Of a stretch of DNA of 64,000 nt, positions 1 through 64,000 are shown in pieces. Position 1 is the stretch's first letter, and each line of letters opens with the position of its first letter. Origin of the DNA: Paenibacillus wynnii (GTDB lineage Bacteria; Bacillota; Bacilli; Paenibacillales; Paenibacillaceae); assembly GCF_000757885.1 (NCBI RefSeq), contig NZ_JQCR01000003.1, positions 124,001-188,000 on the forward strand, read 5' to 3'. The position numbers and the translations under genes were made by a program. Under the pieces are notes generated by a model that worked only from the letters and a program-made list of their open reading frames with translations, ran no database searches and had not been told where the DNA came from.

Positions 1-2
1 AT

Positions 3-2249
3 CCCAACTATAACCGCATATGGTTATCGAAGGTGCTTCAAGGCGATACGACCATCCAAGATATCACGATTAATGACTGGCAATGGTATGAAGACAATCA
101 AATCCAACTGTTCACAAATGAAATAGTTACCAATGTAGACGTTGAACGTAAGAGGGTTGTTACTGAATCTGGGATAAGCGTCGTTTACGACGTACTTATC
201 TTCGCTACGGGGTCTTTGCCGTTTATGCTGTCTTTGCCGGGTGCGAATAAACAGGGCGTTACAGCCTTTCGGGATATTAGCGACTGTGAAACGATGATGG
301 AAGCTTCCAAAAGCTATCAGAAGGCAGTGGTTATCGGCGGAGGATTACTTGGGCTCGAAGCGGCTCGGGGCTTATTGAATCTCGGTATGAAGGTGGATGT
401 CGTTCATATTTTTGACAGTATTATGGAAAGACAACTTGACCAAACGGCTGCCAAAATGCTTCAGGCAGAGCTGGAAAAGCAAGGAATGCGCTTTTTACTG
501 GAGAAACAATCGGAAGAAATTCTCGGACGCAAACGCGTGACAGAGCTGAAGTTCAAAGATGGCTCCAGAACCGATGCCGATCTGCTAGTCATGGCAGTAG
601 GCGTCAGGCCTAACGTTCAGTTGGCTAAGGAGAGTGAGATCGAAACAAACCGCGCTATAGTCGTTAACGATTTTATGCAGACAAGTGTATCTGATGTATT
701 CGCGGTAGGAGAATGCGCGGAACATCGCGGTGTTGTGTATGGTTTGGTGGCACCGCTCTATGAGCAGGGGAAGGTGCTAGCGAAAACGCTGTGCGGTGTA
801 GAAAATGAAGGCTATCATGGTTCGGTGTTGGCGACTCAGCTAAAAGTTTCGGGCGTTGACGTATTCTCTGCTGGTGAATTTACAGATAGCAATGAAGTGA
901 AATCGTTGAAATGGATTGATGGTCTCCGCAACACTTACAAGAAAATTGTTATACGTGATAATAAAATTGTCGGAGCGGTTCTGTTTGGTGACATTAGTGA
1001 GGGTACGAAGCTTCTAGGCATGATCAAGCAACAGACGGATATCTCTGTTTATGAGAAGGAAATGAATGATGCCGGCGCACGCGGCCAGGAATCGGGGGAC
1101 AGAGTCGCGAACATGCCCGATAAGGAACTGGTGTGCGCTTGCAACGGGGTTACCAAAGGGACGATTATGCAGGCTATTCAAGAACATGGCTTACAAACGG
1201 TCGATGAAGTAAAAAAATGCACGAAAGCATCCAGTTCTTGTGGTAGTTGCAAAACGATGGTCAGCAGCATTTTGGATTATGTTCACCTTAATGGTTTTGA
1301 TCAGTCGGTGGAGAAAGAAACCGTCTGTGCCTGCACAACGTTAAGCCATGATGAACTTATGTTGGAGATTCAGAACCGCCGTTTTTCCGATACGGGTGAA
1401 ATCATGTCCGCATTGGATTGGCAGACGGAAACAGGGTGTGTAATTTGCCACCCCGCGCTGAATTATTATTTAGGCGTTCATAGCTCAACGGTGCTGCATG
1501 TGAATGAGGATGTGCCAATAGGCATTCAGGCCGATGGCACCTATGCGGTTATGCCTAAAATGTATGGTGGTGTAACAACCCCGGAACAGCTGCGGCTAAT
1601 TGCGGACATTGTTGAGAAACACGAAATCCCGCTCATGAAGCTGCTGGAAGGACCGCAACTTGGTCTGCTCGGTATTGCTGCGGCGGACGTAGAGGCCGTT
1701 ATGACGGATCTGAATATACCGATTACCGGACCGGTATACGGAAAGACAGTGAATACGGTTGGAACATGCAGCGGTATAAGATATTCCGTAGATGCGATGC
1801 AGGACTCCATCGGACTTGGTGTCACCTTGGAGATGAAGTTAGAGAGGCTGCAAATGCCTCAAGAAATTAAGATTGGGGTATCGGCCAGTCCGCACAACCG
1901 TGCAGGATCACTTACGAAGGATATTGGAATCGTGGGTGTGCCGGGTGGATGGGAGATGTATGTAGGCGGCAATGGGGAACGGCATGTGAAACCAGGTCAA
2001 CTATTATATACAGCTGCAACGGATGAGGAGCTTATGTCACTTGTGGCTGCTTTTCTGCAATATTACAGGGAGACAGGGCATTTCGCAGAACGGGTATCGC
2101 AATGGATAGAACGAATGGGTCTTCTGCAAATCAGGGAAGCTCTGTTCGATCCATATCTTTTTCAACTATTAGAAAGCCGCATGGAGAAGGCACTTTTAAA
2201 TTCATCAGGGCAAGTAAATCAGCAGCCTACAGCTGCAGTGATAAGGTGA
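3..2249 (+). CDS. nasB: NasB-like electron-transfer subunit of assimilatory nitrate reductase (5' end cut by window)
   Basis: A flavoprotein that would pass electrons from NAD(P)H to the nitrate reductase encoded next. The reading frame is open from the first complete codon (NRIWLSKVL, typical of the N-terminus of NirB/NasB proteins), so the gene starts left of the window; the GTG at 33 is not needed. Domains in order: FAD/NAD(P)-binding pyridine nucleotide-disulphide oxidoreductase fold (VVIGGGLLGLEAARGL near 330-380), two BFD-type [2Fe-2S] domains (cysteines near 1134-1255 and 1324-1450), then a nitrite/sulphite reductase-like C-terminal region. In that region the four cysteines that would bind the 4Fe-4S/sirohaem centre are mostly lost: CSGIRYS near 1767 keeps one, and SASPHNRAG near 1879 keeps none. 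This argues for NasB rather than the sirohaem nitrite reductase NirB/NasD. It lies 4 bp upstream of nasC, so the two are co-transcribed. Confidence 0.85.
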   Translation, partial: PNYNRIWLSKVLQGDTTIQDITINDWQWYEDNQIQLFTNEIVTNVDVERKRVVTESGISVVYDVLIFATGSLPFMLSLPGANKQGVTAFRDISDCETMMEASKSYQKAVVIGGGLLGLEAARGLLNLGMKVDVVHIFDSIMERQLDQTAAKMLQAELEKQGMRFLLEKQSEEILGRKRVTELKFKDGSRTDADLLVMAVGVRPNVQLAKESEIETNRAIVVNDFMQTSVSDVFAVGECAEHRGVVYGLVAPLYEQGKVLAKTLCGVENEGYHGSVLATQLKVSGVDVFSAGEFTDSNEVKSLKWIDGLRNTYKKIVIRDNKIVGAVLFGDISEGTKLLGMIKQQTDISVYEKEMNDAGARGQESGDRVANMPDKELVCACNGVTKGTIMQAIQEHGLQTVDEVKKCTKASSSCGSCKTMVSSILDYVHLNGFDQSVEKETVCACTTLSHDELMLEIQNRRFSDTGEIMSALDWQTETGCVICHPALNYYLGVHSSTVLHVNEDVPIGIQADGTYAVMPKMYGGVTTPEQLRLIADIVEKHEIPLMKLLEGPQLGLLGIAAADVEAVMTDLNIPITGPVYGKTVNTVGTCSGIRYSVDAMQDSIGLGVTLEMKLERLQMPQEIKIGVSASPHNRAGSLTKDIGIVGVPGGWEMYVGGNGERHVKPGQLLYTAATDEELMSLVAAFLQYYRETGHFAERVSQWIERMGLLQIREALFDPYLFQLLESRMEKALLNSSGQVNQQPTAAVIR

Positions 2250-2253
2250 TCAT

Positions 2254-4395
2254 ATGAAACCATTAACGATACTGAATAATCAAGCGGATTTGGAAGCTTT
2301 TGCAGGACAAGAGCATGTTATGGATACTCAGTGTCCCTTTTGCAGTGTGCAATGTAAAATGCAGGTTGTAGAGCATCTTGGCAAGGAGCGGAATACCTAT
2401 ACTGTTCTACCAAAGCCCAACGCGGCTTCAGAAGGCAGATTGTGTATCAAAGGGATGAATGCCTATCAGCATGCCCTAAGCAGCGATCGACTCACCTATC
2501 CAATGGCCAAAGTGGATGGAGCATTTGTGAGAGTCAGCTGGGAGGAAGCGTACCGGATTATTCAATCCAATTTCACTCAAATTGGACAGCAGTTCGGAAA
2601 CGATGCGATTGGCGTATACGGCGGGGGATCTCTGACCAATGAATCCGCGTATTTACTTGGGAAATTTGCACGGGTCGCGCTGCGGACCAAATATATTGAT
2701 TACAATGGACGGTTTTGTATGTCCGCGGCTGCGTCGGCCGGCAATAAGGCATTTGGAATTGACCGTGGCTTGACCAACCAGCTGTCCGAAATTCCGATGG
2801 CAAAGTGTATCATTTTGGCGGGAACAAATATTGCAGAATGCCAGCCCACGCTCATGCCTTATTTTACAAGGGCAAAGGAGAACGGAACTTTCATTATAGC
2901 CATTGATCCTAGAAATACAGGCACTACCGAGATGGCGGATTTGCATTTAAAGGTAAAGCCGGGGATGGATGCAGCTTTAGTCAACGGCATGTTGAAAGTG
3001 TTGGTGGATGAAGCTTATGTAGATGAGTCGTTTGCTAGGGAACGCACTAACGGGTTTCAAGAGCTAAGGGAGCATCTTGCGAATATTGACCTTAATGATA
3101 TCGCAGAAATAACGGGCGTTCCATTGGTGCAAATTCGCCAAGCCGCAGAAGCCTTCGGCAAAGCAGCAACCGGTATGGTATTTACTGCAAGAGGTGTAGA
3201 ACAGCAGACAGATGGATATATGGCCGTGCGAAACTTCCTTAATATGGTGCTGATTACCGGAAAGATTGGGAAAGAGGGCTGTGGTTACGGCGCGATTACG
3301 GGCCAAGGTAACGGTCAAGGGGGCAGAGAGCACGGACAAAAAGCCGATCAGCTTCCAGGATACCGTTCGATTGAAAATCCGATCGATCGTGCCTATATCG
3401 CAGAGGTATGGGGTGTGAAGCCTGACGAATTACCCGGAAAGGGCGTTTCCGCCTATGAAATGATGGAAAAAGTCCATGAGGAGGAGATTCGTGCACTGTT
3501 TGTCATGGGCTCCAATCCGCTTGTCTCTAATCCTAATGCCAACTTTGTGGAAGAGGGCCTGAGTAAGCTGAAGTTCCTGGTGGTAGCCGACATGTTCCTC
3601 TCTGAAACAGCACGGATGGCTGATTTAATTTTGCCTACTTCCTCTTATTTGGAGAATGAAGGCACATTAACCAACATGGAAGGCCGTGTTTTGTTGAGAG
3701 AGGCAAGTCGGGCGGTTATGGGTGAAGTGAAGCATGATTGGGAAATATTGTGCGGCATTGCCCAAAGCCTTGGAAGAGAGTCTTATTTCTCTTACACCAA
3801 TGTGGAGCAAATTTTCGAGGAGCTTCGTATTGCAAGCCGCGGAGGGCTGGCTGATTATTATGGCATCACCTATGACCGGCTGCGTCGGGATGAAGGGGTG
3901 TATTGGCCTTGTCCAAGCTTGGATCACCCTGGAGAAAAGCGATTATTCGAGAAGGAGTTTGCGCATCCGGGCGGTAAGGCAGAGTTGATAGCGGTGGATA
4001 ATCATTTCCCTGATGAGCAGGTAAGCGGCGAGTTTCCGCTATACTTGACAACCGGTCGCGTACTCTCGCATTATTTGACAGGTGTGCAAACCCGGAGAAG
4101 TCATACCTTGGCGGCACGCAGCTTTGAATCCTTTATGGAAATTCACCCGAAGACGGCACAAAAGTACCAGATCGAGGATGACTCATTAATACGGCTGGAG
4201 TCGAAGCGGGGAAGTATCGTAGTCCGTAGCAAGCTGACGAGGGAAATTCGCGAGGATACGGTATTTGTTCCTATGCATTGGGGTGGTATTCAGAATGTGA
4301 ACAAAGTTACGAATCAAGCGCTGGATCCAACGTGTAAAATGCCTGGCTTTAAAGTATGTGCGGTGAATGCAAGGCCGCTTGTGGAATCGATGTAG
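2254..4395 (+). CDS. nasC: Assimilatory nitrate reductase catalytic subunit (molybdopterin oxidoreductase)
   Basis: Cytoplasmic molybdenum enzyme reducing nitrate to nitrite for nitrogen assimilation. The 713-residue product has the family's usual length (about 710). It opens with a 4Fe-4S cluster motif, CPFCSVQC at residues 27-34 followed by LCIKG about 30 residues later, then the molybdopterin oxidoreductase core (YGGGSLTNE, FTARGVEQQ, FVMGSNPLVSNP) and a C-terminal molydopterin dinucleotide-binding domain (LTTGRVLSHYLTG, VFVPMHWG). There is no Tat signal, in keeping with an assimilatory enzyme. It starts 4 bp after the NasB-like gene with AAGGTGA as ribosome binding site, and a strong terminator follows, so it is the last gene of its operon. 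The pairing with a NasB-like partner with a broken sirohaem domain supports the nitrate reductase assignment over formate dehydrogenase. Confidence 0.92.
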   Translation: MKPLTILNNQADLEAFAGQEHVMDTQCPFCSVQCKMQVVEHLGKERNTYTVLPKPNAASEGRLCIKGMNAYQHALSSDRLTYPMAKVDGAFVRVSWEEAYRIIQSNFTQIGQQFGNDAIGVYGGGSLTNESAYLLGKFARVALRTKYIDYNGRFCMSAAASAGNKAFGIDRGLTNQLSEIPMAKCIILAGTNIAECQPTLMPYFTRAKENGTFIIAIDPRNTGTTEMADLHLKVKPGMDAALVNGMLKVLVDEAYVDESFARERTNGFQELREHLANIDLNDIAEITGVPLVQIRQAAEAFGKAATGMVFTARGVEQQTDGYMAVRNFLNMVLITGKIGKEGCGYGAITGQGNGQGGREHGQKADQLPGYRSIENPIDRAYIAEVWGVKPDELPGKGVSAYEMMEKVHEEEIRALFVMGSNPLVSNPNANFVEEGLSKLKFLVVADMFLSETARMADLILPTSSYLENEGTLTNMEGRVLLREASRAVMGEVKHDWEILCGIAQSLGRESYFSYTNVEQIFEELRIASRGGLADYYGITYDRLRRDEGVYWPCPSLDHPGEKRLFEKEFAHPGGKAELIAVDNHFPDEQVSGEFPLYLTTGRVLSHYLTGVQTRRSHTLAARSFESFMEIHPKTAQKYQIEDDSLIRLESKRGSIVVRSKLTREIREDTVFVPMHWGGIQNVNKVTNQALDPTCKMPGFKVCAVNARPLVESM

Positions 4396-4427
4396 AGTTC
4401 GAAACAAACAGTGAATTTGAAATAGGC

Positions 4428-4464
4428 AAATCCCCAAAGGCATGAGTCCTTTGGGGATTTTTTT
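4428..4464 (+). terminator. Rho-independent terminator after nasC
   Basis: A 12-bp inverted repeat (AATCCCCAAAGG / CCTTTGGGGATT) with a 7-base loop is followed by a run of T. It ends the nasB-nasC transcript. Confidence 0.9.
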
Positions 4465-4803
4465 GTGAAATAATGTTCTTCAGACGAGCATAGTTCGAAA
4501 ATTCGAATATCCCCCACTACGGAGTCCGCAAGCTTGGCGAAACATTATGTTTTTCCGCAAATAAGGTCTCTGTGGTCCGTTATAACTTTGCTGGTATTGC
4601 ATAGGCTCTTCCGCTATCGAAGGATAAGCAATGGTAGAAGGAACCGGAGATACTTACGGCTGCACTTCAATTGTTAATCTGGCTTCAATCGTGTATAGTT
4701 TGGATGGAAAAAACCTACAATGCAAACAGAGTTTTGTGTCAAGAAGATAGATCGTGATTAGAGGATAGCGTGTAATCAAATTTGTAATTGGAGTTGATGT
4801 AAC
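4465..4803. other. Intergenic region upstream of the pyruvate kinase-like gene
   Basis: About 340 bases with no convincing gene. It should hold the promoter of the pyruvate kinase-like gene, but no clear -35/-10 pair could be picked out. The ribosome binding site just before 4804 is weak (ggagttgatgtaac). Confidence 0.5.
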
Positions 4804-5925
4804 ATGAGTATTGATTTAATCTGCACAATTGGTCCAGCCAGTTCTTCTTCTGCCGTTCTCAAGGAATTGCTGCTTAGCGGTATGACAATCGCACGACTCA
4901 ATATGTCACACGGGAACCATGGAGAACATAAACGTGTAATTGAAGCTTTGAGAGAATGTTCCGTCGAATTGGGGAAATCCGTACGGATTTTGGGTGACTT
5001 GCAAGGACCAAAAATTCGTCTGAAGAGCGTGCAAGGGGATGCGGTTCAATTAGAAGAGGGCCAAACGTTTATCCTCGACCAATCTGATGAACCGGGAGGA
5101 AGGGAACGCGCGGCGCTCGATAACCCCGGTGTAATGGAAGATATTCAAAAAGGAGCGGCTATCCTAATCAATGATGGGGAAGTTAAGCTTGTGGTGATGG
5201 ATAAGAATCAGGGAAGCATCTTCACACGGGTTAGTGTAGGCGGAATGATCGGTAGCCGAAAGGGTGTCAATCTTCCGGGAACGAGAACTCACTTACCAGC
5301 CATCACGGAAAAGGACAAGCAGGATCTTCAATTTCTGTTGGAGAACAATGTCGATTGGATAGCATGTTCTTTTATCCGCGAGGCGTCTCATTTGAAGGAA
5401 ATTCGAAGTTATATATCTGCTCTGGGTAAATATAAACAACCAGGCCTCGTTTCCAAAATTGAAACCGTTCATGCCGTTCTTAACTTTCAATCTATAATGG
5501 AGGTGTCGGATGGCATTATGATTGCGAGGGGAGATCTTGGTGTGGAGCTGCCTTTCGAGCAAATCCCGTTCATTCAGAAAGCGATCCTTCACGAGTGCAG
5601 TCGATCAAAGACTTATGTCATCACTGCCACCCAAATGCTGCAATCCATGGTCGATCACGCGGTTCCAACGCGCGCTGAGGTAACTGATGTCTCTCAGGCT
5701 GTACTGGACGGAACCGACGCCGTGATGCTATCAGCCGAAAGTTCTATCGGTAAATATCCAGTAAAAAGCACGAGAGTCCTGGATACTATTGCGACATTTG
5801 CGGAGAACATGCGCGAGCAAGGGAAGAGCGATTTCTCGTTGGAGAAGATATTCACTCATCCCTCGTTTGTTAATCTGCATTTGAAAGTTGCTTTGGATAA
5901 CGGGGCGGATGAATTGAACGATTAG
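4804..5925 (+). CDS. Pyruvate kinase-like protein without C-terminal domain
   Basis: Homologous to pyruvate kinase, which transfers phosphate from phosphoenolpyruvate to ADP. The 373-residue product covers the (beta/alpha)8 A domain with the inserted B domain: CTIGPASSS at the N-terminus, RLNMSHGNHGEH near residue 30, GDLQGPKIR near 62, SKIE near 215, IMIARGDLGVELP near 238 and TATQMLQSM near 275. The usual active-site signature sequences are therefore present. It stops at about the end of the barrel; ordinary bacterial enzymes are about 470-585 residues and carry a C-terminal allosteric/tetramerisation domain that is absent here. It is a secondary paralogue or a protein with altered oligomerisation and control; activity is not certain. 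It stands alone, between the nitrate reductase terminator and a tRNA-like remnant. Confidence 0.82.
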   Translation: MSIDLICTIGPASSSSAVLKELLLSGMTIARLNMSHGNHGEHKRVIEALRECSVELGKSVRILGDLQGPKIRLKSVQGDAVQLEEGQTFILDQSDEPGGRERAALDNPGVMEDIQKGAAILINDGEVKLVVMDKNQGSIFTRVSVGGMIGSRKGVNLPGTRTHLPAITEKDKQDLQFLLENNVDWIACSFIREASHLKEIRSYISALGKYKQPGLVSKIETVHAVLNFQSIMEVSDGIMIARGDLGVELPFEQIPFIQKAILHECSRSKTYVITATQMLQSMVDHAVPTRAEVTDVSQAVLDGTDAVMLSAESSIGKYPVKSTRVLDTIATFAENMREQGKSDFSLEKIFTHPSFVNLHLKVALDNGADELND

Positions 5926-5940
5926 AATACGTGAAAATTT

Positions 5941-5982
5941 AGGGTTCTTAGCTTAGTTGGTAGAGTATCTACTCTAATCAAC
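5941..5982 (+). pseudogene. tRNA-like 5' half (remnant)
   Basis: The stretch reads like the acceptor 5' strand, D-arm and first part of the anticodon arm of a tRNA (GGGTTCTTAGCTTAGTTGG followed by TAGAGTATCTA). The D-stem can pair with two G-T wobbles (GCTT with GAGT). There is no T-arm, no 3' acceptor strand and no CCA: the sequence runs straight into a terminator hairpin. It is therefore a remnant, not a working tRNA gene. It could be a scar of a deletion or of an element that once used the tRNA as an attachment site, or a chance resemblance. Confidence 0.4.
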
Positions 5983-6014
5983 CAAAAAAACGGCAGAAAT
6001 GTCGTTTTTTTGGT
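5981..6014 (+). terminator. Rho-independent terminator after the pyruvate kinase-like gene
   Basis: Inverted repeat ACCAAAAAAACGGCA / TGTCGTTTTTTTGGT around a GAAA loop with one mismatch. The A-rich left and T-rich right arms allow termination in both directions. Confidence 0.85.
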
Positions 6015-6271
6015 GCGCCCAGAATGGGTGCACTGCACTTGAGTCCGAAAGCTTGGTGAAATCGTGTTCTAACTTAGCTGACTCATACTCAACAGGAGGA
6101 TTTTAGTTAATTCCACCTAATCTGCCCTCCTACGATATCCAAATAACTGCCCCAACGTGACAATAATGTAACAATCCCCCTCCTGCCTATCACCTGGATC
6201 GAACGACAGTGCTAGCTCTAAACCATACAATAAGTGTGTTGGAACTAGCTGTTATAAGGAGAGGATTTAAG

Positions 6272-6586
6272 TTGAATAAAATGTTGAGTAAGAATATGAG
6301 TAAGAATAGGAAAACCCGCCGCAAGTTCGGCATCCTGACGGCTGTGCTGACGCTGACTGTTGCCTTTGAAACAAGTGCATACGCGCAACAGAAACCTGAG
6401 TCGGATCGGTTTACTTCGGTCAAACAGCTTGCCGCACTCGGCAGTACAGCACCAAGAGATTATACGGACGGGCCGCGTGACGCTAAGGAAGTCGAGGCAT
6501 TTCTTGACTCGTTTTTTGCTCAGGATGCCATCAAGCAAAAGTTGATGTGCCAGGCCCGGGCGAAGCTATTGGGTATACTGGTCTGA
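6272..6586 (+). pseudogene. N-terminal fragment of a secreted serine hydrolase (beta-lactamase family), truncated
   Basis: Starts at a TTG (6272) or ATG (6281) behind AAGGAGAGG. The product begins with a signal peptide (RRKFGILTAVLTLTVAF, cleavage near AYA-QQ) and a region resembling the start of Bacillota beta-lactamase-fold serine hydrolases (EAFLDSFFAQDAIKQKLM, normally followed by VPGA). The frame breaks at 6545-6548, where ATGTGCCA appears to lack one base needed to continue as M-V-P-G, and it ends at a stop at 6586. The SxxK active-site region and the rest of the enzyme are missing. Immediately after VPG the sequence turns into the 3' part of a permease gene, so a deletion has joined two genes. 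Confidence 0.6.
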
Positions 6587-7299
6587 GAAAGGCCTTAAGC
6601 AAGGAGCTGGACGCGGTTGCTTTTCCACAGGCTGTTGATTTTGGCGCAAGCGGGGTTCAAGTCAAAATCAATATCACAAGTGAAATGGATCGCTATGCCA
6701 TGAATTACAGTGTATATGGCCGTCAACTGGTCGTGCCGATGGAGGTGGTAAGGGCTGTTCGTGAGAAGATGCCTACCTCCCCCGAATATGAAGCCATCCA
6801 CATCGATACCTACCAAATTGCGGATAAGAAAGAACGTGCAGCCGCATCCAGCATTTATGCGGAGGTAGTCAAGGTAAATAAGCTTAGTCCTGACTTTGAT
6901 ACATTTTATAAAGCGTCGCTCCGTAAATTTGGGCTGATCATTTTTATAGCAGGTTTTCTTGGTCTTGTCTTCCTGATCTCCACGGGCAGTATTCTATATT
7001 TCAAGCAGATGACAGAGGCGGAGCAAGAAAGGAAAAGCTATACGATTCTACGGCAACTCGGGTTCGGGGAGCGTGAGATTATGGGCGGCATTATTCGCAA
7101 GCAGATGTTTGTATTTGCGATTCCGCTGGGGATCGGGCTTATGCATTCCGTGTTTGCTGTTAAAGCGGCTTCCAAGCTGGCCTTGTCTGACCTCACCCTT
7201 CCGACCGCTATTGCCATGTCTGTATACACACTTATTTACTTCGTGTTCGCGGTGCTTACTATTGTTTATTATCGCCGAATTGTGAGGGCAGCACTTTAG
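6547..7299 (+). pseudogene. C-terminal fragment of a BceB-type ABC transporter permease
   Basis: This 250-codon frame matches the C-terminal third of antimicrobial-peptide-transporter permeases (BceB/VraG type): a short extracytoplasmic piece, then an FtsX-like domain with four hydrophobic segments (near residues 131-150, 185-200, 214-238) and the motif YTILRQLGFGEREI typical of the family. Full permeases are about 620-670 residues with ten membrane segments; here the first two thirds and the partner ATPase are missing. It is joined at its 5' end, out of frame, to the serine hydrolase fragment. It has no ribosome binding site of its own in the expected place, so expression is doubtful. Confidence 0.65.
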
Positions 7300-7345
7300 A
7301 GGTTTGGCTATTTGTGTTGGATTCCCTGGGAGTCAATTCTATAAG

Positions 7346-7366
7346 CGGCAGAGATGCCGTTTTTTT
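7346..7366 (+). terminator. Rho-independent terminator
   Basis: CGGCA-GAGA-TGCCG followed by seven T. Its core is nearly the same as in the hairpins at 5991 and 44729. Confidence 0.8.
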
Positions 7367-7566
7367 GTTGTTTCTGAGTCTAAAATGGTGATTTACTCCA
7401 AATAAGAGCTTCCAAGTCCACTTTATTACGCCGGTGATCAACATCCCTACTTTCCAGCATCTAATTTCTTAAGTGGAAGGAAAGTCTTTAAAATATTCAC
7501 TATTAACAAGATGAAGCAAAATACTATATTTTGAAAAATGCACAAATTTTAGGTGGAAATTAGAAT

Positions 7567-7583
7567 CGAAACCGGTTTATAAT
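7567..7583 (+). promoter_or_regulatory. LacI-like operator overlapping a -10 box
   Basis: AAACCGGTTT at 7569-7578 is a perfect palindrome with a central CG, as in LacI-family operators, and it abuts TATAAT (7578-7583). No good -35 box is visible. A second partial copy sits at 7731. The regulator itself is not in the window. Confidence 0.4.
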
Positions 7584-7597
7584 GTATTTATAATTAT

Positions 7598-7611
7598 TGG
7601 TTGCGCTTTCA
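7598..7611 (+). promoter_or_regulatory. Possible cre (catabolite control) site
   Basis: TGGTTGCGCTTTCA fits the CcpA consensus TGWNANCGNTNWCA with two mismatches. It lies just downstream of the TATAAT at 7578, where CcpA binding would repress. Weak on its own, but plausible for a polysaccharide-degrading enzyme. Confidence 0.3.
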
Positions 7612-7730
7612 ATTGAGAATGCGATATGAAGAATACAATAAATGAACATCCAACACGCTTAAATACTCCAACTTGAAAACATAGCAGCCCATGGAGTTCC
7701 GTTGAAAAGAAGATAACTAGTGTCATTTAC

Positions 7731-7740
7731 GAAACCGGTT
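7731..7740 (+). promoter_or_regulatory. Second copy of the GAAACCGGTT element
   Basis: The same ten bases as at 7568-7577, 163 bp downstream and preceded by C in both. The right half of the palindrome is weaker here (AAACCGGTTG). Paired sites would allow looping by a tetrameric LacI-type repressor. Confidence 0.3.
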
Positions 7741-7929
7741 GGGATGAAACTAACCACCGCCAAAGGCATCTGTTACATACATTGTGGAAATTCCCCCCCT
7801 ACCAATACCTTGTTTTACCTGATTTCAAAGCGCGAGCGCGCGCCGTGCATTGAAATAAAAATAAACGAAGTGAGGTGATCTCCCTAGGCTGAAGATGGGT
7901 AGTGTGTTGTATATTAAAAGGAGGTAAAA

Positions 7930-9171
7930 ATGATGTTGAAAAGAGGAAAAGTTCTAAGTCTATTACTTCTATTCACACTCTTGATTGCTCTAGTACCTGT
8001 CGGGAATTCAAATGCAGCTTCAACTTGGAATCAGGTATGGAGCGACGAATTCGATGGTACATCCCTGAATACTGGTAATTGGTCGGCTGAAGTCGGTACC
8101 GGTAGCGGTGGCTGGGGAAACAATGAACTGCAGTACTATACCAACCGTTCGCAAAACCTGCAGGTGACGGGTGGAAATCTCGTCATTACGGCGCAAAAAG
8201 AAGCCTATGGTGGAATGAATTACACCTCCGCACGGATAAAGTCACAAGGATTGAAAAGTTTTACGTATGGTAAAATCGAAGCGAGAATTAAGTTGCCCTC
8301 AGGACAGGGACTATGGCCGGCATTTTGGATGCTTGGATCGAACATTGATTCGGTGGGCTGGCCTAAATCCGGGGAAACGGACATTATGGAGCGTGTAAAC
8401 AATAATGCCTTTGTTAACGGCACTGTGCATTGGGATGCCAATGGACATGCTGAATATGGACAGGTATCTGGTAATCTTGATTTTTCCCAATACCATGTGT
8501 ACAGCGTAGAATGGGATGCGAATTATATAAAGTGGTTTGTAGACGGCACTCAGTTTAACGCTTTCTATATCGAGAACGGAACTGGTAACACGGAAGAATT
8601 CCAAAAGCCATTCTTCCTTCTGCTAAATCTTGCCGTGGGTGGAAATTGGCCAGGAAGTCCTAACAGTTCGACTCCATTCCCGGCGCAAATGCTGGTTGAT
8701 TATGTACGTGTGTATCAGGCTTCCGCTACGACAAACATCGAGAGCGGTAGTATTTATACCTTGGCTGACAAGGCAAGCGGTAAGGTGCTGGATGTAGTAG
8801 GCGTTTCTACAGCTAGTGGGGCAAAAATGCAGCAGTGGACCAATTACACGGCCAATAACCAAAAATTTAAGGTAGAAAGTACGGGAGACGGATATTACAA
8901 GCTTACAGCAGTGCATAGTGGAAAAGTATTGGATGTGCCCAACTCATCAACTTCCACCGGCATACAGTTGCAGCAATGGGACGATAATGGTTCCAATGCC
9001 CAGCGGTGGAGAATCGTAGATGCGGGAGGCGGTTACTACAAACTTGTTTCTAAAGCAAGCGGATTGGCCATGGATGTTTCCGGATCTTCTACGGCAGATG
9101 GCGCAGCAGTCCAGCAGTGGACCGACAATGGAACGGATGCCCAAAAGTGGTTATTTACCAAAGTTAATTAA
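7930..9171 (+). CDS. Secreted GH16 beta-glucanase (laminarinase type) with C-terminal ricin-type lectin domain
   Basis: Extracellular endo-beta-1,3- (or 1,3-1,4-) glucanase. A signal peptide (residues 1 to about 30, cleavage near SNAA-ST) precedes a GH16 catalytic domain (about 33-263) with the signature E-T-D-I-M-E: E149 nucleophile, D151 and E154 acid/base. The segments WGNNELQYYT and GLWPAFWML are typical of the laminarinase subfamily rather than of lichenase. The last 145 residues form a ricin B-type beta-trefoil (CBM13-like) with three QQW motifs (MQQW, LQQW, VQQW). Start chosen at 7930 behind AAGGAGG; ATG 7933 is equally possible. The gene is monocistronic with its own terminator. The substrate is inferred from family membership. 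Confidence 0.92.
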   Translation: MMLKRGKVLSLLLLFTLLIALVPVGNSNAASTWNQVWSDEFDGTSLNTGNWSAEVGTGSGGWGNNELQYYTNRSQNLQVTGGNLVITAQKEAYGGMNYTSARIKSQGLKSFTYGKIEARIKLPSGQGLWPAFWMLGSNIDSVGWPKSGETDIMERVNNNAFVNGTVHWDANGHAEYGQVSGNLDFSQYHVYSVEWDANYIKWFVDGTQFNAFYIENGTGNTEEFQKPFFLLLNLAVGGNWPGSPNSSTPFPAQMLVDYVRVYQASATTNIESGSIYTLADKASGKVLDVVGVSTASGAKMQQWTNYTANNQKFKVESTGDGYYKLTAVHSGKVLDVPNSSTSTGIQLQQWDDNGSNAQRWRIVDAGGGYYKLVSKASGLAMDVSGSSTADGAAVQQWTDNGTDAQKWLFTKVN

Positions 9172-9186
9172 CGTCCTATTTAAATG

Positions 9187-9218
9187 AAACCACTTCACTT
9201 AGGAGTGGTTTTTTTGGT
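9187..9218 (+). terminator. Rho-independent terminator after the glucanase
   Basis: AACCACT-TCACTTAGG-AGTGGTT followed by a run of T, 16 bases after the stop codon. Confidence 0.88.
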
Positions 9219-9523
9219 TTTTCATATTTAGATAGATATACTCAACTCAGAGTATTTTTAAGTAAATTACGAGTTCAATTTATACTAAAAATACCCATAA
9301 ATATGGTATAATTGATATAATATCCTGCAATATAGTAATTGTAACAAAATGTTCAAAATTAGGTCTTAATTATGATTTTAGGTACTAAGTCCCTTTGATT
9401 CTATACTGAAAAGACCTATTTATATGGGATTTCTCTGATCCAATCATTCTTGCAAGGATCATTAATGATAACTGCATAAGTAAACGACAAAATTTTACAA
9501 ATTGTGAATTGGAGTGACGGTTT
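9219..9523 (+). promoter_or_regulatory. AT-rich promoter region of the phosphopantetheinyl transferase gene
   Basis: About 300 very AT-rich bases with no gene. The best promoter element is an extended -10, TGGTATAAT (9304-9312), with a second TATAAT at 9316-9321; -35 boxes are poor. This would give a leader of about 200 bases. Confidence 0.4.
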
Positions 9524-10219
9524 ATGAAAGTGAATTCAGTATATGTAGGTGCTAGCATTGATGTTATAGCGTTTGAAGCTCTATGGGTAAGGCTTTCCAA
9601 AGAGAAACAAGAACGATTAAAGAAATTTAAAAGACAACAGGATATTATTCGTTCTCTAGTTGCTGATCTACTTGCTAGAATGATGTGTGCTGAAGCTATG
9701 TGCTGCAGTATGGAGGACGTTGAGTTTGAATACAATGAGTTTGGCAAACCGTTAGTTTCCGGAGATACACCCTGTTACTTTAATGTTTCTCATTCAGGTG
9801 ATTGGGTAGTTTGCGCAGTTGATAGTGATGCGATAGGTATTGATATAGAACAAAAAGGTAATATAGACCTAGAAATAGCCAGAAGGTTCTTTACTAGTCA
9901 GGAATATAGGTACATTTGGGGGGGAGATCCGGTAACACGTATAGATAGATTTTATGAGATTTGGACATTTAAAGAGAGTTATATTAAGGCAGTTGGAAAA
10001 GGCCTGACCATCCCGCTTCAATCTTTCGAGGTTGAGATAGCGCAGCAAGAGTACGGAGAATCATTACGAGCTAGAATAAGCAAGAATTCGAGTAGTGCTA
10101 ATGTATGGTTTTTGAAACAGTACAATATGAATGCCGACTACAAGGTGGCTATTTGTGCAAAAGAACAACTTTTTACCCAGACTATCCATAACATAAACAT
10201 AAATCGACTTTCTTTATAA
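9524..10219 (+). CDS. sfp: Sfp-type 4'-phosphopantetheinyl transferase
   Basis: Transfers the phosphopantetheine arm of CoA to a serine of carrier domains, which the NRPS/PKS carrier proteins next door need to become active. The 231-residue product has the family length and motifs: FGKPLV and FNVSHSGDWVVCAV (about residues 69-95), the Mg-binding GIDIEQ (about 104-109) and FKESYIKAVGKGL (about 149-161). Start ATG at 9524 behind GGAGTGA. It lies upstream of the synthetase genes in the same direction, separated by about 415 bases and a separate promoter, so it is probably the first gene of the cluster but on its own transcript. Confidence 0.93.
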   Translation: MKVNSVYVGASIDVIAFEALWVRLSKEKQERLKKFKRQQDIIRSLVADLLARMMCAEAMCCSMEDVEFEYNEFGKPLVSGDTPCYFNVSHSGDWVVCAVDSDAIGIDIEQKGNIDLEIARRFFTSQEYRYIWGGDPVTRIDRFYEIWTFKESYIKAVGKGLTIPLQSFEVEIAQQEYGESLRARISKNSSSANVWFLKQYNMNADYKVAICAKEQLFTQTIHNININRLSL

Positions 10220-10320
10220 AAAACAACGCGGTGAGCGCTAATTTACACGAATGCTGTCACTAATTCTGAATGGCTCTATTTTCACGTAAAAAACCGGGAT
10301 TAACCAATAAATTTCATGGA

Positions 10321-10349
10321 TTGACAAAAATGACCATCGATAATACAAT
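10321..10349 (+). promoter_or_regulatory. Sigma-A promoter of the NRPS-PKS operon
   Basis: TTGACA (10321-10326), 17-bp spacer, TACAAT (10344-10349): one mismatch to the vegetative consensus. It is the only strong promoter seen before the long run of co-directional, mostly overlapping genes up to the ABC transporter at about 42.6 kb. Confidence 0.7.
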
Positions 10350-10360
10350 CTACTCGTTAG

Positions 10361-10380
10361 TAAATTAATGTAAATTAATC
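10361..10380 (+). repeat. Tandem decamer TAAATTAAT(G/C) just after the transcription start
   Basis: TAAATTAATG and TAAATTAATC lie head to tail about 12-31 bases downstream of the -10 box. The position and helical-turn spacing fit a protein-binding site, but base composition is so AT-rich that chance cannot be excluded. Confidence 0.4.
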
Positions 10381-10478
10381 AAATGAATTCTTTATAAGGA
10401 AATGAATAAATTTTAATATACCTCGAAGTGAATAGCATAAACTCTAACCCATATCTTTATATTTTCTGCATAAAACTC

Positions 10479-10514
10479 CACATAACTACTCACATAATTA
10501 CTCACGCAAAGACT
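10479..10514 (+). repeat. 12-bp direct repeat, three units, in the operon leader
   Basis: CACATAACTACT, CACATAATTACT and the diverged CACGCAAAGACT follow each other without gaps. Function unknown; a binding site or a duplication scar. Confidence 0.4.
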
Positions 10515-10635
10515 CTACATAGAACTGATTCATAAGGTAATGCCTACAGCGAAAGGGGGAGGGTCTGTCACAAGATAGTATGTTGAGAGATTGCAATAGT
10601 AATAAAAATACACTTAAAAACAAGGAGGAATTTAT

Positions 10636-11112
10636 GTGTGGTTTTTAGCGCTGTGGTTGTTAGGTATTATTTCAGGTCTGGTACATTTATATACCCTAGG
10701 ATTTCCCAACAATGTAAGTGATATAAGTACGATCCTGCTGCTTCATCAATTTGTGGTCACGTTCGGATTGGTTGGCGTAATTGGTTACGTAGTTAATATT
10801 GCGAGAGCTGATGAAACAGCGAAGATGTTAGGTTGGCCGGGTGGACCGTTTCAGGTTAAATATGGTTTCTCTCAAGTGGGTTTAGGTGTAATGGGGATTT
10901 TGGCCATTTGGTTCCAAGGTACCTTTTGGGTCGGTGTTCTGGTAACCATGTACATCTATGGACTAAGTGGTCTGTGGTCTCATACACATGTGATGATTAA
11001 GAATAAGAAGGTCGATGCTGATAGTATAAGCAACCTTATTATGGACGTTGTTTACCAGACATTCATTACAGTGTTGTCGATATTAGCAGGGGGAATCTGG
11101 GTTCTGGGATAA
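10636..11112 (+). CDS. Small membrane protein, DUF6790-like
   Basis: 158 residues with about four hydrophobic segments (near 1-20, 34-54, 80-100, 104-122, with a weaker one at the C-terminus) and the conserved-looking motif GWPGGPFQVKYGFSQVGLGVMG that recalls the DUF6790 family. No enzymatic function is known. The GTG start lies 7 bases after AAGGAGG; the ATG two bases earlier (10634) opens a frame that stops after four codons, so it cannot be the start. It sits 20 bp before the giant synthetase gene and is its first operon partner. A role in immunity or export is a guess from position only. Confidence 0.7.
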   Translation: MWFLALWLLGIISGLVHLYTLGFPNNVSDISTILLLHQFVVTFGLVGVIGYVVNIARADETAKMLGWPGGPFQVKYGFSQVGLGVMGILAIWFQGTFWVGVLVTMYIYGLSGLWSHTHVMIKNKKVDADSISNLIMDVVYQTFITVLSILAGGIWVLG

Positions 11113-11132
11113 AAACTCGAGGGGGTAGGATT

Positions 11133-14100
11133 GTGATAACAAAAAGAGTGGAATTATCGGAAACCCAGAAAGGTATTTACTTTGATTGCCAAATCGATAA
11201 CCCTATATCCTATAATATATCTGCAACTTTATTAATTGAGGGCTTACAGGAGAAACACTTTGAGTCGGCTTTAAAATTAGTAATTGGAGAACAAGAAGCC
11301 TTACGAAGCAGTCTCCAAATGGTAGATGATTTGCCGGTTCTAGCTATTCATGACCGAATTCCCTATGTATTAGAAAAACAAGATCTTTCAGCTCATGTCG
11401 AGCTGAGGGATGAATTAGTAAGAGGAATAACTAAGGAAGAATGCAATACGACATTTGATTTTAGCGAGGCTCCTTTATTTCGCACTAAACTAATTCAATT
11501 GGAGGAGCATAAACACCTATTTCTGATCTGCATCCACCATATAATCTCCGATGGTTTATCATTAGAGATTTTTAAGAAGAAATTACTGAATTATTATTCC
11601 TACTTGGTAAATAAGAAACCAATGACCTTGAAACAGGATTCTGGGTTCTCTGAATTTATTGAGCGTGAAAATAGTAAACTATTAGATGGAAAGTATAGTA
11701 AACAGAAAGAGTATTGGTCACAAAAAATGAGAGGCTCCGAACCGCTGGCCTTACAACCGGATTATTCAGTTAGACACAAAGATCAAGGCATCGGTAAGGA
11801 AAAACGTTTTGAAATCCCTTCCGAAATGATTAAGGCCATTCATCATCTGTCCATGGATCAAGAAGTTACGGATTTTATGTTCTTTATGGCAGCTTTTACC
11901 GTACTTATGAATCAGTATACGCGAAATGATGATATTATCTTCTCTTCCCCCTTTTCCTATCGCCCTAGCTTTGATCTGGAAGAAACCATGGGTTGTTTTG
12001 TCCATATGTTACCTATGCGTTTCAACATTCAGAGTGATGGCCACTTCACTTCTATTCTGCAGCAGGTTTCCCATGAATTAATTCAAGTATATAGAAACAT
12101 TGGATACCCTAATAATTTGATTGTACGAGACAGCCAATTGGTACCTATGCCTGGCTCGCCTTCGATATTTGATGTGTCTTTTGTCTACGATATATATGAA
12201 GAAACAGAAGATAACCATCTTAAGATAGAAGTTCTCGATCAGGATATCGTAACTTTTCCAGGGAGCTTAATGGTCATCTTAAATAAAACTCCGTATCAGG
12301 ACATGATTAAAATTCAATACAAGTCTGGAATCTTTTCGGATGAAATGATAGAGCTGCTGGGACGTAGATTTCTGAAGCTCCTTGAAGTTGTAATACAAAA
12401 TGTTGATATCCCAATCGGACAGATTGACTTGTTGTTAGAGAATGAAAAGAAATGCATATTACAAGATTTCAATGCTACTTCTTATTTCCCCTACCAGCCA
12501 CAGCATATTATGGATGTGCTCCATTCTAAGGTTATCAACCACCCTGACCATATCGCACTGATAGAAGGGGAGAAACAAGAAACCTATGCTTCCGTGAACG
12601 CCAAAGCTAATCAATTAGCTCGAAAAATTGCGGGAAGAAAAAGAAAAGCCAATGAAGCGATAGGCATACAGATGCACCGTTCGATGAATTTGGTAATAAG
12701 TCTATTGGCGATACTCAAAGCAGGTTGTGCGTATGTGCCTATAGATCCCGCTTATCCCGCAGCAAGAAAAGAGTATATTTTTGAAGATGCGGATATTAAT
12801 CTTCTTATAACTTCGTCAGAGTGTGAGTTTAAGGAAGACTGGAATATAGATTTTCTTATTATTGATGATCCTGAAACCTATAGCGGCGATGATAGTAATC
12901 TCGCAGAGGAACTGGATCCCTTTAGTTTGGCTTACATTATGTACACATCCGGTTCAACCGGCAAACCAAAGGGAGTCATGGTAGAAAATCATAGTGTAGT
13001 GAATACATTAATGGATTTGGAAAGACGTTTCCCCCTCGGGAAGGATGATGTGTATCTCCTCAAAACCTCCTTTACTTTCGATGTGTCCGCGACAGAATTC
13101 TTTGGATGGTTTATGGGGGAAGGCGCATTATTGGTGTTAGAGCCGGATGGGGAGAAAAATCCTCAATTAATATTGAATGAGATCAGCAAACATGCTGTAA
13201 CCCATATTAATTTTGTTCCAACGATGTTTAGGCTCTTCTTGGAGTTATTTGATATGAATTCTAATCTGGCAAAGTTAGATCCACTTCAATGGATCTTTGT
13301 GGGCGGAGAAGCCGTAACACCGGATATTTTGCAGAAATTTAATGCGCTCCAGACTAATATCAGTCTTGAAAATGTATACGGACCTACAGAATGTACCATT
13401 TGGGTTTCTCACTATTCTCTCAAAAATTACAATGGAGCAGCCAATATCCCTATTGGTCAGCCGCTTAATGAGTCTCGTTGGTACGTAGTTGGGAACAATG
13501 AACATTTGCAGCCGGTTGGTATTCCAGGAGAACTTTGTTTAAGCGGTGTGGGTTTAGCCCGCGGATATCTGAATATGACTGCATTGACGGAAGAAAAGTT
13601 TGTACCAAATCCTTTTTTTGAGGAAGGCATAGATCCTGAATACTATCGATATATGTATCGCACCGGAGACCTTGTACGCTGGCTTCCTAGCGGGACTATT
13701 GAGTACTTAGGACGAATTGATTTCCAGGTAAAGGTACGTGGAGTTCGTCTGGAAGTTGGAGAAATTGAAAATGTGTTGTCTGAGTGCGAGGGAATTGTTC
13801 AGGCCGTAGTAGTTGTGAAGAAACAAGAGGGGAAACCGGGAGTTCTCTGTGCCTATTATCTCTCGGAGAATGAAATCCCTGTGTCAGAGCTCAAAGATCA
13901 TCTATCGAATTCATTGCCTACATATATGATCCCCTCATTCTTCGTCCATAAAACAGAGTTGCCTCATAATAATAGCGGAAAAATTGATAGGAATGCACTT
14001 ATTGCAGACTTAGCTTTTATCAAAGAAACATCCTTAGAGTATGTGTCTCCTAGAACAGAGTTAGAGAGTCAGATTGCATCCGTGTGGCAAGAAGTGCTGT

Positions 14101-17100
14101 CTGTTCCCCTAGTTGGGTTGGATGATAATTTCTTTGATATCGGAGGGAATTCCTTATCACTGATCCAGGTTCACAATAAACTAAGAAAATTGGTTAACCT
14201 TGAATTTACGATCACTTTATTCTTCCAAGCACCGACTGTCCGTTTACTAGCAGAGCACTTTTCTAAGACGGAGGCAGAAGTAATTGGCAATAGAGAAGCC
14301 TATTTTAAAAGAAATAAAAAAATCGTACGCCAAGATATAGCGATTATTGGAATGTCAGTGCATGTTCCTGGAGCTGAGAATGTTTTTGATTTCTGGGATA
14401 ATCTGAAAAACGAAAAGGAAAGCATTCACTTCTATCAAGACGATGAATTAAAGGAGCTGGGCATTGATACTGATCTTTTGAATTCGCCCAATTATGTAAA
14501 GGCAAAAGGCAGGCTTCAAGGCGTAGACTCTTTTGATCCCCAATTTTTCGGGTACACACCGGGGGAAGTTCGGATGATGTCCCCTCAATTACGGCTGCTC
14601 TATCAAGGTACATGGGAAGCGCTCGAAGATGCCGGTTATTTCCCCAACTCGGATTCCTCCAAAATCGGCATGTTTATGGGCGGTTCCGATGATTTTGAAT
14701 GGTACAAGCATGTGCTGTTCGGAGACACCGATTTCAGCAATAAATATCAGGCCTTTACGCTCAGCACCAATCACTTTTTAGCAAGCAGAGTCTCTTATAA
14801 ATTAGATATTAAAGGGCCAGTATTCTCAGCACTTACCGGTTGCTCCACCACATTGGTTACACCGCACTTAGCCTGCCAATCCTTGATTTTAGGGGAATGT
14901 GATCTGGCCGTAGCAGGTGGAATTACGATTGAACTTCCCAATGATGGCGGTTACCTGTATGAAGACGGGATGATGTTCTCACCGGATGGACATTGCCGGC
15001 CGTTTGATGCCCAAGCTCAAGGTACCGTTTTCTCTAATGGTATGGGGCTTGTTGTATTGAAGAGATTGAATGAAGCCTTGGAAGACGGTGACCAAATCTA
15101 TGCCGTTATTAAAGGTTCTGCTATTAACAATGATGGCAATCAAAAAGTAGGTTTTCTGGCACCAAGTGTGATTGGTCAAACCGAGGTCATTCAAGAGGCC
15201 TATCGTGTGGCGGGAATTGATCCGGAGACCGTTAGCTATGTTGAAGCTCATGGTACGGGAACATTACTCGGCGACCCGATAGAGGTTGAATCCTTATCGA
15301 AGGCTTTTGCTTCTGACAAAAAACAATTCTGTGTCTTGGGTTCTGTCAAAGGAAATGTCGGACATACGGATACGGCAGCCGGTGTGGTAGGCCTTGCGAA
15401 AGTGGCCCTTAGTCTAAAGCATAAATATATTCCTGGAACCGTGAATTACCAAGATCCGAATCCGAAAATCGATTTTAAAAACACTCCTTTTATGGTTAAA
15501 GAACATGGAACGGAATGGGGTAAGGAGCCGTTAACAAACGGTTTGTTACGTGCGGGTATCAACTCTTTCGGTGTCGGTGGAACCAATGCCCATATGGTAC
15601 TGGAAGAGCCCCCGGCCACTAGCGAGAGTAGTCCTGATGAACAAGTGAATGTGCTACCGTTTTCTGCTAAAAGCGCTGAGGCATTAAGGGAAACTTCAAA
15701 AAAAGTAGTAGAGTATCTGCTTGAGAACCCGGGAACCCGTCTGTCTGATGCAGCTTGGACGTTGCAAGTGGGCAGAATGCCATTCCCATATCGTAGCACG
15801 TTGGTTATTACTGATGCATTCCGGAATGAGCCGGAGAGAGTGCTTAAGAATCTAAATGATACTGCCTTATATGAAGTGAAAACTTCAAATAGAAAGGTGT
15901 ACTTTATGTTCCCTGGTCAGGGGAGCCAATATCAGGGAATGGGTCGAGACCTTTATTATTCAGCGGATCAAAGTGCGATGTCCAGGATATTCAAACGTCA
16001 TATCGACCAAGTATTTGACCTGTTGAAAGAAGAGGAACGTGCGGAGTTTAAGGAGTTAATCTACGGGGATCAGCACCCTCATCAAATTAATCAAACCGAA
16101 TACAGCCAATTTGCATTATTTGCTACCAGTTATGCATTAGCTAAGACATTAATGGAGTTAGGTATCCAGCCTGCAGGAATGATTGGTCATAGTATCGGAG
16201 AGGTTACTGCAGCTACGGTTGCCGGTGTATTTGCTCTGAAGGATGCCGTTGAAATCGTAAGGACTCGCGGTCAAATCATGCAGAAGCAGGAGCCCGGAGT
16301 TATGCTGGCTGTCATGGCCGATGCCGGGGAAGTGGAGAAGGAGCTTGAACCGAATGTCTGGCTGGCTTTGGAGAATACGACCCGCAGTTGTGTTGTTGGA
16401 GGAAGTGAACAGGCGATTGTTCATTTTGAAAGTAAGTTAGAGAAGCTTGGCTTGAAATTTGTAAGAGTCAAGACCTCTCATGCCTTCCACACACCTATGA
16501 TGGAACAAGCAGCCCAAGAGTTTCAGCAATTCCTTGCCCAATACACTATGAACGAACCCCTAATACCGATCGTTTCCAATACAAGCGGAACATGGGTTCA
16601 GGAAAAGGATATGACAAATCCTGAATATTGGTCCAAACATATTTTAAAGACGGTCAAGTTCTCTAAGAATCTGTCTGAAGTACTCAAAAATAAAGATGAT
16701 GTTTTTATTGAGGTAGGGGCCGGGCGGACATTAAGCACCTTCGCTAGACAACATGAATCCAGAGCGGACGGGCAGCACTTTATTAATTTGATTCGACATC
16801 CGCAAGAAATTGAAAATGATGTGGTATATACAAATAAAAAATTCGGAGAGATTTGGTGTGCAGGTATCCAAGTGGATTGGGTTGCCTTGAAGGGCTCCTC
16901 TGTCCGTAAGCGCCTCTCTCTGCCGACTTATGTATTTGATAAAGTCCATTTTCCTATTCATATCCAGACGGACGCTGTGCAAAAATCGGCATTCAACAGA
17001 CTCGACATCTCAGAGACTAAGTCTTCTATTCCCTTGAGATCCGTTGCTTTTCAAAGTAAAGGCGGTCTGGAGAGTACGGTTGTTGATGCTTACAAAACGG

Positions 17101-20100
17101 TGTTTGGGTTTGATACCATTGGTGTCGACCAGAACTTTTTTACACTGGGTGGAGACTCCCTTAAGGCGGTAAGTCTATCTTCAGCTATTAAAAATGTATT
17201 GGGCATCAAAGTGGAGATCGCTGACCTTTTCAAATATCCATCTCCCGGCGCTTTAGCATCCTATTTAAGTGAAACTGAAGTTAGTACATCAAATGATATG
17301 AGCATTAGACCTGCAGCGAAAATGGACGGGTATACCCTGTCATCGGCCCAAAATCGGATGTTTGCCCTTTCATTATTGGACAAAGACAATGTTGCTTATA
17401 ATCTTCCTTCAGCCACAATGATCAGAGGTCCGTTGGACAAAGTAAGAGTAGAACAGGCCTTGGATAAGTTGATACAACGGCATGAGTCTTTAAGAACTAC
17501 TTTTAGAATCAGAGACAATCAACCTGTACAGATTATTCATTCAACGGCAAAAGTTCCGATTACCTATTCGGACAAGACCGTCACCAGTCATGAGGATATC
17601 CGTCATCTTATCTATGAATTTATTAAACCTTTTGATCTCGAAAAAGCTCCCTTGTTCAGAGTTGAACTCATCAACACCGGTGTGGATAGCTACTTACTTT
17701 TGTTCGATCTCCATCACATTATTGCGGATGGTACTTCAGTAGAAATTATAACGAGAGATTTCAATGAGCTTTATTTCGGTGAACTCGCTCCTGCGAAGAT
17801 TCAATACAAGGATTTTGCTGTATGGCAGCGGGACTACCTTAAGTCGCAAGAAATCGAGGTACAAAAGGAGTTTTGGCTCCAACAACTTGGTGAACATTTG
17901 CCTGTCCTGGAATTGCCAATAGACTTTAAGCGACCTCCTGTGAAGGATTTTGCAGGAAGCAGAATTTATTTTGACCTGGATAGACAATTAACTGCTAAAC
18001 TCGTAGATTTGGCTCAAACCTCAGAAGCGACACTCTTTATGATTATGTTAAGTGCTTGGAATGTCCTTTTAGCCAGATACACGGGTCAAGAAGACATCAT
18101 TGTAGGGACTCCGGTAGCAGGCAGGACTCAGGAGGAGATAGAAGAAACTGTAGGTATGTTTGTTAACATGTTGGCTATGAGAAATCATCCGGAGAACGGC
18201 AAGAGATTTATAGATTTCTTAAATGAGGTGAAAGAGAATTCCCTCAAGGCTTTTGAGAACCAAAATTATCAATTTGATGAGTTGGTTGAACAATTGAACC
18301 TCAAACGGGAATTAAGCCGTAACCCACTATTTGATGTTTGCTTCGATTTTCAGAATATGGAAGTTTATGATTTGGAAATTAACGGCATCCGCTTTACGCC
18401 GTATACCTTCGAGACGAATTCTGCTGCTTACGACCTTGTTCTGACTTGCCAGGAAAACAAGAAAGATCAGGTTATAACAGGATTTTTCGAATATTCAACG
18501 GGTTTATTTAAAAAAGAAACTGTGGAACGGATGGCTCGGCACTTCCGGGAAATCTTGGTCCATATCACTCAAGAGAAAGATGTTCGAATTGCCGATATCG
18601 GCCTTCTTCCTCAAGCAGAGAAACAATTCATCTTGAAGCAATTCAATAATACTACCCTTAAGTTTAATGATACTTTACTCATCCAGGAGATGTTCGAGCA
18701 CAATGTGCAGGCTTTTCCTGATAAAACGGCATTAATTGTATCAAGCGGCAAGAAGCTGACTTATCGGGAGCTAAATGATCAATCCAATGCGCTGGCTTGG
18801 CGCTTAATTGAATTGGGTATTCACAAAGACTCTCTTGTCGGAATAATGCCCCGTAGAGATGAATACTTGTTAATTTCTATACTTGGCGTATTAAAGGCAG
18901 GGGGAGCGTATGTCCCTATTGATCCAGGGTTTCCTGAAGAGAGAATTGCTTATATGCTGTCGGAATGCGAAATCAGCACATTAATTTGCTCTGGCGAATA
19001 CCGGGATCTGGTTCATTTTGAAGGTACAATAATTGATTGTGAGTCTCTGGATACGAACTCCAACTTATACAGTAATCCCTCACAAAGGGGAATTAAGAAC
19101 AGCTTGGCTTGTGTCATATTCACTTCCGGTTCAACAGGCAGACCGAAGGGAGTAATGATTAACCAAGAATCTATCGTTAATTTCATTCATGACATAAAGA
19201 ACAGAGAGATTTTTAGGAGTCGCGATGACAGAATGATCAGTGTCACCACACTGTCTTTCGATATTTTTGGATTTGAATCCATTGTTCCGTTATGCACAGG
19301 TCATTCTGTTTATTTGGCTGACGAAAATGAACAGCTGGACCCGTCCTTGGCCAACCAAAAGATCATTGAACACAAAGTCACTCATATCTTAAGTACCGTC
19401 TCCCGGATTAAAGCTTTTGTCGAGAACCCTGATTTTGATCAGGCTTTGAAACAGCTGAAGTGCATCTTAAGCGGTGGTGAAAATTACCCGGTGCAATTGC
19501 TGCAAGATCTGCAAAAGAGATCCCAAGCAAGAATCTTTAATATGTACGGTCCGACAGAAACAACAATTTGGTCAACTACAAAGGAACTTACTCATTCAAG
19601 TTCGATTAACATCGGACAGCCTATTGCCAATACTCAAGCCTACATCATGAATACCGTCGGCAAACTACAGCCAATCGGGGTTTTTGGAGAGCTATATCTT
19701 GCAGGTCACGGCCTTGCCCGTGGTTATTTAAATAATCCGGAGGAAACGAAGGATAAATTTATTGAGGTCTCAGATCTTCCAGGAATCCTTCTTTATAAAA
19801 CAGGTGATCGGGCCAGACTTCTTGACAACGGTGAAATAGAACTCCTAGGCAGACTGGACTCTCAGATAAAGATCCGCGGCTACAGAATCGAATTAACTGA
19901 AATTGAGAAAATGGTTCTGAGCCATGAGAATATTCGTCAAGCGGTACTTACCGTGATAGACGACAAAAGGAATAACAAACAGCTTGTATTGCATTATTGC
20001 ACCAAAAAAGAGGTAGAGCTCTCCAGTGAAGACAGCGTATGGCTGAAAGGATGGCTGAGAGAATGTCTGCCTCATTATATGGTACCTTCCTACTTCATAC

Positions 20101-23100
20101 ATTTAGATGAAATGCCTGTCCTGCCTAATGGGAAAATAAACAGAAATGCTCTGATTCTACCGCAGGAAGCAAGTACATCAACCAAGGTGCAAGTAATACC
20201 GCCTTCATCAGAGCTGGAAAGAGCATTACTGGAGGCTTGGAAAGAAGTATTAAATGTTGAGCGCCTCAGTGTTCGGGATAACTTTTTCGATGTAGGTGGA
20301 AACTCTCTGGGATTAATATTAATAAATAATAAATTGAACTTGCTTATTGGAAGGTCAATTCCTTTAATGCAGCTATTCCAGCATCCAACCATTGAATCTT
20401 TGGTTAAGAGTCTGGGTGTTCCAGCAGTGCAATCCACTGAGGATAGGTTGCCACAGCTTACTTCGTACGCTGAACCGGATTCAACGGATATAGCCGTTAT
20501 AGGGATGTCCTGTAAATTCCCCGGGGCGGATGATTTAGATTCATTTTGGAGGAATATTGTTTCCGGGAAGGAATCCATCACTTACTTTGATCAAGAAGAA
20601 TTATTGGAGTCCGGCGTTGACCCTGAGTTATTGTCGAATCCGAATTATGTAAAGGCTAAAGGTTTTTTAGAGGGAATAGAGTACTTTGATTCTGAATTCT
20701 TTGATTATCCATATCAGGAATCCAATATGATGGATCCCCAAATCCGGATTCTTCATCAATGCGTCTGGGAGGCTGTGGAACATGCGGGCTATAATTCTTC
20801 ATCCTATAAAGGAAGAATAGGATTATTCGCCGGTAGTGGTTCCAGCTTGCCTTGGATGACCCGGTTTTTAGGAAATCAGAATGATTTTTTAAGTGCTTTT
20901 GAAGCCCTGACCTTAAATGAAAAGGATTATCTGACAACAAGGGTGTCCTATAAGCTTAATTTGAAGGGACCTAGCTTTAATATTCAAACGGCTTGCTCCA
21001 CATCCTTGGTAGCTATTCACCAAGCTGTCCAGTCATTAATTAGCGGAGAATCCGATATGGCCATAGCCGGTGGAGTATCTATTTCTTATCCGCGAAAAGA
21101 AGGATATCTCTGGCATGAAGGCATGATTTTATCCAAAGATGGCCATTGCAGACCTTTTGCCGAAGATTCCTCTGGAACCGTATCAGGAAATGGCTGCGGA
21201 ATTGTATTGCTAAAACCGCTTACCGCTGCAGTAAGGGATGGAGATAAAGTCTATGCCGTAATTAAAGGTTCTGCCATTAATAATGATGGAATTGAGAAAA
21301 TCGGGTATACAGCACCGAGTGTAGCCGGACAAGCCTATGTAATTGATGCTTCTCTTAAAAAAGCAGGCGTGTCTCCAGAGGACATCAACTATCTCGAAGC
21401 TCATGGAACTGGAACTAAATTAGGTGATCCGATCGAAATTGAAGCACTCAAGCAGTCATGGAATACCGACAAAAAAGGATATTGTGCCATAGGGTCTGTT
21501 AAGGCGAATATTGGTCATTTGGATGCTGCGGCAGGTGTAGCCGGTTTTATTAAGACTGTGTTGACGCTGTACCACAGAACGATACCTCCTCTTATTAATT
21601 ATAATGAGGCCAATCCGATGATTGATTTTGACAACAGCCCGTTCTATATCAATACAGAAGCGAAGTATGTTACAGATTCTCATGCAACCTTAAGAGCCGG
21701 AGTGAGCTCTTTTGGTATAGGAGGAACCAATGTTCATGTTATTTTGGAACAACCGCCTCTGGAGCAGCAAATGAGTATTTTACCAGATACAGTACATGTG
21801 CTGCCGTTCTCCGCAAGAAGCCAAACAGCACTAGCCAATACTTCGGAAGCTGTACTGAGCTACTTGGAGAATACCGGAGGTCTTAATCTTTCAGATGTAG
21901 CGTGGACCTTACAGGATGGACGTAAAGCATTCGAATACAGAAAAGTATTGGTAGTGAACAACTCATCAATCAAAAAGCAGGAAAACAATATAACCGAGTT
22001 CTTAAATCATCCCGGAGAGAGAATACCGGACATTAAAAAATCTGTATTTTTCATGTTTTCAGGAGAGAAAAGCTACTATCAAGGGATGGCTCGCGGCCTA
22101 TATTTCTCAGATCATAGAAGCAGAATCTCAGAGGTGTTTGGACAGTATATGGACCATGTTCTGTCGTTCCTGCAAGAAGATGAACGTGTGAATTCCCTAA
22201 GAATATTGTCCAGCAGTGTAGAGCAATCGGAGATCAATCCAACGGGATATAATCAACTCCTTTCGTTTGCGATCGGTTACTCACTAGGAAAAACCCTGAT
22301 TCAGACAGGTGTAGTTCCTATTGGGGTGATGGGTCAAAATATCGGAGAAATATGCGCACTCACGGTTGCAGGAGTTCTGGAACTGGAAGATGCCATTGAT
22401 CTGGTACGAAAATACAACGGAGGGCTGCAACACGAGGAGACAGGTTCATTAATTGCTGCTATAGCAGAGGGTAATGTGGAAGTAAGTGAAAGATCAACTC
22501 TTATATCATGTCTAGAAAATATCTCTCAATACAAGCTGAATCAGCCTTGGGTGCAGTTACTTTCAAACGGAGATGGAAGCCTAGAGAAGGCATTGGCAGA
22601 AAAGAATTCTATATTCATTGAAGTAGGCGCTGGTAATGGGCTGCAAGAGTTACTTACACAACATTCGGATGGGGAAGTAGTACATCTGATTCGTTGCTTC
22701 GCAGAAGAACAGGATGACTTGGTATACCTCAATCAAATACTTGGACAACTCTGGTGTCAGGGTGTAGATCTGGATTGGAATAGGTTAAAGGGAGAGTCCT
22801 TCAGAAAACGGGTCCCTTTACCTACCTATGTTTTTGATAAGAAATTTCATGAGAACGATGTGTCTTTATACAATTTTGCAAACCGGGCACTTGATAGCAC
22901 AACCTCCGGGGCACAAGTGGAGGCGGATTGTTCTGAGAAGAACCCTGAGGAAAAGGTCATTCATCTGTTATCTGGTATCTGGCGAGAAATATTGGGCTGT
23001 GAGGAGGTTCGTTCCGAGGATGACTTCTTCGTGCTTGGCGGACACTCCCTGAAAGCCATTTCCTTAGCTGCACAAATTCAAAAGAGTTTCGCTGTTGAAA

Positions 23101-26100
23101 TGCCGTTATCAGAACTATTTGCCCGCCCTGTTTTTAATCAAATGGTAGATTGGTTATTGTCCAACGCTCAAAAACAAACAGTAAGCAGCATTCTACCCGT
23201 TCAGAAGAGAAGCCAATATGAAGTCTCATCGGCGCAAAAGCGGATGTACGTGGTCAATGAAATGATCGGCGATGCTGTCCCTTATAATCTTGCTTCTATT
23301 TATCTGGTACATGGATTAGTTGATCGAGAAAAGTTTGTGAGGGTTATGGACGAGTTGGTACACAGACATGAATCGTTAAGAACTAGATTCCAGATGATCG
23401 AAGGAGAAGTCGTACAAATTATCGAGGAGAATATAGCGTCCATCGTCGAATTCGGGACAGCCGCTGAGGATCAGATTGAAGCTGAAGTCCAAAGTTATAT
23501 TAGGCCCTTCGATTTGTCTAAAGCACCTTTATTGAGAGTAAAGTTAATATCCATCCATTCAGAAAAGCACGTGCTCTTCATTGACATGCATCATATTATC
23601 TCTGACCAAAGTTCTATTGCGATCTTGTTACAGGAGTTTGCTGTCTTATATCGTGGAGAAAAGTTAAATCCGCTTGACCTTCAATATAAGGATTTCGCAG
23701 CCTGGCAGAATGAAATATTCAAGAGTAAAGAAATTGAAAAACAAATGGCGTACTGGAAGGATGAATTTACCGGGGAAATTCCAAAGCTTAACATGCTGTC
23801 AGACTTTAGAAGACCCCGTATCCAGACCTTCGAAGGAGATGTTGTTCCACTCGAACTGGGTGTAGAGCTCAGTGCCCAAATGAACATCTTAGGGAGAGAA
23901 TATGGTTTAACTCCGTACATGCTTCTTATGGCAGCACTGAAGTTAGTCTTGTGGAAGTATACAGGACAAAATGATCTGGTTGTAGGGACAGGTATTGCAG
24001 GACGACGAGATGCGGATCTTGATTCCATAGTGGGAATGTTTGTGAACACGCTGGCAATAAGATCACAAACCAATGAAGCATTAACCGTTACTGAATATCT
24101 GCAATATATGAAAGAAAAAATGATCAAAGCCTACGAAAATCAGGACTGTCAATATGAGATGTTAGTTGAAATGCTGGAGCTTGAAAAAGATATGGCCAGA
24201 AACCCACTTTTTGATGTGGTGATTAATTACATTAATATGGGGACTGAAGAATTGGCCATAGGAGATTTGGAACTTTCACCTTGGCCAACGGCAAAGATAG
24301 ACTGCAAATTTGATATTACATGGACCATTCAGGATAAGGATGGAAGTTATTACTCAGATATAGAGTATAACACCGCTCTCTTTACACGTGAGAGCATGGA
24401 GTCTTTCGGGAATAGACTATTGCACATGTTGAGACTCATTACAACTGAACCTGAACGTAAGCTAGGAGCACTCTCCATCATGACTCCCGATGAGGAAAAG
24501 TGGCTATTGGATTTAAACCAGACTGCAACAGCCTTTCCAAGGGACAAAACCATTATTCAGCTTTTTGAGGAACAAGTACAACAAAATGGTCATCGAATAG
24601 CCATCATCTGGGAGAGCGAGGAAATTAGCTATATGGATTTAAATAACAGAGCTAATAGACTCGCAGAGCAGATTGCTATGCACAATGTAAGATGCGGCGA
24701 TAAAATCGCAATTTTACTTGAACGGGGTCCATTGCAGATTATTAGTATTTTGGGAATACAGAAATCCGGTTGTGTCTATGTGCCGATCGATCCTGAATAC
24801 CCGGATAACCGTATTAATTTCATTCTTGAGGATAGCGGTTCTTGCTTGTTGCTAACTCAATCAGAGCTTCTATCGGGTATAACTCATGAGATTCCTGCAC
24901 TCTTAGTAGATATTGAGCCGGACTTGCTGAAATCCAATGAAGATTTATCGCTAACAATGAACCGTCCCTTCCCATCTGCTCGTGCTGAAGATCCAGTATA
25001 TATTATGTACACTTCAGGATCGACAGGCACGCCAAAGGGAACTCTCATTAGTCACCGGAATGTAATACGCGTAGCCAAAGAAACTAACTTTATTACGATT
25101 GAACCAACGGACAGACTCTTACAACTATCCAATTATGTATTTGATGGATCAGTATTTGATATCTATGGTGCCCTGCTTAACGGAGCTTGTCTAGTAATGA
25201 TCGCTAAGCAAGCTGCCATTGAGATCGCCCAATTGTCTGAGTTCATCGAACAACAAGAAATTTCGGTGTTCTTTGTTACAACCGCTCTGTTCAATATGCT
25301 GGTAGATGGAGACCTTACCTGTCTGAAGAATGTTCGTAAGATTGTATTTGGCGGGGAGGCTGCTTCTCTCATTCATGCACGGAAAGCCTTGGAGGCACTG
25401 GGGCCGAACAAGATTATTAACGGTTATGGGCCAACGGAATCAACGTTCTTTGCAACTTACTACCCTATTAACAAAATAGGGAACAATGATCAATCCGTAC
25501 CTATTGGTACAGCCCTGTCTAATACAACACTGTATATTCTTGATTCACAAGGTCAGCCTGTCCCATCTAATGTTCCTGGTGAACTATATATCGGAGGCGA
25601 TGGGGTGGGTATAGGCTACCTGAACAGAGATGAACTAACGAGGGAGAAATTCATAGAGAATCCATTTGACAGCTCTGAAAAGCTCTATCGTACAGGAGAT
25701 TTGGTATGGCGTATGCCTTCGGGTGATATCGGATTTATTGGTCGTACGGATTTCCAAATCAAAATCAGAGGTTTTAGAGTGGAGTTAGGTGAAATTGAAG
25801 CTCAAATTAAAGATCTCTCGGGTATTCAGGATGTAATCGTTGTACCGCAAACAGACAAGTCAGGAAGTCTCTATATTGCTGCTTACTATACTGTTGAGGG
25901 GCTAACTCACCTCGAATCAGAGCAGATTAGAGAACTTCTTCTGAACAAGATGCCGGATTATATGATTCCTTCACGGATGATGAAGATGGACATCTTCCCA
26001 CTGACTCTAAATGGAAAAATTGATCGCAAGTCTCTGCCGGTTATTGAAGAACATAAAGATCAATTATCCAGCTATGTTGCACCTAGAAATGAACTGGAAC

Positions 26101-27758
26101 AAATGATCCTTACAAAAATGCAGGATGTTCTCGACAATAGCACCATTGGGATTAGAGATGACTTCTTTAGATTTGGCGGACAATCCATAAAGGCCATTGC
26201 GTTGGTTCAGTCCTTATCAAAGTCAGGTATTCCGGTAAAGGTAAATGAGGTCTTCCAGTATCCTACGGTTGAAGGGCTGGGAGCTCTGCCCGAAGTCAGA
26301 AAGGTATTTGCATTGGATGCGAAACGCAAGTCAGCCACACCAGAACAAGAAATAAACCTGAATGTTGTAGCTCTTAATAAAAAACAAATAGATAGTCTCG
26401 TAGCTCATGTACGAAATACTTGTTCTATGATCTCAACTATGATTGCTTCTGCGAACCGGTTGGGCGAATTCCCACTCTCTCCCGTTCAGTTCGCTCATGC
26501 TTCACTCGGGTCAAGTATAAGCGGGTTTACCACCCGGATCATCGGGGAGTTGGATGAGCGGAACATACGCGAGATATTTATGAACACCATTCGCGACAAT
26601 CAGCTGCTTCATTGCGTGATCAACAAAGATCAGGCACTGGGATGGAGCGAGTGTGACATCTCAGATCTTCAATCGTTGATTCTGCAGAACATTCCGTACT
26701 TAGACTTACGGGAATATACACCTCTTACCAAAGAACAAATTACAGAGCAGCTGTGCTCAAGATTGTTATTATCGGACTATCTGTTAGGTGAATTACCTTG
26801 GAGACTTTGCTGCCTCCGCTTAAGTCAAGATACCCATTATGTGATTTGGGGTTTTGATCATACAGCCTTTGACGGGATGAGTGCCGAGGTGATTCGTCAT
26901 CAGTTGGAACAGGCGGTTTATGATTCACTGAATGAAGCTGAAGGTATTTCGGGTGAGTCCGCTGGAAAACCACTTCCGCAAAAGTATCAAGATTATGTCG
27001 CACTGCTGGCAACAGGACCCCAAGGAATCGGTGAACAAGAAATCATTGACCGTTTCTCCTTAGAGGTCTGGAATGAAAGCAATCAAATGCTGATGGAAAA
27101 GCTGGATCAAATCCCGAATAGGTGCGATAAAGAAATCCAGTTTCATATCCCGTTAAAGGATACCGATATTCAAGCCCAGTGGTGGAAAGCCTTTGATTTC
27201 ATTGTGAATTTATTCAGCGAATACACGGGAATTCCAGAAATTCCGATAGCAATTGTTAATTACGGCAGAAGCTACAATAACCAAGATTTTTATAACTGTG
27301 TCGGTGAGTTTCTGGATATCATTCCTTTGGTTGTAAGGGGAAGTAATCCAGAGGTACATCCGATGGAACTTATTAAGCAGTGTCAGCTTCATTCTATTAA
27401 CTTTCTATCTTTATTATTTGATCCTGTGTTATCCAAGAAATTCTCTAAGATAGCGGACCTCTTAAATCCGGCTTATCAAGTATTGGAGGAGCCAAAACCA
27501 TTTGTACTATTCAATTTCCAAGGATTTGTATCTAAAGAAGAACAGGAAGCCTTTAGTAATCCACCAGAGGTTGAGGATCAGAACAAGCTGGCAAAAGTAT
27601 TAGTCACTGTTAATTATAATGAGGAGAATTTAAGAATTATCCTAGAAAGCTCAATGGGTTTTAATCTGGATAAGCTCAGTGAGACCATGGAGACAAAATT
27701 AAGTCAATATTCAAATGTATTCGTTAATTATGGATTAATGGAGGCCGGAAATGTCTAA
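11133..27758 (+). CDS. Giant hybrid NRPS-PKS, C-A-T-KS-AT-T-C-A-T-KS-AT(dead)-T-C-A-T-Cterm
   Basis: Multimodular synthetase of 5541 residues. Domains (residues approx.): C 1-433 (HHIISDG); A 445-960; T 970-1049 (Ser1007); KS 1066-1493 (Cys1237 in TGCSTTL, HGTGT, NVGH); AT 1589-1925 (Ser1687 in GHSIGE, HAFH, malonyl type); T (Ser2009); C 2065-2495 (HHIIADG); A 2510-3005; T (Ser3058); KS 3115-3540 (Cys3288); degenerate AT 3637-3905 (GQNIGE, N3736 in place of Ser); T (Ser3972); C 4028-4455 (HHIISDQ); A 4465-4970; T (Ser5018); terminal C-like domain 5103-5530 (DHTAFDG). My readings of the specificity residues are DVTNFGVIW (A1, no match known to me), DIFLLGMIW (A2, close to glycine) and DGFFVGGFF (A3, Ile/Val-like). 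No KR, DH, ER, MT, epimerisation or thioesterase domain is seen. GTG start behind GAGGGGGTAGG. The C at its start means it receives an acyl chain, presumably from the next protein. Confidence 0.95.
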   Translation: MITKRVELSETQKGIYFDCQIDNPISYNISATLLIEGLQEKHFESALKLVIGEQEALRSSLQMVDDLPVLAIHDRIPYVLEKQDLSAHVELRDELVRGITKEECNTTFDFSEAPLFRTKLIQLEEHKHLFLICIHHIISDGLSLEIFKKKLLNYYSYLVNKKPMTLKQDSGFSEFIERENSKLLDGKYSKQKEYWSQKMRGSEPLALQPDYSVRHKDQGIGKEKRFEIPSEMIKAIHHLSMDQEVTDFMFFMAAFTVLMNQYTRNDDIIFSSPFSYRPSFDLEETMGCFVHMLPMRFNIQSDGHFTSILQQVSHELIQVYRNIGYPNNLIVRDSQLVPMPGSPSIFDVSFVYDIYEETEDNHLKIEVLDQDIVTFPGSLMVILNKTPYQDMIKIQYKSGIFSDEMIELLGRRFLKLLEVVIQNVDIPIGQIDLLLENEKKCILQDFNATSYFPYQPQHIMDVLHSKVINHPDHIALIEGEKQETYASVNAKANQLARKIAGRKRKANEAIGIQMHRSMNLVISLLAILKAGCAYVPIDPAYPAARKEYIFEDADINLLITSSECEFKEDWNIDFLIIDDPETYSGDDSNLAEELDPFSLAYIMYTSGSTGKPKGVMVENHSVVNTLMDLERRFPLGKDDVYLLKTSFTFDVSATEFFGWFMGEGALLVLEPDGEKNPQLILNEISKHAVTHINFVPTMFRLFLELFDMNSNLAKLDPLQWIFVGGEAVTPDILQKFNALQTNISLENVYGPTECTIWVSHYSLKNYNGAANIPIGQPLNESRWYVVGNNEHLQPVGIPGELCLSGVGLARGYLNMTALTEEKFVPNPFFEEGIDPEYYRYMYRTGDLVRWLPSGTIEYLGRIDFQVKVRGVRLEVGEIENVLSECEGIVQAVVVVKKQEGKPGVLCAYYLSENEIPVSELKDHLSNSLPTYMIPSFFVHKTELPHNNSGKIDRNALIADLAFIKETSLEYVSPRTELESQIASVWQEVLSVPLVGLDDNFFDIGGNSLSLIQVHNKLRKLVNLEFTITLFFQAPTVRLLAEHFSKTEAEVIGNREAYFKRNKKIVRQDIAIIGMSVHVPGAENVFDFWDNLKNEKESIHFYQDDELKELGIDTDLLNSPNYVKAKGRLQGVDSFDPQFFGYTPGEVRMMSPQLRLLYQGTWEALEDAGYFPNSDSSKIGMFMGGSDDFEWYKHVLFGDTDFSNKYQAFTLSTNHFLASRVSYKLDIKGPVFSALTGCSTTLVTPHLACQSLILGECDLAVAGGITIELPNDGGYLYEDGMMFSPDGHCRPFDAQAQGTVFSNGMGLVVLKRLNEALEDGDQIYAVIKGSAINNDGNQKVGFLAPSVIGQTEVIQEAYRVAGIDPETVSYVEAHGTGTLLGDPIEVESLSKAFASDKKQFCVLGSVKGNVGHTDTAAGVVGLAKVALSLKHKYIPGTVNYQDPNPKIDFKNTPFMVKEHGTEWGKEPLTNGLLRAGINSFGVGGTNAHMVLEEPPATSESSPDEQVNVLPFSAKSAEALRETSKKVVEYLLENPGTRLSDAAWTLQVGRMPFPYRSTLVITDAFRNEPERVLKNLNDTALYEVKTSNRKVYFMFPGQGSQYQGMGRDLYYSADQSAMSRIFKRHIDQVFDLLKEEERAEFKELIYGDQHPHQINQTEYSQFALFATSYALAKTLMELGIQPAGMIGHSIGEVTAATVAGVFALKDAVEIVRTRGQIMQKQEPGVMLAVMADAGEVEKELEPNVWLALENTTRSCVVGGSEQAIVHFESKLEKLGLKFVRVKTSHAFHTPMMEQAAQEFQQFLAQYTMNEPLIPIVSNTSGTWVQEKDMTNPEYWSKHILKTVKFSKNLSEVLKNKDDVFIEVGAGRTLSTFARQHESRADGQHFINLIRHPQEIENDVVYTNKKFGEIWCAGIQVDWVALKGSSVRKRLSLPTYVFDKVHFPIHIQTDAVQKSAFNRLDISETKSSIPLRSVAFQSKGGLESTVVDAYKTVFGFDTIGVDQNFFTLGGDSLKAVSLSSAIKNVLGIKVEIADLFKYPSPGALASYLSETEVSTSNDMSIRPAAKMDGYTLSSAQNRMFALSLLDKDNVAYNLPSATMIRGPLDKVRVEQALDKLIQRHESLRTTFRIRDNQPVQIIHSTAKVPITYSDKTVTSHEDIRHLIYEFIKPFDLEKAPLFRVELINTGVDSYLLLFDLHHIIADGTSVEIITRDFNELYFGELAPAKIQYKDFAVWQRDYLKSQEIEVQKEFWLQQLGEHLPVLELPIDFKRPPVKDFAGSRIYFDLDRQLTAKLVDLAQTSEATLFMIMLSAWNVLLARYTGQEDIIVGTPVAGRTQEEIEETVGMFVNMLAMRNHPENGKRFIDFLNEVKENSLKAFENQNYQFDELVEQLNLKRELSRNPLFDVCFDFQNMEVYDLEINGIRFTPYTFETNSAAYDLVLTCQENKKDQVITGFFEYSTGLFKKETVERMARHFREILVHITQEKDVRIADIGLLPQAEKQFILKQFNNTTLKFNDTLLIQEMFEHNVQAFPDKTALIVSSGKKLTYRELNDQSNALAWRLIELGIHKDSLVGIMPRRDEYLLISILGVLKAGGAYVPIDPGFPEERIAYMLSECEISTLICSGEYRDLVHFEGTIIDCESLDTNSNLYSNPSQRGIKNSLACVIFTSGSTGRPKGVMINQESIVNFIHDIKNREIFRSRDDRMISVTTLSFDIFGFESIVPLCTGHSVYLADENEQLDPSLANQKIIEHKVTHILSTVSRIKAFVENPDFDQALKQLKCILSGGENYPVQLLQDLQKRSQARIFNMYGPTETTIWSTTKELTHSSSINIGQPIANTQAYIMNTVGKLQPIGVFGELYLAGHGLARGYLNNPEETKDKFIEVSDLPGILLYKTGDRARLLDNGEIELLGRLDSQIKIRGYRIELTEIEKMVLSHENIRQAVLTVIDDKRNNKQLVLHYCTKKEVELSSEDSVWLKGWLRECLPHYMVPSYFIHLDEMPVLPNGKINRNALILPQEASTSTKVQVIPPSSELERALLEAWKEVLNVERLSVRDNFFDVGGNSLGLILINNKLNLLIGRSIPLMQLFQHPTIESLVKSLGVPAVQSTEDRLPQLTSYAEPDSTDIAVIGMSCKFPGADDLDSFWRNIVSGKESITYFDQEELLESGVDPELLSNPNYVKAKGFLEGIEYFDSEFFDYPYQESNMMDPQIRILHQCVWEAVEHAGYNSSSYKGRIGLFAGSGSSLPWMTRFLGNQNDFLSAFEALTLNEKDYLTTRVSYKLNLKGPSFNIQTACSTSLVAIHQAVQSLISGESDMAIAGGVSISYPRKEGYLWHEGMILSKDGHCRPFAEDSSGTVSGNGCGIVLLKPLTAAVRDGDKVYAVIKGSAINNDGIEKIGYTAPSVAGQAYVIDASLKKAGVSPEDINYLEAHGTGTKLGDPIEIEALKQSWNTDKKGYCAIGSVKANIGHLDAAAGVAGFIKTVLTLYHRTIPPLINYNEANPMIDFDNSPFYINTEAKYVTDSHATLRAGVSSFGIGGTNVHVILEQPPLEQQMSILPDTVHVLPFSARSQTALANTSEAVLSYLENTGGLNLSDVAWTLQDGRKAFEYRKVLVVNNSSIKKQENNITEFLNHPGERIPDIKKSVFFMFSGEKSYYQGMARGLYFSDHRSRISEVFGQYMDHVLSFLQEDERVNSLRILSSSVEQSEINPTGYNQLLSFAIGYSLGKTLIQTGVVPIGVMGQNIGEICALTVAGVLELEDAIDLVRKYNGGLQHEETGSLIAAIAEGNVEVSERSTLISCLENISQYKLNQPWVQLLSNGDGSLEKALAEKNSIFIEVGAGNGLQELLTQHSDGEVVHLIRCFAEEQDDLVYLNQILGQLWCQGVDLDWNRLKGESFRKRVPLPTYVFDKKFHENDVSLYNFANRALDSTTSGAQVEADCSEKNPEEKVIHLLSGIWREILGCEEVRSEDDFFVLGGHSLKAISLAAQIQKSFAVEMPLSELFARPVFNQMVDWLLSNAQKQTVSSILPVQKRSQYEVSSAQKRMYVVNEMIGDAVPYNLASIYLVHGLVDREKFVRVMDELVHRHESLRTRFQMIEGEVVQIIEENIASIVEFGTAAEDQIEAEVQSYIRPFDLSKAPLLRVKLISIHSEKHVLFIDMHHIISDQSSIAILLQEFAVLYRGEKLNPLDLQYKDFAAWQNEIFKSKEIEKQMAYWKDEFTGEIPKLNMLSDFRRPRIQTFEGDVVPLELGVELSAQMNILGREYGLTPYMLLMAALKLVLWKYTGQNDLVVGTGIAGRRDADLDSIVGMFVNTLAIRSQTNEALTVTEYLQYMKEKMIKAYENQDCQYEMLVEMLELEKDMARNPLFDVVINYINMGTEELAIGDLELSPWPTAKIDCKFDITWTIQDKDGSYYSDIEYNTALFTRESMESFGNRLLHMLRLITTEPERKLGALSIMTPDEEKWLLDLNQTATAFPRDKTIIQLFEEQVQQNGHRIAIIWESEEISYMDLNNRANRLAEQIAMHNVRCGDKIAILLERGPLQIISILGIQKSGCVYVPIDPEYPDNRINFILEDSGSCLLLTQSELLSGITHEIPALLVDIEPDLLKSNEDLSLTMNRPFPSARAEDPVYIMYTSGSTGTPKGTLISHRNVIRVAKETNFITIEPTDRLLQLSNYVFDGSVFDIYGALLNGACLVMIAKQAAIEIAQLSEFIEQQEISVFFVTTALFNMLVDGDLTCLKNVRKIVFGGEAASLIHARKALEALGPNKIINGYGPTESTFFATYYPINKIGNNDQSVPIGTALSNTTLYILDSQGQPVPSNVPGELYIGGDGVGIGYLNRDELTREKFIENPFDSSEKLYRTGDLVWRMPSGDIGFIGRTDFQIKIRGFRVELGEIEAQIKDLSGIQDVIVVPQTDKSGSLYIAAYYTVEGLTHLESEQIRELLLNKMPDYMIPSRMMKMDIFPLTLNGKIDRKSLPVIEEHKDQLSSYVAPRNELEQMILTKMQDVLDNSTIGIRDDFFRFGGQSIKAIALVQSLSKSGIPVKVNEVFQYPTVEGLGALPEVRKVFALDAKRKSATPEQEINLNVVALNKKQIDSLVAHVRNTCSMISTMIASANRLGEFPLSPVQFAHASLGSSISGFTTRIIGELDERNIREIFMNTIRDNQLLHCVINKDQALGWSECDISDLQSLILQNIPYLDLREYTPLTKEQITEQLCSRLLLSDYLLGELPWRLCCLRLSQDTHYVIWGFDHTAFDGMSAEVIRHQLEQAVYDSLNEAEGISGESAGKPLPQKYQDYVALLATGPQGIGEQEIIDRFSLEVWNESNQMLMEKLDQIPNRCDKEIQFHIPLKDTDIQAQWWKAFDFIVNLFSEYTGIPEIPIAIVNYGRSYNNQDFYNCVGEFLDIIPLVVRGSNPEVHPMELIKQCQLHSINFLSLLFDPVLSKKFSKIADLLNPAYQVLEEPKPFVLFNFQGFVSKEEQEAFSNPPEVEDQNKLAKVLVTVNYNEENLRIILESSMGFNLDKLSETMETKLSQYSNVFVNYGLMEAGNV

Positions 27759-30700
27759 GAAAGCGATCCAGCATGGCAAGCCGATTGAACTTCCGAAAGA
27801 GTACGATACTTTAGCTGGAATGATGATGGCTACCGTTGAGAATTATCCGCTTAAAGGGATTACGTATGTGGATGCTTCTGGAAAAGAAGACTTTGAATCG
27901 TATCCGGCATTAGTCGAAAATGCACGTAAATATCTTAAAGTTCTCTATCGCAAGGGACTGAAGTCTGGGGATATCGTAATCCTGGAAATCGACAACTCCA
28001 AAGATTTTTATCGGACATTTTGGGCTTGTATTTTCGGAGGGATCATCGCTGCACCAGTGAGTCAGCCGACCTCATGGGAACCCCAGTCAACGGGATTATT
28101 GAAGTTCACTAAAATATGGGAAGTGTTAAATAAACCTGTAGTAGTAGTGGAAGAACAACTTCGGGCCCGGTATCAAACTTTACAGGAGGTCTCTCCTTAT
28201 GAACAGCTTCGGTTCATCTCGTTAAATGAATTAAGTGCAAATCCAGATGAAATGGAAGACATTCATTGGACCCAATCGGAGGATATTGTATTCTTACAGT
28301 TCTCCTCAGGGAGTACAGGAATCCCCAAAGGTGTGCAACTTACGAACAAAAATATAATTACTAACACGGTCTCCTGTAAAAACGGGCTTGGTACACAGGC
28401 CGATGAGGTTGCTTTTACTTGGCTGCCTCACACCCATGATATGGGCCTGTTTGGACAGCATTTAACCCCGGTCATGAGCGGAAGTGACATTATGGTGTTC
28501 TCACCGTATACCTTTATTCGCTCGCCGTATATTTTTCTCAAAAAGATTACCGAACACAGAGGGAAATGGTTCTGCTGCACGAACTTCGGATACGACTGGA
28601 TGGTGCAGAAAGTACCTGACTCCAAATTATCAACGCTGGATCTGTCCTCTCTAAGATTAACGTTAAATGGTGCTGAACCGATATCCGCAACGGTAATCCG
28701 GAATTTCACTGAGAAATTTTCGAAGTGTGGATTTAAACCTAACATGATGTTCCCGGCTTACGGTATGGCAGAGGCGACAGTCGGTGTATCGATGCCTCAA
28801 ATCGGAGGTTTGCCTAGATTTGAGAGGATTTACCGTTCGAAATTGACGAACGAGAACCTGGCCGTTCCTGTAAAAGATGCTGACGACGAAGACTGTGTTG
28901 AATTTGTACATGAGGGATACGCAGCGGATGGAATCAGTATCCGAATTGCAGATGAACAAGGGAATACCCTCGATGAGAACATGATCGGTGAAATTCAGAT
29001 CAAAGGAGATTCCGTTACCTCAGGTTATTATAATCTTGAGCATGTAACCAAAGATCTGTTCATTGACGGGTGGTTGCATACGGGTGATCTTGGATTTATG
29101 GTCGACAATGGTTTGATCGTAAGCGGCAGAATTAAAGATATTATCTTTGTCCGGGGTCAAAATTTCTTTGCCCATGATTTAGAGGAAGTTATATACGGTC
29201 TTGGAACCATACCTCGGGGCAATATTATGCTGGTTGGACATTTTAATAGTAGAACACAACAGGAAGAACTGCTTGTCTTCGTCAAGCACAAATCAGATGT
29301 AGAGAAGTTCCTGCCTATCCGTCAAAGCATCATCGACCGCCTGCAGGAATCCTTAGGAATTGAGACCACCCATGTTATCCCTATCAAATTAATACCCAAG
29401 ACCACAAGCGGGAAGCTGCAACGGTTCCAATTACGAAAAGGCTTCGAAAATGGGGATTTCAACGATGTTATTAATGAAATTCAAATGACTCTAGCAGATA
29501 GCGGGCATAACGAGAGACCCATCAATCTTCCTCAGAATGAGTTGGAGATATTCCTTCACAACACCTGGTCTGAAATATTGAGTATTCCTACGCACCGAAT
29601 TTCTATTGATGATACCTTTTTATCTCTAGGTGGAAATTCCATTCGAGCATACCAATTACTAGACCTGATAGGCAAACATTTTGATAAGGAGATTGGATCT
29701 GAGGTCTTAGTCTTTTGTAAGACGATTAGAGAAATTGCCGACTATCTCCAAGCCATGCCTTCCAAGAATGAAGAATCTTCTAAGGGTTGGAAGACGGATA
29801 ATCAACTGGATATTCATAAGGCTGTCGCCATTACAGGGTTGGCTGTGAGACTTCCAAATGCTAAGAATCAGGAGGAATTCTGGGACAATCTAGCTTCGAA
29901 AAAGGATAGCGTCTCTAAGATCAGCTTTAAACGAAGAGCACAAGCCGGTAAGCCGGAATGGGATGATTGGCTGGGGGAGCTAGAGGAAGCAGACAAATTT
30001 GATAATGAATTTTTCGAAATCTCTGCTGAAGAAGCCATGTTTATGGATCCGCAGCAAAGACTCCTTTTAGAAGTTTCATATGAAGCGCTAGAAGATGCGG
30101 GTGTCATTGCGGGTTCGGAAGATGAGAAACGTAATATCGGTGTATACGTTGGGATCAGCCCAAGTACGTATTACCAGCTTGTAGTTGATCATATCGAAAA
30201 GAATGGACTGGATCACATTCATCCAAACGCTATGGTTGGCAATATGTCCAATATTGGTGCGGCCTTGATCTCACATTTGTATAATTTCACAGGACCCGCA
30301 CTAGCCATTGATACAGCATGTTCATCATTCTTGGTTGCCCTACATCACGCTGTGTCAGCGATCAGACAGAACCAGATTTCGGGAGCAGTGGTTGGCGGAG
30401 CAAATGTTGTATCAACTTCCATCGTACATTCTTTATCACGGAAAGCGGGAATATGCTCTTCCACCAATCATACTAGAGTATTCGATAAGAATGCTGATGG
30501 ATCAGTGCTAGGAGAAGGAGCTGTCGTAGTCTATCTGGAACCCCTTATCCAAGCCGTAAAGACGAATAAAAATATCTACGGAGTCATCCGTGGAACTGCG
30601 ATTAATAATGACGGATATTCACTGGGCATTATGGCACCTAATCCTAAGGGACAATATCAGGTACTAGCAGATGCCTATGCGGACGCCAATCTATCACCCA

Positions 30701-31944
30701 ATGAAATCAGCTATATTGAAGCACACGGATCAGGTACGACCATTGGTGATCCAATTGAGATTAGTGCCTTAACAAAATTATTCTCAAAACCTGAACCGGG
30801 CGATCAACCCCATATTGGAATCGGATCTGTAAAAACCAATATTGGTCATCTCTTCCCCGCATCCAGTGGAGCCAGTCTTGCAAAGGTATTACTGAGTATG
30901 AAAAACCAAAAGTTGGCACCAAGTTTACATATGGAGGATGTTAATCCTGCATTGCAGCTGGAGAAAACTCCCCTTTATGTTGTCAAGGATTTGAAGGACT
31001 GGTCCCCTAAAGATGAGCAGACCCGGAAAGCGGGAATAAGTTCATTTGGATTAGGAGGAACGAATGCTCATATCGTATTGGAGGAATGGAATAAAAGTGT
31101 GGTGGTTCCCAAGGAACAACGCTTGAATCTTTTAACCCTGTCGGCCAAAACGGAAAAGGCACTGGAGAGCATAATCAGCCGCACTGAAATTTTACTGAAA
31201 GATTCGCCGGATATGGATTTTAACCATTTATGTTTCACTCGTAATCGATATCGAAAACATTACAGCTATCGTGCCGCATGCCTGATTTCAACCGCTCAGG
31301 ACACTAATACATTAACTCACATAGGTAAAGGACAATTTCTAAAGAAACGTTCAGCCAAAGTAGCAGTTATCCTAGGAGATTTGAAAAGCAGTTATGGTGG
31401 GGACAACAGCGTATTTAAACGGGAGGCGGATGCTGCTTACCAGAAATACGCTTTGGAAGTTAGCAGTACGAAGATGCACGCGGTTATGAACGACAATCAA
31501 AATACGGATGAATGGATATATTTAGCCTACTGGCATTCATTTATATCGAAATTACAACAAACGGGTGTAAATATTACCGAGATGAGTGGAATAGGTTCAG
31601 GACAAGTTCTCGCTGATTTATTGAATGGAAAAAGTGGTGAGAAGAACAAATCAGCTAAGTCCAATACGGCGGACATTGTACTCGGTCTGGGTATAACGGA
31701 GGAGGATTTGCTGAGTATTTTACCTGATGAACTGAAAAGAAAAGTAAAAACAGTATGTTTGCAGCCTGAAGGGGATACCTCCTTTGAACTTAACATGTTA
31801 TCAGTCATAGGGGAACTGTATGCCGCGGGTGCCGATTTCGACTGGGAATATATTCACCCGGATGGATCGGGTACAATGATTCACTTACCGACCTACCCCT
31901 TTGAGCAGAAGGCCTATTGGATCAATGAAACGAGAGGAGAATGA
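27751..31944 (+). CDS. Initiation protein FAAL-T-KS with acyltransferase remnant
   Basis: Begins lipopeptide synthesis by adenylating a fatty acid and tethering it. Domains of the 1397 residues: fatty acyl-AMP ligase 1-585 (FSSGSTGIPKG near 195, WLPHTHDMGL near 228, a family-typical motif), T 592-675 (Ser630 in GGNSI), KS 690-1118 (Cys857 in TACSS, HGSGT for the usual HGTGT, NIGH), then about 275 residues that look like a decayed acyltransferase: the nucleophile motif GHSxGE is replaced by GIGSGQ at 1280-1285, and no second carrier domain follows. The order FAAL-T-KS is that of MycA/ItuA of the mycosubtilin and iturin synthetases, where AT, ACP and an aminotransferase continue in the same chain; here those functions are encoded as separate proteins downstream. 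Start overlaps the previous stop by 8 bp (ATGTCTAA), implying translational coupling. Confidence 0.92.
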   Translation: MSKKAIQHGKPIELPKEYDTLAGMMMATVENYPLKGITYVDASGKEDFESYPALVENARKYLKVLYRKGLKSGDIVILEIDNSKDFYRTFWACIFGGIIAAPVSQPTSWEPQSTGLLKFTKIWEVLNKPVVVVEEQLRARYQTLQEVSPYEQLRFISLNELSANPDEMEDIHWTQSEDIVFLQFSSGSTGIPKGVQLTNKNIITNTVSCKNGLGTQADEVAFTWLPHTHDMGLFGQHLTPVMSGSDIMVFSPYTFIRSPYIFLKKITEHRGKWFCCTNFGYDWMVQKVPDSKLSTLDLSSLRLTLNGAEPISATVIRNFTEKFSKCGFKPNMMFPAYGMAEATVGVSMPQIGGLPRFERIYRSKLTNENLAVPVKDADDEDCVEFVHEGYAADGISIRIADEQGNTLDENMIGEIQIKGDSVTSGYYNLEHVTKDLFIDGWLHTGDLGFMVDNGLIVSGRIKDIIFVRGQNFFAHDLEEVIYGLGTIPRGNIMLVGHFNSRTQQEELLVFVKHKSDVEKFLPIRQSIIDRLQESLGIETTHVIPIKLIPKTTSGKLQRFQLRKGFENGDFNDVINEIQMTLADSGHNERPINLPQNELEIFLHNTWSEILSIPTHRISIDDTFLSLGGNSIRAYQLLDLIGKHFDKEIGSEVLVFCKTIREIADYLQAMPSKNEESSKGWKTDNQLDIHKAVAITGLAVRLPNAKNQEEFWDNLASKKDSVSKISFKRRAQAGKPEWDDWLGELEEADKFDNEFFEISAEEAMFMDPQQRLLLEVSYEALEDAGVIAGSEDEKRNIGVYVGISPSTYYQLVVDHIEKNGLDHIHPNAMVGNMSNIGAALISHLYNFTGPALAIDTACSSFLVALHHAVSAIRQNQISGAVVGGANVVSTSIVHSLSRKAGICSSTNHTRVFDKNADGSVLGEGAVVVYLEPLIQAVKTNKNIYGVIRGTAINNDGYSLGIMAPNPKGQYQVLADAYADANLSPNEISYIEAHGSGTTIGDPIEISALTKLFSKPEPGDQPHIGIGSVKTNIGHLFPASSGASLAKVLLSMKNQKLAPSLHMEDVNPALQLEKTPLYVVKDLKDWSPKDEQTRKAGISSFGLGGTNAHIVLEEWNKSVVVPKEQRLNLLTLSAKTEKALESIISRTEILLKDSPDMDFNHLCFTRNRYRKHYSYRAACLISTAQDTNTLTHIGKGQFLKKRSAKVAVILGDLKSSYGGDNSVFKREADAAYQKYALEVSSTKMHAVMNDNQNTDEWIYLAYWHSFISKLQQTGVNITEMSGIGSGQVLADLLNGKSGEKNKSAKSNTADIVLGLGITEEDLLSILPDELKRKVKTVCLQPEGDTSFELNMLSVIGELYAAGADFDWEYIHPDGSGTMIHLPTYPFEQKAYWINETRGE

Positions 31945-31946
31945 TT

Positions 31947-32198
31947 ATGAATAGAGACGAAATTGTGGAGCTCATGAAGACCGAAATTGCTGCCATCCTA
32001 GGTCAGGAACCTGATGATATCGATGAGAATGTGAACTTTTTGAAAATCGGTGTCTCATCCATTCAGGCTCTGAAAATTATCAACCGGGCGAGAAAAAACC
32101 TGGATATAGACATCAGCCCTGTTGCCTTGTTCGAATACAAAACAATATCTGAATTTGCAGGCTACCTTAGCGAATGTCTAAATGAGAAGGTGCTCTGA
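31947..32198 (+). CDS. Discrete acyl carrier protein (PKS type)
   Basis: A free carrier protein of about 83 residues with the phosphopantetheine serine in GVSSIQ (Ser38). ATG 31947 lies 7 bases after GAGGAG; ATG 31941, overlapping the preceding stop, is too close to that site but cannot be excluded. It directly follows the FAAL-T-KS protein, which lacks a carrier domain after its KS, so it is the natural acceptor for the chain extended by that KS. It could instead serve the extender-unit pathway together with the acyl-CoA dehydrogenase that follows. Confidence 0.85.
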   Translation: MNRDEIVELMKTEIAAILGQEPDDIDENVNFLKIGVSSIQALKIINRARKNLDIDISPVALFEYKTISEFAGYLSECLNEKVL

Positions 32199-33346
32199 TG
32201 AACGAAGAGACACAGCATACAATTATTGCGGAAGCGGAGTCTTTTGTACAAGCAGAGATTCGCCCACATGTGAACGAGTTTGAAGAACAAGGAGGCATCC
32301 CTCGTGAACTGATTGCGAAAATGGCCTCCAAGGGGTATTTAGCGGCATCTCTGCCTAAAGAGTATGGAGGTTTGGGACTGGATCCGGTCTATTATGGCTT
32401 ATTTACTGAGGTATTTGGTAAGGCATGTACAGCTACAAGAAGTTTAATTACTGTTCATACTTCCCTTGTAAGTGAGACCTTACTACGATTTGGTTCGGAG
32501 GAGCAAAAAGAGTCGTGGTTGCCTAGATTAGCTAGTGGTGAAGTCATATCTGCTTTTGGATTATCGGAGCCGGATATTGGATCGGATGCAAAAAGCATCA
32601 AGACAGCTTGGCACGAAGAGGATGATTATTATGTTCTCAATGGTACTAAGAAATGGATTACTTTCGGGGATATAGCGGATGTATTTATTATTATTGCCTC
32701 CAATAACGGGAAGAGTACAGCATTCTTAGTCGAGAGATCCTTTCCCGGTGTTCAGACGAAACGAATCGAAGGTCTGCTGGCTGCACGCGCAACCTATCTT
32801 GCAGAGATCCACCTTGATAACGTCAAAGTTCCTAAGAGTAATGTACTCGGGAAATTGAATTTCGCATTCGAATATGTGGTCTCCGCTGCACTTGACCAAG
32901 GTCGTTACAGCATAGCTTGGGCCGGTTTAGGAATTGCGCAGGAAGCATTGGACGCCATGGTTACTTACTCCCGCAGCCGTACACAATTCGAGCAAAAAAT
33001 AAGCAGCTTCCAGCTGATCAGAGGAATGATCGGGGACGCTGTAACCAAAGTGCATGCTGCGAGGGCAATCTGCTTAAGAGCCGGTGAATTACGCAAGCAA
33101 AAACATTCAGATGCTTCTATTGAAACGACGATATCCAAATACTTCACATCTAAAGTAGCGGTGGAGGTTACCAATGATGCCCTGCAGATCCACGGTGCAA
33201 ATGGATTCACCAATCAATATCCGGTGGAAAGATTGTATCGGGAAGCCAAGGTATTAGAGATTATTGAAGGATCGTCTCAGATGCAGCAAGAAATTATTTC
33301 TCATTACGGATTGAAACAGTACAACAAGAGGAGTAGAAAGAGATGA
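32198..33346 (+). CDS. Acyl-CoA dehydrogenase family flavoprotein (FkbI/ZmaE-like)
   Basis: 382 residues with the full three-domain acyl-CoA dehydrogenase fold: GLSEPDIGSDAKSI (about 120-135), YVLNGTKKWITFG (about 145-158), and the C-terminal region with the catalytic-base glutamate in EIIEGSSQMQQ. In methoxymalonyl-, hydroxymalonyl- and aminomalonyl-ACP pathways (FkbI, ZmaE, ZmaI) such enzymes oxidise the carrier-bound unit. Here FkbH-, FkbJ- and FkbK-like genes lie a few genes downstream, which supports that role. An alternative is oxidation of the acyl chain itself. The ATG overlaps the ACP stop (TGATG), so translation is coupled. Confidence 0.85.
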   Translation: MNEETQHTIIAEAESFVQAEIRPHVNEFEEQGGIPRELIAKMASKGYLAASLPKEYGGLGLDPVYYGLFTEVFGKACTATRSLITVHTSLVSETLLRFGSEEQKESWLPRLASGEVISAFGLSEPDIGSDAKSIKTAWHEEDDYYVLNGTKKWITFGDIADVFIIIASNNGKSTAFLVERSFPGVQTKRIEGLLAARATYLAEIHLDNVKVPKSNVLGKLNFAFEYVVSAALDQGRYSIAWAGLGIAQEALDAMVTYSRSRTQFEQKISSFQLIRGMIGDAVTKVHAARAICLRAGELRKQKHSDASIETTISKYFTSKVAVEVTNDALQIHGANGFTNQYPVERLYREAKVLEIIEGSSQMQQEIISHYGLKQYNKRSRKR

Positions 33347-34302
33347 GATTTGCGGTGTTATTCCCGGGGCAAGGCAGTCAGTACATTGGCATGTGCAAAG
33401 ATCTGATTGAAAAGTTCCCTGTAGCGGCTAAGGTATTTGAAGAGGCAAACAGCAGCTTGAATTTTGATATCCGTTCTCTAATCTTGAATGGACGTCTGGA
33501 AGAACTAACACGTTCAGAAAATGCTCAACCGGCGGTTGTCACCGCAAGTTATGCGTTGTTTCGAGTCTTCAATGATCAATACGGACTAACACCTTATTGC
33601 AGTGCAGGTCATAGTTTAGGTGAGATTTCGGCTCTTATTGCTGCAGGAGCGTTGTCCTTTTCTGAGGGTGTCACATACGCCAGACAAAGGGGATCTATCA
33701 TGCATCGTGCTCTTGAAGAAAAAAAGGGCAGAGCCGGTATTGTGGTCGATCTGGATATTGAGGTTCTGAACAACATCATTGCGTCCATTCTGGTAAATGA
33801 TTATGTGGCTGTATCAGGGTATAATTCCCCCAAACAATTTATTGTTGCCGGTTATCCAAGTGCCCTTCGGTCTTTAGAAAAGGAAGTAGATAAGTATGGA
33901 GGGCAGTTTATTCCTTTTCGGATGATGCCTATGAAAGCAGATGCCCCTTATCACACTGCCTTGATGACCTATCTAAAACCTGAGTTGGAAGAAGCCTTGC
34001 GCAACCTCAAATTTGAGCAGACAAGCTTTGATCTATGGTCCACTGTAACTGGCAAAATCATTGAACCGACAGATTGCATTCCAAGCATCCTCGGCAACCA
34101 ATTAGTCTTGCCTGTTCAATGGAATCAGGTCCTCTCAAGCATCCAAGATTCAGGAGTGGACTTATTCATAGATATCGGGCCGCAGCAAATTACAAGGAAC
34201 CTTATGAAAGAGAATCCGGAGCTGCCGGTCAGCTTAGCCTTTGATGATGAAGAAGACCGGAAGAAACTGGGTGAAATGTTGAATATGGAGGTGATCCTGT
34301 GA
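33343..34302 (+). CDS. Discrete acyltransferase (trans-acting AT)
   Basis: 319 residues forming a complete stand-alone FabD-type acyltransferase: FPGQGSQYIGM at the N-terminus, nucleophile Ser91 in AGHSLGE, RQRGSIM near 112. In the region where malonyl-specific ATs have HAFH or GAFH, this protein has APYHT (201-205). FenF/ItuD do the equivalent job in mycosubtilin and iturin by loading malonate on the ACP that follows the KS. Here two in-cis ATs are degenerate, so this enzyme must serve at least one of these modules, and its altered motif allows for a substrate other than malonyl-CoA, for instance hydroxymalonyl-ACP. ATG overlaps the preceding stop by 4 bp (ATGA). Confidence 0.9.
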   Translation: MRFAVLFPGQGSQYIGMCKDLIEKFPVAAKVFEEANSSLNFDIRSLILNGRLEELTRSENAQPAVVTASYALFRVFNDQYGLTPYCSAGHSLGEISALIAAGALSFSEGVTYARQRGSIMHRALEEKKGRAGIVVDLDIEVLNNIIASILVNDYVAVSGYNSPKQFIVAGYPSALRSLEKEVDKYGGQFIPFRMMPMKADAPYHTALMTYLKPELEEALRNLKFEQTSFDLWSTVTGKIIEPTDCIPSILGNQLVLPVQWNQVLSSIQDSGVDLFIDIGPQQITRNLMKENPELPVSLAFDDEEDRKKLGEMLNMEVIL

Positions 34303-35624
34303 TAACAAAAACCAGCATGAAAGATTATAACCACCGAGTGAAGGGACTGCTGCCAGGAGGTGTGCACTATAACTTCCATCTCCCGTGGGAGGAGACCCCT
34401 ATTCATTTTTTGAAAGCAAATGATAGCCGGGTTTGGGATATGAATGGTGAAGAATACCTGGATTTGTATGCTAGATTCGGTGCGCTGATCGTGGGTCACG
34501 GAAATAAGGAATACAATGAGAGCCTTAAAGAAACCATTGATAGGGTTCTCTCCGTGAGTCACTGTGATATGGATGCTGAAGCCTTGGAATTGATCGCAAA
34601 ATATATACCTTCTGCTGAAATGATTCGCTTTGGACTATCGGGAACTGAAATCGTACAAAATGCACTTCGGTTAGCGAGGGCTTGGACTGGCAAAAACCGT
34701 TTTGTCAGATTTGAAGGCCATTATCACGGAAACGCAGACAATATTATGGGTGGGCGGGTTCCGAGAACCGGAGAGCCGATACCTTCTGATTATTTCGGAG
34801 ATCTAAAAGGTACAGCAGGACGAGCTAAGGATTCACTTGAAAGCCAGTCCTATCTATTGCCTTGGAATGATGCCGACCTCTTGGAAGAACTATTTATCAA
34901 TAACGGGGATGACATCGCAGCAGTGATTACTGAACCGGTCTGTGTAAATGGTGGAGGGGTTATGCCTGCTCCCGGGTATCTGAAAAAAATGAGAGAACTG
35001 TGTGATAAATACAATGTTGTCCTCATCTTTGATGAGATTATCACCGGGTTTCGAATGGGATTAGGCGGGGCGCAAGAAGAATTCAATGTGACTCCAGACC
35101 TGACCACACTGGGGAAAGCCATTGCTGGGGGAGGGGTTCCTGTCTCAGCACTGGTCGGTAAAAAAGAGATCATGCAGCTATTGGTAGACAAGAAAGTGAT
35201 TCATGCGGGAACCTTTAACGGCTATCCCTTAGGTACAGCTGCAGTCAAAACGACCCTTGAAATCCTAAGTAGAGATAATGGATTAGCTATGACGCAAATG
35301 AACACAAAAATGAGTATGATCCACGACATTTTAAAAACGGAGGCAGAAGCTGTAGGGCTTCCACTTGTGATTCAAGGCCCGCCTGCTTGTGCATCTTATC
35401 ATTGCTGCAATGACATTCTTCAAACCACTGCTGATTACACTTTTGAAATCATGTCGCTAGATATTATTCTGCATAATAACCTATCTAAGAACGGTATTCT
35501 TGTCTCATCCATCTCCCGGTTATATCCCAATATTTCACTTAACATGAGTGATGTGAATTGGTTTCGTGAGAGAGTGGGCAAGGCATTGTTGGATACAAAA
35601 GAAATATATGATGAGCTTATCTAA
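34299..35624 (+). CDS. Discrete PLP-dependent aminotransferase, iturin AMT-like
   Basis: 441 residues of the glutamate-1-semialdehyde aminotransferase family (class III PLP fold). The PLP lysine is Lys273 in LGKAIAGGG; the cofactor aspartate lies in VLIFDEIITGFR. The N-terminal stretch HYNFHLPWEETPIHF is what I recall of the aminotransferase domain embedded in MycA/ItuA, which converts a 3-ketoacyl-ACP into a 3-aminoacyl-ACP. Here it is a separate protein rather than a domain, next to the split initiation proteins. Real haem-pathway HemL is an unlikely alternative given the location. GTG start preceded by GGAGGTGAT, a near-perfect ribosome binding site, overlapping the AT stop (GTGA). Confidence 0.85.
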   Translation: MITKTSMKDYNHRVKGLLPGGVHYNFHLPWEETPIHFLKANDSRVWDMNGEEYLDLYARFGALIVGHGNKEYNESLKETIDRVLSVSHCDMDAEALELIAKYIPSAEMIRFGLSGTEIVQNALRLARAWTGKNRFVRFEGHYHGNADNIMGGRVPRTGEPIPSDYFGDLKGTAGRAKDSLESQSYLLPWNDADLLEELFINNGDDIAAVITEPVCVNGGGVMPAPGYLKKMRELCDKYNVVLIFDEIITGFRMGLGGAQEEFNVTPDLTTLGKAIAGGGVPVSALVGKKEIMQLLVDKKVIHAGTFNGYPLGTAAVKTTLEILSRDNGLAMTQMNTKMSMIHDILKTEAEAVGLPLVIQGPPACASYHCCNDILQTTADYTFEIMSLDIILHNNLSKNGILVSSISRLYPNISLNMSDVNWFRERVGKALLDTKEIYDELI

Positions 35625-35651
35625 CCCATAGAATCATCAGAATGGAGAAAA

Positions 35652-36509
35652 ATGCAGATGCAAAACCAAACAATTGCTATTATTGGCGCGGGAGTCATGG
35701 GATGTGCCACTGCACTGGAAGCCTCAAGACATGGGTATGATGTCATTCTGAAGGATATATCTGCTGCCGCTCTGGAAAAGGCCCCTAAAATAATCAAACA
35801 GGAATATCGTTCAGCATGTCTATTCAATAAAGAGTACTCCGCTGTGAAATTGGATACGATTCTGAGTCGGATTACATTTCAAGATGATTACTCGAATATT
35901 GAGGATGCCGAAATTGTTATCGAAAATATTAGTGAAAATCTGCACGAAAAGACTTCAGAATATAAGAGATTAGCTGAAGTGTGCAAGAAGAATACACTTT
36001 TTGCACTTAACACAAGTTGTATATCTATAACAAAATTGGCCTCATTTCTACCGGACCCCACAAAAGTGATCGGTATTCATCTGATGAACCCAGTGCCTCT
36101 TAAGGAAATGGTTGAAGTCGTGAGAGGCTATCATACCTCCGATCAAACTAAGGAAGAAGTGGTCTCTTTCTTAAAGAGCATGGGGAAAAGCGCTATTGTC
36201 ATTGGTGATTTACCGGGGTTTGTATCCAATCGCCTTTCGCATCTATTCATGAATGAGGCCGCCTTTATCGTTCAGGATGGAATTGCTACAGCTGAACAAG
36301 TAGATAACATTATTAAACAAGGCTTCAATCATAAAATGGGACCGCTGGAAACGGCCGATTTAATAGGGCTCGACACGGTTGTCCATTCCCTGGATGTTCT
36401 GTACAACAGCTATCACGATCCCAAGTATAGATGTTGTCCATTATTGCAAAAAATGGTGGACGCAGGTCAGTGGGGGCGGAAAAGCAGAAAAGGCTTCTAT
36501 GAATATTAA
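35652..36509 (+). CDS. 3-hydroxyacyl-CoA dehydrogenase family enzyme (FkbK/ZmaG-like)
   Basis: 285 residues: N-terminal Rossmann fold with GAGVMG (residues 12-17), catalytic region HLMNPVPLKEMVEV, and C-terminal all-helical domain ending GRKSRKGFYEY. Most similar in context to FkbK/ZmaG, which oxidise glyceryl-ACP on the way to hydroxy- or methoxymalonyl-ACP. It is followed within 20 bases by the FkbH-like gene that would supply that substrate. The primary-metabolism 3-hydroxybutyryl-CoA dehydrogenase is the closest alternative, but no other butyrate genes are present. Confidence 0.88.
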   Translation: MQMQNQTIAIIGAGVMGCATALEASRHGYDVILKDISAAALEKAPKIIKQEYRSACLFNKEYSAVKLDTILSRITFQDDYSNIEDAEIVIENISENLHEKTSEYKRLAEVCKKNTLFALNTSCISITKLASFLPDPTKVIGIHLMNPVPLKEMVEVVRGYHTSDQTKEEVVSFLKSMGKSAIVIGDLPGFVSNRLSHLFMNEAAFIVQDGIATAEQVDNIIKQGFNHKMGPLETADLIGLDTVVHSLDVLYNSYHDPKYRCCPLLQKMVDAGQWGRKSRKGFYEY

Positions 36510-36527
36510 TGCAGAGAGGACATGTAT

Positions 36528-37565
36528 ATGGATGAGAATAAGGAGATTAAATGTGTAGTATGGGATCTAGATAACACGGTATGGGATGGCGTCCTCATAG
36601 AATCCAATGATGTGCAGCTCAAACCGGACATTGTCCAGATCATCAGAACACTGGATGAGAGGGGAATCCTTAACTCCATTTCGAGTAAAAATGACTATGA
36701 TCTAGCTATGGCAAAACTTGAAGAATTTGGTTTGAATGATTACTTTCTATATCCAGAAATTCATTGGAATGCGAAATCTTTTGCCTTGGAACAAATTCAG
36801 AAAAATATCAACTTTGGGATGGATGCCATTCTCTTTGTGGATGATCAAGAATTCGAATTGGAGGAGGTGAAAAATGTTCATCCCTTGGTAAATTGCCTTA
36901 ATTCAAGCGAATATCTGACACTTTTAACAAACCCTCGGTTGAGTCCAAGATTTATAACTGTGGATTCGGCCCGTAGGCGCAAAATGTATCAAGATGACTA
37001 CAAGAGGAAGCAAGCAGAAAGTGAATACCAAGGACCCTCAGACGCTTTTTTGGCTTCACTCAACATGAAATTCTCCATCTACCCTGCTGAATTAGATGAT
37101 TTGAAACGGTCCGAAGAACTTACTATAAGAACAAATCAGTTGAATGCCACAGGTAAAACGTTTAGTTACGATGAATTAAATGCGTTGAGAATATCTGATG
37201 ATTATCAGCTGCTTGTCTGTGAATTGGAAGACAAATATGGAACCTATGGGAAAATCGGCTTGGCCCTAATCCATATGGGAGAAGAATATTGGAGACTTGA
37301 GATGATGCTGATGTCATGCAGGGTGATTTCAAGAGGAGTGGGTACCGTTCTACTCACTCATATTATGAAACAAGCTAAGAAGCAAAACAAAATTCTACTG
37401 GCGGATTTTCGGGATACCGGACGTAACCGGATGATGAATGTAAGCTTCCGATTTGCCGGGTTTCGTGAAAAAACCTCAGATGAGAATGGGAATGTTGTGT
37501 TTGAGCATGATCTGAACAACATCATGAATTTTCCTGACTATATAGAACTCTCCATCAATGAATAA
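36528..37565 (+). CDS. FkbH-like HAD-family protein (glyceryl-ACP synthesis)
   Basis: Takes the three-carbon unit of 1,3-bisphosphoglycerate and loads it as a glyceryl group on a dedicated ACP, removing phosphate. The 345-residue product has the HAD motif DLDNT (about residues 12-16), FVDDQEFE (about 105-112) and the C-terminal GNAT-like half (RGVGTVLLTHI), the layout of FkbH proteins. The ATG at 36528 lies 7 bases after GAGAGGA; ATG 36522 is only one base away from it. Between the FkbK-like and FkbJ-like genes, it completes an extender-unit cassette. Confidence 0.9.
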   Translation: MDENKEIKCVVWDLDNTVWDGVLIESNDVQLKPDIVQIIRTLDERGILNSISSKNDYDLAMAKLEEFGLNDYFLYPEIHWNAKSFALEQIQKNINFGMDAILFVDDQEFELEEVKNVHPLVNCLNSSEYLTLLTNPRLSPRFITVDSARRRKMYQDDYKRKQAESEYQGPSDAFLASLNMKFSIYPAELDDLKRSEELTIRTNQLNATGKTFSYDELNALRISDDYQLLVCELEDKYGTYGKIGLALIHMGEEYWRLEMMLMSCRVISRGVGTVLLTHIMKQAKKQNKILLADFRDTGRNRMMNVSFRFAGFREKTSDENGNVVFEHDLNNIMNFPDYIELSINE

Positions 37566-37589
37566 ATTTTATTTTCCAAGGAGGATTTT

Positions 37590-37847
37590 ATGAATTATCG
37601 AGACGAAATTAGAACATTTATTGGTGAAAACTTATCCATTGATAGTGACGAGGTTGTGTTTTCAGACGATGATAATTATTTTGAACTCAGATTCGTGAAT
37701 TCCCTTTTTGCCATGAGATTAGTAGATTTTGTGGAACAAAGGTTTGGGGTTGAGATTGAAAATGATGAACTCGATCTTAAGAACTTCAGCACGGTAAATA
37801 ATCTTACAGCTTTGATGAATAAGAAACTATTAATAAAGGAGAATTAG
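37590..37847 (+). CDS. FkbJ/ZmaD-like acyl carrier protein for the extender unit
   Basis: 85 residues with the pantetheine attachment serine (Ser38) in FVNSLFAMRLV, the form typical of FkbJ-type ACPs rather than of PKS or fatty-acid ACPs (which have GxDSL). It follows the FkbH-like gene by 24 bases, with AAGGAGG in front. It should carry the glyceryl to hydroxymalonyl intermediates. Confidence 0.88.
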   Translation: MNYRDEIRTFIGENLSIDSDEVVFSDDDNYFELRFVNSLFAMRLVDFVEQRFGVEIENDELDLKNFSTVNNLTALMNKKLLIKEN

Positions 37848-37850
37848 TCG

Positions 37851-38681
37851 ATGAAAAGTAATAATAAGTATCTCTATTTATATTTGGGCATTTCCTTTGC
37901 CGTATGTTGGGGAATTGCCATTGCCTTCATTCTCTTTGAAGATTTCCTTGTTCCACTCACCGGAGAACTTACATTAATGCATCCGTTGGCTATTATTGCT
38001 TTGTATTCACCTTCAATTGCCGGAATTATTACATATTATGTTATGGGTGGAACCGAAGCTTTAAAAGGACTATTCTCCAAACTTATTCCGAGAAAGCAAG
38101 ACTTGGTCTGGTTTCCTATCATTTTAGGAATTTTTATACTCTTTGGTTTGACGATGCATTATGGTTCCTTGCTGTTTGGATTACCAGTCCCGGATATCAC
38201 CTTCACTGTTCCAGAAATGTTTATAGCGGCCTTGGTAAACTTCATTAAAGAAACAGGGTTGATCGGTGGAGTTTTCGGATGGATCGGATTTTTATTACCG
38301 TTCTTACAAGGGAAATTTAAGAATAACATTACAAGTGCGTTACTAACCGGTTTTCTATTTGGACTGTGGGTCCTCCCAGGTTACATTATTTCTTCGTTCG
38401 GAACATCGACATCCTACTTATTTTATGTTGCTCAACTGATGGTTTTTGTGGTCTTTCAAAGCTACATTTTCAACGCCACCAAAGGGAATCTTCTATTCTA
38501 CCTATTTGCTTTCTGGCTTGCTGCGACAGGCAGTCAAATCCAACTGTATTTCTTCAATCCTGATGTACAAAAGCTGCAAATCTCCTACTTTATTATTGCG
38601 GCTGTTGTAATACACTTTGTATTTAAGAAAAGGAACATCGCTCAGCCCTTGCAGGTTTTTCCGGATTTTATAAAAGCTTAA
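37851..38681 (+). CDS. CPBP-like membrane protein with degenerate protease motifs
   Basis: 276 residues with about eight hydrophobic segments spread over the whole length. The layout resembles the CPBP (CAAX protease and bacteriocin-processing) family, but the motifs are altered: the usual EExxxR region reads KETGLIGGVFGW, and the GLxHLP region reads GLWVLP, without the metal-binding histidine. It is therefore probably not an active protease. It starts 4 bases after the ACP stop, inside the biosynthetic operon, so immunity to the product or export are possible roles, unproven. Confidence 0.6.
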   Translation: MKSNNKYLYLYLGISFAVCWGIAIAFILFEDFLVPLTGELTLMHPLAIIALYSPSIAGIITYYVMGGTEALKGLFSKLIPRKQDLVWFPIILGIFILFGLTMHYGSLLFGLPVPDITFTVPEMFIAALVNFIKETGLIGGVFGWIGFLLPFLQGKFKNNITSALLTGFLFGLWVLPGYIISSFGTSTSYLFYVAQLMVFVVFQSYIFNATKGNLLFYLFAFWLAATGSQIQLYFFNPDVQKLQISYFIIAAVVIHFVFKKRNIAQPLQVFPDFIKA

Positions 38682-38711
38682 TGTGCACAATCTGAGTATT
38701 CAGGAGGTCCT

Positions 38712-39458
38712 ATGGAAACCGAAATATTTCAACAATTGAAACCGGGCGCAGGGAAGTGGCAGATGATCTGCTTCCCTTACCTGGGAGGTTATGCGAATTC
38801 CTATCTAGACTTGGCGAATGCTTTGGATGAGGGGTTTGAAGTGTGGTCGTTAAATCCGCCGGGGCATGGGTTAAGCACAAGTGAACCAGTACAGGATATT
38901 GGAATTCTTTTGGACATGTATTACAAGGAATTGCAAGCCATAATCAAACCTCACTGTATCTTTTTGGGTCATAGCATGGGGGGGATCATCGCCTACTTTT
39001 TAGCGCAGCGTCTGCTGAATTCCGGTGATTATAGATCCAATTCTCTCCAGTTAATATTATCTGCTTGCAATACGCCTTGTGAATTTAAGGGGACTAATTA
39101 TTTTAACTTATCCAACGATAAGCTCATTGATCACCTCATTTCTTATGATGGAATTCCGGAGGAACTTATTCATGAGAGAAGCTTGCTAGAATATTTTCTC
39201 CCAGTTATTCGAGCCGATTTCAGAGTATTGGAGACATCTTCGAACCTTGATTTTAGACCGTTAGATATCCCTGTCTCCTTTCTCTGGGGTGAAAATGACA
39301 AAGTAGTCCCTATGGAATCGGTAATCCTGTGGATGAAGTATTTTAGTAATGAAATCAAGTTAGTCCCTATTGAAGGCGGGTCCCATATGTTTATATCCGC
39401 TAAAGCAAAGGTTGTTGCAGAACATCTTGGTGAACTTTTACTTCGACAGACTGTATAA
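38712..39458 (+). CDS. Type II thioesterase
   Basis: 248-residue alpha/beta hydrolase that removes wrong acyl or aminoacyl groups from carrier domains of NRPS/PKS systems. Nucleophile Ser88 in GHSMGG, acid Asp in LWGENDKVVP, and His in EGGSHMFI; N-terminal CFPYLGGYANSY is typical of the RifR/GrsT group. AGGAGGT precedes the ATG. As no thioesterase domain is found at the end of either synthetase, this is the only thioesterase of the cluster; involvement in product release is possible but not usual for this type. Confidence 0.92.
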   Translation: METEIFQQLKPGAGKWQMICFPYLGGYANSYLDLANALDEGFEVWSLNPPGHGLSTSEPVQDIGILLDMYYKELQAIIKPHCIFLGHSMGGIIAYFLAQRLLNSGDYRSNSLQLILSACNTPCEFKGTNYFNLSNDKLIDHLISYDGIPEELIHERSLLEYFLPVIRADFRVLETSSNLDFRPLDIPVSFLWGENDKVVPMESVILWMKYFSNEIKLVPIEGGSHMFISAKAKVVAEHLGELLLRQTV

Positions 39459-39491
39459 ATTTGAACGATTGAAAGGAGTAATGGTAACCGG

Positions 39492-41831
39492 ATGTTATTA
39501 AACATGCTGAAGAAAGATTTCTCCAGAAAAAAGAGCATAACGATTGCATTGTTTATTTTTATTTTGTTATCAGCATTACTTGTCTCGGCGGGTTCAAGCA
39601 TGATCATGGAATTATCTAATTCTTTGAATAACCTATTTACTGCATCAAAAGCTCCGCATTTCGTCCAGATGCATTCCGGAGAATTAAATCAATCGGAAAT
39701 TGATGACTGGACTTCTAAGAATGACCTTGTGAAAGCTCAGCAGACTGTAGAAATGATCAATATAGACGGATCAAATCTATATTTGGGTAACGATACGGAG
39801 TCAGAGAAGAACAGCATTATGGATCTTGATTTTGTTCGGCAGAACACTTCATTCGATTTGTTGCTTAACCTAGAAAGCCAAGTGATCCAACTCTCACGAG
39901 GTGAAATTGCTGTACCTATTTACTATAAGCAGCAGAAAAATATGAATATCGGAGACAAAGTCAAAATCACCACGCCATCCTTTGACATGGAATTCACTGT
40001 GGTCGATTTTGTCCGGGACGTTCAGATGAATCCCTCCATTATTCATTCCAAGCGATTTGTAGTACATAAAGGCGATTTCGAAAAGATTAAGAGTAATCTC
40101 GGTGAAATTGAATACCTGGTTGAATTTCAATTAAATGATTTCAGTAAGCTTAGCGAGTTCAGTAATGCGTACCAATCCTCTAACTTACCCAAGAAGGGGC
40201 CGGCGGTTGACTACAGTTTGTTCAAGACTTTAAATTCAATTACTGATGGTGTTGTAGCGGCGGTTATTATCTTTGTGAGTATTCTTCTAAATGTCATAGC
40301 CATCCTTTGCATCAGGTTTACGATATTGGCAACGATCGAAGAAGATTACAGAGAAATTGGAGTCATGAAGGCGATTGGAATCAGTCAGAGTTATATTAAA
40401 AAGATGTACCTGACAAAGTATGTCGTTATGGCAGCTGCAGCATCTATAATCGGATTCCTGGCCTCCATATTCCTAAACCGTTTGTTCACCGCTAATATTA
40501 TGCTTTATATAGGCACAGCGCCGAAGAGTGTTTTTCAACACTTGATTTCCTTTATTGCTGTAGTCTTGATCTTTTTAATGGTGGTCTTATTCTGCAGCTT
40601 AGTACTCAGAAGGTTCAAAAAGATCTCAACAATAGAAGCTTTGCGGTCTGGAAATATCGGTGATGCAAAGGTCAAGACAGGTTCTCTGCCTCTACACAAA
40701 AGTAAATTCTTTAATATTCCTATCTTCCTTGGAGTAAAGGATGTCTTTCAACGATTTAAGATGTTTAGATTGTTACTGATCGTTTTCTTAGTGAGTTCAT
40801 TTATCATCATCATTCCAGTAAATTTCCTGAACACGATTCAGTCTCCGAGCTTCATCTCCTATATGGGGATAGGCCAAAGTGACATACGGATCGATTTGCG
40901 TCTAACAGACAATATCGTTGAAAGATATAAGGAAATGAACTCTTATATTAAGAACGATAAGGATGTTGCGAAATTTTCTCCACTGGTAACCAGTCAATTT
41001 AAGATGATAAATAATGATGGTGCTCTAGAGAACATCAGTATCGAGACCGGAGACTTTTCTATTTTCCCCTTGGATTATGTTAATGGGAATGCTCCGACAA
41101 GCGACAATGAGATTGCTCTCTCTTATGCCAACAGTAAAGACATGGAGAAGAATGTGGGCGATCAGCTTCAACTAGTAGTCAACGGAACCGAAAATAACAT
41201 GGTGGTTAGCGGTATTTACCAAGACGTGACCAACGGTGGCCGAACAGCCAAGGCACTTATGCCCTTCAATGCGGATGCTGTACTTTGGTATGTAGTCAGT
41301 CTAGATGTATCCGAACATACCGACATCAAGGGGAAGATCGCTGAATATGAAGAAGCATTCTATCCGGCAAAAGTCACCCATCTTCAGGGGTATTTAGACC
41401 AAACCCTAGGGAATACCATTGATCAGCTTAAATTAATCACTATTCTGGCGATTTTGATTGCTATCTTTGTATCCATCTTAATAACATCTTTGTTCTTAAA
41501 AATGTTGGTTGCCAAAGATTACGCTCAAATTGCTATCTTGAAAAGTATTGGATTTACGCTAAGGGATATCCGAATCAAATATGTAACCATGGCGCTACTG
41601 GTACTCAATATCGGGATTATCCTGGGCACTATTGTTTCAAACACGATCGGGCAGAAAATTGTAAGTATCATCCTTTCCTTCTTTGGCGCTTCACAAATTA
41701 AATTCGTTATTGATCCAGTTCAGGCCTACATTCTTTGCCCGCTTGTCTTAATGCTTGTAGTGACGATTACAACATTAATCAGCATTATATCGATCAAAAA
41801 ATCCAGCATTTCTGAGATGATTGTAGAATAG
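39492..41831 (+). CDS. FtsX-type ABC transporter permease
   Basis: 779 residues with two FtsX-like domains, each with three transmembrane segments (near residues 255-380 and 655-770), one N-terminal segment at about 15-32, a further one between the halves (about 425-450), and two large extracytoplasmic regions. The layout is that of antimicrobial-peptide and lipoprotein-type exporters or resistance permeases. ATG at 39492 is 13 bases from AAAGGAG; the ATG nearer to that site (39481) opens a seven-codon frame that stops inside this gene. Its ATPase follows 12 bases later. Export of or self-protection against the lipopeptide is the likely role. Confidence 0.88.
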   Translation: MLLNMLKKDFSRKKSITIALFIFILLSALLVSAGSSMIMELSNSLNNLFTASKAPHFVQMHSGELNQSEIDDWTSKNDLVKAQQTVEMINIDGSNLYLGNDTESEKNSIMDLDFVRQNTSFDLLLNLESQVIQLSRGEIAVPIYYKQQKNMNIGDKVKITTPSFDMEFTVVDFVRDVQMNPSIIHSKRFVVHKGDFEKIKSNLGEIEYLVEFQLNDFSKLSEFSNAYQSSNLPKKGPAVDYSLFKTLNSITDGVVAAVIIFVSILLNVIAILCIRFTILATIEEDYREIGVMKAIGISQSYIKKMYLTKYVVMAAAASIIGFLASIFLNRLFTANIMLYIGTAPKSVFQHLISFIAVVLIFLMVVLFCSLVLRRFKKISTIEALRSGNIGDAKVKTGSLPLHKSKFFNIPIFLGVKDVFQRFKMFRLLLIVFLVSSFIIIIPVNFLNTIQSPSFISYMGIGQSDIRIDLRLTDNIVERYKEMNSYIKNDKDVAKFSPLVTSQFKMINNDGALENISIETGDFSIFPLDYVNGNAPTSDNEIALSYANSKDMEKNVGDQLQLVVNGTENNMVVSGIYQDVTNGGRTAKALMPFNADAVLWYVVSLDVSEHTDIKGKIAEYEEAFYPAKVTHLQGYLDQTLGNTIDQLKLITILAILIAIFVSILITSLFLKMLVAKDYAQIAILKSIGFTLRDIRIKYVTMALLVLNIGIILGTIVSNTIGQKIVSIILSFFGASQIKFVIDPVQAYILCPLVLMLVVTITTLISIISIKKSSISEMIVE

Positions 41832-41842
41832 GGAGGAAATCA

Positions 41843-42610
41843 ATGAATAATATATTAGAGTCAAAAGAACTGAATAAAACATATGTTGTGAATAACAAAA
41901 CTCAGCATAACATTCTTAAAAATGTGAACCTGCAAATCAAAAAGGGTGAATTCGTTTCTGTGATGGGTCCCTCAGGTTCAGGAAAATCAACATTGCTCTA
42001 CAATATTAGCGGAATGGATAATGTGACTTCAGGAAGTGTTTTCTTTAATGGTCATGAAATCTCTGCTTTTTCTGAGAATGAATTGGCTAAATTACGTCTG
42101 AATAAAATGGGATTTATTTTTCAGCACATTCATCTGTTAAAGAATCTAAGCATCTTTGACAATATCATCCTGTCTGCATATATGGCGAAGGTCAGCAGTC
42201 GGGAAAAAATCAATCAAAGAGCTCTTAGATTAATGAAGCAGACTGGAATTTCAGAACTTGCTAATAATGATATTACCCAAGCTTCTGGCGGGCAGCTTCA
42301 GCGGGTAGCCATTTGCAGAGCGCTAATTAATAATCCGGATATTGTGTTTGGTGATGAACCCACAGGTGCCTTGAATTCCAAGTCGGCTAATGAAATCATG
42401 GAAATTCTGGCAGATATCAACCAGGCGGGAACAACGATTATGATTGTGACTCATGATGTTAAAGTTGCTGCAAAAACAGAACGTGTTCTCTTTATGCTGG
42501 ACGGCAATATCATTGCCGAGCATCAGTTAGGCAAATACTCCAAAGAGAAAAATGATATTAAAGCGAGAGAAAACAAACTTTCAAGATGGCTAATGGAAAT
42601 GGGCTTCTAA
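41843..42610 (+). CDS. ABC transporter ATP-binding protein (LolD/MacB type)
   Basis: 255 residues with Walker A GPSGSGKST (about 43-51), Q-loop FQHIHLLKN, signature ASGGQLQR (first residue A in place of L) and Walker B DIVFGDEPTGAL, followed by the H-loop VTHD. The GALNS sequence after Walker B is typical of ATPases that serve FtsX-type permeases. It forms the exporter with the preceding gene and is the last gene of the biosynthetic run. Spacing and ribosome binding site (GGGAGGAAA) support co-transcription. Confidence 0.92.
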   Translation: MNNILESKELNKTYVVNNKTQHNILKNVNLQIKKGEFVSVMGPSGSGKSTLLYNISGMDNVTSGSVFFNGHEISAFSENELAKLRLNKMGFIFQHIHLLKNLSIFDNIILSAYMAKVSSREKINQRALRLMKQTGISELANNDITQASGGQLQRVAICRALINNPDIVFGDEPTGALNSKSANEIMEILADINQAGTTIMIVTHDVKVAAKTERVLFMLDGNIIAEHQLGKYSKEKNDIKARENKLSRWLMEMGF

Positions 42611-42648
42611 AATAATCGACGGAACAATAATAATCAAAGGAAACTATT

Positions 42649-42680
42649 TTGACCGTTGTAGACCGGGGGTCGGTCTACAA
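42649..42680 (+). promoter_or_regulatory. TetR operator overlapping promoter
   Basis: A perfect 10-bp inverted repeat, TTGTAGACCG (42656-42665) and CGGTCTACAA (42671-42680), with a 5-base spacer. The flanks extend the symmetry (ACCG and CGGT) with one bulged base. A TTGACC -35 box at 42649 precedes it, so the dyad lies in the spacer and -10 area. The next gene is a TetR repressor, so autoregulation of the TetR-MFS unit is the simplest reading. Confidence 0.75.
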
Positions 42681-42697
42681 ACGGTGGAGGTATGCTG

Positions 42698-43360
42698 ATG
42701 AGGATTCTAAAAAGGCCGGAAGAACGTAGAAGTGAAATCCTGGATGCTGCTGAGTTTCTCTTTGGCACTAAGGGGTATTCAAAAACTACAGTAAATGACA
42801 TTCTGCGAAGGATTGGAATCGCCAAAGGTACCTTTTACTATTATTTTCAATCCAAAGAAGAAGTCATGGACGCAATAGTAATGCGTTTTATAAACATTGG
42901 GTTGGCAGCTGCAAAAGGGATCGCCGCCAATCCCAAACTTAACTCCCATGAAAAAATATATCAAATTATCATGGCGCAAAATCAGGACAGCGGTCGAAAG
43001 GACCAAATTATTGAACAGCTGCACCGGGTAGATAATGCCGAGATGCATCAGAAAAGCTTAGTTCAAACCATCTTGTTGCTTACTCCCATTCTGGCTGCTG
43101 TTGTTGAACAAGGGATAAAAGAGGGGACGTTCAATACACCTGCTCCGAAAGAAGTGGTTGAGTTTTTATTAGTATCTTCTCAATTTTTACTGGATACAGG
43201 TCTTTTCCAATGGGAGCCAGTGGAAATCATTAAAAAGGCGAAGGCTTTTGCTTATATTATCGAAACAACTTTAGGGGCAGAGAAGGGGAGCTTCAGCTAT
43301 ATACCCAGAATGTATGAGCAGATGGTGAAGGATCAGGTTTCAGCAAGCGAAAGGAAGTGA
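42698..43360 (+). CDS. TetR/AcrR family transcriptional repressor
   Basis: About 220 residues. The N-terminal TetR helix-turn-helix is clear (RSEILDAAEFLF, TTVNDILRRIGIAKGTFYYYF), followed by a divergent ligand-binding helical domain. ATG 42698 has a 7-base spacing to TGGAGG; ATG 42692 is almost touching that site. It probably controls itself and the MFS transporter 7 bases downstream through the dyad in front of it. The ligand is unknown; the product of the neighbouring cluster is one candidate. Confidence 0.9.
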   Translation: MRILKRPEERRSEILDAAEFLFGTKGYSKTTVNDILRRIGIAKGTFYYYFQSKEEVMDAIVMRFINIGLAAAKGIAANPKLNSHEKIYQIIMAQNQDSGRKDQIIEQLHRVDNAEMHQKSLVQTILLLTPILAAVVEQGIKEGTFNTPAPKEVVEFLLVSSQFLLDTGLFQWEPVEIIKKAKAFAYIIETTLGAEKGSFSYIPRMYEQMVKDQVSASERK

Positions 43361-43367
43361 GAAACAG

Positions 43368-44687
43368 TTGGATGTTGTAAATAATAAGTCATATAAGAAG
43401 TTTCTTATTGTGTGGATGGGCCAGATGATATCATCTATCGGGGTGGGTTTGACAGCTTTTTCTCTGGGGGTTTACGCCTTTGAGAAGACAAATACGGCTA
43501 CAAGTGCAGCTCTCATTACCCTATTTTCATTCCTGCCCTCCATTTTATTAAGACCTGTAGGCGGGGTATTGGCAGATCGATATGATCGCCGGGTTATGAT
43601 GATTCTAGGAGATCTGGGTTCTGCTTTAGGGCTTGTATTCATTTTGTTTGTTATGTTGACCGGGGATGTTCAGCTCTGGCAGATCTATGTTGGGGTTACA
43701 ATCAGCTCCATCTTTGCTGCCTTACAAAGTCCGGCTTACAAAGCTTCGGCTACTGACTTATTAACGGATGAGCAATTTTCAAAGGGAAGCGGGTTGGTCC
43801 AATTGGCTGAATCAGCCAAATTCCTGTTCTCGCCAATCATAGCCGGATTTCTACTCAGCGTTACGACGATAGAGAACATTCTAATTATAGATATCTCTAC
43901 ATTTGTGGTTGCTATACTTGCAGTTTTGTTTGTTAAAAAGAATTTACAGACCGTATCTAAAGAATCTGAGAATCAAAATTTCCTTACGGATTTAAAAGAG
44001 GGTTGGAATGCGATTTCGTCTAGTAAGGGGATCTTACTTCTTGTAACTATTATCTCAATTGTTACTTTTTATCTCGGTTTTTTGCAGACTCTGATCGGAC
44101 CGATGATACTGTCGTTTTCGGATGCGAGAACACTTGGAACCTTTCAGTCCGTAAGTGCGATAGGGATGATAATAAGCAGTCTAGTTATCGGCATATTTAG
44201 TGTAAGCAAGAAGTACTCCCGCATGCTGGTACTGGGTATGGTTTTTGCCGGATTATCCTTTTCGTTATTGGGACTAACAACCAACCTTTATTTTATAATA
44301 GGGGCTGGATTCTTATTCCTATCCGCACTGCCATTCATCAACACCAGTGCTGATGTGTTAGTACGGCAGAATATTTCTAATGAAAAACAAGGCAGGGTAT
44401 GGGGCATCATCGGAATACTCTCTCAACTGGGTTTTGTTGTTGCATACAGTCTAGCGGGTTTCCTGGCAGACCATGTATTTAATCCACTATTAGAAGAAGG
44501 GGGACTTCTTGCCCCCAGCATCGGAGAAATTATCGGCACAGGTCCAGGTAGAGGAATTGGACTGTTATTTATTATTGCTGGGGTTTTAGTGATGATATTG
44601 GCCGGTATTACCTCTAGGTTCGAATCCATAAAAAGTTTGGAGAATAGTAGTAGACTTACCCAGTCCGAGCAAGAGGTTCAGGGCTAG
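43368..44687 (+). CDS. MFS efflux transporter
   Basis: 439 residues with twelve hydrophobic segments and the MFS loop motif GGVLADRYDRR after segment 2. The N-terminal half resembles macrolide-efflux and enterobactin-exporter type MFS proteins (MFS_3). TTG start right after the TetR gene, AGGAAGTGAG in front, so it shares the TetR-controlled transcript. A strong terminator follows 34 bases after the stop. Probably drug or metabolite efflux; a link to the biosynthetic cluster is possible but not shown. Confidence 0.88.
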   Translation: MDVVNNKSYKKFLIVWMGQMISSIGVGLTAFSLGVYAFEKTNTATSAALITLFSFLPSILLRPVGGVLADRYDRRVMMILGDLGSALGLVFILFVMLTGDVQLWQIYVGVTISSIFAALQSPAYKASATDLLTDEQFSKGSGLVQLAESAKFLFSPIIAGFLLSVTTIENILIIDISTFVVAILAVLFVKKNLQTVSKESENQNFLTDLKEGWNAISSSKGILLLVTIISIVTFYLGFLQTLIGPMILSFSDARTLGTFQSVSAIGMIISSLVIGIFSVSKKYSRMLVLGMVFAGLSFSLLGLTTNLYFIIGAGFLFLSALPFINTSADVLVRQNISNEKQGRVWGIIGILSQLGFVVAYSLAGFLADHVFNPLLEEGGLLAPSIGEIIGTGPGRGIGLLFIIAGVLVMILAGITSRFESIKSLENSSRLTQSEQEVQG

Positions 44688-44721
44688 GAAACTAAGCTGC
44701 AAACCCTAAATAATTCACCCG

Positions 44722-44750
44722 AAAGAACGGCAGAGATGCCGTTCTTTTTT
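44722..44750 (+). terminator. Rho-independent terminator after the MFS gene
   Basis: AAAGAACGGCA-GAGA-TGCCGTTCTTT, a perfect 11-bp stem with a 4-base loop, followed by T residues. Same core as the hairpins at 5991 and 7346. Confidence 0.92.
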
Positions 44751-45055
44751 ATGATTAATCCGGCTAAAATACCTCAAGTTGTCAAAAGTATTATATTTTT
44801 TATTTATAATTTCTAATTAGGCATATCCGCCAATCACCTTTTTGCTTCTTATTAAGACAGATAGCGAGCCTTCTCACGGGCTGCAAACATGTTGTCCAAG
44901 GGTATAATCATGGATAATCACTCTTTATCGATAAATTGCATGATTTTATGATCCTCTTCGGCAATTTATTTACGACATTTTACACCCATTCCAATTTAAC
45001 CCATTAAATAGTAGTATGTTAAAGCATACATACGAAATATAGGAGGGCTTAATGA
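44751..45055. other. Intergenic region before the small gene at 45056
   Basis: About 305 AT-rich bases. A TATAAT at 44903-44908 may be a -10 box without a good -35. A short dyad GTATG-TTAAAG-CATAC lies at about 45014-45029, just before the ribosome binding site. Confidence 0.4.
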
Positions 45056-45328
45056 GTGAGTCTTATTTTACAATCGGTTGATATGGAAAGACTTGAATGT
45101 TTTTCGAAGGCTATGCAGGCTTATAACGACGAGGCGAATAAGGTATGCAAGGGTTTGGTCACGGTGTGTAAAAAAACAGAGACGGATTATGAGTGGGAAA
45201 TAACCTATTATGGTAAGAGTGTATTTATCAGCTCAGATGAAATTTTAAAAATATTAAATCAAAATAATGATACGAATTACAAAGAAAAATTCAAAGAGCT
45301 TGTAGCGTGGAAATTGAGAGCGGTCTAG
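45056..45328 (+). CDS. Small hypothetical protein
   Basis: 90 residues, soluble, no signal peptide or membrane segment; not recognised. It has an acidic-mixed composition with two cysteines in KVCKGLVTVCKK and a C-terminal helical-looking part. GTG at 45056 is 8 bases from AGGAGGG; the ATG at 45052 opens a nine-codon frame that ends in this gene. Its own promoter region and a good terminator downstream support that it is a real monocistronic gene. Confidence 0.65.
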   Translation: MSLILQSVDMERLECFSKAMQAYNDEANKVCKGLVTVCKKTETDYEWEITYYGKSVFISSDEILKILNQNNDTNYKEKFKELVAWKLRAV

Positions 45329-45341
45329 ACTAAAAGTAGAG

Positions 45342-45376
45342 AAGTTGGTCGGATGTGAGTCCGCCAACTTTTTTTT
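45342..45376 (+). terminator. Rho-independent terminator after the small gene
   Basis: AAGTTGG(T)CGGA - TGTGAG - TCCGCCAACTT with one bulged T, followed by eight T. It lies between convergent genes and can act on both strands only if the A run on the left suffices. Confidence 0.88.
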
Positions 45377-45405
45377 ATTTGTATAGTGGGTAAAGCAGGA
45401 TATAT

Positions 45406-46416
45406 TTATGGCTTGAATTGGCTCACAAATTGAGATAGATTCGTTAAGTATTGATCATCAAACATTGTTTTTGGGGAAAATATGGCCGTCAGGTAGGTTC
45501 TGAGTTCAGATGTAGCGAGCTCTTTCTTTAACATAGAATGATCGGCATTGGGCAAGAGGGATACAGAGAGTAAATAAGAGGGTATTTGTTGGCGGTATAT
45601 AAGTTCAGTATCCTTGACATCAACATGAATGTCTTGCCCCCCTAGAACCAAGTGAACAGGGGACTTAAAGAAGGTCAACTCCGCGGTAGCATCCGATTGA
45701 AAATTCTTGGATATAAACTCCCACCTATCTTTGGGAATTATATCTCCCTTGTGAGTCATCTTCAGGTAATCCGTATAGGACGATTGTTCTCTAAGGATAT
45801 TCAGAACTTGTTCGTTGTAATGTTCTTCCTCCTTAATCTCTTGTTCGGAGTAACCTTCATGTTCCATCTGCTTTTTTGTATTATATTTCCCTTGAGAAAT
45901 CCAATTTATGGCTGGGGATACTAAGATACTGAAGGCGATATCCTGTTCTTCTCTAACAATCTTTGGTATCACCCAACCCGCTTGACTTGCTCCCCACAAG
46001 CCGATTCTTGTGTCATCTATCATAGGTAAAGAATGAGCCCAGTGAATCGCGTAGATGGCTTCCTGCGCACGGTCCTCCATACTTTGCTCTAGCCAGTTCC
46101 CGGGAGAACCGTTAACTCCAGGTTTATTGAGTGACAATGAAGCGTAACCGACTGAAGCGAACTTCTCCCATAAAGGCTTATATCCGCCATCGTAGGAGTC
46201 ATTAATTGGGCCATCACCATGAACAAAGACGACAAGCCCAACGTTTCCTGAGTGATTTTCCGGCAGCACTAACGTTCCCGTTAGTAGGCCTTGGGGCGTT
46301 TTAATTTCTATTTTTTCCTCAGTCATTTGATATGAGTTCTGATTCAATATGAAGAGAACCAAGGCAATGAATATAGCCGCTGATATCCCGATTGTTAGCT
46401 TGATAGATCTTCTCAT
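45406..46416 (-). CDS. Membrane-anchored alpha/beta hydrolase
   Basis: 336 residues with an N-terminal hydrophobic segment (about 7-24) that is either an anchor or an uncleaved signal. Alpha/beta hydrolase core: VFVHGDGP (oxyanion region), nucleophile Ser in GASQAG, acid in LGGQDIHVD, and His in PNADHSML. The family includes esterases and prolyl-oligopeptidase-like enzymes; the substrate cannot be told. It is the last gene of a three-gene minus-strand operon with the GNAT and MerR genes (10 and 17 bases apart). Confidence 0.85.
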   Translation of the reverse strand: MRRSIKLTIGISAAIFIALVLFILNQNSYQMTEEKIEIKTPQGLLTGTLVLPENHSGNVGLVVFVHGDGPINDSYDGGYKPLWEKFASVGYASLSLNKPGVNGSPGNWLEQSMEDRAQEAIYAIHWAHSLPMIDDTRIGLWGASQAGWVIPKIVREEQDIAFSILVSPAINWISQGKYNTKKQMEHEGYSEQEIKEEEHYNEQVLNILREQSSYTDYLKMTHKGDIIPKDRWEFISKNFQSDATAELTFFKSPVHLVLGGQDIHVDVKDTELIYRQQIPSYLLSVSLLPNADHSMLKKELATSELRTYLTAIFSPKTMFDDQYLTNLSQFVSQFKP

Positions 46417-46426
46417 AATTTCACTC

Positions 46427-47068
46427 CTAAGGATTGAGTAATGCTTTCCCGTTCCATGCCATCAAATGCCAAATAGGGGTTTGAAATAAACAATGTCTTA
46501 TCAGATTATAGTTAGTCCTTTCAATACCAAATTCCAATTTCTCATATAAGTGAATGGCCTGGTCGTTCTTGCCGGCTACGTGAAGAGATAATTTGTTAAA
46601 TTCAGAGCAAAGGGCATATTGTTGTGCCCAGGCTAACAGATGTCCGCCAATTCCTTGATTGCGATGGCTTGAGTGAACAGCCAAATGCTCAATATAACAT
46701 TCGCTTGCTTGGGGCTGATACTCTAAAAAGTGCGTCCCGGCTATCAATTTACATACGTTGAAGGTTCCAAACTGCTTGAAGAGTGGTTTGAAGCGAATTT
46801 GCCTATCCCCATTACTGGGAGAACAGGTTCTTTTCCATTTCAGGCTAAGCGTACCGACCACTTTCCCGTGTTCCTTGGCCACTACTTGTATTGAAGATAA
46901 ATCATTAGAATCATAAATCCATATGCTCTCCAATAGCTTGATCAGTTGATGTTTATCCAGATTGACAAGGCTTCGGAACTTACCTTGAAATGAATCTGCT
47001 ATAAGTTCACATACTGATTCATGATCTTCATCTTGGCGGGTACTCACTTCAAACCGATTTACGCTCAT
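46427..47068 (-). CDS. GNAT family N-acetyltransferase
   Basis: 213 residues with the acetyl-CoA binding motif A (HLAVHSSHRNQGIGGHLL, about 130-147) and the following KLSLHVAGKNDQAIHLYEKLEF, the usual GNAT strand-helix. It may modify a drug, peptide or small amine. Start ATG behind GGGAGGTG. Second gene of the MerR-controlled operon, so its expression should respond to the MerR effector. Confidence 0.88.
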   Translation of the reverse strand: MSVNRFEVSTRQDEDHESVCELIADSFQGKFRSLVNLDKHQLIKLLESIWIYDSNDLSSIQVVAKEHGKVVGTLSLKWKRTCSPSNGDRQIRFKPLFKQFGTFNVCKLIAGTHFLEYQPQASECYIEHLAVHSSHRNQGIGGHLLAWAQQYALCSEFNKLSLHVAGKNDQAIHLYEKLEFGIERTNYNLIRHCLFQTPIWHLMAWNGKALLNP

Positions 47069-47085
47069 TAAGCACCTCCCTAAAT

Positions 47086-47841
47086 TTAACTGATTCTAAC
47101 TTGTATTTCATAATGTAGTTTGTGGTTATTGAACATGGAAAGGTAAGATTTCTCTAAAAGGATAATTTGCCCCGGCTCCATATCCTGATGTTGCATGAGA
47201 TAGTGTTCAAGTTGCCGGAATTCATCCTCTATATCTTGCTCTGAAGATACGAGAAGATGTTTATAGAGATAATTGCCTTTCTCTAAGAGGATGTCGGAGG
47301 GAGCGGTAACCTCATAACAAAGGTTTATCTGATTGGAATCATATATATAGTGCAGATCAGCTTCAAATAAATCGGGCAGCTTCGGCCTATTTTCATAAAG
47401 GTTTCTAGCATTGAGGTTATGCTGTATTTCATATCTAATCCACTGTTTCAAATGTCTGTCTTCCATAAGTTTGATTTGATAATGATTCTCCGGAGAAGCA
47501 AACTCATCATGCTCCTTTACTATCTTTTGCATAAATTGCTGGAGCATGATCAGTTGATCCATCTGAGATTGAACCTTCTTCAAGGAATTGCTCAAAAGCT
47601 GATGATAATCATCGGGAGAGAAGGAGGCCATACATTCTTTAATCTCAACAACAGGGACGTTCAGCTTACGGAGCAGTAAAATATGGGATAACTGATAAAT
47701 CTCAGGAATACCATACATTCGGTACTTATTGGAGTCGGTGTAAGCGGGAAACAGAATTTCCTTCTCTTCAAAATAACGTATTTGATGCACAGAAACATTC
47801 ATCAGTGTCGACAGCTCGCTTATGGTAATGAACTCTTTCAA
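47086..47841 (-). CDS. MerR family transcriptional regulator
   Basis: 251 residues: N-terminal winged helix-turn-helix of the MerR family (ITISELSTLMNVSVHQIRYFEEKEIL), a coiled-coil linker (about 85-115), then a C-terminal effector-binding region of about 130 residues that resembles GyrI-like domains only loosely. TTG start with AAGGAG 9 bases before. The promoter in front has the 19-bp spacer and dyad that MerR proteins require, so the gene is almost certainly autoregulated together with the acetyltransferase and hydrolase. Confidence 0.9.
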   Translation of the reverse strand: MKEFITISELSTLMNVSVHQIRYFEEKEILFPAYTDSNKYRMYGIPEIYQLSHILLLRKLNVPVVEIKECMASFSPDDYHQLLSNSLKKVQSQMDQLIMLQQFMQKIVKEHDEFASPENHYQIKLMEDRHLKQWIRYEIQHNLNARNLYENRPKLPDLFEADLHYIYDSNQINLCYEVTAPSDILLEKGNYLYKHLLVSSEQDIEDEFRQLEHYLMQHQDMEPGQIILLEKSYLSMFNNHKLHYEIQVRIS

Positions 47842-47878
47842 TTCGCTACTCCTTATCTACATAGTATTTGATATCCCA

Positions 47879-47909
47879 ACTATAAACCTTAGGTCTGACC
47901 TAAGGTCAA
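47879..47909 (-). promoter_or_regulatory. MerR-type promoter with 19-bp spacer and perfect dyad
   Basis: On the minus strand TTGACC (plus 47904-47909) and TATAGT (plus 47879-47884) are separated by 19 bp, two more than the optimum for RNA polymerase. The spacer contains the dyad ACCTTAGGTC-A-GACCTAAGGT, perfect over 10 bp per arm. This is the classic arrangement for activation by DNA distortion. Confidence 0.85.
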
Positions 47910-47937
47910 GGAAAGAATTATGTAGTGTATTATTCAA

Positions 47938-47984
47938 ACAAAAAAGCCCCACCAAGTTAGTGGAACCATTAGGGGAGCCTTTAT
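47938..47984 (-). terminator. Terminator of the minus-strand coiled-coil gene
   Basis: On the minus strand CCCC...GGGG with an inner CCAC/GTGG hairpin is followed by a CTTTTTTG tail. Weaker than the other terminators in the window. Confidence 0.55.
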
Positions 47985-47996
47985 TTCATAGATGGA

Positions 47997-48287
47997 TTAT
48001 TCCGCAGGCGGAATCTGAGCTAGTGTAGATTTCTTCTTAGCCAGTTCTTTAGAGAGTTCACGTTGGAGATAACTGAATTTTTTGATGTCTTCTTTCAATT
48101 TACTAATTCGACTCATTTTACTGCTTAAATCACTGGCAGAAGAGCTTAGTTTACAGTCTTTCTCCAATTGATTTATTTTAAGAAGAGCTTTGTCTTTTTT
48201 CTTCTTTTGCTCCAATATTTTCGATTCAATATCAGCAATTTCTTGATTTAACCGACTAAGGACAGATTTAGTGAAACTAATAGCCAT
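47997..48287 (-). CDS. Small coiled-coil protein of unknown function
   Basis: 96 residues, almost entirely predicted helix with heptad-like leucine/isoleucine spacing (SRLNQEIADIESKILEQ, ISKLKEDIKKF) and 20 or more lysines. No signal, no membrane segment. Upstream AGGTGT lies close to the ATG. Not recognised; similar lysine-rich coiled-coil proteins occur as orphan genes in Bacillota. Codon use and a terminator downstream support a real gene. Confidence 0.65.
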   Translation of the reverse strand: MAISFTKSVLSRLNQEIADIESKILEQKKKKDKALLKINQLEKDCKLSSSASDLSSKMSRISKLKEDIKKFSYLQRELSKELAKKKSTLAQIPPAE

Positions 48288-48408
48288 TTTGAATACACCT
48301 CTAACTTCTTACTAATTATTGTACAGCTCAGATATTATTCTACTATATGCTTCTCTTTTATGCGAGAAACGCGCCATAATTCCGCGATCAGCAAAGAAAT
48401 AAATAAAT

Positions 48409-48660
48409 ATGTTGCCGACACATATAAATATGGTAATGAAGCAGTACGGTGTATCAGCCAAATTCAACACGAAATTCCCTACTTATGAGAACCTTCAAGA
48501 AATCGCTCAACTCATTGCAGATGGAGAAGTTCGCGCAAAGATCGATCATGTTTATCCGATTCGTGAGGTCCAATCAGCCCATAGGCAAAGTGAAAGCAGA
48601 CACGGCCAAGGAAGAATATTATTAGATCTGAATTCGAAGGAATGGGATTGGCAGAGTTAG
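48409..48660 (+). pseudogene. C-terminal remnant of a zinc-type alcohol dehydrogenase/quinone oxidoreductase (MDR)
   Basis: The 83 codons match only the tail of medium-chain dehydrogenase/reductases (IADGEVRAKIDHVYPIREVQ followed by SAHRQSE and GRILLD, the usual final strand-helix-strand). The catalytic domain and the NAD(P)-binding fold are missing and there is no ribosome binding site at the 5' end. It is a decayed fragment left by a deletion. Confidence 0.65.
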
Positions 48661-48665
48661 AAAGA

Positions 48666-48896
48666 CTAAATTTTGTAGAAATTCTTTAATTGTAGCCATG
48701 TTTCATACCAAAAGGTTTTAGATTTATAGGGTGTTGCTATCTCAATTCGTTCATTGTTCTTTGTTAAAAAAACGGTGCATTCAATCGCATCTAGTTTATC
48801 CCCAAACTGAAATGCGATATCTAAACAGTATTGTTTATACTGCTTTTCTCTTGTGTCTGACCAATCTGCTTTTTCAGACGAAAATCTGTTTTTCAA
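48666..48896 (-). CDS. Small hypothetical protein
   Basis: 76 residues, TTG start; AGAGGA lies 13 bases upstream, which is far. The protein has a natural-looking composition (four aromatic-rich blocks, WYETWLQLKNFYKI at the end) but is not recognised. It lies convergent with the MDR remnant and may itself be the remains of a longer gene. Confidence 0.4.
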   Translation of the reverse strand: MKNRFSSEKADWSDTREKQYKQYCLDIAFQFGDKLDAIECTVFLTKNNERIEIATPYKSKTFWYETWLQLKNFYKI

Positions 48897-49003
48897 CTAT
48901 TTTCTCATCCTCTCTGTTATGCCGTTCTGAAAGTTTGTACTGTGCTCCAATTCGCTTTCTTGCAAGAATTGAACAACATCACATTAAGATACCTCTATAT
49001 AGT

Positions 49004-49032
49004 GAAAAAAACGGCATAGAGCCGTTTTTTTC
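49004..49032 (-). terminator. Bidirectional terminator downstream of the PocR-AraC gene
   Basis: AAAAAACGGC - ATAGA - GCCGTTTTTT. It follows the minus-strand regulator gene by about 30 bases and has A and T runs on both sides. Confidence 0.85.
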
Positions 49033-49060
49033 TTTGCCTGATGACTTATTAGGACGTAAG

Positions 49061-50095
49061 CTAAGTCTCTCTATAATATTTACGGTAGATGGCAGGCGTA
49101 ATGGCTTCGATTTTTTTGAAGGTTTTGATGAAATAACCTGGTTCATTAAAGCCAAGTTCATCACTAATCTGCGAAATAGGCATATCTGTTACTTCTAACA
49201 GCTGCTTTGCCCATTTAACCTTAAGTTTTGCCAAATAACTGGTGAAGTTTTCTCCCGTTTCTTTCGCAAACAGTCTGCTGAAATAGCTGGAACTGATATG
49301 ACACAACTCAGCCATATGAGTTAATGATATGTTTTCGCTTTTATGGTTATAAATATAATCGAAGGCGGGTTTGAAAATCGGGTTTGTACAAATACTTGTA
49401 TCATTAGATGTATTTTTCAGATAAGCATCCGCGATAGCATTAGTCATTTCTTTTTTTACGGATTCAATATTTTTAATGGTGTAGCCGGGAAGAATAGTAG
49501 AAATATTCAAGGTCTCATCATTTCCAGAAGCTTTCTCGAACATCTCGACCAGCAGATTTTTATTGAGTGCTTCTTCGATAATATAGTTGCATAAGAGAAA
49601 GAGCATGTTGGATATTTTAACGACTTCTTCATAGGTCATGGTTGGAATATTATCATAGTGTGCCTTTAAGTCATTTTCTTTAAGGAGATGCAGCGATTTA
49701 TTCTTCGAAGTGACAATTTGCTCTAGATCATGTCCGTTCTCAGGGTCTGACAGCTTAACTTGTCCTGCCATAACAGCTCCGAGGTATTTATCATCGACAG
49801 TGATCGGAATAGCAATATCCACGATATTGAAATGGCACAGATACACGTAAGGAGCGTTTAATCGAACGGCTTCAAGTCCACCGCGCGAATCACATTTTTG
49901 GCAATAGGGCAGCAGTTCGGGATCCTTCCGCACATTTTGACAGAACGATTGACAGCTGCTGTGACTGGTCACCGGTATGCCTTTATAATCAACAGTTAGG
50001 ATTGCGAGTTTAGTAACTGTAGCCAAGGAGTCTTGAAGACGTTTCCACTTCTTCAGATCCAAAATTTTGTTAATACGTAGTGACTCATGTATCAA
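49061..50095 (-). CDS. PocR-domain AraC-family transcriptional regulator
   Basis: 344 residues. The N-terminal half is a PocR sensory domain with its cysteine pattern (CQSFC, then YCQKC, then LCHF) and IPITVDDKYLGAVMAGQV; the C-terminal 100 residues are an AraC double helix-turn-helix (ISLTHMAELCHISSSYFSRLF and ISQISDELGFNEPGYFIKTF). PocR domains in related proteins sense small diols or hydrocarbon derivatives such as propanediol or glycerol. TTG 50095 lies 7 bases after GGAGGTGT; an upstream in-frame start at 50128 lacks such a site. It is divergent from glycerol dehydrogenase and dihydroxyacetone kinase, which it most likely activates. Confidence 0.88.
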   Translation of the reverse strand: MIHESLRINKILDLKKWKRLQDSLATVTKLAILTVDYKGIPVTSHSSCQSFCQNVRKDPELLPYCQKCDSRGGLEAVRLNAPYVYLCHFNIVDIAIPITVDDKYLGAVMAGQVKLSDPENGHDLEQIVTSKNKSLHLLKENDLKAHYDNIPTMTYEEVVKISNMLFLLCNYIIEEALNKNLLVEMFEKASGNDETLNISTILPGYTIKNIESVKKEMTNAIADAYLKNTSNDTSICTNPIFKPAFDYIYNHKSENISLTHMAELCHISSSYFSRLFAKETGENFTSYLAKLKVKWAKQLLEVTDMPISQISDELGFNEPGYFIKTFKKIEAITPAIYRKYYRET

Positions 50096-50128
50096 AATAT
50101 TACACCTCCAGAGCCAGACTGATAACAA

Positions 50129-50280
50129 TAGGATACCATTGTTTGAGTTTAGTGCAAATAATTACGATTGAGAATTATAATTATTAGTTATGATATTCCA
50201 CTATCAAGAGTAAAAACCTGCTATATACTCTAAATAATTAAAGTATTAAATTTGTTATAAAACAGGAGGAGATCAGAATT
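50129..50280. promoter_or_regulatory. Divergent promoter region between pocR-like regulator and gldA
   Basis: 150 AT-rich bases between divergent genes, expected to hold both promoters and the AraC-type binding sites. It contains an interrupted dyad of ATAATT and AATTAT elements near 50155-50190. No single promoter could be assigned with confidence. Confidence 0.4.
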
Positions 50281-51420
50281 ATGAGAAAAGCATTCATTAG
50301 TCCAACTAAATATGTACAAGGGGAAGACGAATTATTGAACCTTGGGTATTTTGTAAATTCTTTTGGTTCATCTGCCTTACTAATTGCCCATCCATATGAT
50401 GTATTGCGTGTAAAGGATAAGCTTGAGGCTACGGCTGCAAAGTTTAATATAACTTTTGTTGAAAGCGGTTTTAAGGGGGAATGCTCTCGGGAGGAAGTAG
50501 CAAGATTGCAAGGAATTGCTGCTGAAAAAGGCTGTACCTGCACGATCGGACTTGGTGGAGGAAAAGCCATCGATGCGGCGAAATGTGTGGCACAAGGGGA
50601 AGCACTGATCATTTGTCCGACGATTGCAGCGACAGATGCACCCACGAGCCATTCCGCAGTGCTGTATACACCGGACGGAGCTTTTGATGATTATGCCTAT
50701 TTCAAGCAAAGTCCAAGTGTTGTTTTGGTAGATACGACAGTTATAGCCAATGCGCCTACACGTTTTCTCGTGGCGGGTATGGGTGATGCTTTGTCTACCT
50801 ATTTCGAGGCAAGAGCGACATCCAAGTCTTATTCCAGAGTCAATGCCAGCCTCCCAATGGGCTCCAGAGAAGGACACTGTGCACCGGCATTAGGAACCAA
50901 CGCAGCGCTTGCACTTGCAACTTTATGTTATGAAATGCTGCTCAAAGACGGTGCGAAAGCGAAGATCGCAAGTGATTGCAATATGGTTACACAAGCACTC
51001 GAAAATATAGTGGAGACTAATATTTTATTATCGGGTCTTGGTTTCGAAAGCGCCGGCTTGGGTGGAGCACATGCGATTCACGACGGCTTAACGATTCTGG
51101 AGGGAACACATTCCTACTATCACGGTGAAAAGGTCGCCTTTGGTACACTTGCCCAATTGGTACTTGAGAATGCTCCAACTGAGGAGTTGCATCAAGTATT
51201 GGATTTCTGCCTAGAGGTAGGATTGCCGGTCTGTTTAGCTGATATCGGCGTAGAGCATATTACTACAGAGGAATTGCTGCAAGTCGCTGAAAAGGCCTGC
51301 ATTCCTGAAGAATCCATTCATTCTATGCCATTTCCCATTACAGTAAAGGAAGTTGCAGCAGCGATTGGTACGGCAGACAGAATCGGCCAAGACTATAAAG
51401 CACGCCGGGAGGCCCAGTAA
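50281..51420 (+). CDS. gldA: Glycerol dehydrogenase
   Basis: Oxidises glycerol to dihydroxyacetone with NAD+. 379 residues of the iron/zinc-containing alcohol dehydrogenase family: NAD-binding GLGGGKAIDAAK (about 92-103), metal ligands Asp in GMGDALSTYFEAR, His in GAHAIHDGL and His in YYHGEKVAFG. Good ribosome binding site (AGGAGGAGAT). It is followed without a gap by the dihydroxyacetone kinase, so the pair forms an oxidative glycerol route into dihydroxyacetone phosphate. Confidence 0.95.
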   Translation: MRKAFISPTKYVQGEDELLNLGYFVNSFGSSALLIAHPYDVLRVKDKLEATAAKFNITFVESGFKGECSREEVARLQGIAAEKGCTCTIGLGGGKAIDAAKCVAQGEALIICPTIAATDAPTSHSAVLYTPDGAFDDYAYFKQSPSVVLVDTTVIANAPTRFLVAGMGDALSTYFEARATSKSYSRVNASLPMGSREGHCAPALGTNAALALATLCYEMLLKDGAKAKIASDCNMVTQALENIVETNILLSGLGFESAGLGGAHAIHDGLTILEGTHSYYHGEKVAFGTLAQLVLENAPTEELHQVLDFCLEVGLPVCLADIGVEHITTEELLQVAEKACIPEESIHSMPFPITVKEVAAAIGTADRIGQDYKARREAQ

Positions 51421-53184
51421 ATGAAGAAGATCATCAATCAAACGGAGAACATTGTCATTGAAATGTGCAACGGAATAGCTATGGCACATCCGGAGCTGGA
51501 GTTTGTGAAGAAATATAAGATTATTAAGAAAAAAGAAATCAACGAAAACAAAGTCAGTTTGATCAGTGGGGGTGGCAGCGGCCATGAGCCTGCACATGCA
51601 GGTTATATTGGTAAGGGTATGCTTGACGCCACGGTATGCGGAGATATTTTCGCTTCTCCGTCGCAGATTCAGGTGTATCAGGCGATTAAAGCGACCGCTA
51701 GTAAAAAGGGTACCTTAATGATCATTAAGAATTACAGCGGGGATATGATGAACTTTAAGAACGCTGCGTATTTAGCAGAAGAAGACGGAATTCTAGTGGA
51801 TTATGTTCGCGTGGATGATGATATTTCCGTACAAGACAGTTTATATACGGTTGGACGCCGGGGAGTTGCAGGTACCGTACTGGTGCATAAAATTGCCGGA
51901 GCGGCTGCAGAAGAGGGACGGAGTTTAGCGGAGGTAAAGTCTGCTGCGGAAAAAGCGGCAGCTAACGTACGCAGTATTGGTTTCGGATTAACCTCTTGTA
52001 CGGTTCCTGCTAAAGGAACACCAACCTTCGAGATTGCCGAAGATGAAATGGAATATGGTGTGGGTATTCACGGGGAGCCGGGAATTCGTCGCGAAAAAAT
52101 TGGCACAGCCGACAGCATGGCGGAGCGAATGGTTGAAGCGCTACTGAAGGATTTGAAGTTAGATAATGATAGCCCCTCAGAGATTGCCTTGTTAATTAAC
52201 GGATTTGGGGGAACCCCGTTACTTGAGCTTTATCTTTTAAATAACGCGGTTACAAGGGAATTAGCCGGGAAGAACAATATTAAGATCTGTAAAACCTTTG
52301 TTGGAAACTATATGACTAGTATTGATATGGCCGGGGCTTCAGTAACCATTATGAAATTGGACGAAGAACTTAAAACGCTTTTATTCAAGGAAAGTGATAC
52401 ACCTGCATTTAAGGTGTCAGGCCCTACGGAAAGCGTGGATTATGTTGATATCGCTCAGGATAATGTAACAGAAGCCTCCGTTTCTTTTGAGACAGAGACT
52501 TCTGAGGAGTACTCTAATATCCTGGGCAATACATTTACATTGAATAATTTCGTTTATCTGGTAGATAAGATGAGTGAAATCATTATTAAAAATGAGATTC
52601 CTTTCTGCGAGTTGGATTCCCACGCCGGCGATGGTGATTTCGGGATGAGTGTTGCCAAAGGGTTCCGTCAGTTAAAGCGGGAATGGAATCACATTCTAGA
52701 GGACAGCATGACGGATATTGGAACTTTCTTGAATGCTTGTTCAATGGTTATCATGGAATATTGCGGTGGGGCATCTGGTCCGATCTGGGGTTCTGCGTTC
52801 CGTACAGCGAGCAAGGCTGTTAGTGGTAAAAAAGAATTAAGCATATCTGAATTTGCCGACATGATGCACGCTGCTGTTCAAGGCATTCAAACTACCGGTG
52901 AACGTTCCTTTGGACGGGGAGCTGTGGTGGGTGATAAGACATTGATTGATGCGCTTGTACCTTGTGCCGATTCCTGGTCGAAGAGTGCGAAGGAGGGGGA
53001 TAGTTTTAAAACCGCCTTTGCAAAAGGAGCCGAAGCAGCCATAGAAGGGGCTAAAAAAACGGAGGACATCGTGGCCCGCATGGGACGCGCAGGTACCGTT
53101 GGTGACAGAAGCCTTGGCTACCCAGATGCGGGAGCCTATGCGCTGGGTGTGATTTTCAAGGAGCTTTCTGACCAAATGAAGTAG
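51421..53184 (+). CDS. dhaKL: ATP-dependent dihydroxyacetone kinase, fused DhaK-DhaL
   Basis: Phosphorylates dihydroxyacetone. 587 residues: DhaK domain about 1-335 (SGGGSGHEPAHAGYIGKGML near 38-57; the substrate-binding His in GIHGEPGIRRE near 218) and DhaL domain about 365-587 with the Mg-ATP aspartates in DSHAGDGDFG (near 401-410). The fusion is of the ATP-dependent kind known from Citrobacter and eukaryotes; in PTS-linked systems DhaK and DhaL are separate and accompanied by DhaM, absent here. ATG follows directly after the gldA stop codon, with GGGAGG inside the end of gldA. Confidence 0.93.
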   Translation: MKKIINQTENIVIEMCNGIAMAHPELEFVKKYKIIKKKEINENKVSLISGGGSGHEPAHAGYIGKGMLDATVCGDIFASPSQIQVYQAIKATASKKGTLMIIKNYSGDMMNFKNAAYLAEEDGILVDYVRVDDDISVQDSLYTVGRRGVAGTVLVHKIAGAAAEEGRSLAEVKSAAEKAAANVRSIGFGLTSCTVPAKGTPTFEIAEDEMEYGVGIHGEPGIRREKIGTADSMAERMVEALLKDLKLDNDSPSEIALLINGFGGTPLLELYLLNNAVTRELAGKNNIKICKTFVGNYMTSIDMAGASVTIMKLDEELKTLLFKESDTPAFKVSGPTESVDYVDIAQDNVTEASVSFETETSEEYSNILGNTFTLNNFVYLVDKMSEIIIKNEIPFCELDSHAGDGDFGMSVAKGFRQLKREWNHILEDSMTDIGTFLNACSMVIMEYCGGASGPIWGSAFRTASKAVSGKKELSISEFADMMHAAVQGIQTTGERSFGRGAVVGDKTLIDALVPCADSWSKSAKEGDSFKTAFAKGAEAAIEGAKKTEDIVARMGRAGTVGDRSLGYPDAGAYALGVIFKELSDQMK

Positions 53185-53218
53185 ACTACACCTGGGAATA
53201 CCATTTGATTAGAAATTA

Positions 53219-53263
53219 TAAAAGGCTGCCACATAGCTTAACAGCTAATGGGACAGCCTCTTT
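53219..53263 (+). terminator. Terminator after dhaKL
   Basis: AAAGGCTGCC ... GGGACAGCCTCTTT forms a stem with one mismatch; an inner AGCTTAACAGCT hairpin may stabilise the loop. The T run is short and interrupted. Confidence 0.6.
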
Positions 53264-53340
53264 CGTATTAAAAAGCGTAGCCCAGGGTGGCAGGTTAATG
53301 GAAAGTGGTATTGAATCGGATGATGTGGTTTCCTTATCGG

Positions 53341-53445
53341 CCTACCGCCTACCGCATACCACATACCGCATACTACGTACCACGAACCACGTACCATATT
53401 TCACATATCACATACTACGAACCACGAACCACGAACCACATTACC
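53341..53445 (+). repeat. Heptanucleotide tandem repeat, 15 units
   Basis: The sequence divides without a gap into 15 seven-base units of the form C-N-T/A-A-C-C-A: CCTACCG twice, CATACCA, CATACCG, CATACTA, CGTACCA, CGAACCA, CGTACCA, TATTTCA, CATATCA, CATACTA, CGAACCA three times, CATTACC. Units differ from each other by one to three bases but keep the register throughout. It lies in the 417-base gap between dhaKL and the next gene and does not encode a recognisable protein. Confidence 0.85.
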
Positions 53446-53515
53446 TATATTCTCTCGTAGTTTTCGCCATGCGGACTGCATTACTGTCCGTAAGACAGTT
53501 TTAACCACCAAAGGC

Positions 53516-53596
53516 CGCACTCCACCAAAAGTCGCACTCCTCAAAGCTCGCACTCCATCAATCCATGCTCTCCTCAATCCACGCTCTCCACCAATA
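53516..53596 (+). repeat. Degenerate 16-bp tandem repeat, five units
   Basis: CGCACTCCACCAAAAGT (17), CGCACTCCTCAAAGCT, CGCACTCCATCAATCC, ATGCTCTCCTCAATCC and ACGCTCTCCACCAATA follow each other. It runs up to the 3' end of the minus-strand gene at 53602 and takes the place where that gene's terminator would be expected. Confidence 0.7.
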
Positions 53597-53601
53597 ACCT
53601 T

Positions 53602-54438
53602 CTAATCTTGACGTGGGACAAGCCCTGACAACAGTGCAATCGTATCATTAATCTCCGGGCCGGTAATCTCCTCCAGAGAGATATCAATCATTGGCTTGTA
53701 TTGTTGAAGCTTGGCCATAAAGGCTTCCGTGTGGAAAAGTCCTTTACCTGCAATCCCATGTCTGACTCGGTTGTCCTCGTAATAGATATCCTTTAAATGG
53801 ACAAGAATCATCCGGTCCCCGTACAGCTTGAAAGCTCTATCCACAATTTCATCCTGTAGATGAACTTCTTCTCCGATCATATTGCAAGGGTCAAAAACAA
53901 CCCCAAGTGTACTGGATGGCACCTCTTCAAGAATGCGTTGCATGCTGTCCGGTGTGGACAGTGTATGGTTACTGACCCCCTCGAGTCCGATAGAGACACC
54001 CCATTTATTAGCTTCCTCAGCTAGTTCCTGAACTGTAGCATGAAGCGTTTCCCATCCTTTTTCAATGTAATGGATCGGTTCTTGCTGCAGCCAATTCGTT
54101 AGAGCACCGGTCTCTGTCGCAACCATAGGCGCACCGAATTGACGGGCGTATCGAAGGTGCTCTTTGAACCGGTTGATCTCAGTTCTCCTAATCGCGGGAT
54201 CAGGGTGAATTGGATTAATATAGCAGCCTAGAACTCCAATGCGTATGCCTGCCTTGTCAAATTGCTCCCCTATGTAACTGGCTAGACCGGGACTAAGCTT
54301 ACCGGTAGAAGTGTCGATGTCTTGAATAGCCTTCGATAAGGCCAACTGAACAAAGTCAATATTGTACTGCTGTAAGGTAGTAGTCAATTGTTTGAGCGGC
54401 AAGCAGCCTACCGTATGAGCTAAGGTTCCATATCCCAA
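53602..54438 (-). CDS. Sugar phosphate isomerase/epimerase family protein (TIM barrel)
   Basis: 278 residues of the xylose isomerase-like TIM barrel superfamily: GVLGCYINPIHP, FGAPMVATETG, WGVSIGLEGVSNH, VVFDPCNM and MILVHLKDIYYED with the metal-binding Glu, Asp and His residues typical of the fold. Substrate unknown; such proteins are often linked to sugar or inositol catabolism. TTG at 54438 lies 6 bases after GGAGGG and gives the natural N-terminus (GYGTLAHTVG); a longer in-frame extension to 54522 starts without a ribosome binding site and is hydrophilic and unlike the family. Confidence 0.82.
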   Translation of the reverse strand: MGYGTLAHTVGCLPLKQLTTTLQQYNIDFVQLALSKAIQDIDTSTGKLSPGLASYIGEQFDKAGIRIGVLGCYINPIHPDPAIRRTEINRFKEHLRYARQFGAPMVATETGALTNWLQQEPIHYIEKGWETLHATVQELAEEANKWGVSIGLEGVSNHTLSTPDSMQRILEEVPSSTLGVVFDPCNMIGEEVHLQDEIVDRAFKLYGDRMILVHLKDIYYEDNRVRHGIAGKGLFHTEAFMAKLQQYKPMIDISLEEITGPEINDTIALLSGLVPRQD

Positions 54439-54683
54439 AAGATTCCCTCCGATTTCAATTTGATATCGCTTACAACTCCTGTTTTTAAAATGGTACTTCT
54501 TGTATTGAATAAATGCAATCATAAAAATGCCCGAGTGTTTGAGCGAATTTTAACTTTTTGTCGTGACTTTTTTAATTAAAAGGTTTACAATGAATAGCTT
54601 CCTGACTATACTCAACCATATAATTAGGAAAAAAGACACTAGAATAAAGGTAATATGAATAAAAAAGAAGGTGAGTTGAAAAT

Positions 54684-55943
54684 TTGAATTCTCAACAGAA
54701 GGCTGCTAATCCGCCAAAGCTTTTAACAAATCGGTTCATCCAGACGATTATATTATCAAATGTTCTCCTACAAATCGGAATCTGGGTACGTAATTTCGCA
54801 ATACTTCTCTACGTGGCGGATAAAACCGGTAATGATCCGTACGCCATTTCGCTTATCAGCGTGGCTGAATTTGCTCCAATTTTCGTGTTTTCTTTTATTG
54901 GAGGAACATTCGCAGATCGCTGGTTACCGAAAAAAACGATGATTTGGTGCGACTTATTATCAGCCGTATCGGTGTTCGTTGTATTGCTTACGATTCATTA
55001 TGGATCTTGGCATTCCGTGTATTTTGTCACCTTTATATCGGCTATTCTTTCACAGTTCTCACAGCCATCCGGTATGCGTCTCTTTAAGCAGCATGTGCCT
55101 GAAGACCAACTGCAGCAGGGAATGGCGCTTTTCCAGTCACTGATGGCGATATTCATGGTTCTTGGGCCGATGCTCGGTACACTTGCATACAGCAACTTGG
55201 GACTTGAAGCTTCTGTTGCGGTTATGGGTGTTGTGTTCCTACTGTCAGCTGCTGTATTGTTTCGTCTTCCTAAGGATAAAGTTAATGAGCAACCAAAACC
55301 AGTAAAAGGGCAGTTCATGAAGGAACTGAGTGAAGGCTTTCGATATGTTTGGCAAAGCCAGGTGCTTCGAATGCTTGGAGCCGCTTTTATTTTAGCTGGG
55401 CTTGCCGTGGGACTCTCTCAAGCGCTCGGACTGTTCATTGTAACGGAACGGCTTGGCAAACCAGAGGAGTTTCTACAATACATGCTTATGGTTAACGGTA
55501 TAGCTATGCTCGTTGGGGGCGGTATCGTAGCAGTATTCTCCAAACGTGTTCCTCCGCAGATGTTACTTAGTCTGGGAATGCTTATAGGAGCCATTTGTAC
55601 AGTCATCGTTGGGTACTCGACCAATGTAACCGTTACTCTAGCCACACAATTTATTAATGGACTCGCCTTCCCTTGCATTCATATTGGGATCAGTACGATG
55701 ATTCTAAAATGGTCACATGAATCCATAGTGGGTCGGGTAAATGGGGTCCTTAACCCCATGTTCACCGGTATGATGGTCATCTCGATGTCTTTAGCAGGCA
55801 AACTTAAGGGGGAGTTTCCTCTGGTATCTATATATACAGGGGCAGGCTTCTTATTCTTTTTTGGCGCCATGGTTTTAATTCCAATCATGAGTCAAAAAGC
55901 ACCGGAGAACTTAAATGTATCGCAAGTCGTAAACGAAACGTAG
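54684..55943 (+). CDS. MFS transporter (MFS_3, efflux type)
   Basis: 419 residues with twelve hydrophobic segments and GGTFADRWLPKK after segment 2. Resembles enterobactin-exporter and macrolide-efflux type MFS proteins and the MFS protein at 43368, with which it shares only family-level likeness. TTG start, AAGGTGAG in front. Stand-alone gene with its own terminator. Substrate unknown. Confidence 0.88.
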   Translation: MNSQQKAANPPKLLTNRFIQTIILSNVLLQIGIWVRNFAILLYVADKTGNDPYAISLISVAEFAPIFVFSFIGGTFADRWLPKKTMIWCDLLSAVSVFVVLLTIHYGSWHSVYFVTFISAILSQFSQPSGMRLFKQHVPEDQLQQGMALFQSLMAIFMVLGPMLGTLAYSNLGLEASVAVMGVVFLLSAAVLFRLPKDKVNEQPKPVKGQFMKELSEGFRYVWQSQVLRMLGAAFILAGLAVGLSQALGLFIVTERLGKPEEFLQYMLMVNGIAMLVGGGIVAVFSKRVPPQMLLSLGMLIGAICTVIVGYSTNVTVTLATQFINGLAFPCIHIGISTMILKWSHESIVGRVNGVLNPMFTGMMVISMSLAGKLKGEFPLVSIYTGAGFLFFFGAMVLIPIMSQKAPENLNVSQVVNET

Positions 55944-55971
55944 ACGGTTAGATCAATTTACACTTTATTTA

Positions 55972-56000
55972 AGGCAGCCTATTGGGCTGTTTTTTTTTTT
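55972..56000 (+). terminator. Rho-independent terminator after the MFS gene
   Basis: AGGCAGCC-TATT-GGGCTGTT followed by eleven T. Confidence 0.88.
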
Positions 56001-56024
56001 GGGGAATTTATAACTAAATAACTT

Positions 56025-56075
56025 TTGACAACTATATCGGCAACCGTTATAATAACTATAACGTTAACCGATATA
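56025..56075 (+). promoter_or_regulatory. Consensus sigma-A promoter covered by a 19-bp imperfect dyad (PadR operator)
   Basis: TTGACA (56025-56030), 17-bp spacer and TATAAT (56048-56053) match the vegetative consensus exactly. A dyad with 19-bp arms (56033-56051 and 56057-56075, 16 of 19 positions matching, 5-base spacer) covers the spacer, -10 box and start site. The first gene downstream is a PadR repressor, so autorepression is the likely logic. Confidence 0.85.
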
Positions 56076-56119
56076 ACGGCATATGATACAACGGATGCCG
56101 ATGATAAGGAGGAGAACAT

Positions 56120-56446
56120 TTGCAAGATAACAATGAACGAATTGCGCTTACAGAAGCGGTATATTACATTTTGCTATCCCTATATGAACCCATGCACGGT
56201 TATGGAATTATCCAGAATGTTGTGGGTTTAAGCAATGGCAGAGTGAATCTTGCGGCGGGAACTTTGTACGGAGCCCTCAATACCTTGTTGGAACGACAGT
56301 GGATTAGAGCTCTTCCGGGGGAACTCAATTCCAGAAAGAAAGAATATGAAATTACTGATTTCGGAAAACAAGTTATAAATATGGAATTACTGCGTTTGCA
56401 AGAATTAATTGAGAACGGTTATAGGACAGTTGGGAGGAATGGATAA
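56120..56446 (+). CDS. PadR family transcriptional regulator
   Basis: 108 residues with the PadR winged helix (EAVYYILLSLYEPMHGYGII, AAGTLYGALNTLLERQWI, KKEYEITDFGKQ). TTG start behind AAGGAGGAG. Forms an operon with the DUF2812 membrane protein that overlaps it (TAATG). PadR-DUF2812 pairs are common in Bacillota; the DUF2812 protein may act as a partner or sensor for the regulator. Confidence 0.92.
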   Translation: MQDNNERIALTEAVYYILLSLYEPMHGYGIIQNVVGLSNGRVNLAAGTLYGALNTLLERQWIRALPGELNSRKKEYEITDFGKQVINMELLRLQELIENGYRTVGRNG

Positions 56447-57012
56447 TGAAATATGTTAAGTATAAAGTTTTTTCGATTGGTGCATATGAGAAAGAAGAAC
56501 AATGGCTGAATGAAATGTCGGCAAAAGGAATGCATCTAACCGATATTGGTTTTTGCAGATATGTCTTTGAAAAAGGAACACCCGGCGAATACATATATCG
56601 CCTCCAGATGCTAGAAAATATACCGACACATCCCCAAAGTGTTGATTACATTAGATTCGTGGAAGATACAGGAGCGGAACAGGTGGGTTCAATTCTGCGT
56701 TGGGTATATTTTAGGAAAAAAGCAGCGAATGGGCCGTTTGATTTATACTCTGACCTTGATTCAAGACTGAAACATTACCGAAGTATCAATGCTATATGTA
56801 ATGTAATTATTCCGATTGAATTTATAATAGGGGCTTTAAATATATTTATCATAAATGTTAATGTTCCCGGGGAGTTACCTAATATAATTTATAGAACAAA
56901 TATGTTACTTGGACTTTTTTGTATTGGATTGGGGATCTGGGTTATTTTTATCAGCCGCTCCATTCGCAAGAAAATTAAAATATTAAAAAAGGAAAGTACA
57001 ATTAGAGAATAA
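56446..57012 (+). CDS. DUF2812 domain membrane protein
   Basis: 188 residues. The N-terminal part (EKEEQWLNEMSAKGMHL, about 15-31) is the DUF2812 signature; two transmembrane segments follow (about 120-138 and 155-172). Function unknown. The ATG overlaps the PadR stop by one base, with GGGAGGA in front, so it is co-expressed with that regulator. Confidence 0.88.
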   Translation: MKYVKYKVFSIGAYEKEEQWLNEMSAKGMHLTDIGFCRYVFEKGTPGEYIYRLQMLENIPTHPQSVDYIRFVEDTGAEQVGSILRWVYFRKKAANGPFDLYSDLDSRLKHYRSINAICNVIIPIEFIIGALNIFIINVNVPGELPNIIYRTNMLLGLFCIGLGIWVIFISRSIRKKIKILKKESTIRE

Positions 57013-57087
57013 CCTAGTATTACTATATCTTAAGGCCAAATGAAGACTATCGATGATTCCTGGAAATGATGTTTGTGAAACATGGCA

Positions 57088-57123
57088 AGAAGCGGATGCA
57101 GTGCTTACTTCATCCGCTTCTGA
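57088..57123 (-). terminator. Bidirectional terminator between the DUF2812 and aprX-like genes
   Basis: AAGAAGCGGATG - CAGTGCTTACT - TCATCCGCTTCT, a stem of about 11 bp between convergent genes. The T/A runs are short, but position and symmetry fit. Confidence 0.7.
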
Positions 57124-57142
57124 TTTCTGGGAGCATATTACT

Positions 57143-58426
57143 TCAGCGCTGCTTTGGTTTTTTTCTTCTACATGGTTTCCCCTTCAAGAACCGCACGTTG
57201 ATCTCCCCGCTCCCCGCTGTGTTAGGCCCCAGCTTGAGGCGAAACGTATTTCTTTTGAGAATCGTCTTCACCTGCTTGGGAGAAAGAGTGGGATTACGCT
57301 GCAGCAATTGGGCAGCAGCACCTGAGACGATTGGTGTAGACATGCTGGTACCGGATAGCACAAAATATCGTTTGCCGATTCTCAAAAAAGGGAACTCTCG
57401 ATCCAACTGTGAGCAGGGGGCTCGAAGGGAGATGATCTTCTCACCCGGTGCTACTAAGTCTGGTTTACTCCGTCCGCCAATGAGGGGGCCGCGGCCGGAA
57501 AAGTCGGTGATGCGATCATCCGCCTGTGTAAGGGTACGCCTATCGTCTACTGCACCCACAGTAATAGCTAAAGGGCTATTTCCAGGGGACTCGATAGTAC
57601 TCCTCCCGGGACCGCGGTTTCCGGCAGCTACAACAACGGTTAACCCGGCCCGGACGGCTTTTTCTACAGCTTGGCACAAGAGATCATCCTCACAAGAAGT
57701 CAGGACCGGACCGCCAAACGACAGTGAAAGTATCCGCAGGTTTAACCGCTTCCGGTTAGTAATACACCACTCAATTCCTTTAATAATAGTCGAATCGAAC
57801 CCGTTACCGTCTTTATCCAATACTTTTACACCTACGATTCCTGCTTCTGGAGCAGGACCTTTGTATTTCCCTTTACTCACCCATCCATTGCCTGCCGCAT
57901 CCCCTGCAACATGTGTCCCGTGGCCGTTGTCATCGTAGGGCCGTTTCTTGTGATTGACCCAATCTTTAAAAGCCACAATTCGGTTACTAGGTCGGGTCAG
58001 ATCTGGATGCGGGTACACTCCGGTATCGATAATGGCGATGTTGATCCCTTTTCCAGTAAGATCTTTTTTCTTTTGAACAGCTGCAGAACCTATGGAAGGC
58101 GTCGCTATATTGAGCGATGTTTTTTTGATTCCGTCTAAGTAAATTTTCTTAACTCCATCCCAACTGCACATCCGTTTCAGACATTGAACTGAAACCTTTG
58201 ACGACACAGAATTAAAGAGGGGGAGACGCTGAATGATTGGGCAGGTGTGTTGACCTAGATGCTTTTGTAAAGACTGTAAGCTGGCCGGAGTCAGCTTCTG
58301 TTGGAACTGAATAATGACTGGGATTGCAGCTGGTTTGCGGCCGCGGACAGTGAATTGTCGAATCTTTTTTCGTAGTGGCTGATTCAATTTATCGGAATTT
58401 TTATGTAGCCAAATTTGTCCGTCCAT
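57143..58426 (-). CDS. aprX: AprX-like subtilisin family serine protease (S8)
   Basis: 427 residues, no signal peptide. N-terminal inhibitor-I9-like propeptide region (about 35-105), then the S8 catalytic domain with Asp134 (IIDTGV), His169 (DNGHGTHVAG), Asn270 of the oxyanion hole (AAGN) and Ser361 (GTSMSTP). Length and lack of secretion signal match B. subtilis AprX (about 440 residues), an intracellular protease. The C-terminal tail is very basic (KGKPCRRKKPKQR). ATG preceded by GAGAGGTGATC. Convergent to the PadR operon. Confidence 0.92.
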   Translation of the reverse strand: MDGQIWLHKNSDKLNQPLRKKIRQFTVRGRKPAAIPVIIQFQQKLTPASLQSLQKHLGQHTCPIIQRLPLFNSVSSKVSVQCLKRMCSWDGVKKIYLDGIKKTSLNIATPSIGSAAVQKKKDLTGKGINIAIIDTGVYPHPDLTRPSNRIVAFKDWVNHKKRPYDDNGHGTHVAGDAAGNGWVSKGKYKGPAPEAGIVGVKVLDKDGNGFDSTIIKGIEWCITNRKRLNLRILSLSFGGPVLTSCEDDLLCQAVEKAVRAGLTVVVAAGNRGPGRSTIESPGNSPLAITVGAVDDRRTLTQADDRITDFSGRGPLIGGRSKPDLVAPGEKIISLRAPCSQLDREFPFLRIGKRYFVLSGTSMSTPIVSGAAAQLLQRNPTLSPKQVKTILKRNTFRLKLGPNTAGSGEINVRFLKGKPCRRKKPKQR

Positions 58427-58565
58427 CGTTGTGGATCACCTCTCAAGTGCATTGTATGCACTACTGATCGGAGCGGGTACTACCTATTAATCTGCCACTT
58501 GAATAGCGCAGGGGATACTCTTTTTGTATAATTACACTGGAGCTATCAATTAAGGGGGCTTAACA

Positions 58566-59369
58566 ATGACGATACTTATTGATGACGTCTTAAACAAATT
58601 AATGGAATCTGTTGGACCCGTTGGCCCATTAGCAACTACGGTAGACGGTCTGAAATCAGGAGACTCCTCCTCCGAAGTCAAAGGGATAGTAACGGCATTC
58701 ATGGCGACACAGGACGTAATTGAACAGGCGATTGCTCTTGGCGCGAACCTGCTTATCACTCATGAGGGAACATTTTACAGCCACCAAGACACTAAGCACA
58801 CTTTATTAAATGATCCGGTATATCAGGTAAAGCAAAAGCTTATTGACGAGTCTGGAATTGCCATCTACCGCTTTCATGACCATTTGCATCGTTATCAGCC
58901 AGACGGCATTATGGCAGGACTAATCAAGGAATTAGGCTGGGAACCGTATATAAATGAACATCAACCGGCTGCAGCAATGGTAACCATTCCAGCTATGACT
59001 GTTAAGGAGATAGCCGAATACATAAAGCAGAAGCTGGGTATTTCTTTTGTCCGTATTATTGGAGACTTATCTATGACATGTACGCGTATTGGATTGTTGG
59101 CGGGCTATAGAGGTGGAGGCGACATGTGTATCCCGCTTTTTGAAAAAGAAAATCTGGACTTGATCATCTCAGGTGAAGGGCCCGAGTGGGAGACTCCGGA
59201 ATATGTGAGGGATGCACATCATCAAGGCAAAGAGAAAGCATTAATTATCCTAGGCCATGCGCAAAGCGAAGAACCCGGCATGAAGCATCTAGCCAAGTAT
59301 CTCGAAGCTAGTTTTCTTATGATTCCAGTTCACTTTATCTCGGGAAAACATTCCTTCCAGTTGGTTTGA
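58566..59369 (+). CDS. Nif3-like dinuclear metal centre protein
   Basis: 267 residues of the Nif3/YqfO (GTP cyclohydrolase 1 type 2 homologue) family, shorter than the B. subtilis form (about 370) because the inserted PII-like domain is missing. Metal ligands are expected in LLITHEGTFYS, YRFHDHLHRY, ISGEGPEWETPEY and the C-terminal HFISGKHS. Function of the family is unknown. AAGGGGG precedes the ATG. Ends before a strong terminator. Confidence 0.85.
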   Translation: MTILIDDVLNKLMESVGPVGPLATTVDGLKSGDSSSEVKGIVTAFMATQDVIEQAIALGANLLITHEGTFYSHQDTKHTLLNDPVYQVKQKLIDESGIAIYRFHDHLHRYQPDGIMAGLIKELGWEPYINEHQPAAAMVTIPAMTVKEIAEYIKQKLGISFVRIIGDLSMTCTRIGLLAGYRGGGDMCIPLFEKENLDLIISGEGPEWETPEYVRDAHHQGKEKALIILGHAQSEEPGMKHLAKYLEASFLMIPVHFISGKHSFQLV

Positions 59370-59436
59370 GACTTGAATATAGGATGGATTAGTGAAAGCC
59401 AAAATTAATATAGTAACTATTCATAACTAAAAAAAT

Positions 59437-59476
59437 ACTGCTAAGCACAAGGGGTACCCAAGTGTTAGCAGTTTTT
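59437..59476 (+). terminator. Rho-independent terminator
   Basis: ACTGCTAAGCAC and GTGTTAGCAGT form a stem with a G-T pair around a loop that itself contains GGGGTACCC, followed by TTTTTT. It lies between convergent genes. Confidence 0.85.
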
Positions 59477-59509
59477 TGTGTGAGGAATTGGATTTAGGCT
59501 GCACTGCTG

Positions 59510-60412
59510 TTATTCTGGTAATCGCAGCGTTCCTTCAAGCGTCACATGCGCGACTCCTCCAACTTTGATCATGGCACTAAATTCCGTTGGTATAATAGTG
59601 ATGAAGAGCTTCCCCGGCCGCCCGATGGCATCTCCTTGACCAACCGTCAAATGATGGGTTTCTTCTGCATTTAGAATACCTTCCAGTACTAGATAACCGG
59701 CCAAAGCGCCATTTGCCGCTCCGGTAACAGGATCTTCGGCAATGCCGACAGCAGGAGCAAAATCTCTGGTGTACAGATCGAACCCGGGTTTTGCGTCAAA
59801 TGTGAAAAGATGAGTAGTACTGATATTATGTTTCTTATTCAAGGAGGCTAATTGCTCCATGTTAGGTTTGGCGGCATCGATTGCAGCATGTGTTTTGACT
59901 GGAATAATAAGATGCCAATTCCCTGTACTAGCAAGTTTAATGGGAAATCGATCATCCAATTGATCGAGATCAATGCCGACCAGCGAGGCGATTACCAGAG
60001 GGTCAAGCTGAATATCCTGAACTTGGGGCGAAACCTGCGTCATAGTGACCCTGCTAATGCTTCTGTTCTTGTAATCCCACTGCACGGGTATAAGCCCAAT
60101 GTTGGTTTCAAAGACGACTTGATCAGCTTTTTCTGCCCATCCATACTCAGTTGCAAGCAACCAGGCAGAACCCACTGTAGCGTGGCCGCAGAAATTAATC
60201 TCCTCTTGGGGAGTGAAATAACGAACGCGAAAGTCTGCTTTCGGATCTGTAGCCGGCAATAAAAAAGCGGACTCCGGCAAATTCAACTCGTTGGCAATTT
60301 GCTGCATTTGAGTTAATGTTAATTCACTGGCATCAGGTACCACACCAGCGGGATTGCCTTCGAACGGATTCTGGGTAAAAGCATCGACATGATAAACGCT
60401 TATCTTTTTCAT
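59510..60412 (-). CDS. PhzF family isomerase
   Basis: 300 residues with the diaminopimelate epimerase-like double fold of the PhzF family: the N-terminal VYHVDAFTQNPFEGNPAGVV, the catalytic glutamate in LPESAF, FCGHATVGSAW and GAANGALAGYL. Related proteins isomerise or bind various substrates; there are no phenazine genes in the window, so the substrate is unknown. ATG 60412 gives the natural N-terminus with GAAGGAG upstream; the frame extends further to 60493, but that part is unlike the family. Confidence 0.9.
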   Translation of the reverse strand: MKKISVYHVDAFTQNPFEGNPAGVVPDASELTLTQMQQIANELNLPESAFLLPATDPKADFRVRYFTPQEEINFCGHATVGSAWLLATEYGWAEKADQVVFETNIGLIPVQWDYKNRSISRVTMTQVSPQVQDIQLDPLVIASLVGIDLDQLDDRFPIKLASTGNWHLIIPVKTHAAIDAAKPNMEQLASLNKKHNISTTHLFTFDAKPGFDLYTRDFAPAVGIAEDPVTGAANGALAGYLVLEGILNAEETHHLTVGQGDAIGRPGKLFITIIPTEFSAMIKVGGVAHVTLEGTLRLPE

Positions 60413-60491
60413 TAGATCACTCGCTCCTTCGTTCCTGTTTGTTACATCATAAAGGTAGATTAATTCTACGTAAAATAGAAAGGAAATAGAC

Positions 60492-61661
60492 ATGACTACG
60501 AAGCTGTATTACGAATCTGCATATATGACTGAATGGCAAACAGAAATCATCCAAACGCTGGACAGAGAAGATGGAATTTATATCATCCTGAAGGAGACTG
60601 CTTTTTATCCGCATGGGGGCGGGCAGCCTTGTGATGAAGGATTTATTGATGGAATTCCCGTCCTTGATGTGATCAGTGAAGAAGATGAGGTACTACATAA
60701 GCTGGAACGACTTCCAGAGAAGAATAAGGTTAAGGGTCAGATCCATTGGAATAAAAGGTTCGATCATATGCAGCAGCATAGCGGACAGCATCTGCTCTCG
60801 GCAGTTTTCCATAACCTATATCAGGCTATAACGGTAAGCTTTCATTTGGGTACGGATTATTGCACCATCGACGTGGATCAGCCCGAGTTAACAATCAATC
60901 AATTGGCTTCGATCGAAAATGAAGTGAACCGTCAAATCTATCTAAATCGCAGTATTGTCAGTTATTTGGTTACGGGGGAAGAAATAGCTCAGCTGCAGCT
61001 TGTGAAACAGCCGAAAGTGACGGAGAATATTCGGATTGTAGAAATTAAGGATGTGGAATATAACGCATGTGGGGGCACACATGTCTCATCAACAGGTGAA
61101 ATCGGCATGATTAAGCTGCTGAAGGCGGAAAAGCAGAAGGGAAACGTGAGGATTTATTTCAAATGCGGATATCGTGCCTTGGAGGAATTTAATGATAACC
61201 TGAAGATTTTGGGTGTCTTGTCCACTAAATTCAATACAGGAAAAGATGAAATTATCGACCGGATAGAGAAGTGGGAGGTAGAGCAAAAACAGCTTCAGGC
61301 TGAGCTGGCCTTTCTGAAAGAACAGAACGATGCATATATCGCTCAGGAGCTATTATCTAATAATGAAGGTCATTTAATCTCACATATTTTTGAGGAGAAG
61401 TCCCTTAAGGATTTACAGAATCTTGCAAACAAGCTGACTGCGGAAAATGATTTTCCCGTGCTGCTCGCGACTTCTGCGGAGAACAAGGTTGTATTCGCTT
61501 ATAGTGGCGGATCTGAACTTTCCTGTGGTTCGTTCTTCAAAGCTAATCTGGGTTCATTTAACGGAAAAGGCGGAGGCAGCGATAAACAAGCACAAGCAGG
61601 ATTCCCGAACTGGGTGGATGCTTTGGCCTTCTACGAATTCACAAGGATCCAATTCAATTGA
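60492..61661 (+). CDS. alaX: Alanyl-tRNA editing protein AlaX (long form)
   Basis: Hydrolyses Ser- or Gly-tRNA(Ala). 389 residues: N-terminal AlaX/ThrRS second additional-domain fold with zinc ligands HSGQH (about 97-101) and CGGTH (about 194-198), a helical coiled-coil stretch (about 255-285), and a C-terminal DHHA1-type region (GSFNGKGGGSDKQAQAG). This is the AlaX-L layout. Start behind AAAGGAAA, divergent from the PhzF-family gene. Confidence 0.92.
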   Translation: MTTKLYYESAYMTEWQTEIIQTLDREDGIYIILKETAFYPHGGGQPCDEGFIDGIPVLDVISEEDEVLHKLERLPEKNKVKGQIHWNKRFDHMQQHSGQHLLSAVFHNLYQAITVSFHLGTDYCTIDVDQPELTINQLASIENEVNRQIYLNRSIVSYLVTGEEIAQLQLVKQPKVTENIRIVEIKDVEYNACGGTHVSSTGEIGMIKLLKAEKQKGNVRIYFKCGYRALEEFNDNLKILGVLSTKFNTGKDEIIDRIEKWEVEQKQLQAELAFLKEQNDAYIAQELLSNNEGHLISHIFEEKSLKDLQNLANKLTAENDFPVLLATSAENKVVFAYSGGSELSCGSFFKANLGSFNGKGGGSDKQAQAGFPNWVDALAFYEFTRIQFN

Positions 61662-61840
61662 TTTGTCAATATCATGTGAGCTTCAAATGCAATATGTTAG
61701 TTGCTATGAACAAACAAAAAACAGAATTTTAGATATAATGACAATAAACATGACATAAGCTTCTAAAAGCTACATCCGACAAGATATAATAGCGCCAATA
61801 GCTGATTATAATTATATATCTTAAAGAGTCACCGAAAGGT

Positions 61841-63271
61841 ATGAGGATGATGAGCCTAGAAGCCTTAAACGAACGAGTAAAAGCTGATCTTTCTTATCTG
61901 GCATATGGGGGTAAAGATTGGGTGCTTCCACGTGACCCTTCTGAAGGGCATGTCTATGATGTAGTTATTGTCGGAGGGGGCCAGAGTGGACTAGGAGTAG
62001 CCTTTGGACTTTTACGAGAGCGGATATCTAATATTCTTATCATTGATGAAAACAGTGAAGGCTTGGAAGGTCCATGGGAAACGTATGCTCGAATGGTGAC
62101 TCTGCGAACGCCCAAGCATTTGACCTCCATTGATCTTGGAATTCCTTCTCTTACGTTCCGTTCATGGTGGGAAGCACAGGTCGGATCGCAAGGCTGGGAA
62201 GAGCTAGACAAAATCCCGCGGAGCGATTGGATGAACTATTTACGTTGGTATCGACGGATTCTGGGTCTACCCGTACTCAATGAAGTGAAGCTGAAACTAA
62301 TCGAGCCTATGGAAGAGGGGATTCATCGCCTTCATCTTGAAGGTGCAGGAGCGCCGCCTGCTAACATGCTACTGGCACGTAAAGTGGTTCTGGCTACCGG
62401 GATTCAGGGAGGGGGTGAATGGCATGTGCCGCCAATGATTGCCGAGAAACTACCTAATGATCTCTATGCCCATACCTCCGAGGTTATTGATTTTGAAGCC
62501 CTAAAAGGCAAAAGAATTGCTATTCTGGGGGGAGGGGCATCGGCCTTTGATAATGCCAATTTCGCGTTGTCTGAAGGTGTCGCCGAAGCCCATATCTTTG
62601 TCCGTCGGGAGAAGCTGCCAAGCGTCAATCCGATTCGTCAGATGGAAGGCTCGGGTATGATTGAACGTTTTCATGTGCTTTCGGATGCGGATAAATATGC
62701 TGTAATTTCTCATTTCTTTAACTACAATCAGCCTCCTACTAACGATACCTTTGAGCGAGCAGCGGCATGGCCGGGGTTTCAGTTACACCTTGGTGCACCA
62801 TGGCTTGATGTGGAGGCAGCTGGCAAGGAAGCGGTGGTGACCACGCCTCAGGGGAAATTCACCTTCGACTTCCTGATTATCAGCACCGGTCTTCTCAGCG
62901 ATCCGGCGTTACGTCCAGAACTCCGCAATGTCGCAAGCCATATTGCTCGTTGGAGAGACTACTACAAAGCTCCGGCTGAAGTGGCCAATCCGTTGCTTGA
63001 TGCGCATCCTTACCTCAGCCCAGGGTTTGCTGTTTTAAGTCGAAGTGAAGAGGGAAGAAAGCTAATGCATGGGTTATATGTATTTAATTATTCAGCCTTA
63101 GCAAGCTGCGGCCTTTCCGCTTCCGCGATTTCAGGTATGAAAAATGCTATACCCAAGCTCGTTACTTCAGTAGCCGACCAGCTATTCATTGACGACCGTG
63201 AAGAAATCCTGAATAACTTCTTTACTTACAGTGAAGCTGAATTTGTAGGGGAATGGCCCAAAAAAGAGTAA
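61841..63271 (+). CDS. FAD/NAD(P)-dependent oxidoreductase (flavin monooxygenase-like)
   Basis: 476 residues with two Rossmann motifs: FAD site VVIVGGGQSGLG (about 42-53) and NAD(P) site IAILGGGASAFDNA (about 226-239). The arrangement resembles flavin-containing monooxygenases and lysine/ornithine N-hydroxylases, but no clear substrate can be named. ATG 61841 follows GAAAGG by only two bases; the ATGs at 61847 and 61850 are alternatives. Single gene with a good terminator. Confidence 0.82.
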   Translation: MRMMSLEALNERVKADLSYLAYGGKDWVLPRDPSEGHVYDVVIVGGGQSGLGVAFGLLRERISNILIIDENSEGLEGPWETYARMVTLRTPKHLTSIDLGIPSLTFRSWWEAQVGSQGWEELDKIPRSDWMNYLRWYRRILGLPVLNEVKLKLIEPMEEGIHRLHLEGAGAPPANMLLARKVVLATGIQGGGEWHVPPMIAEKLPNDLYAHTSEVIDFEALKGKRIAILGGGASAFDNANFALSEGVAEAHIFVRREKLPSVNPIRQMEGSGMIERFHVLSDADKYAVISHFFNYNQPPTNDTFERAAAWPGFQLHLGAPWLDVEAAGKEAVVTTPQGKFTFDFLIISTGLLSDPALRPELRNVASHIARWRDYYKAPAEVANPLLDAHPYLSPGFAVLSRSEEGRKLMHGLYVFNYSALASCGLSASAISGMKNAIPKLVTSVADQLFIDDREEILNNFFTYSEAEFVGEWPKKE

Positions 63272-63287
63272 TTTTTTATACTGGGAG

Positions 63288-63326
63288 TAGACCGCAACCT
63301 TTCAACGAGGGCGGTCTATTTTTTTT
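63288..63326 (+). terminator. Rho-independent terminator after the flavoprotein gene
   Basis: TAGACCGC and GCGGTCTA, a perfect 8-bp stem, followed by eight T. Confidence 0.92.
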
Positions 63327-63478
63327 GTGCCAATGCAAATAACAGGACTTATAGTGCAACTCATCTGTCCAATAATGCAGGTTACGCTGTGTCTATTGTA
63401 TAAGTATAATTCCAAAAATATACTGTAATTGTAAGCAGTTGCTCGGTACGTACTCATGAATTATAAGGGGGTGCCAAG

Positions 63479-63916
63479 ATGAAGATTACGATTGAGAATA
63501 TCCCTGTCGGAAGTGAACCAGAAATCATTATTAGGTGCAATGAACCGGACGATTCCTTATTGCAGCTTATCTATTCCCTTACATCAACCCACAGGAAGCT
63601 TATCGGTTTTACGGATTTACAAACGCACATTATTAATCCCAAAGATGTGTTTTACTTTGAGTCCGTGGATCATAAAGTCTTTATTTATTGCCAGGAGAAG
63701 GTTTATGAGTCAAGGCTTAAGCTCTACGAGATTGAGCTGGATTATGAGAACTGGGATTTTTTTAGAGCCTCGAAATCAACCGTTCTGAATATTGGGAAAA
63801 TAAAATCGATAAGTCCAATCCTCTATGGAAGATTTGAGGCGCTGCTGCAGAATGGTGAAAAGGTCTTCATCTCCAGACAATATGTTCCTGTGCTTAAGAA
63901 AAAATTAGGCTTATAA
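63479..63916 (+). CDS. LytTR family transcriptional regulator
   Basis: 145 residues: a short N-terminal region (about 1-45) and a C-terminal LytTR DNA-binding domain (about 46-145; IINPKDVFYFESVDHKVFIY, FFRASKSTVLNIGKIKSI, FISRQYVPVLKKKL). No receiver domain. Together with the DUF3021 gene that follows it forms the common LytTR-DUF3021 pair, in which the membrane protein is thought to hold back the regulator. GGGGGTG in front of the ATG. Confidence 0.93.
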   Translation: MKITIENIPVGSEPEIIIRCNEPDDSLLQLIYSLTSTHRKLIGFTDLQTHIINPKDVFYFESVDHKVFIYCQEKVYESRLKLYEIELDYENWDFFRASKSTVLNIGKIKSISPILYGRFEALLQNGEKVFISRQYVPVLKKKLGL

Positions 63917-63928
63917 GGAGGTTTCAAC

Positions 63929-64000
63929 ATGAAACTCAGTAAGTATTTGATGTATATGTTGAAGGATTTTATTGTTGCTTGTGGTAGCTTAATGATCCTT
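63929..64000 (+). CDS. DUF3021 family membrane protein (3' end outside window)
   Basis: Only the first 24 codons are in the window. The N-terminus (MKLSKYLMYMLKDF, then a hydrophobic stretch) and the position 12 bases after a LytTR gene point to DUF3021, about 140 residues long when complete. AAGGAGG precedes the ATG. Assigned mainly from gene context. Confidence 0.7.
   Translation, partial: MKLSKYLMYMLKDFIVACGSLMIL

Follow-up and report, generated by a model that had tools for sequence, protein, structure and literature searches.

A conserved Paenibacillus gene cluster predicted to build a lipopeptide-polyketide, with one live, one dead and one remnant acyltransferase domain

Is a Paenibacillus locus that joins an iturin-type fatty acyl start to a hydroxymalonyl extender cassette a working assembly line, and how would those of its ketide modules that lack an acyltransferase (AT) be loaded? 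The window, by which we mean the whole stretch of DNA that was analysed, is 64,000 nucleotides long, and a sequence-only reading of it had placed such an assembly line at positions 9524-42610. The cluster, which is predicted to build a fatty-acid-tagged peptide-polyketide, is real and intact. Taken as a whole, it is best explained, and on balance probably so, as a working gene cluster that makes an uncharacterised family of lipopeptide-polyketides.

Extent, conservation and selection

Every part that had been named within 9524-42610 was recovered by Pfam and NCBIfam, and all ORFs of the cluster are open, in frame and on the + strand. The list of genes thus stood but the limits did not, as comparison of gene order with relatives gave a larger conserved unit, ~10636-44687, running from a DUF6790 gene to an MFS gene. 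The DUF6790 protein (10636..11112; Pfam DUF6790 2.4e-19) is encoded directly 5' of the synthetase in 12/12 relatives in which the upstream part was read. The 3' end is formed by a TetR regulator and an MFS exporter (42692..44687; Pfam), both found in most relatives read, with the MFS gene relocated in G272 and G433. Only this locus and that of P. wynnii G254 have the Sfp-type phosphopantetheinyl transferase gene (9524..10219; Pfam ACPS 2.4e-18) at the 5' end; it lies at the far 3' end in three relatives (G043, G391 and G394) and directly after the CPBP-like gene in G272, and the stretch read in the remaining relatives gave no match to it. That CPBP-like gene (37851..38681) encodes a membrane protein, assigned by eye, with zero Pfam or NCBIfam matches; it is present in every cluster read and is a possible candidate for an immunity protein. 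Neither this protein nor the DUF6790 protein had a match in PHROGs. A type II thioesterase (38712..39458; Pfam Thioesterase 1e-29) has a predicted proofreading role, and an FtsX-type permease with a LolD/MacB-type ATPase (39492..42610; Pfam, NCBIfam), found in most relatives, is predicted to serve in export or self-protection.

The cluster was present in 23 of 396 Paenibacillaceae genomes and in one genome from another family, and a near gene-for-gene order is kept in about two dozen related genomes. The same order was read in 12 relatives, one of them from outside Paenibacillaceae, at protein identities of roughly 45-98%, a recurrence that places it far beyond chance. Catalytic residues of the domain set are kept in these relatives. 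The nearest named relative is P. wynnii, whose FAAL-T-KS homologue is 95% identical; in this comparison dN/dS was 0.02-0.27 for all cluster genes except that of the 85-aa ACP2, with 0.016 for the DUF6790 gene, values that indicate purifying selection.

Starter proteins and the synthetase

The line begins with a FAAL-T0-KS0 protein (27751..31944; Pfam, NCBIfam), followed by a discrete carrier, ACP1 (31941..32198; PP-binding 6.9e-16), whose position is the same in relatives, and by a class-III PLP aminotransferase (34299..35624; Aminotran_3 1.5e-55) that is about 77% identical across genera. Together with a discrete AT, these supply all the parts of an iturin-type starter: FAAL-T-KS, AT, ACP and class-III aminotransferase. 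ACP1 is probably the acceptor for KS0 and the site of transamination, and the aminotransferase is proposed to catalyse the beta-keto to beta-amino step. Iturin- and mycosubtilin-type lines likewise have FAAL-T-KS, ACP, a discrete FabD-like AT and a class-III aminotransferase, with an expected beta-amino fatty acyl product. As reference we used the FAAL-T-KS-T-AMT-C protein and FabD of plasmid pHD04 from Paenibacillus sp. IHB B 3084. In that protein the ACP and aminotransferase are fused, as in iturin-type first synthetases, whereas here they are separate ORFs, which bears out the earlier description of an iturin-type start split over several proteins. The term "iturin-like" holds more for architecture than for ancestry, as identity to the reference is 37% for FAAL, 40% for KS, 28% for the aminotransferase and 32% for the AT. 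The line also differs from the iturin-type cyclic heptapeptide NRPS with its TE in alternating amino acids and ketides and in having no TE. The cyanobacterial FAAL NRPS-PKS for puwainaphycin, from a different phylum, is described as following a similar FAAL-initiated beta-amino fatty acid lipopeptide logic (PMC4219810).

The synthetase (11133..27758; 5541 aa) was read by Pfam in pieces and by motifs as C1-A1-T1-KS1-AT1-T2-C2-A2-T3-KS2-dAT2-T4-C3-A3-T5-Cterm, that is, three A domains with two interleaved ketide modules, which confirms the amino acid-ketide-amino acid-ketide-amino acid order claimed for it. The same search found no KR, DH, ER, E, MT or TE domain in the synthetase. Stachelhaus codes taken from motifs are nearly invariant in relatives (DVTN[FCS]GVIWK for A1, DIFLLGM[IV]WK for A2 and a DGFF-type code for A3), and a single product family is therefore expected. 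By published codes, A2 is presumably Gly-like and A3 Ile/Val-like, in agreement with the sequence-only reading; no residue is assigned to the A1 code.

The last domain, Cterm (26373..27755), gave only a Pfam Condensation match at 1.9e-07, but its DHxxFDG motif, with the active-site His, is kept after the last T in all relatives. Its AF2 model (pLDDT 80.8) matched C-domain structures (Foldseek E 5e-14; VIA Z 21.1), the best hit of a PDB sequence search reached only E 0.0017, and all kinds of condensation-fold proteins were matched about equally. As modelled, Cterm is a degenerate condensation-type domain standing in place of a TE and is likely the release domain. This terminal domain and the loss of the second cis-AT, described below, both go beyond the earlier reading.

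Hydroxymalonyl cassette and integrated acyltransferases

Four genes make up a full FkbH-type pathway set, as had been proposed: an acyl-CoA dehydrogenase family protein in the FkbI role (32198..33346; Pfam; FkbI structure 1r2j among many matches), a 3-hydroxyacyl-CoA dehydrogenase in the FkbK role (35652..36509; Pfam), an FkbH glyceryl-ACP synthase (36522..37565; TIGR01686 252 bits, cut-off 147) and ACP2, an FkbJ-type carrier (37590..37847; PP-binding, FVNSLFA motif). Against the FkbH cassette of Alkalihalophilus, also Bacilli, identity is 51% for HBDH, 52% for FkbH and 42% for ACAD, and the two ACPs have FVNSLFAM in common. The FK520 methoxymalonyl cassette (FkbG-K) has homologues here of FkbH, FkbI, FkbJ and FkbK but differs in its O-methyltransferase, none of which was found with the cassette; a free hydroxyl is therefore predicted. 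Four of the 23 genomes have lost the cluster's FkbH or carry it in broken form; the hydroxyl may therefore be one that the product can do without, or a second FkbH may provide it.

AT1 (15813..16832; Acyl_transf_1 3.6e-44) is an intact malonyl-type cis-AT by its GHSIGE and HAFH motifs, which are kept in all 12 aligned synthetases and in G433, and it has KFV at the carrier-recognition triplet. The last-ketide AT, dAT2 (21903..22832), reads GQNIGE and matches Acyl_transf_1 at 3.7e-06, below the Pfam cut-off; its catalytic Ser is missing in 13/13 complete synthetases, while the motifs of KS2, T4 and C3 are intact. A merely divergent AT2 was rejected, the Ser being missing in every member. A C-terminal AT remnant in the FAAL-T0-KS0 protein (about 31321-31941) lacks the GHSxG motif in 13/13 such proteins. 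Judged by their motifs, the dead AT of the last ketide and the remnant on the first KS are new here. dN/dS was higher in dAT2 (0.21) and the AT0 remnant (0.26) than in KS2 (0.06) and KS0 (0.04). Two of three KS modules are thus without a working integrated AT while the AT1 module keeps its own, so that the line is of trans-AT type only in part, and the discrete AT would have to serve both AT-less modules.

Proposed pathway and its alternatives

From this gene and domain content we infer the substrates, beta-amination, hydroxyl position, release chemistry and product. FAAL would load a fatty acid onto T0, KS0 would add two carbons with the chain held on ACP1, and the aminotransferase would convert the beta-keto to a beta-amino group. 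The synthetase would then add amino acid 1, a malonyl ketide through AT1, a Gly-like residue, a second ketide at the dead AT and an Ile/Val-like residue, with the single discrete AT loading ACP1 and T4. Hydroxymalonyl-ACP2 would be the product of FkbH, 3HCDH, ACAD and ACP2, and T4 its most likely site of use, where it would give an alpha-hydroxy-beta-keto unit. Both chain ketones would stay because there is no KR, and chain release would fall to Cterm, the attacking group being perhaps the lipid beta-amine, for a macrolactam, or an outside amine. The mass calculated for a product with a C16 beta-amino acyl part is about 595-655 Da when cyclic and 18 Da more when linear, so the earlier guess of 700-1000 Da looks high.

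The discrete AT (33343..34302; Acyl_transf_1 1.5e-31, TIGR00128 below cut-off) is FabD-like and has GHSLG with RMM, RMI or RMV. Motif comparison identified a lineage-specific strand, FIPFRMMPMKADAPYH, near-invariant across the family as FIPFRM[MIV]PMK; few stretches of the protein, whose identity between genera is only about 50%, are as well conserved as this carrier-recognition strand. Arg occupies the RXR position in 14/14 members, as in FabD, and the published ACP-type signature (GYSxG plus the hydrophobic triplet of ZmaA-AT and ZmaF) is in none of the cluster's ATs. That signature recurs exactly in other Bacilli FkbH loci (MCM in L104, IAI in L107 and L116), genomes that stood in for the zwittermicin AT motifs; a named zwittermicin cluster was not among the matches listed in the plasmid search. 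Both observations on the cluster's ATs suit an AT that takes malonyl-CoA only. It would load ACP1, giving the unhydroxylated beta-amino fatty acid of the iturin type, and might also load T4, with hydroxymalonyl-ACP2 used by KS2 directly in trans or by another route. We regard this as possible but unlikely: every relative aligned keeps the attachment Ser of T4, so that an extender loaded onto a carrier is to be expected; at the RXR position, Q or E is found in most of the discrete ATs close to FkbH genes elsewhere in Bacilli; and the rule that a hydrophobic residue or Arg at RXR separates ACP- from CoA-type ATs comes from few enzymes (PMC4207774).

Somewhat less likely again is hydroxymalonyl at both AT-less sites, giving a 2-hydroxy-3-amino fatty acid and a hydroxylated last ketide. 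With AT0 and AT2 inactive by sequence, one discrete AT is left, and its highly conserved carrier-recognition strand suggests one dedicated donor; the Arg in that strand argues the other way, as does the fact that FabD-like ATs normally take malonyl-CoA. More doubtful still is a half-converted line in which a FabD-derived discrete AT of a new ACP-reading type passes hydroxymalonyl to two dead-AT modules, yielding, by condensation-type release, a macrolactam or amide that has a 2-hydroxy-3-amino-acyl part and keeps two ketones unreduced. Under the preferred reading of a functional cluster in which the discrete AT would serve both AT-less modules, its use of hydroxymalonyl-ACP is putative, the FabD-like Arg (RMM) counting against it, and the hydroxyl on the last ketide is less certain because two modules lack an AT and the discrete AT is without the ACP-type signature.

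A search of open-access papers gave no characterised cluster matching this architecture, which is weak evidence that there is none. Membership of the iturin, paenilipoheptin or zwittermicin families is very improbable despite the shared starter logic and extender cassette. Paenilipoheptin, a published Paenibacillus hybrid NRPS-trans-AT-PKS, has a seven-residue peptide line after the start (PMC11959601), against only three A domains alternating with ketides here. Zwittermicin A (zma) likewise combines a hydroxymalonyl-ACP extender, a hybrid NRPS-PKS and cis and trans ATs (PMC4207774), but its AT motifs differ, and the present cluster has a fatty acyl start and no aminomalonyl branch. That the cluster is a decaying remnant making nothing, as the dead AT2, the AT0 remnant and the broken FkbH of some relatives might suggest, is just as improbable and was rejected on its open frames, widely conserved order and dN/dS well below 1, the two inactive ATs being common to every member read and therefore old and tolerated.

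The gene-cluster family occurs in several genera, with no product in the literature searched, and its nearly invariant codes make it likely that one compound explains many genomes. For cis-to-trans AT conversion within one synthetase it is a clean example from nature, the combination of a live AT, a dead AT and a remnant being fixed in all its members, and its discrete AT would provide a test of the published rule for CoA- and ACP-reading ATs beyond zwittermicin and FK520.

Gene content and genomic setting

Pfam and motif searches place the synthetase at 11133-27758 on the forward strand, as a 5,541-aa protein with the domain order C-A-T-KS-AT-T-C-A-T-KS-(AT)-T-C-A-T-C; ketoreductase, dehydratase, methyltransferase, epimerase and thioesterase domains were all absent from these matches. 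It is followed on its 3' side by a FAAL-T-KS protein with a C-terminal AT remnant, the discrete carrier ACP1, an acyl-CoA dehydrogenase (ACAD), a discrete AT and a class-III aminotransferase, and then by a 3-hydroxyacyl-CoA dehydrogenase (HBDH), FkbH, the carrier ACP2, a membrane protein, a type II thioesterase (TEII), an FtsX-type permease and ATPase, TetR and MFS. All cluster genes lie on a single strand, and neighbors mostly overlap or sit a few bases apart. Immediately 5' of the synthetase lies a DUF6790 protein (10636-11112), which has this position in all relatives whose upstream part was read; its dN/dS of 0.016 is the lowest among the genes tested.

The host is a Paenibacillus with a 5.99 Mb genome, in which G+C drops from ~47% to 37-44% at the cluster. 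Its nearest named cluster-holding relative is P. wynnii DS2010, whose FAAL-T-KS protein is 95% identical. Directly 5' of the cluster is a GH16 glycosidase with a ricin-type beta-trefoil lectin domain (7930-9171), with no match in the relatives' stretches that were read. The genome also holds a second NRPS (G000:C3:1034222-1041568), a 3,047-aa open frame with three condensation domains.

Acyltransferases and extender supply

The two synthetase ATs were compared in 12 aligned synthetases and in G433, a Bacilli genome of another family. AT1 retains GHSIGE and HAFH throughout, while the catalytic Ser is gone from AT2 in every case (GQN, GQR, GQG, GEG or GRG). Between genera, AT2 identity is 26-38% versus 55-70% for AT1; in the comparison with P. 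wynnii, dN/dS is 0.21 for AT2 and 0.10 for AT1. The KS2, T4 and C3 motifs are intact in the synthetases with a Ser-less AT2. KS0 is followed by a remnant lacking GHSxG in 13 of 13 proteins, and no further AT was found within the cluster beside AT1, AT2, this remnant and the discrete AT. Since AT2 has lost its Ser and KS0 has only a remnant, these absences imply that the discrete AT would have to serve both ACP1 and T4.

ACP-bound extenders have been tied to a hydrophobic triplet (MCM, IAI) 11-9 residues before the catalytic His, and the two zwittermicin enzymes also carry GYSxG (PMC4207774). The discrete AT in the window has GHSLG and RMM, and its Arg is kept in 14 of 14 family members, so by this rule it is predicted to be FabD-like. 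Its recognition strand, FIPFRMMPMKADAPYH, is 4 residues longer than that of FabD and is among the most conserved stretches of the protein. When the rule was tried on AT candidates near FkbH genes in other Bacilli, exact ZmaA-like (GYSFG, MCM) and ZmaF-like (GYSLG, IAI) motifs were found in three loci (L104, L107 and L116); most discrete ATs in such settings have Q or E at the first triplet position.

The putative hydroxymalonyl cassette is 51% (HBDH), 52% (FkbH) and 42% (ACAD) identical to that of an Alkalihalophilus pseudofirmus plasmid, with which ACP2 shares the motif FVNSLFAM. At that plasmid locus (L069, 16258-37804), the FkbH extender cassette is accompanied by a discrete AT of 417 aa, a PKS-C protein and a second FabD-like AT without the usual Arg. 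The cluster FkbH is a fragment or gone in four genomes (G107, G114, G115 and G130), each of which has a second, full FkbH at another locus. Because about half of the remaining cluster-holding genomes also have a second copy, compensation for the loss is only possible. One cluster-holding genome also contains a second, different FkbH hybrid cluster (L101, G081:C1:5321000-5340999) with HBDH, ACP, FkbH, a 424-aa AT, PKS-C and NRPS.

Adenylation codes, putative release domain and predicted product

The ten Stachelhaus positions were read with GrsA PheA as anchor in the same 12 synthetases and G433. The A1 code, DVTN(F/C/S)GVIWK, is not known to match a published one. The A2 code, DIFLLGM(I/V)WK, resembles that for Gly (DILQLGMIWK), and that of A3, DGFF-type with DGFY in one, resembles those for Ile/Val, so that Gly and Ile/Val are the predicted substrates.

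The C-terminal 461 residues of the synthetase barely match Pfam Condensation. An AlphaFold2 model was built from 14 sequences, with a pLDDT of 80.8, and its structural matches fall in the condensation superfamily: the top Foldseek match is 8z0r (HtmB2-CT; 5e-14) and the top VIA match is AmbE-C (Z 21.1, with an rmsd of 4.5 over 368 residues). Within DHxxFDG, every sequence keeps the second His and the DG. Elongating, epimerizing and releasing members all match, so the model supports a condensation fold and only the fold.

As a guess, the chain would run from a fatty acyl plus C2 (beta-amino) through amino acid 1, a C2 ketone, a Gly-like residue and a hydroxylated C2 ketone to an Ile/Val-like residue. 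For a 16-carbon beta-amino acyl, the predicted mass is 253.2+42.0+57.0+58.0+113.1 = ~523.4 plus amino acid 1, which comes to about 595-655 Da for a cyclic product. The cluster shares its start with the iturin-type and paenilipoheptin lines, although those are peptide lines, and its extender cassette with zwittermicin and FK520. No paper describing this domain order was found among the open papers searched. A possibly paenilipoheptin-like locus on plasmid pHD04 of Paenibacillus sp. IHB B 3084 (L070, 19995-33885) carries iturin-type FabD, FAAL-T-KS-T-AMT-C and NRPS genes.

Distribution and selection

Searched with the aminotransferase, the locus is present in 23 of 396 Paenibacillaceae genomes and 6 of 19 genera, with named holders including P. 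xylanexedens, P. amylolyticus, P. barcinonensis, P. taichungensis, P. caui and Saccharibacillus. Gene order, compared over the whole or nearly whole length in 12 relatives and in part in G394, is near-identical in all; the part that varies is made up of the genes for PPTase, TetR, TEII and the transporters. In nucleotide comparison with P. wynnii, dN/dS is 0.02-0.27 for all domains and genes tested except ACP2 (85 aa), which was set aside as its dS was too low for use. The conserved order and these ratios indicate that the cluster genes are intact and under selection. The one further copy, in G433 (loci L115, L123 and L124), has MFS relocated to before TEII and suggests horizontal transfer or an old origin of the cluster.
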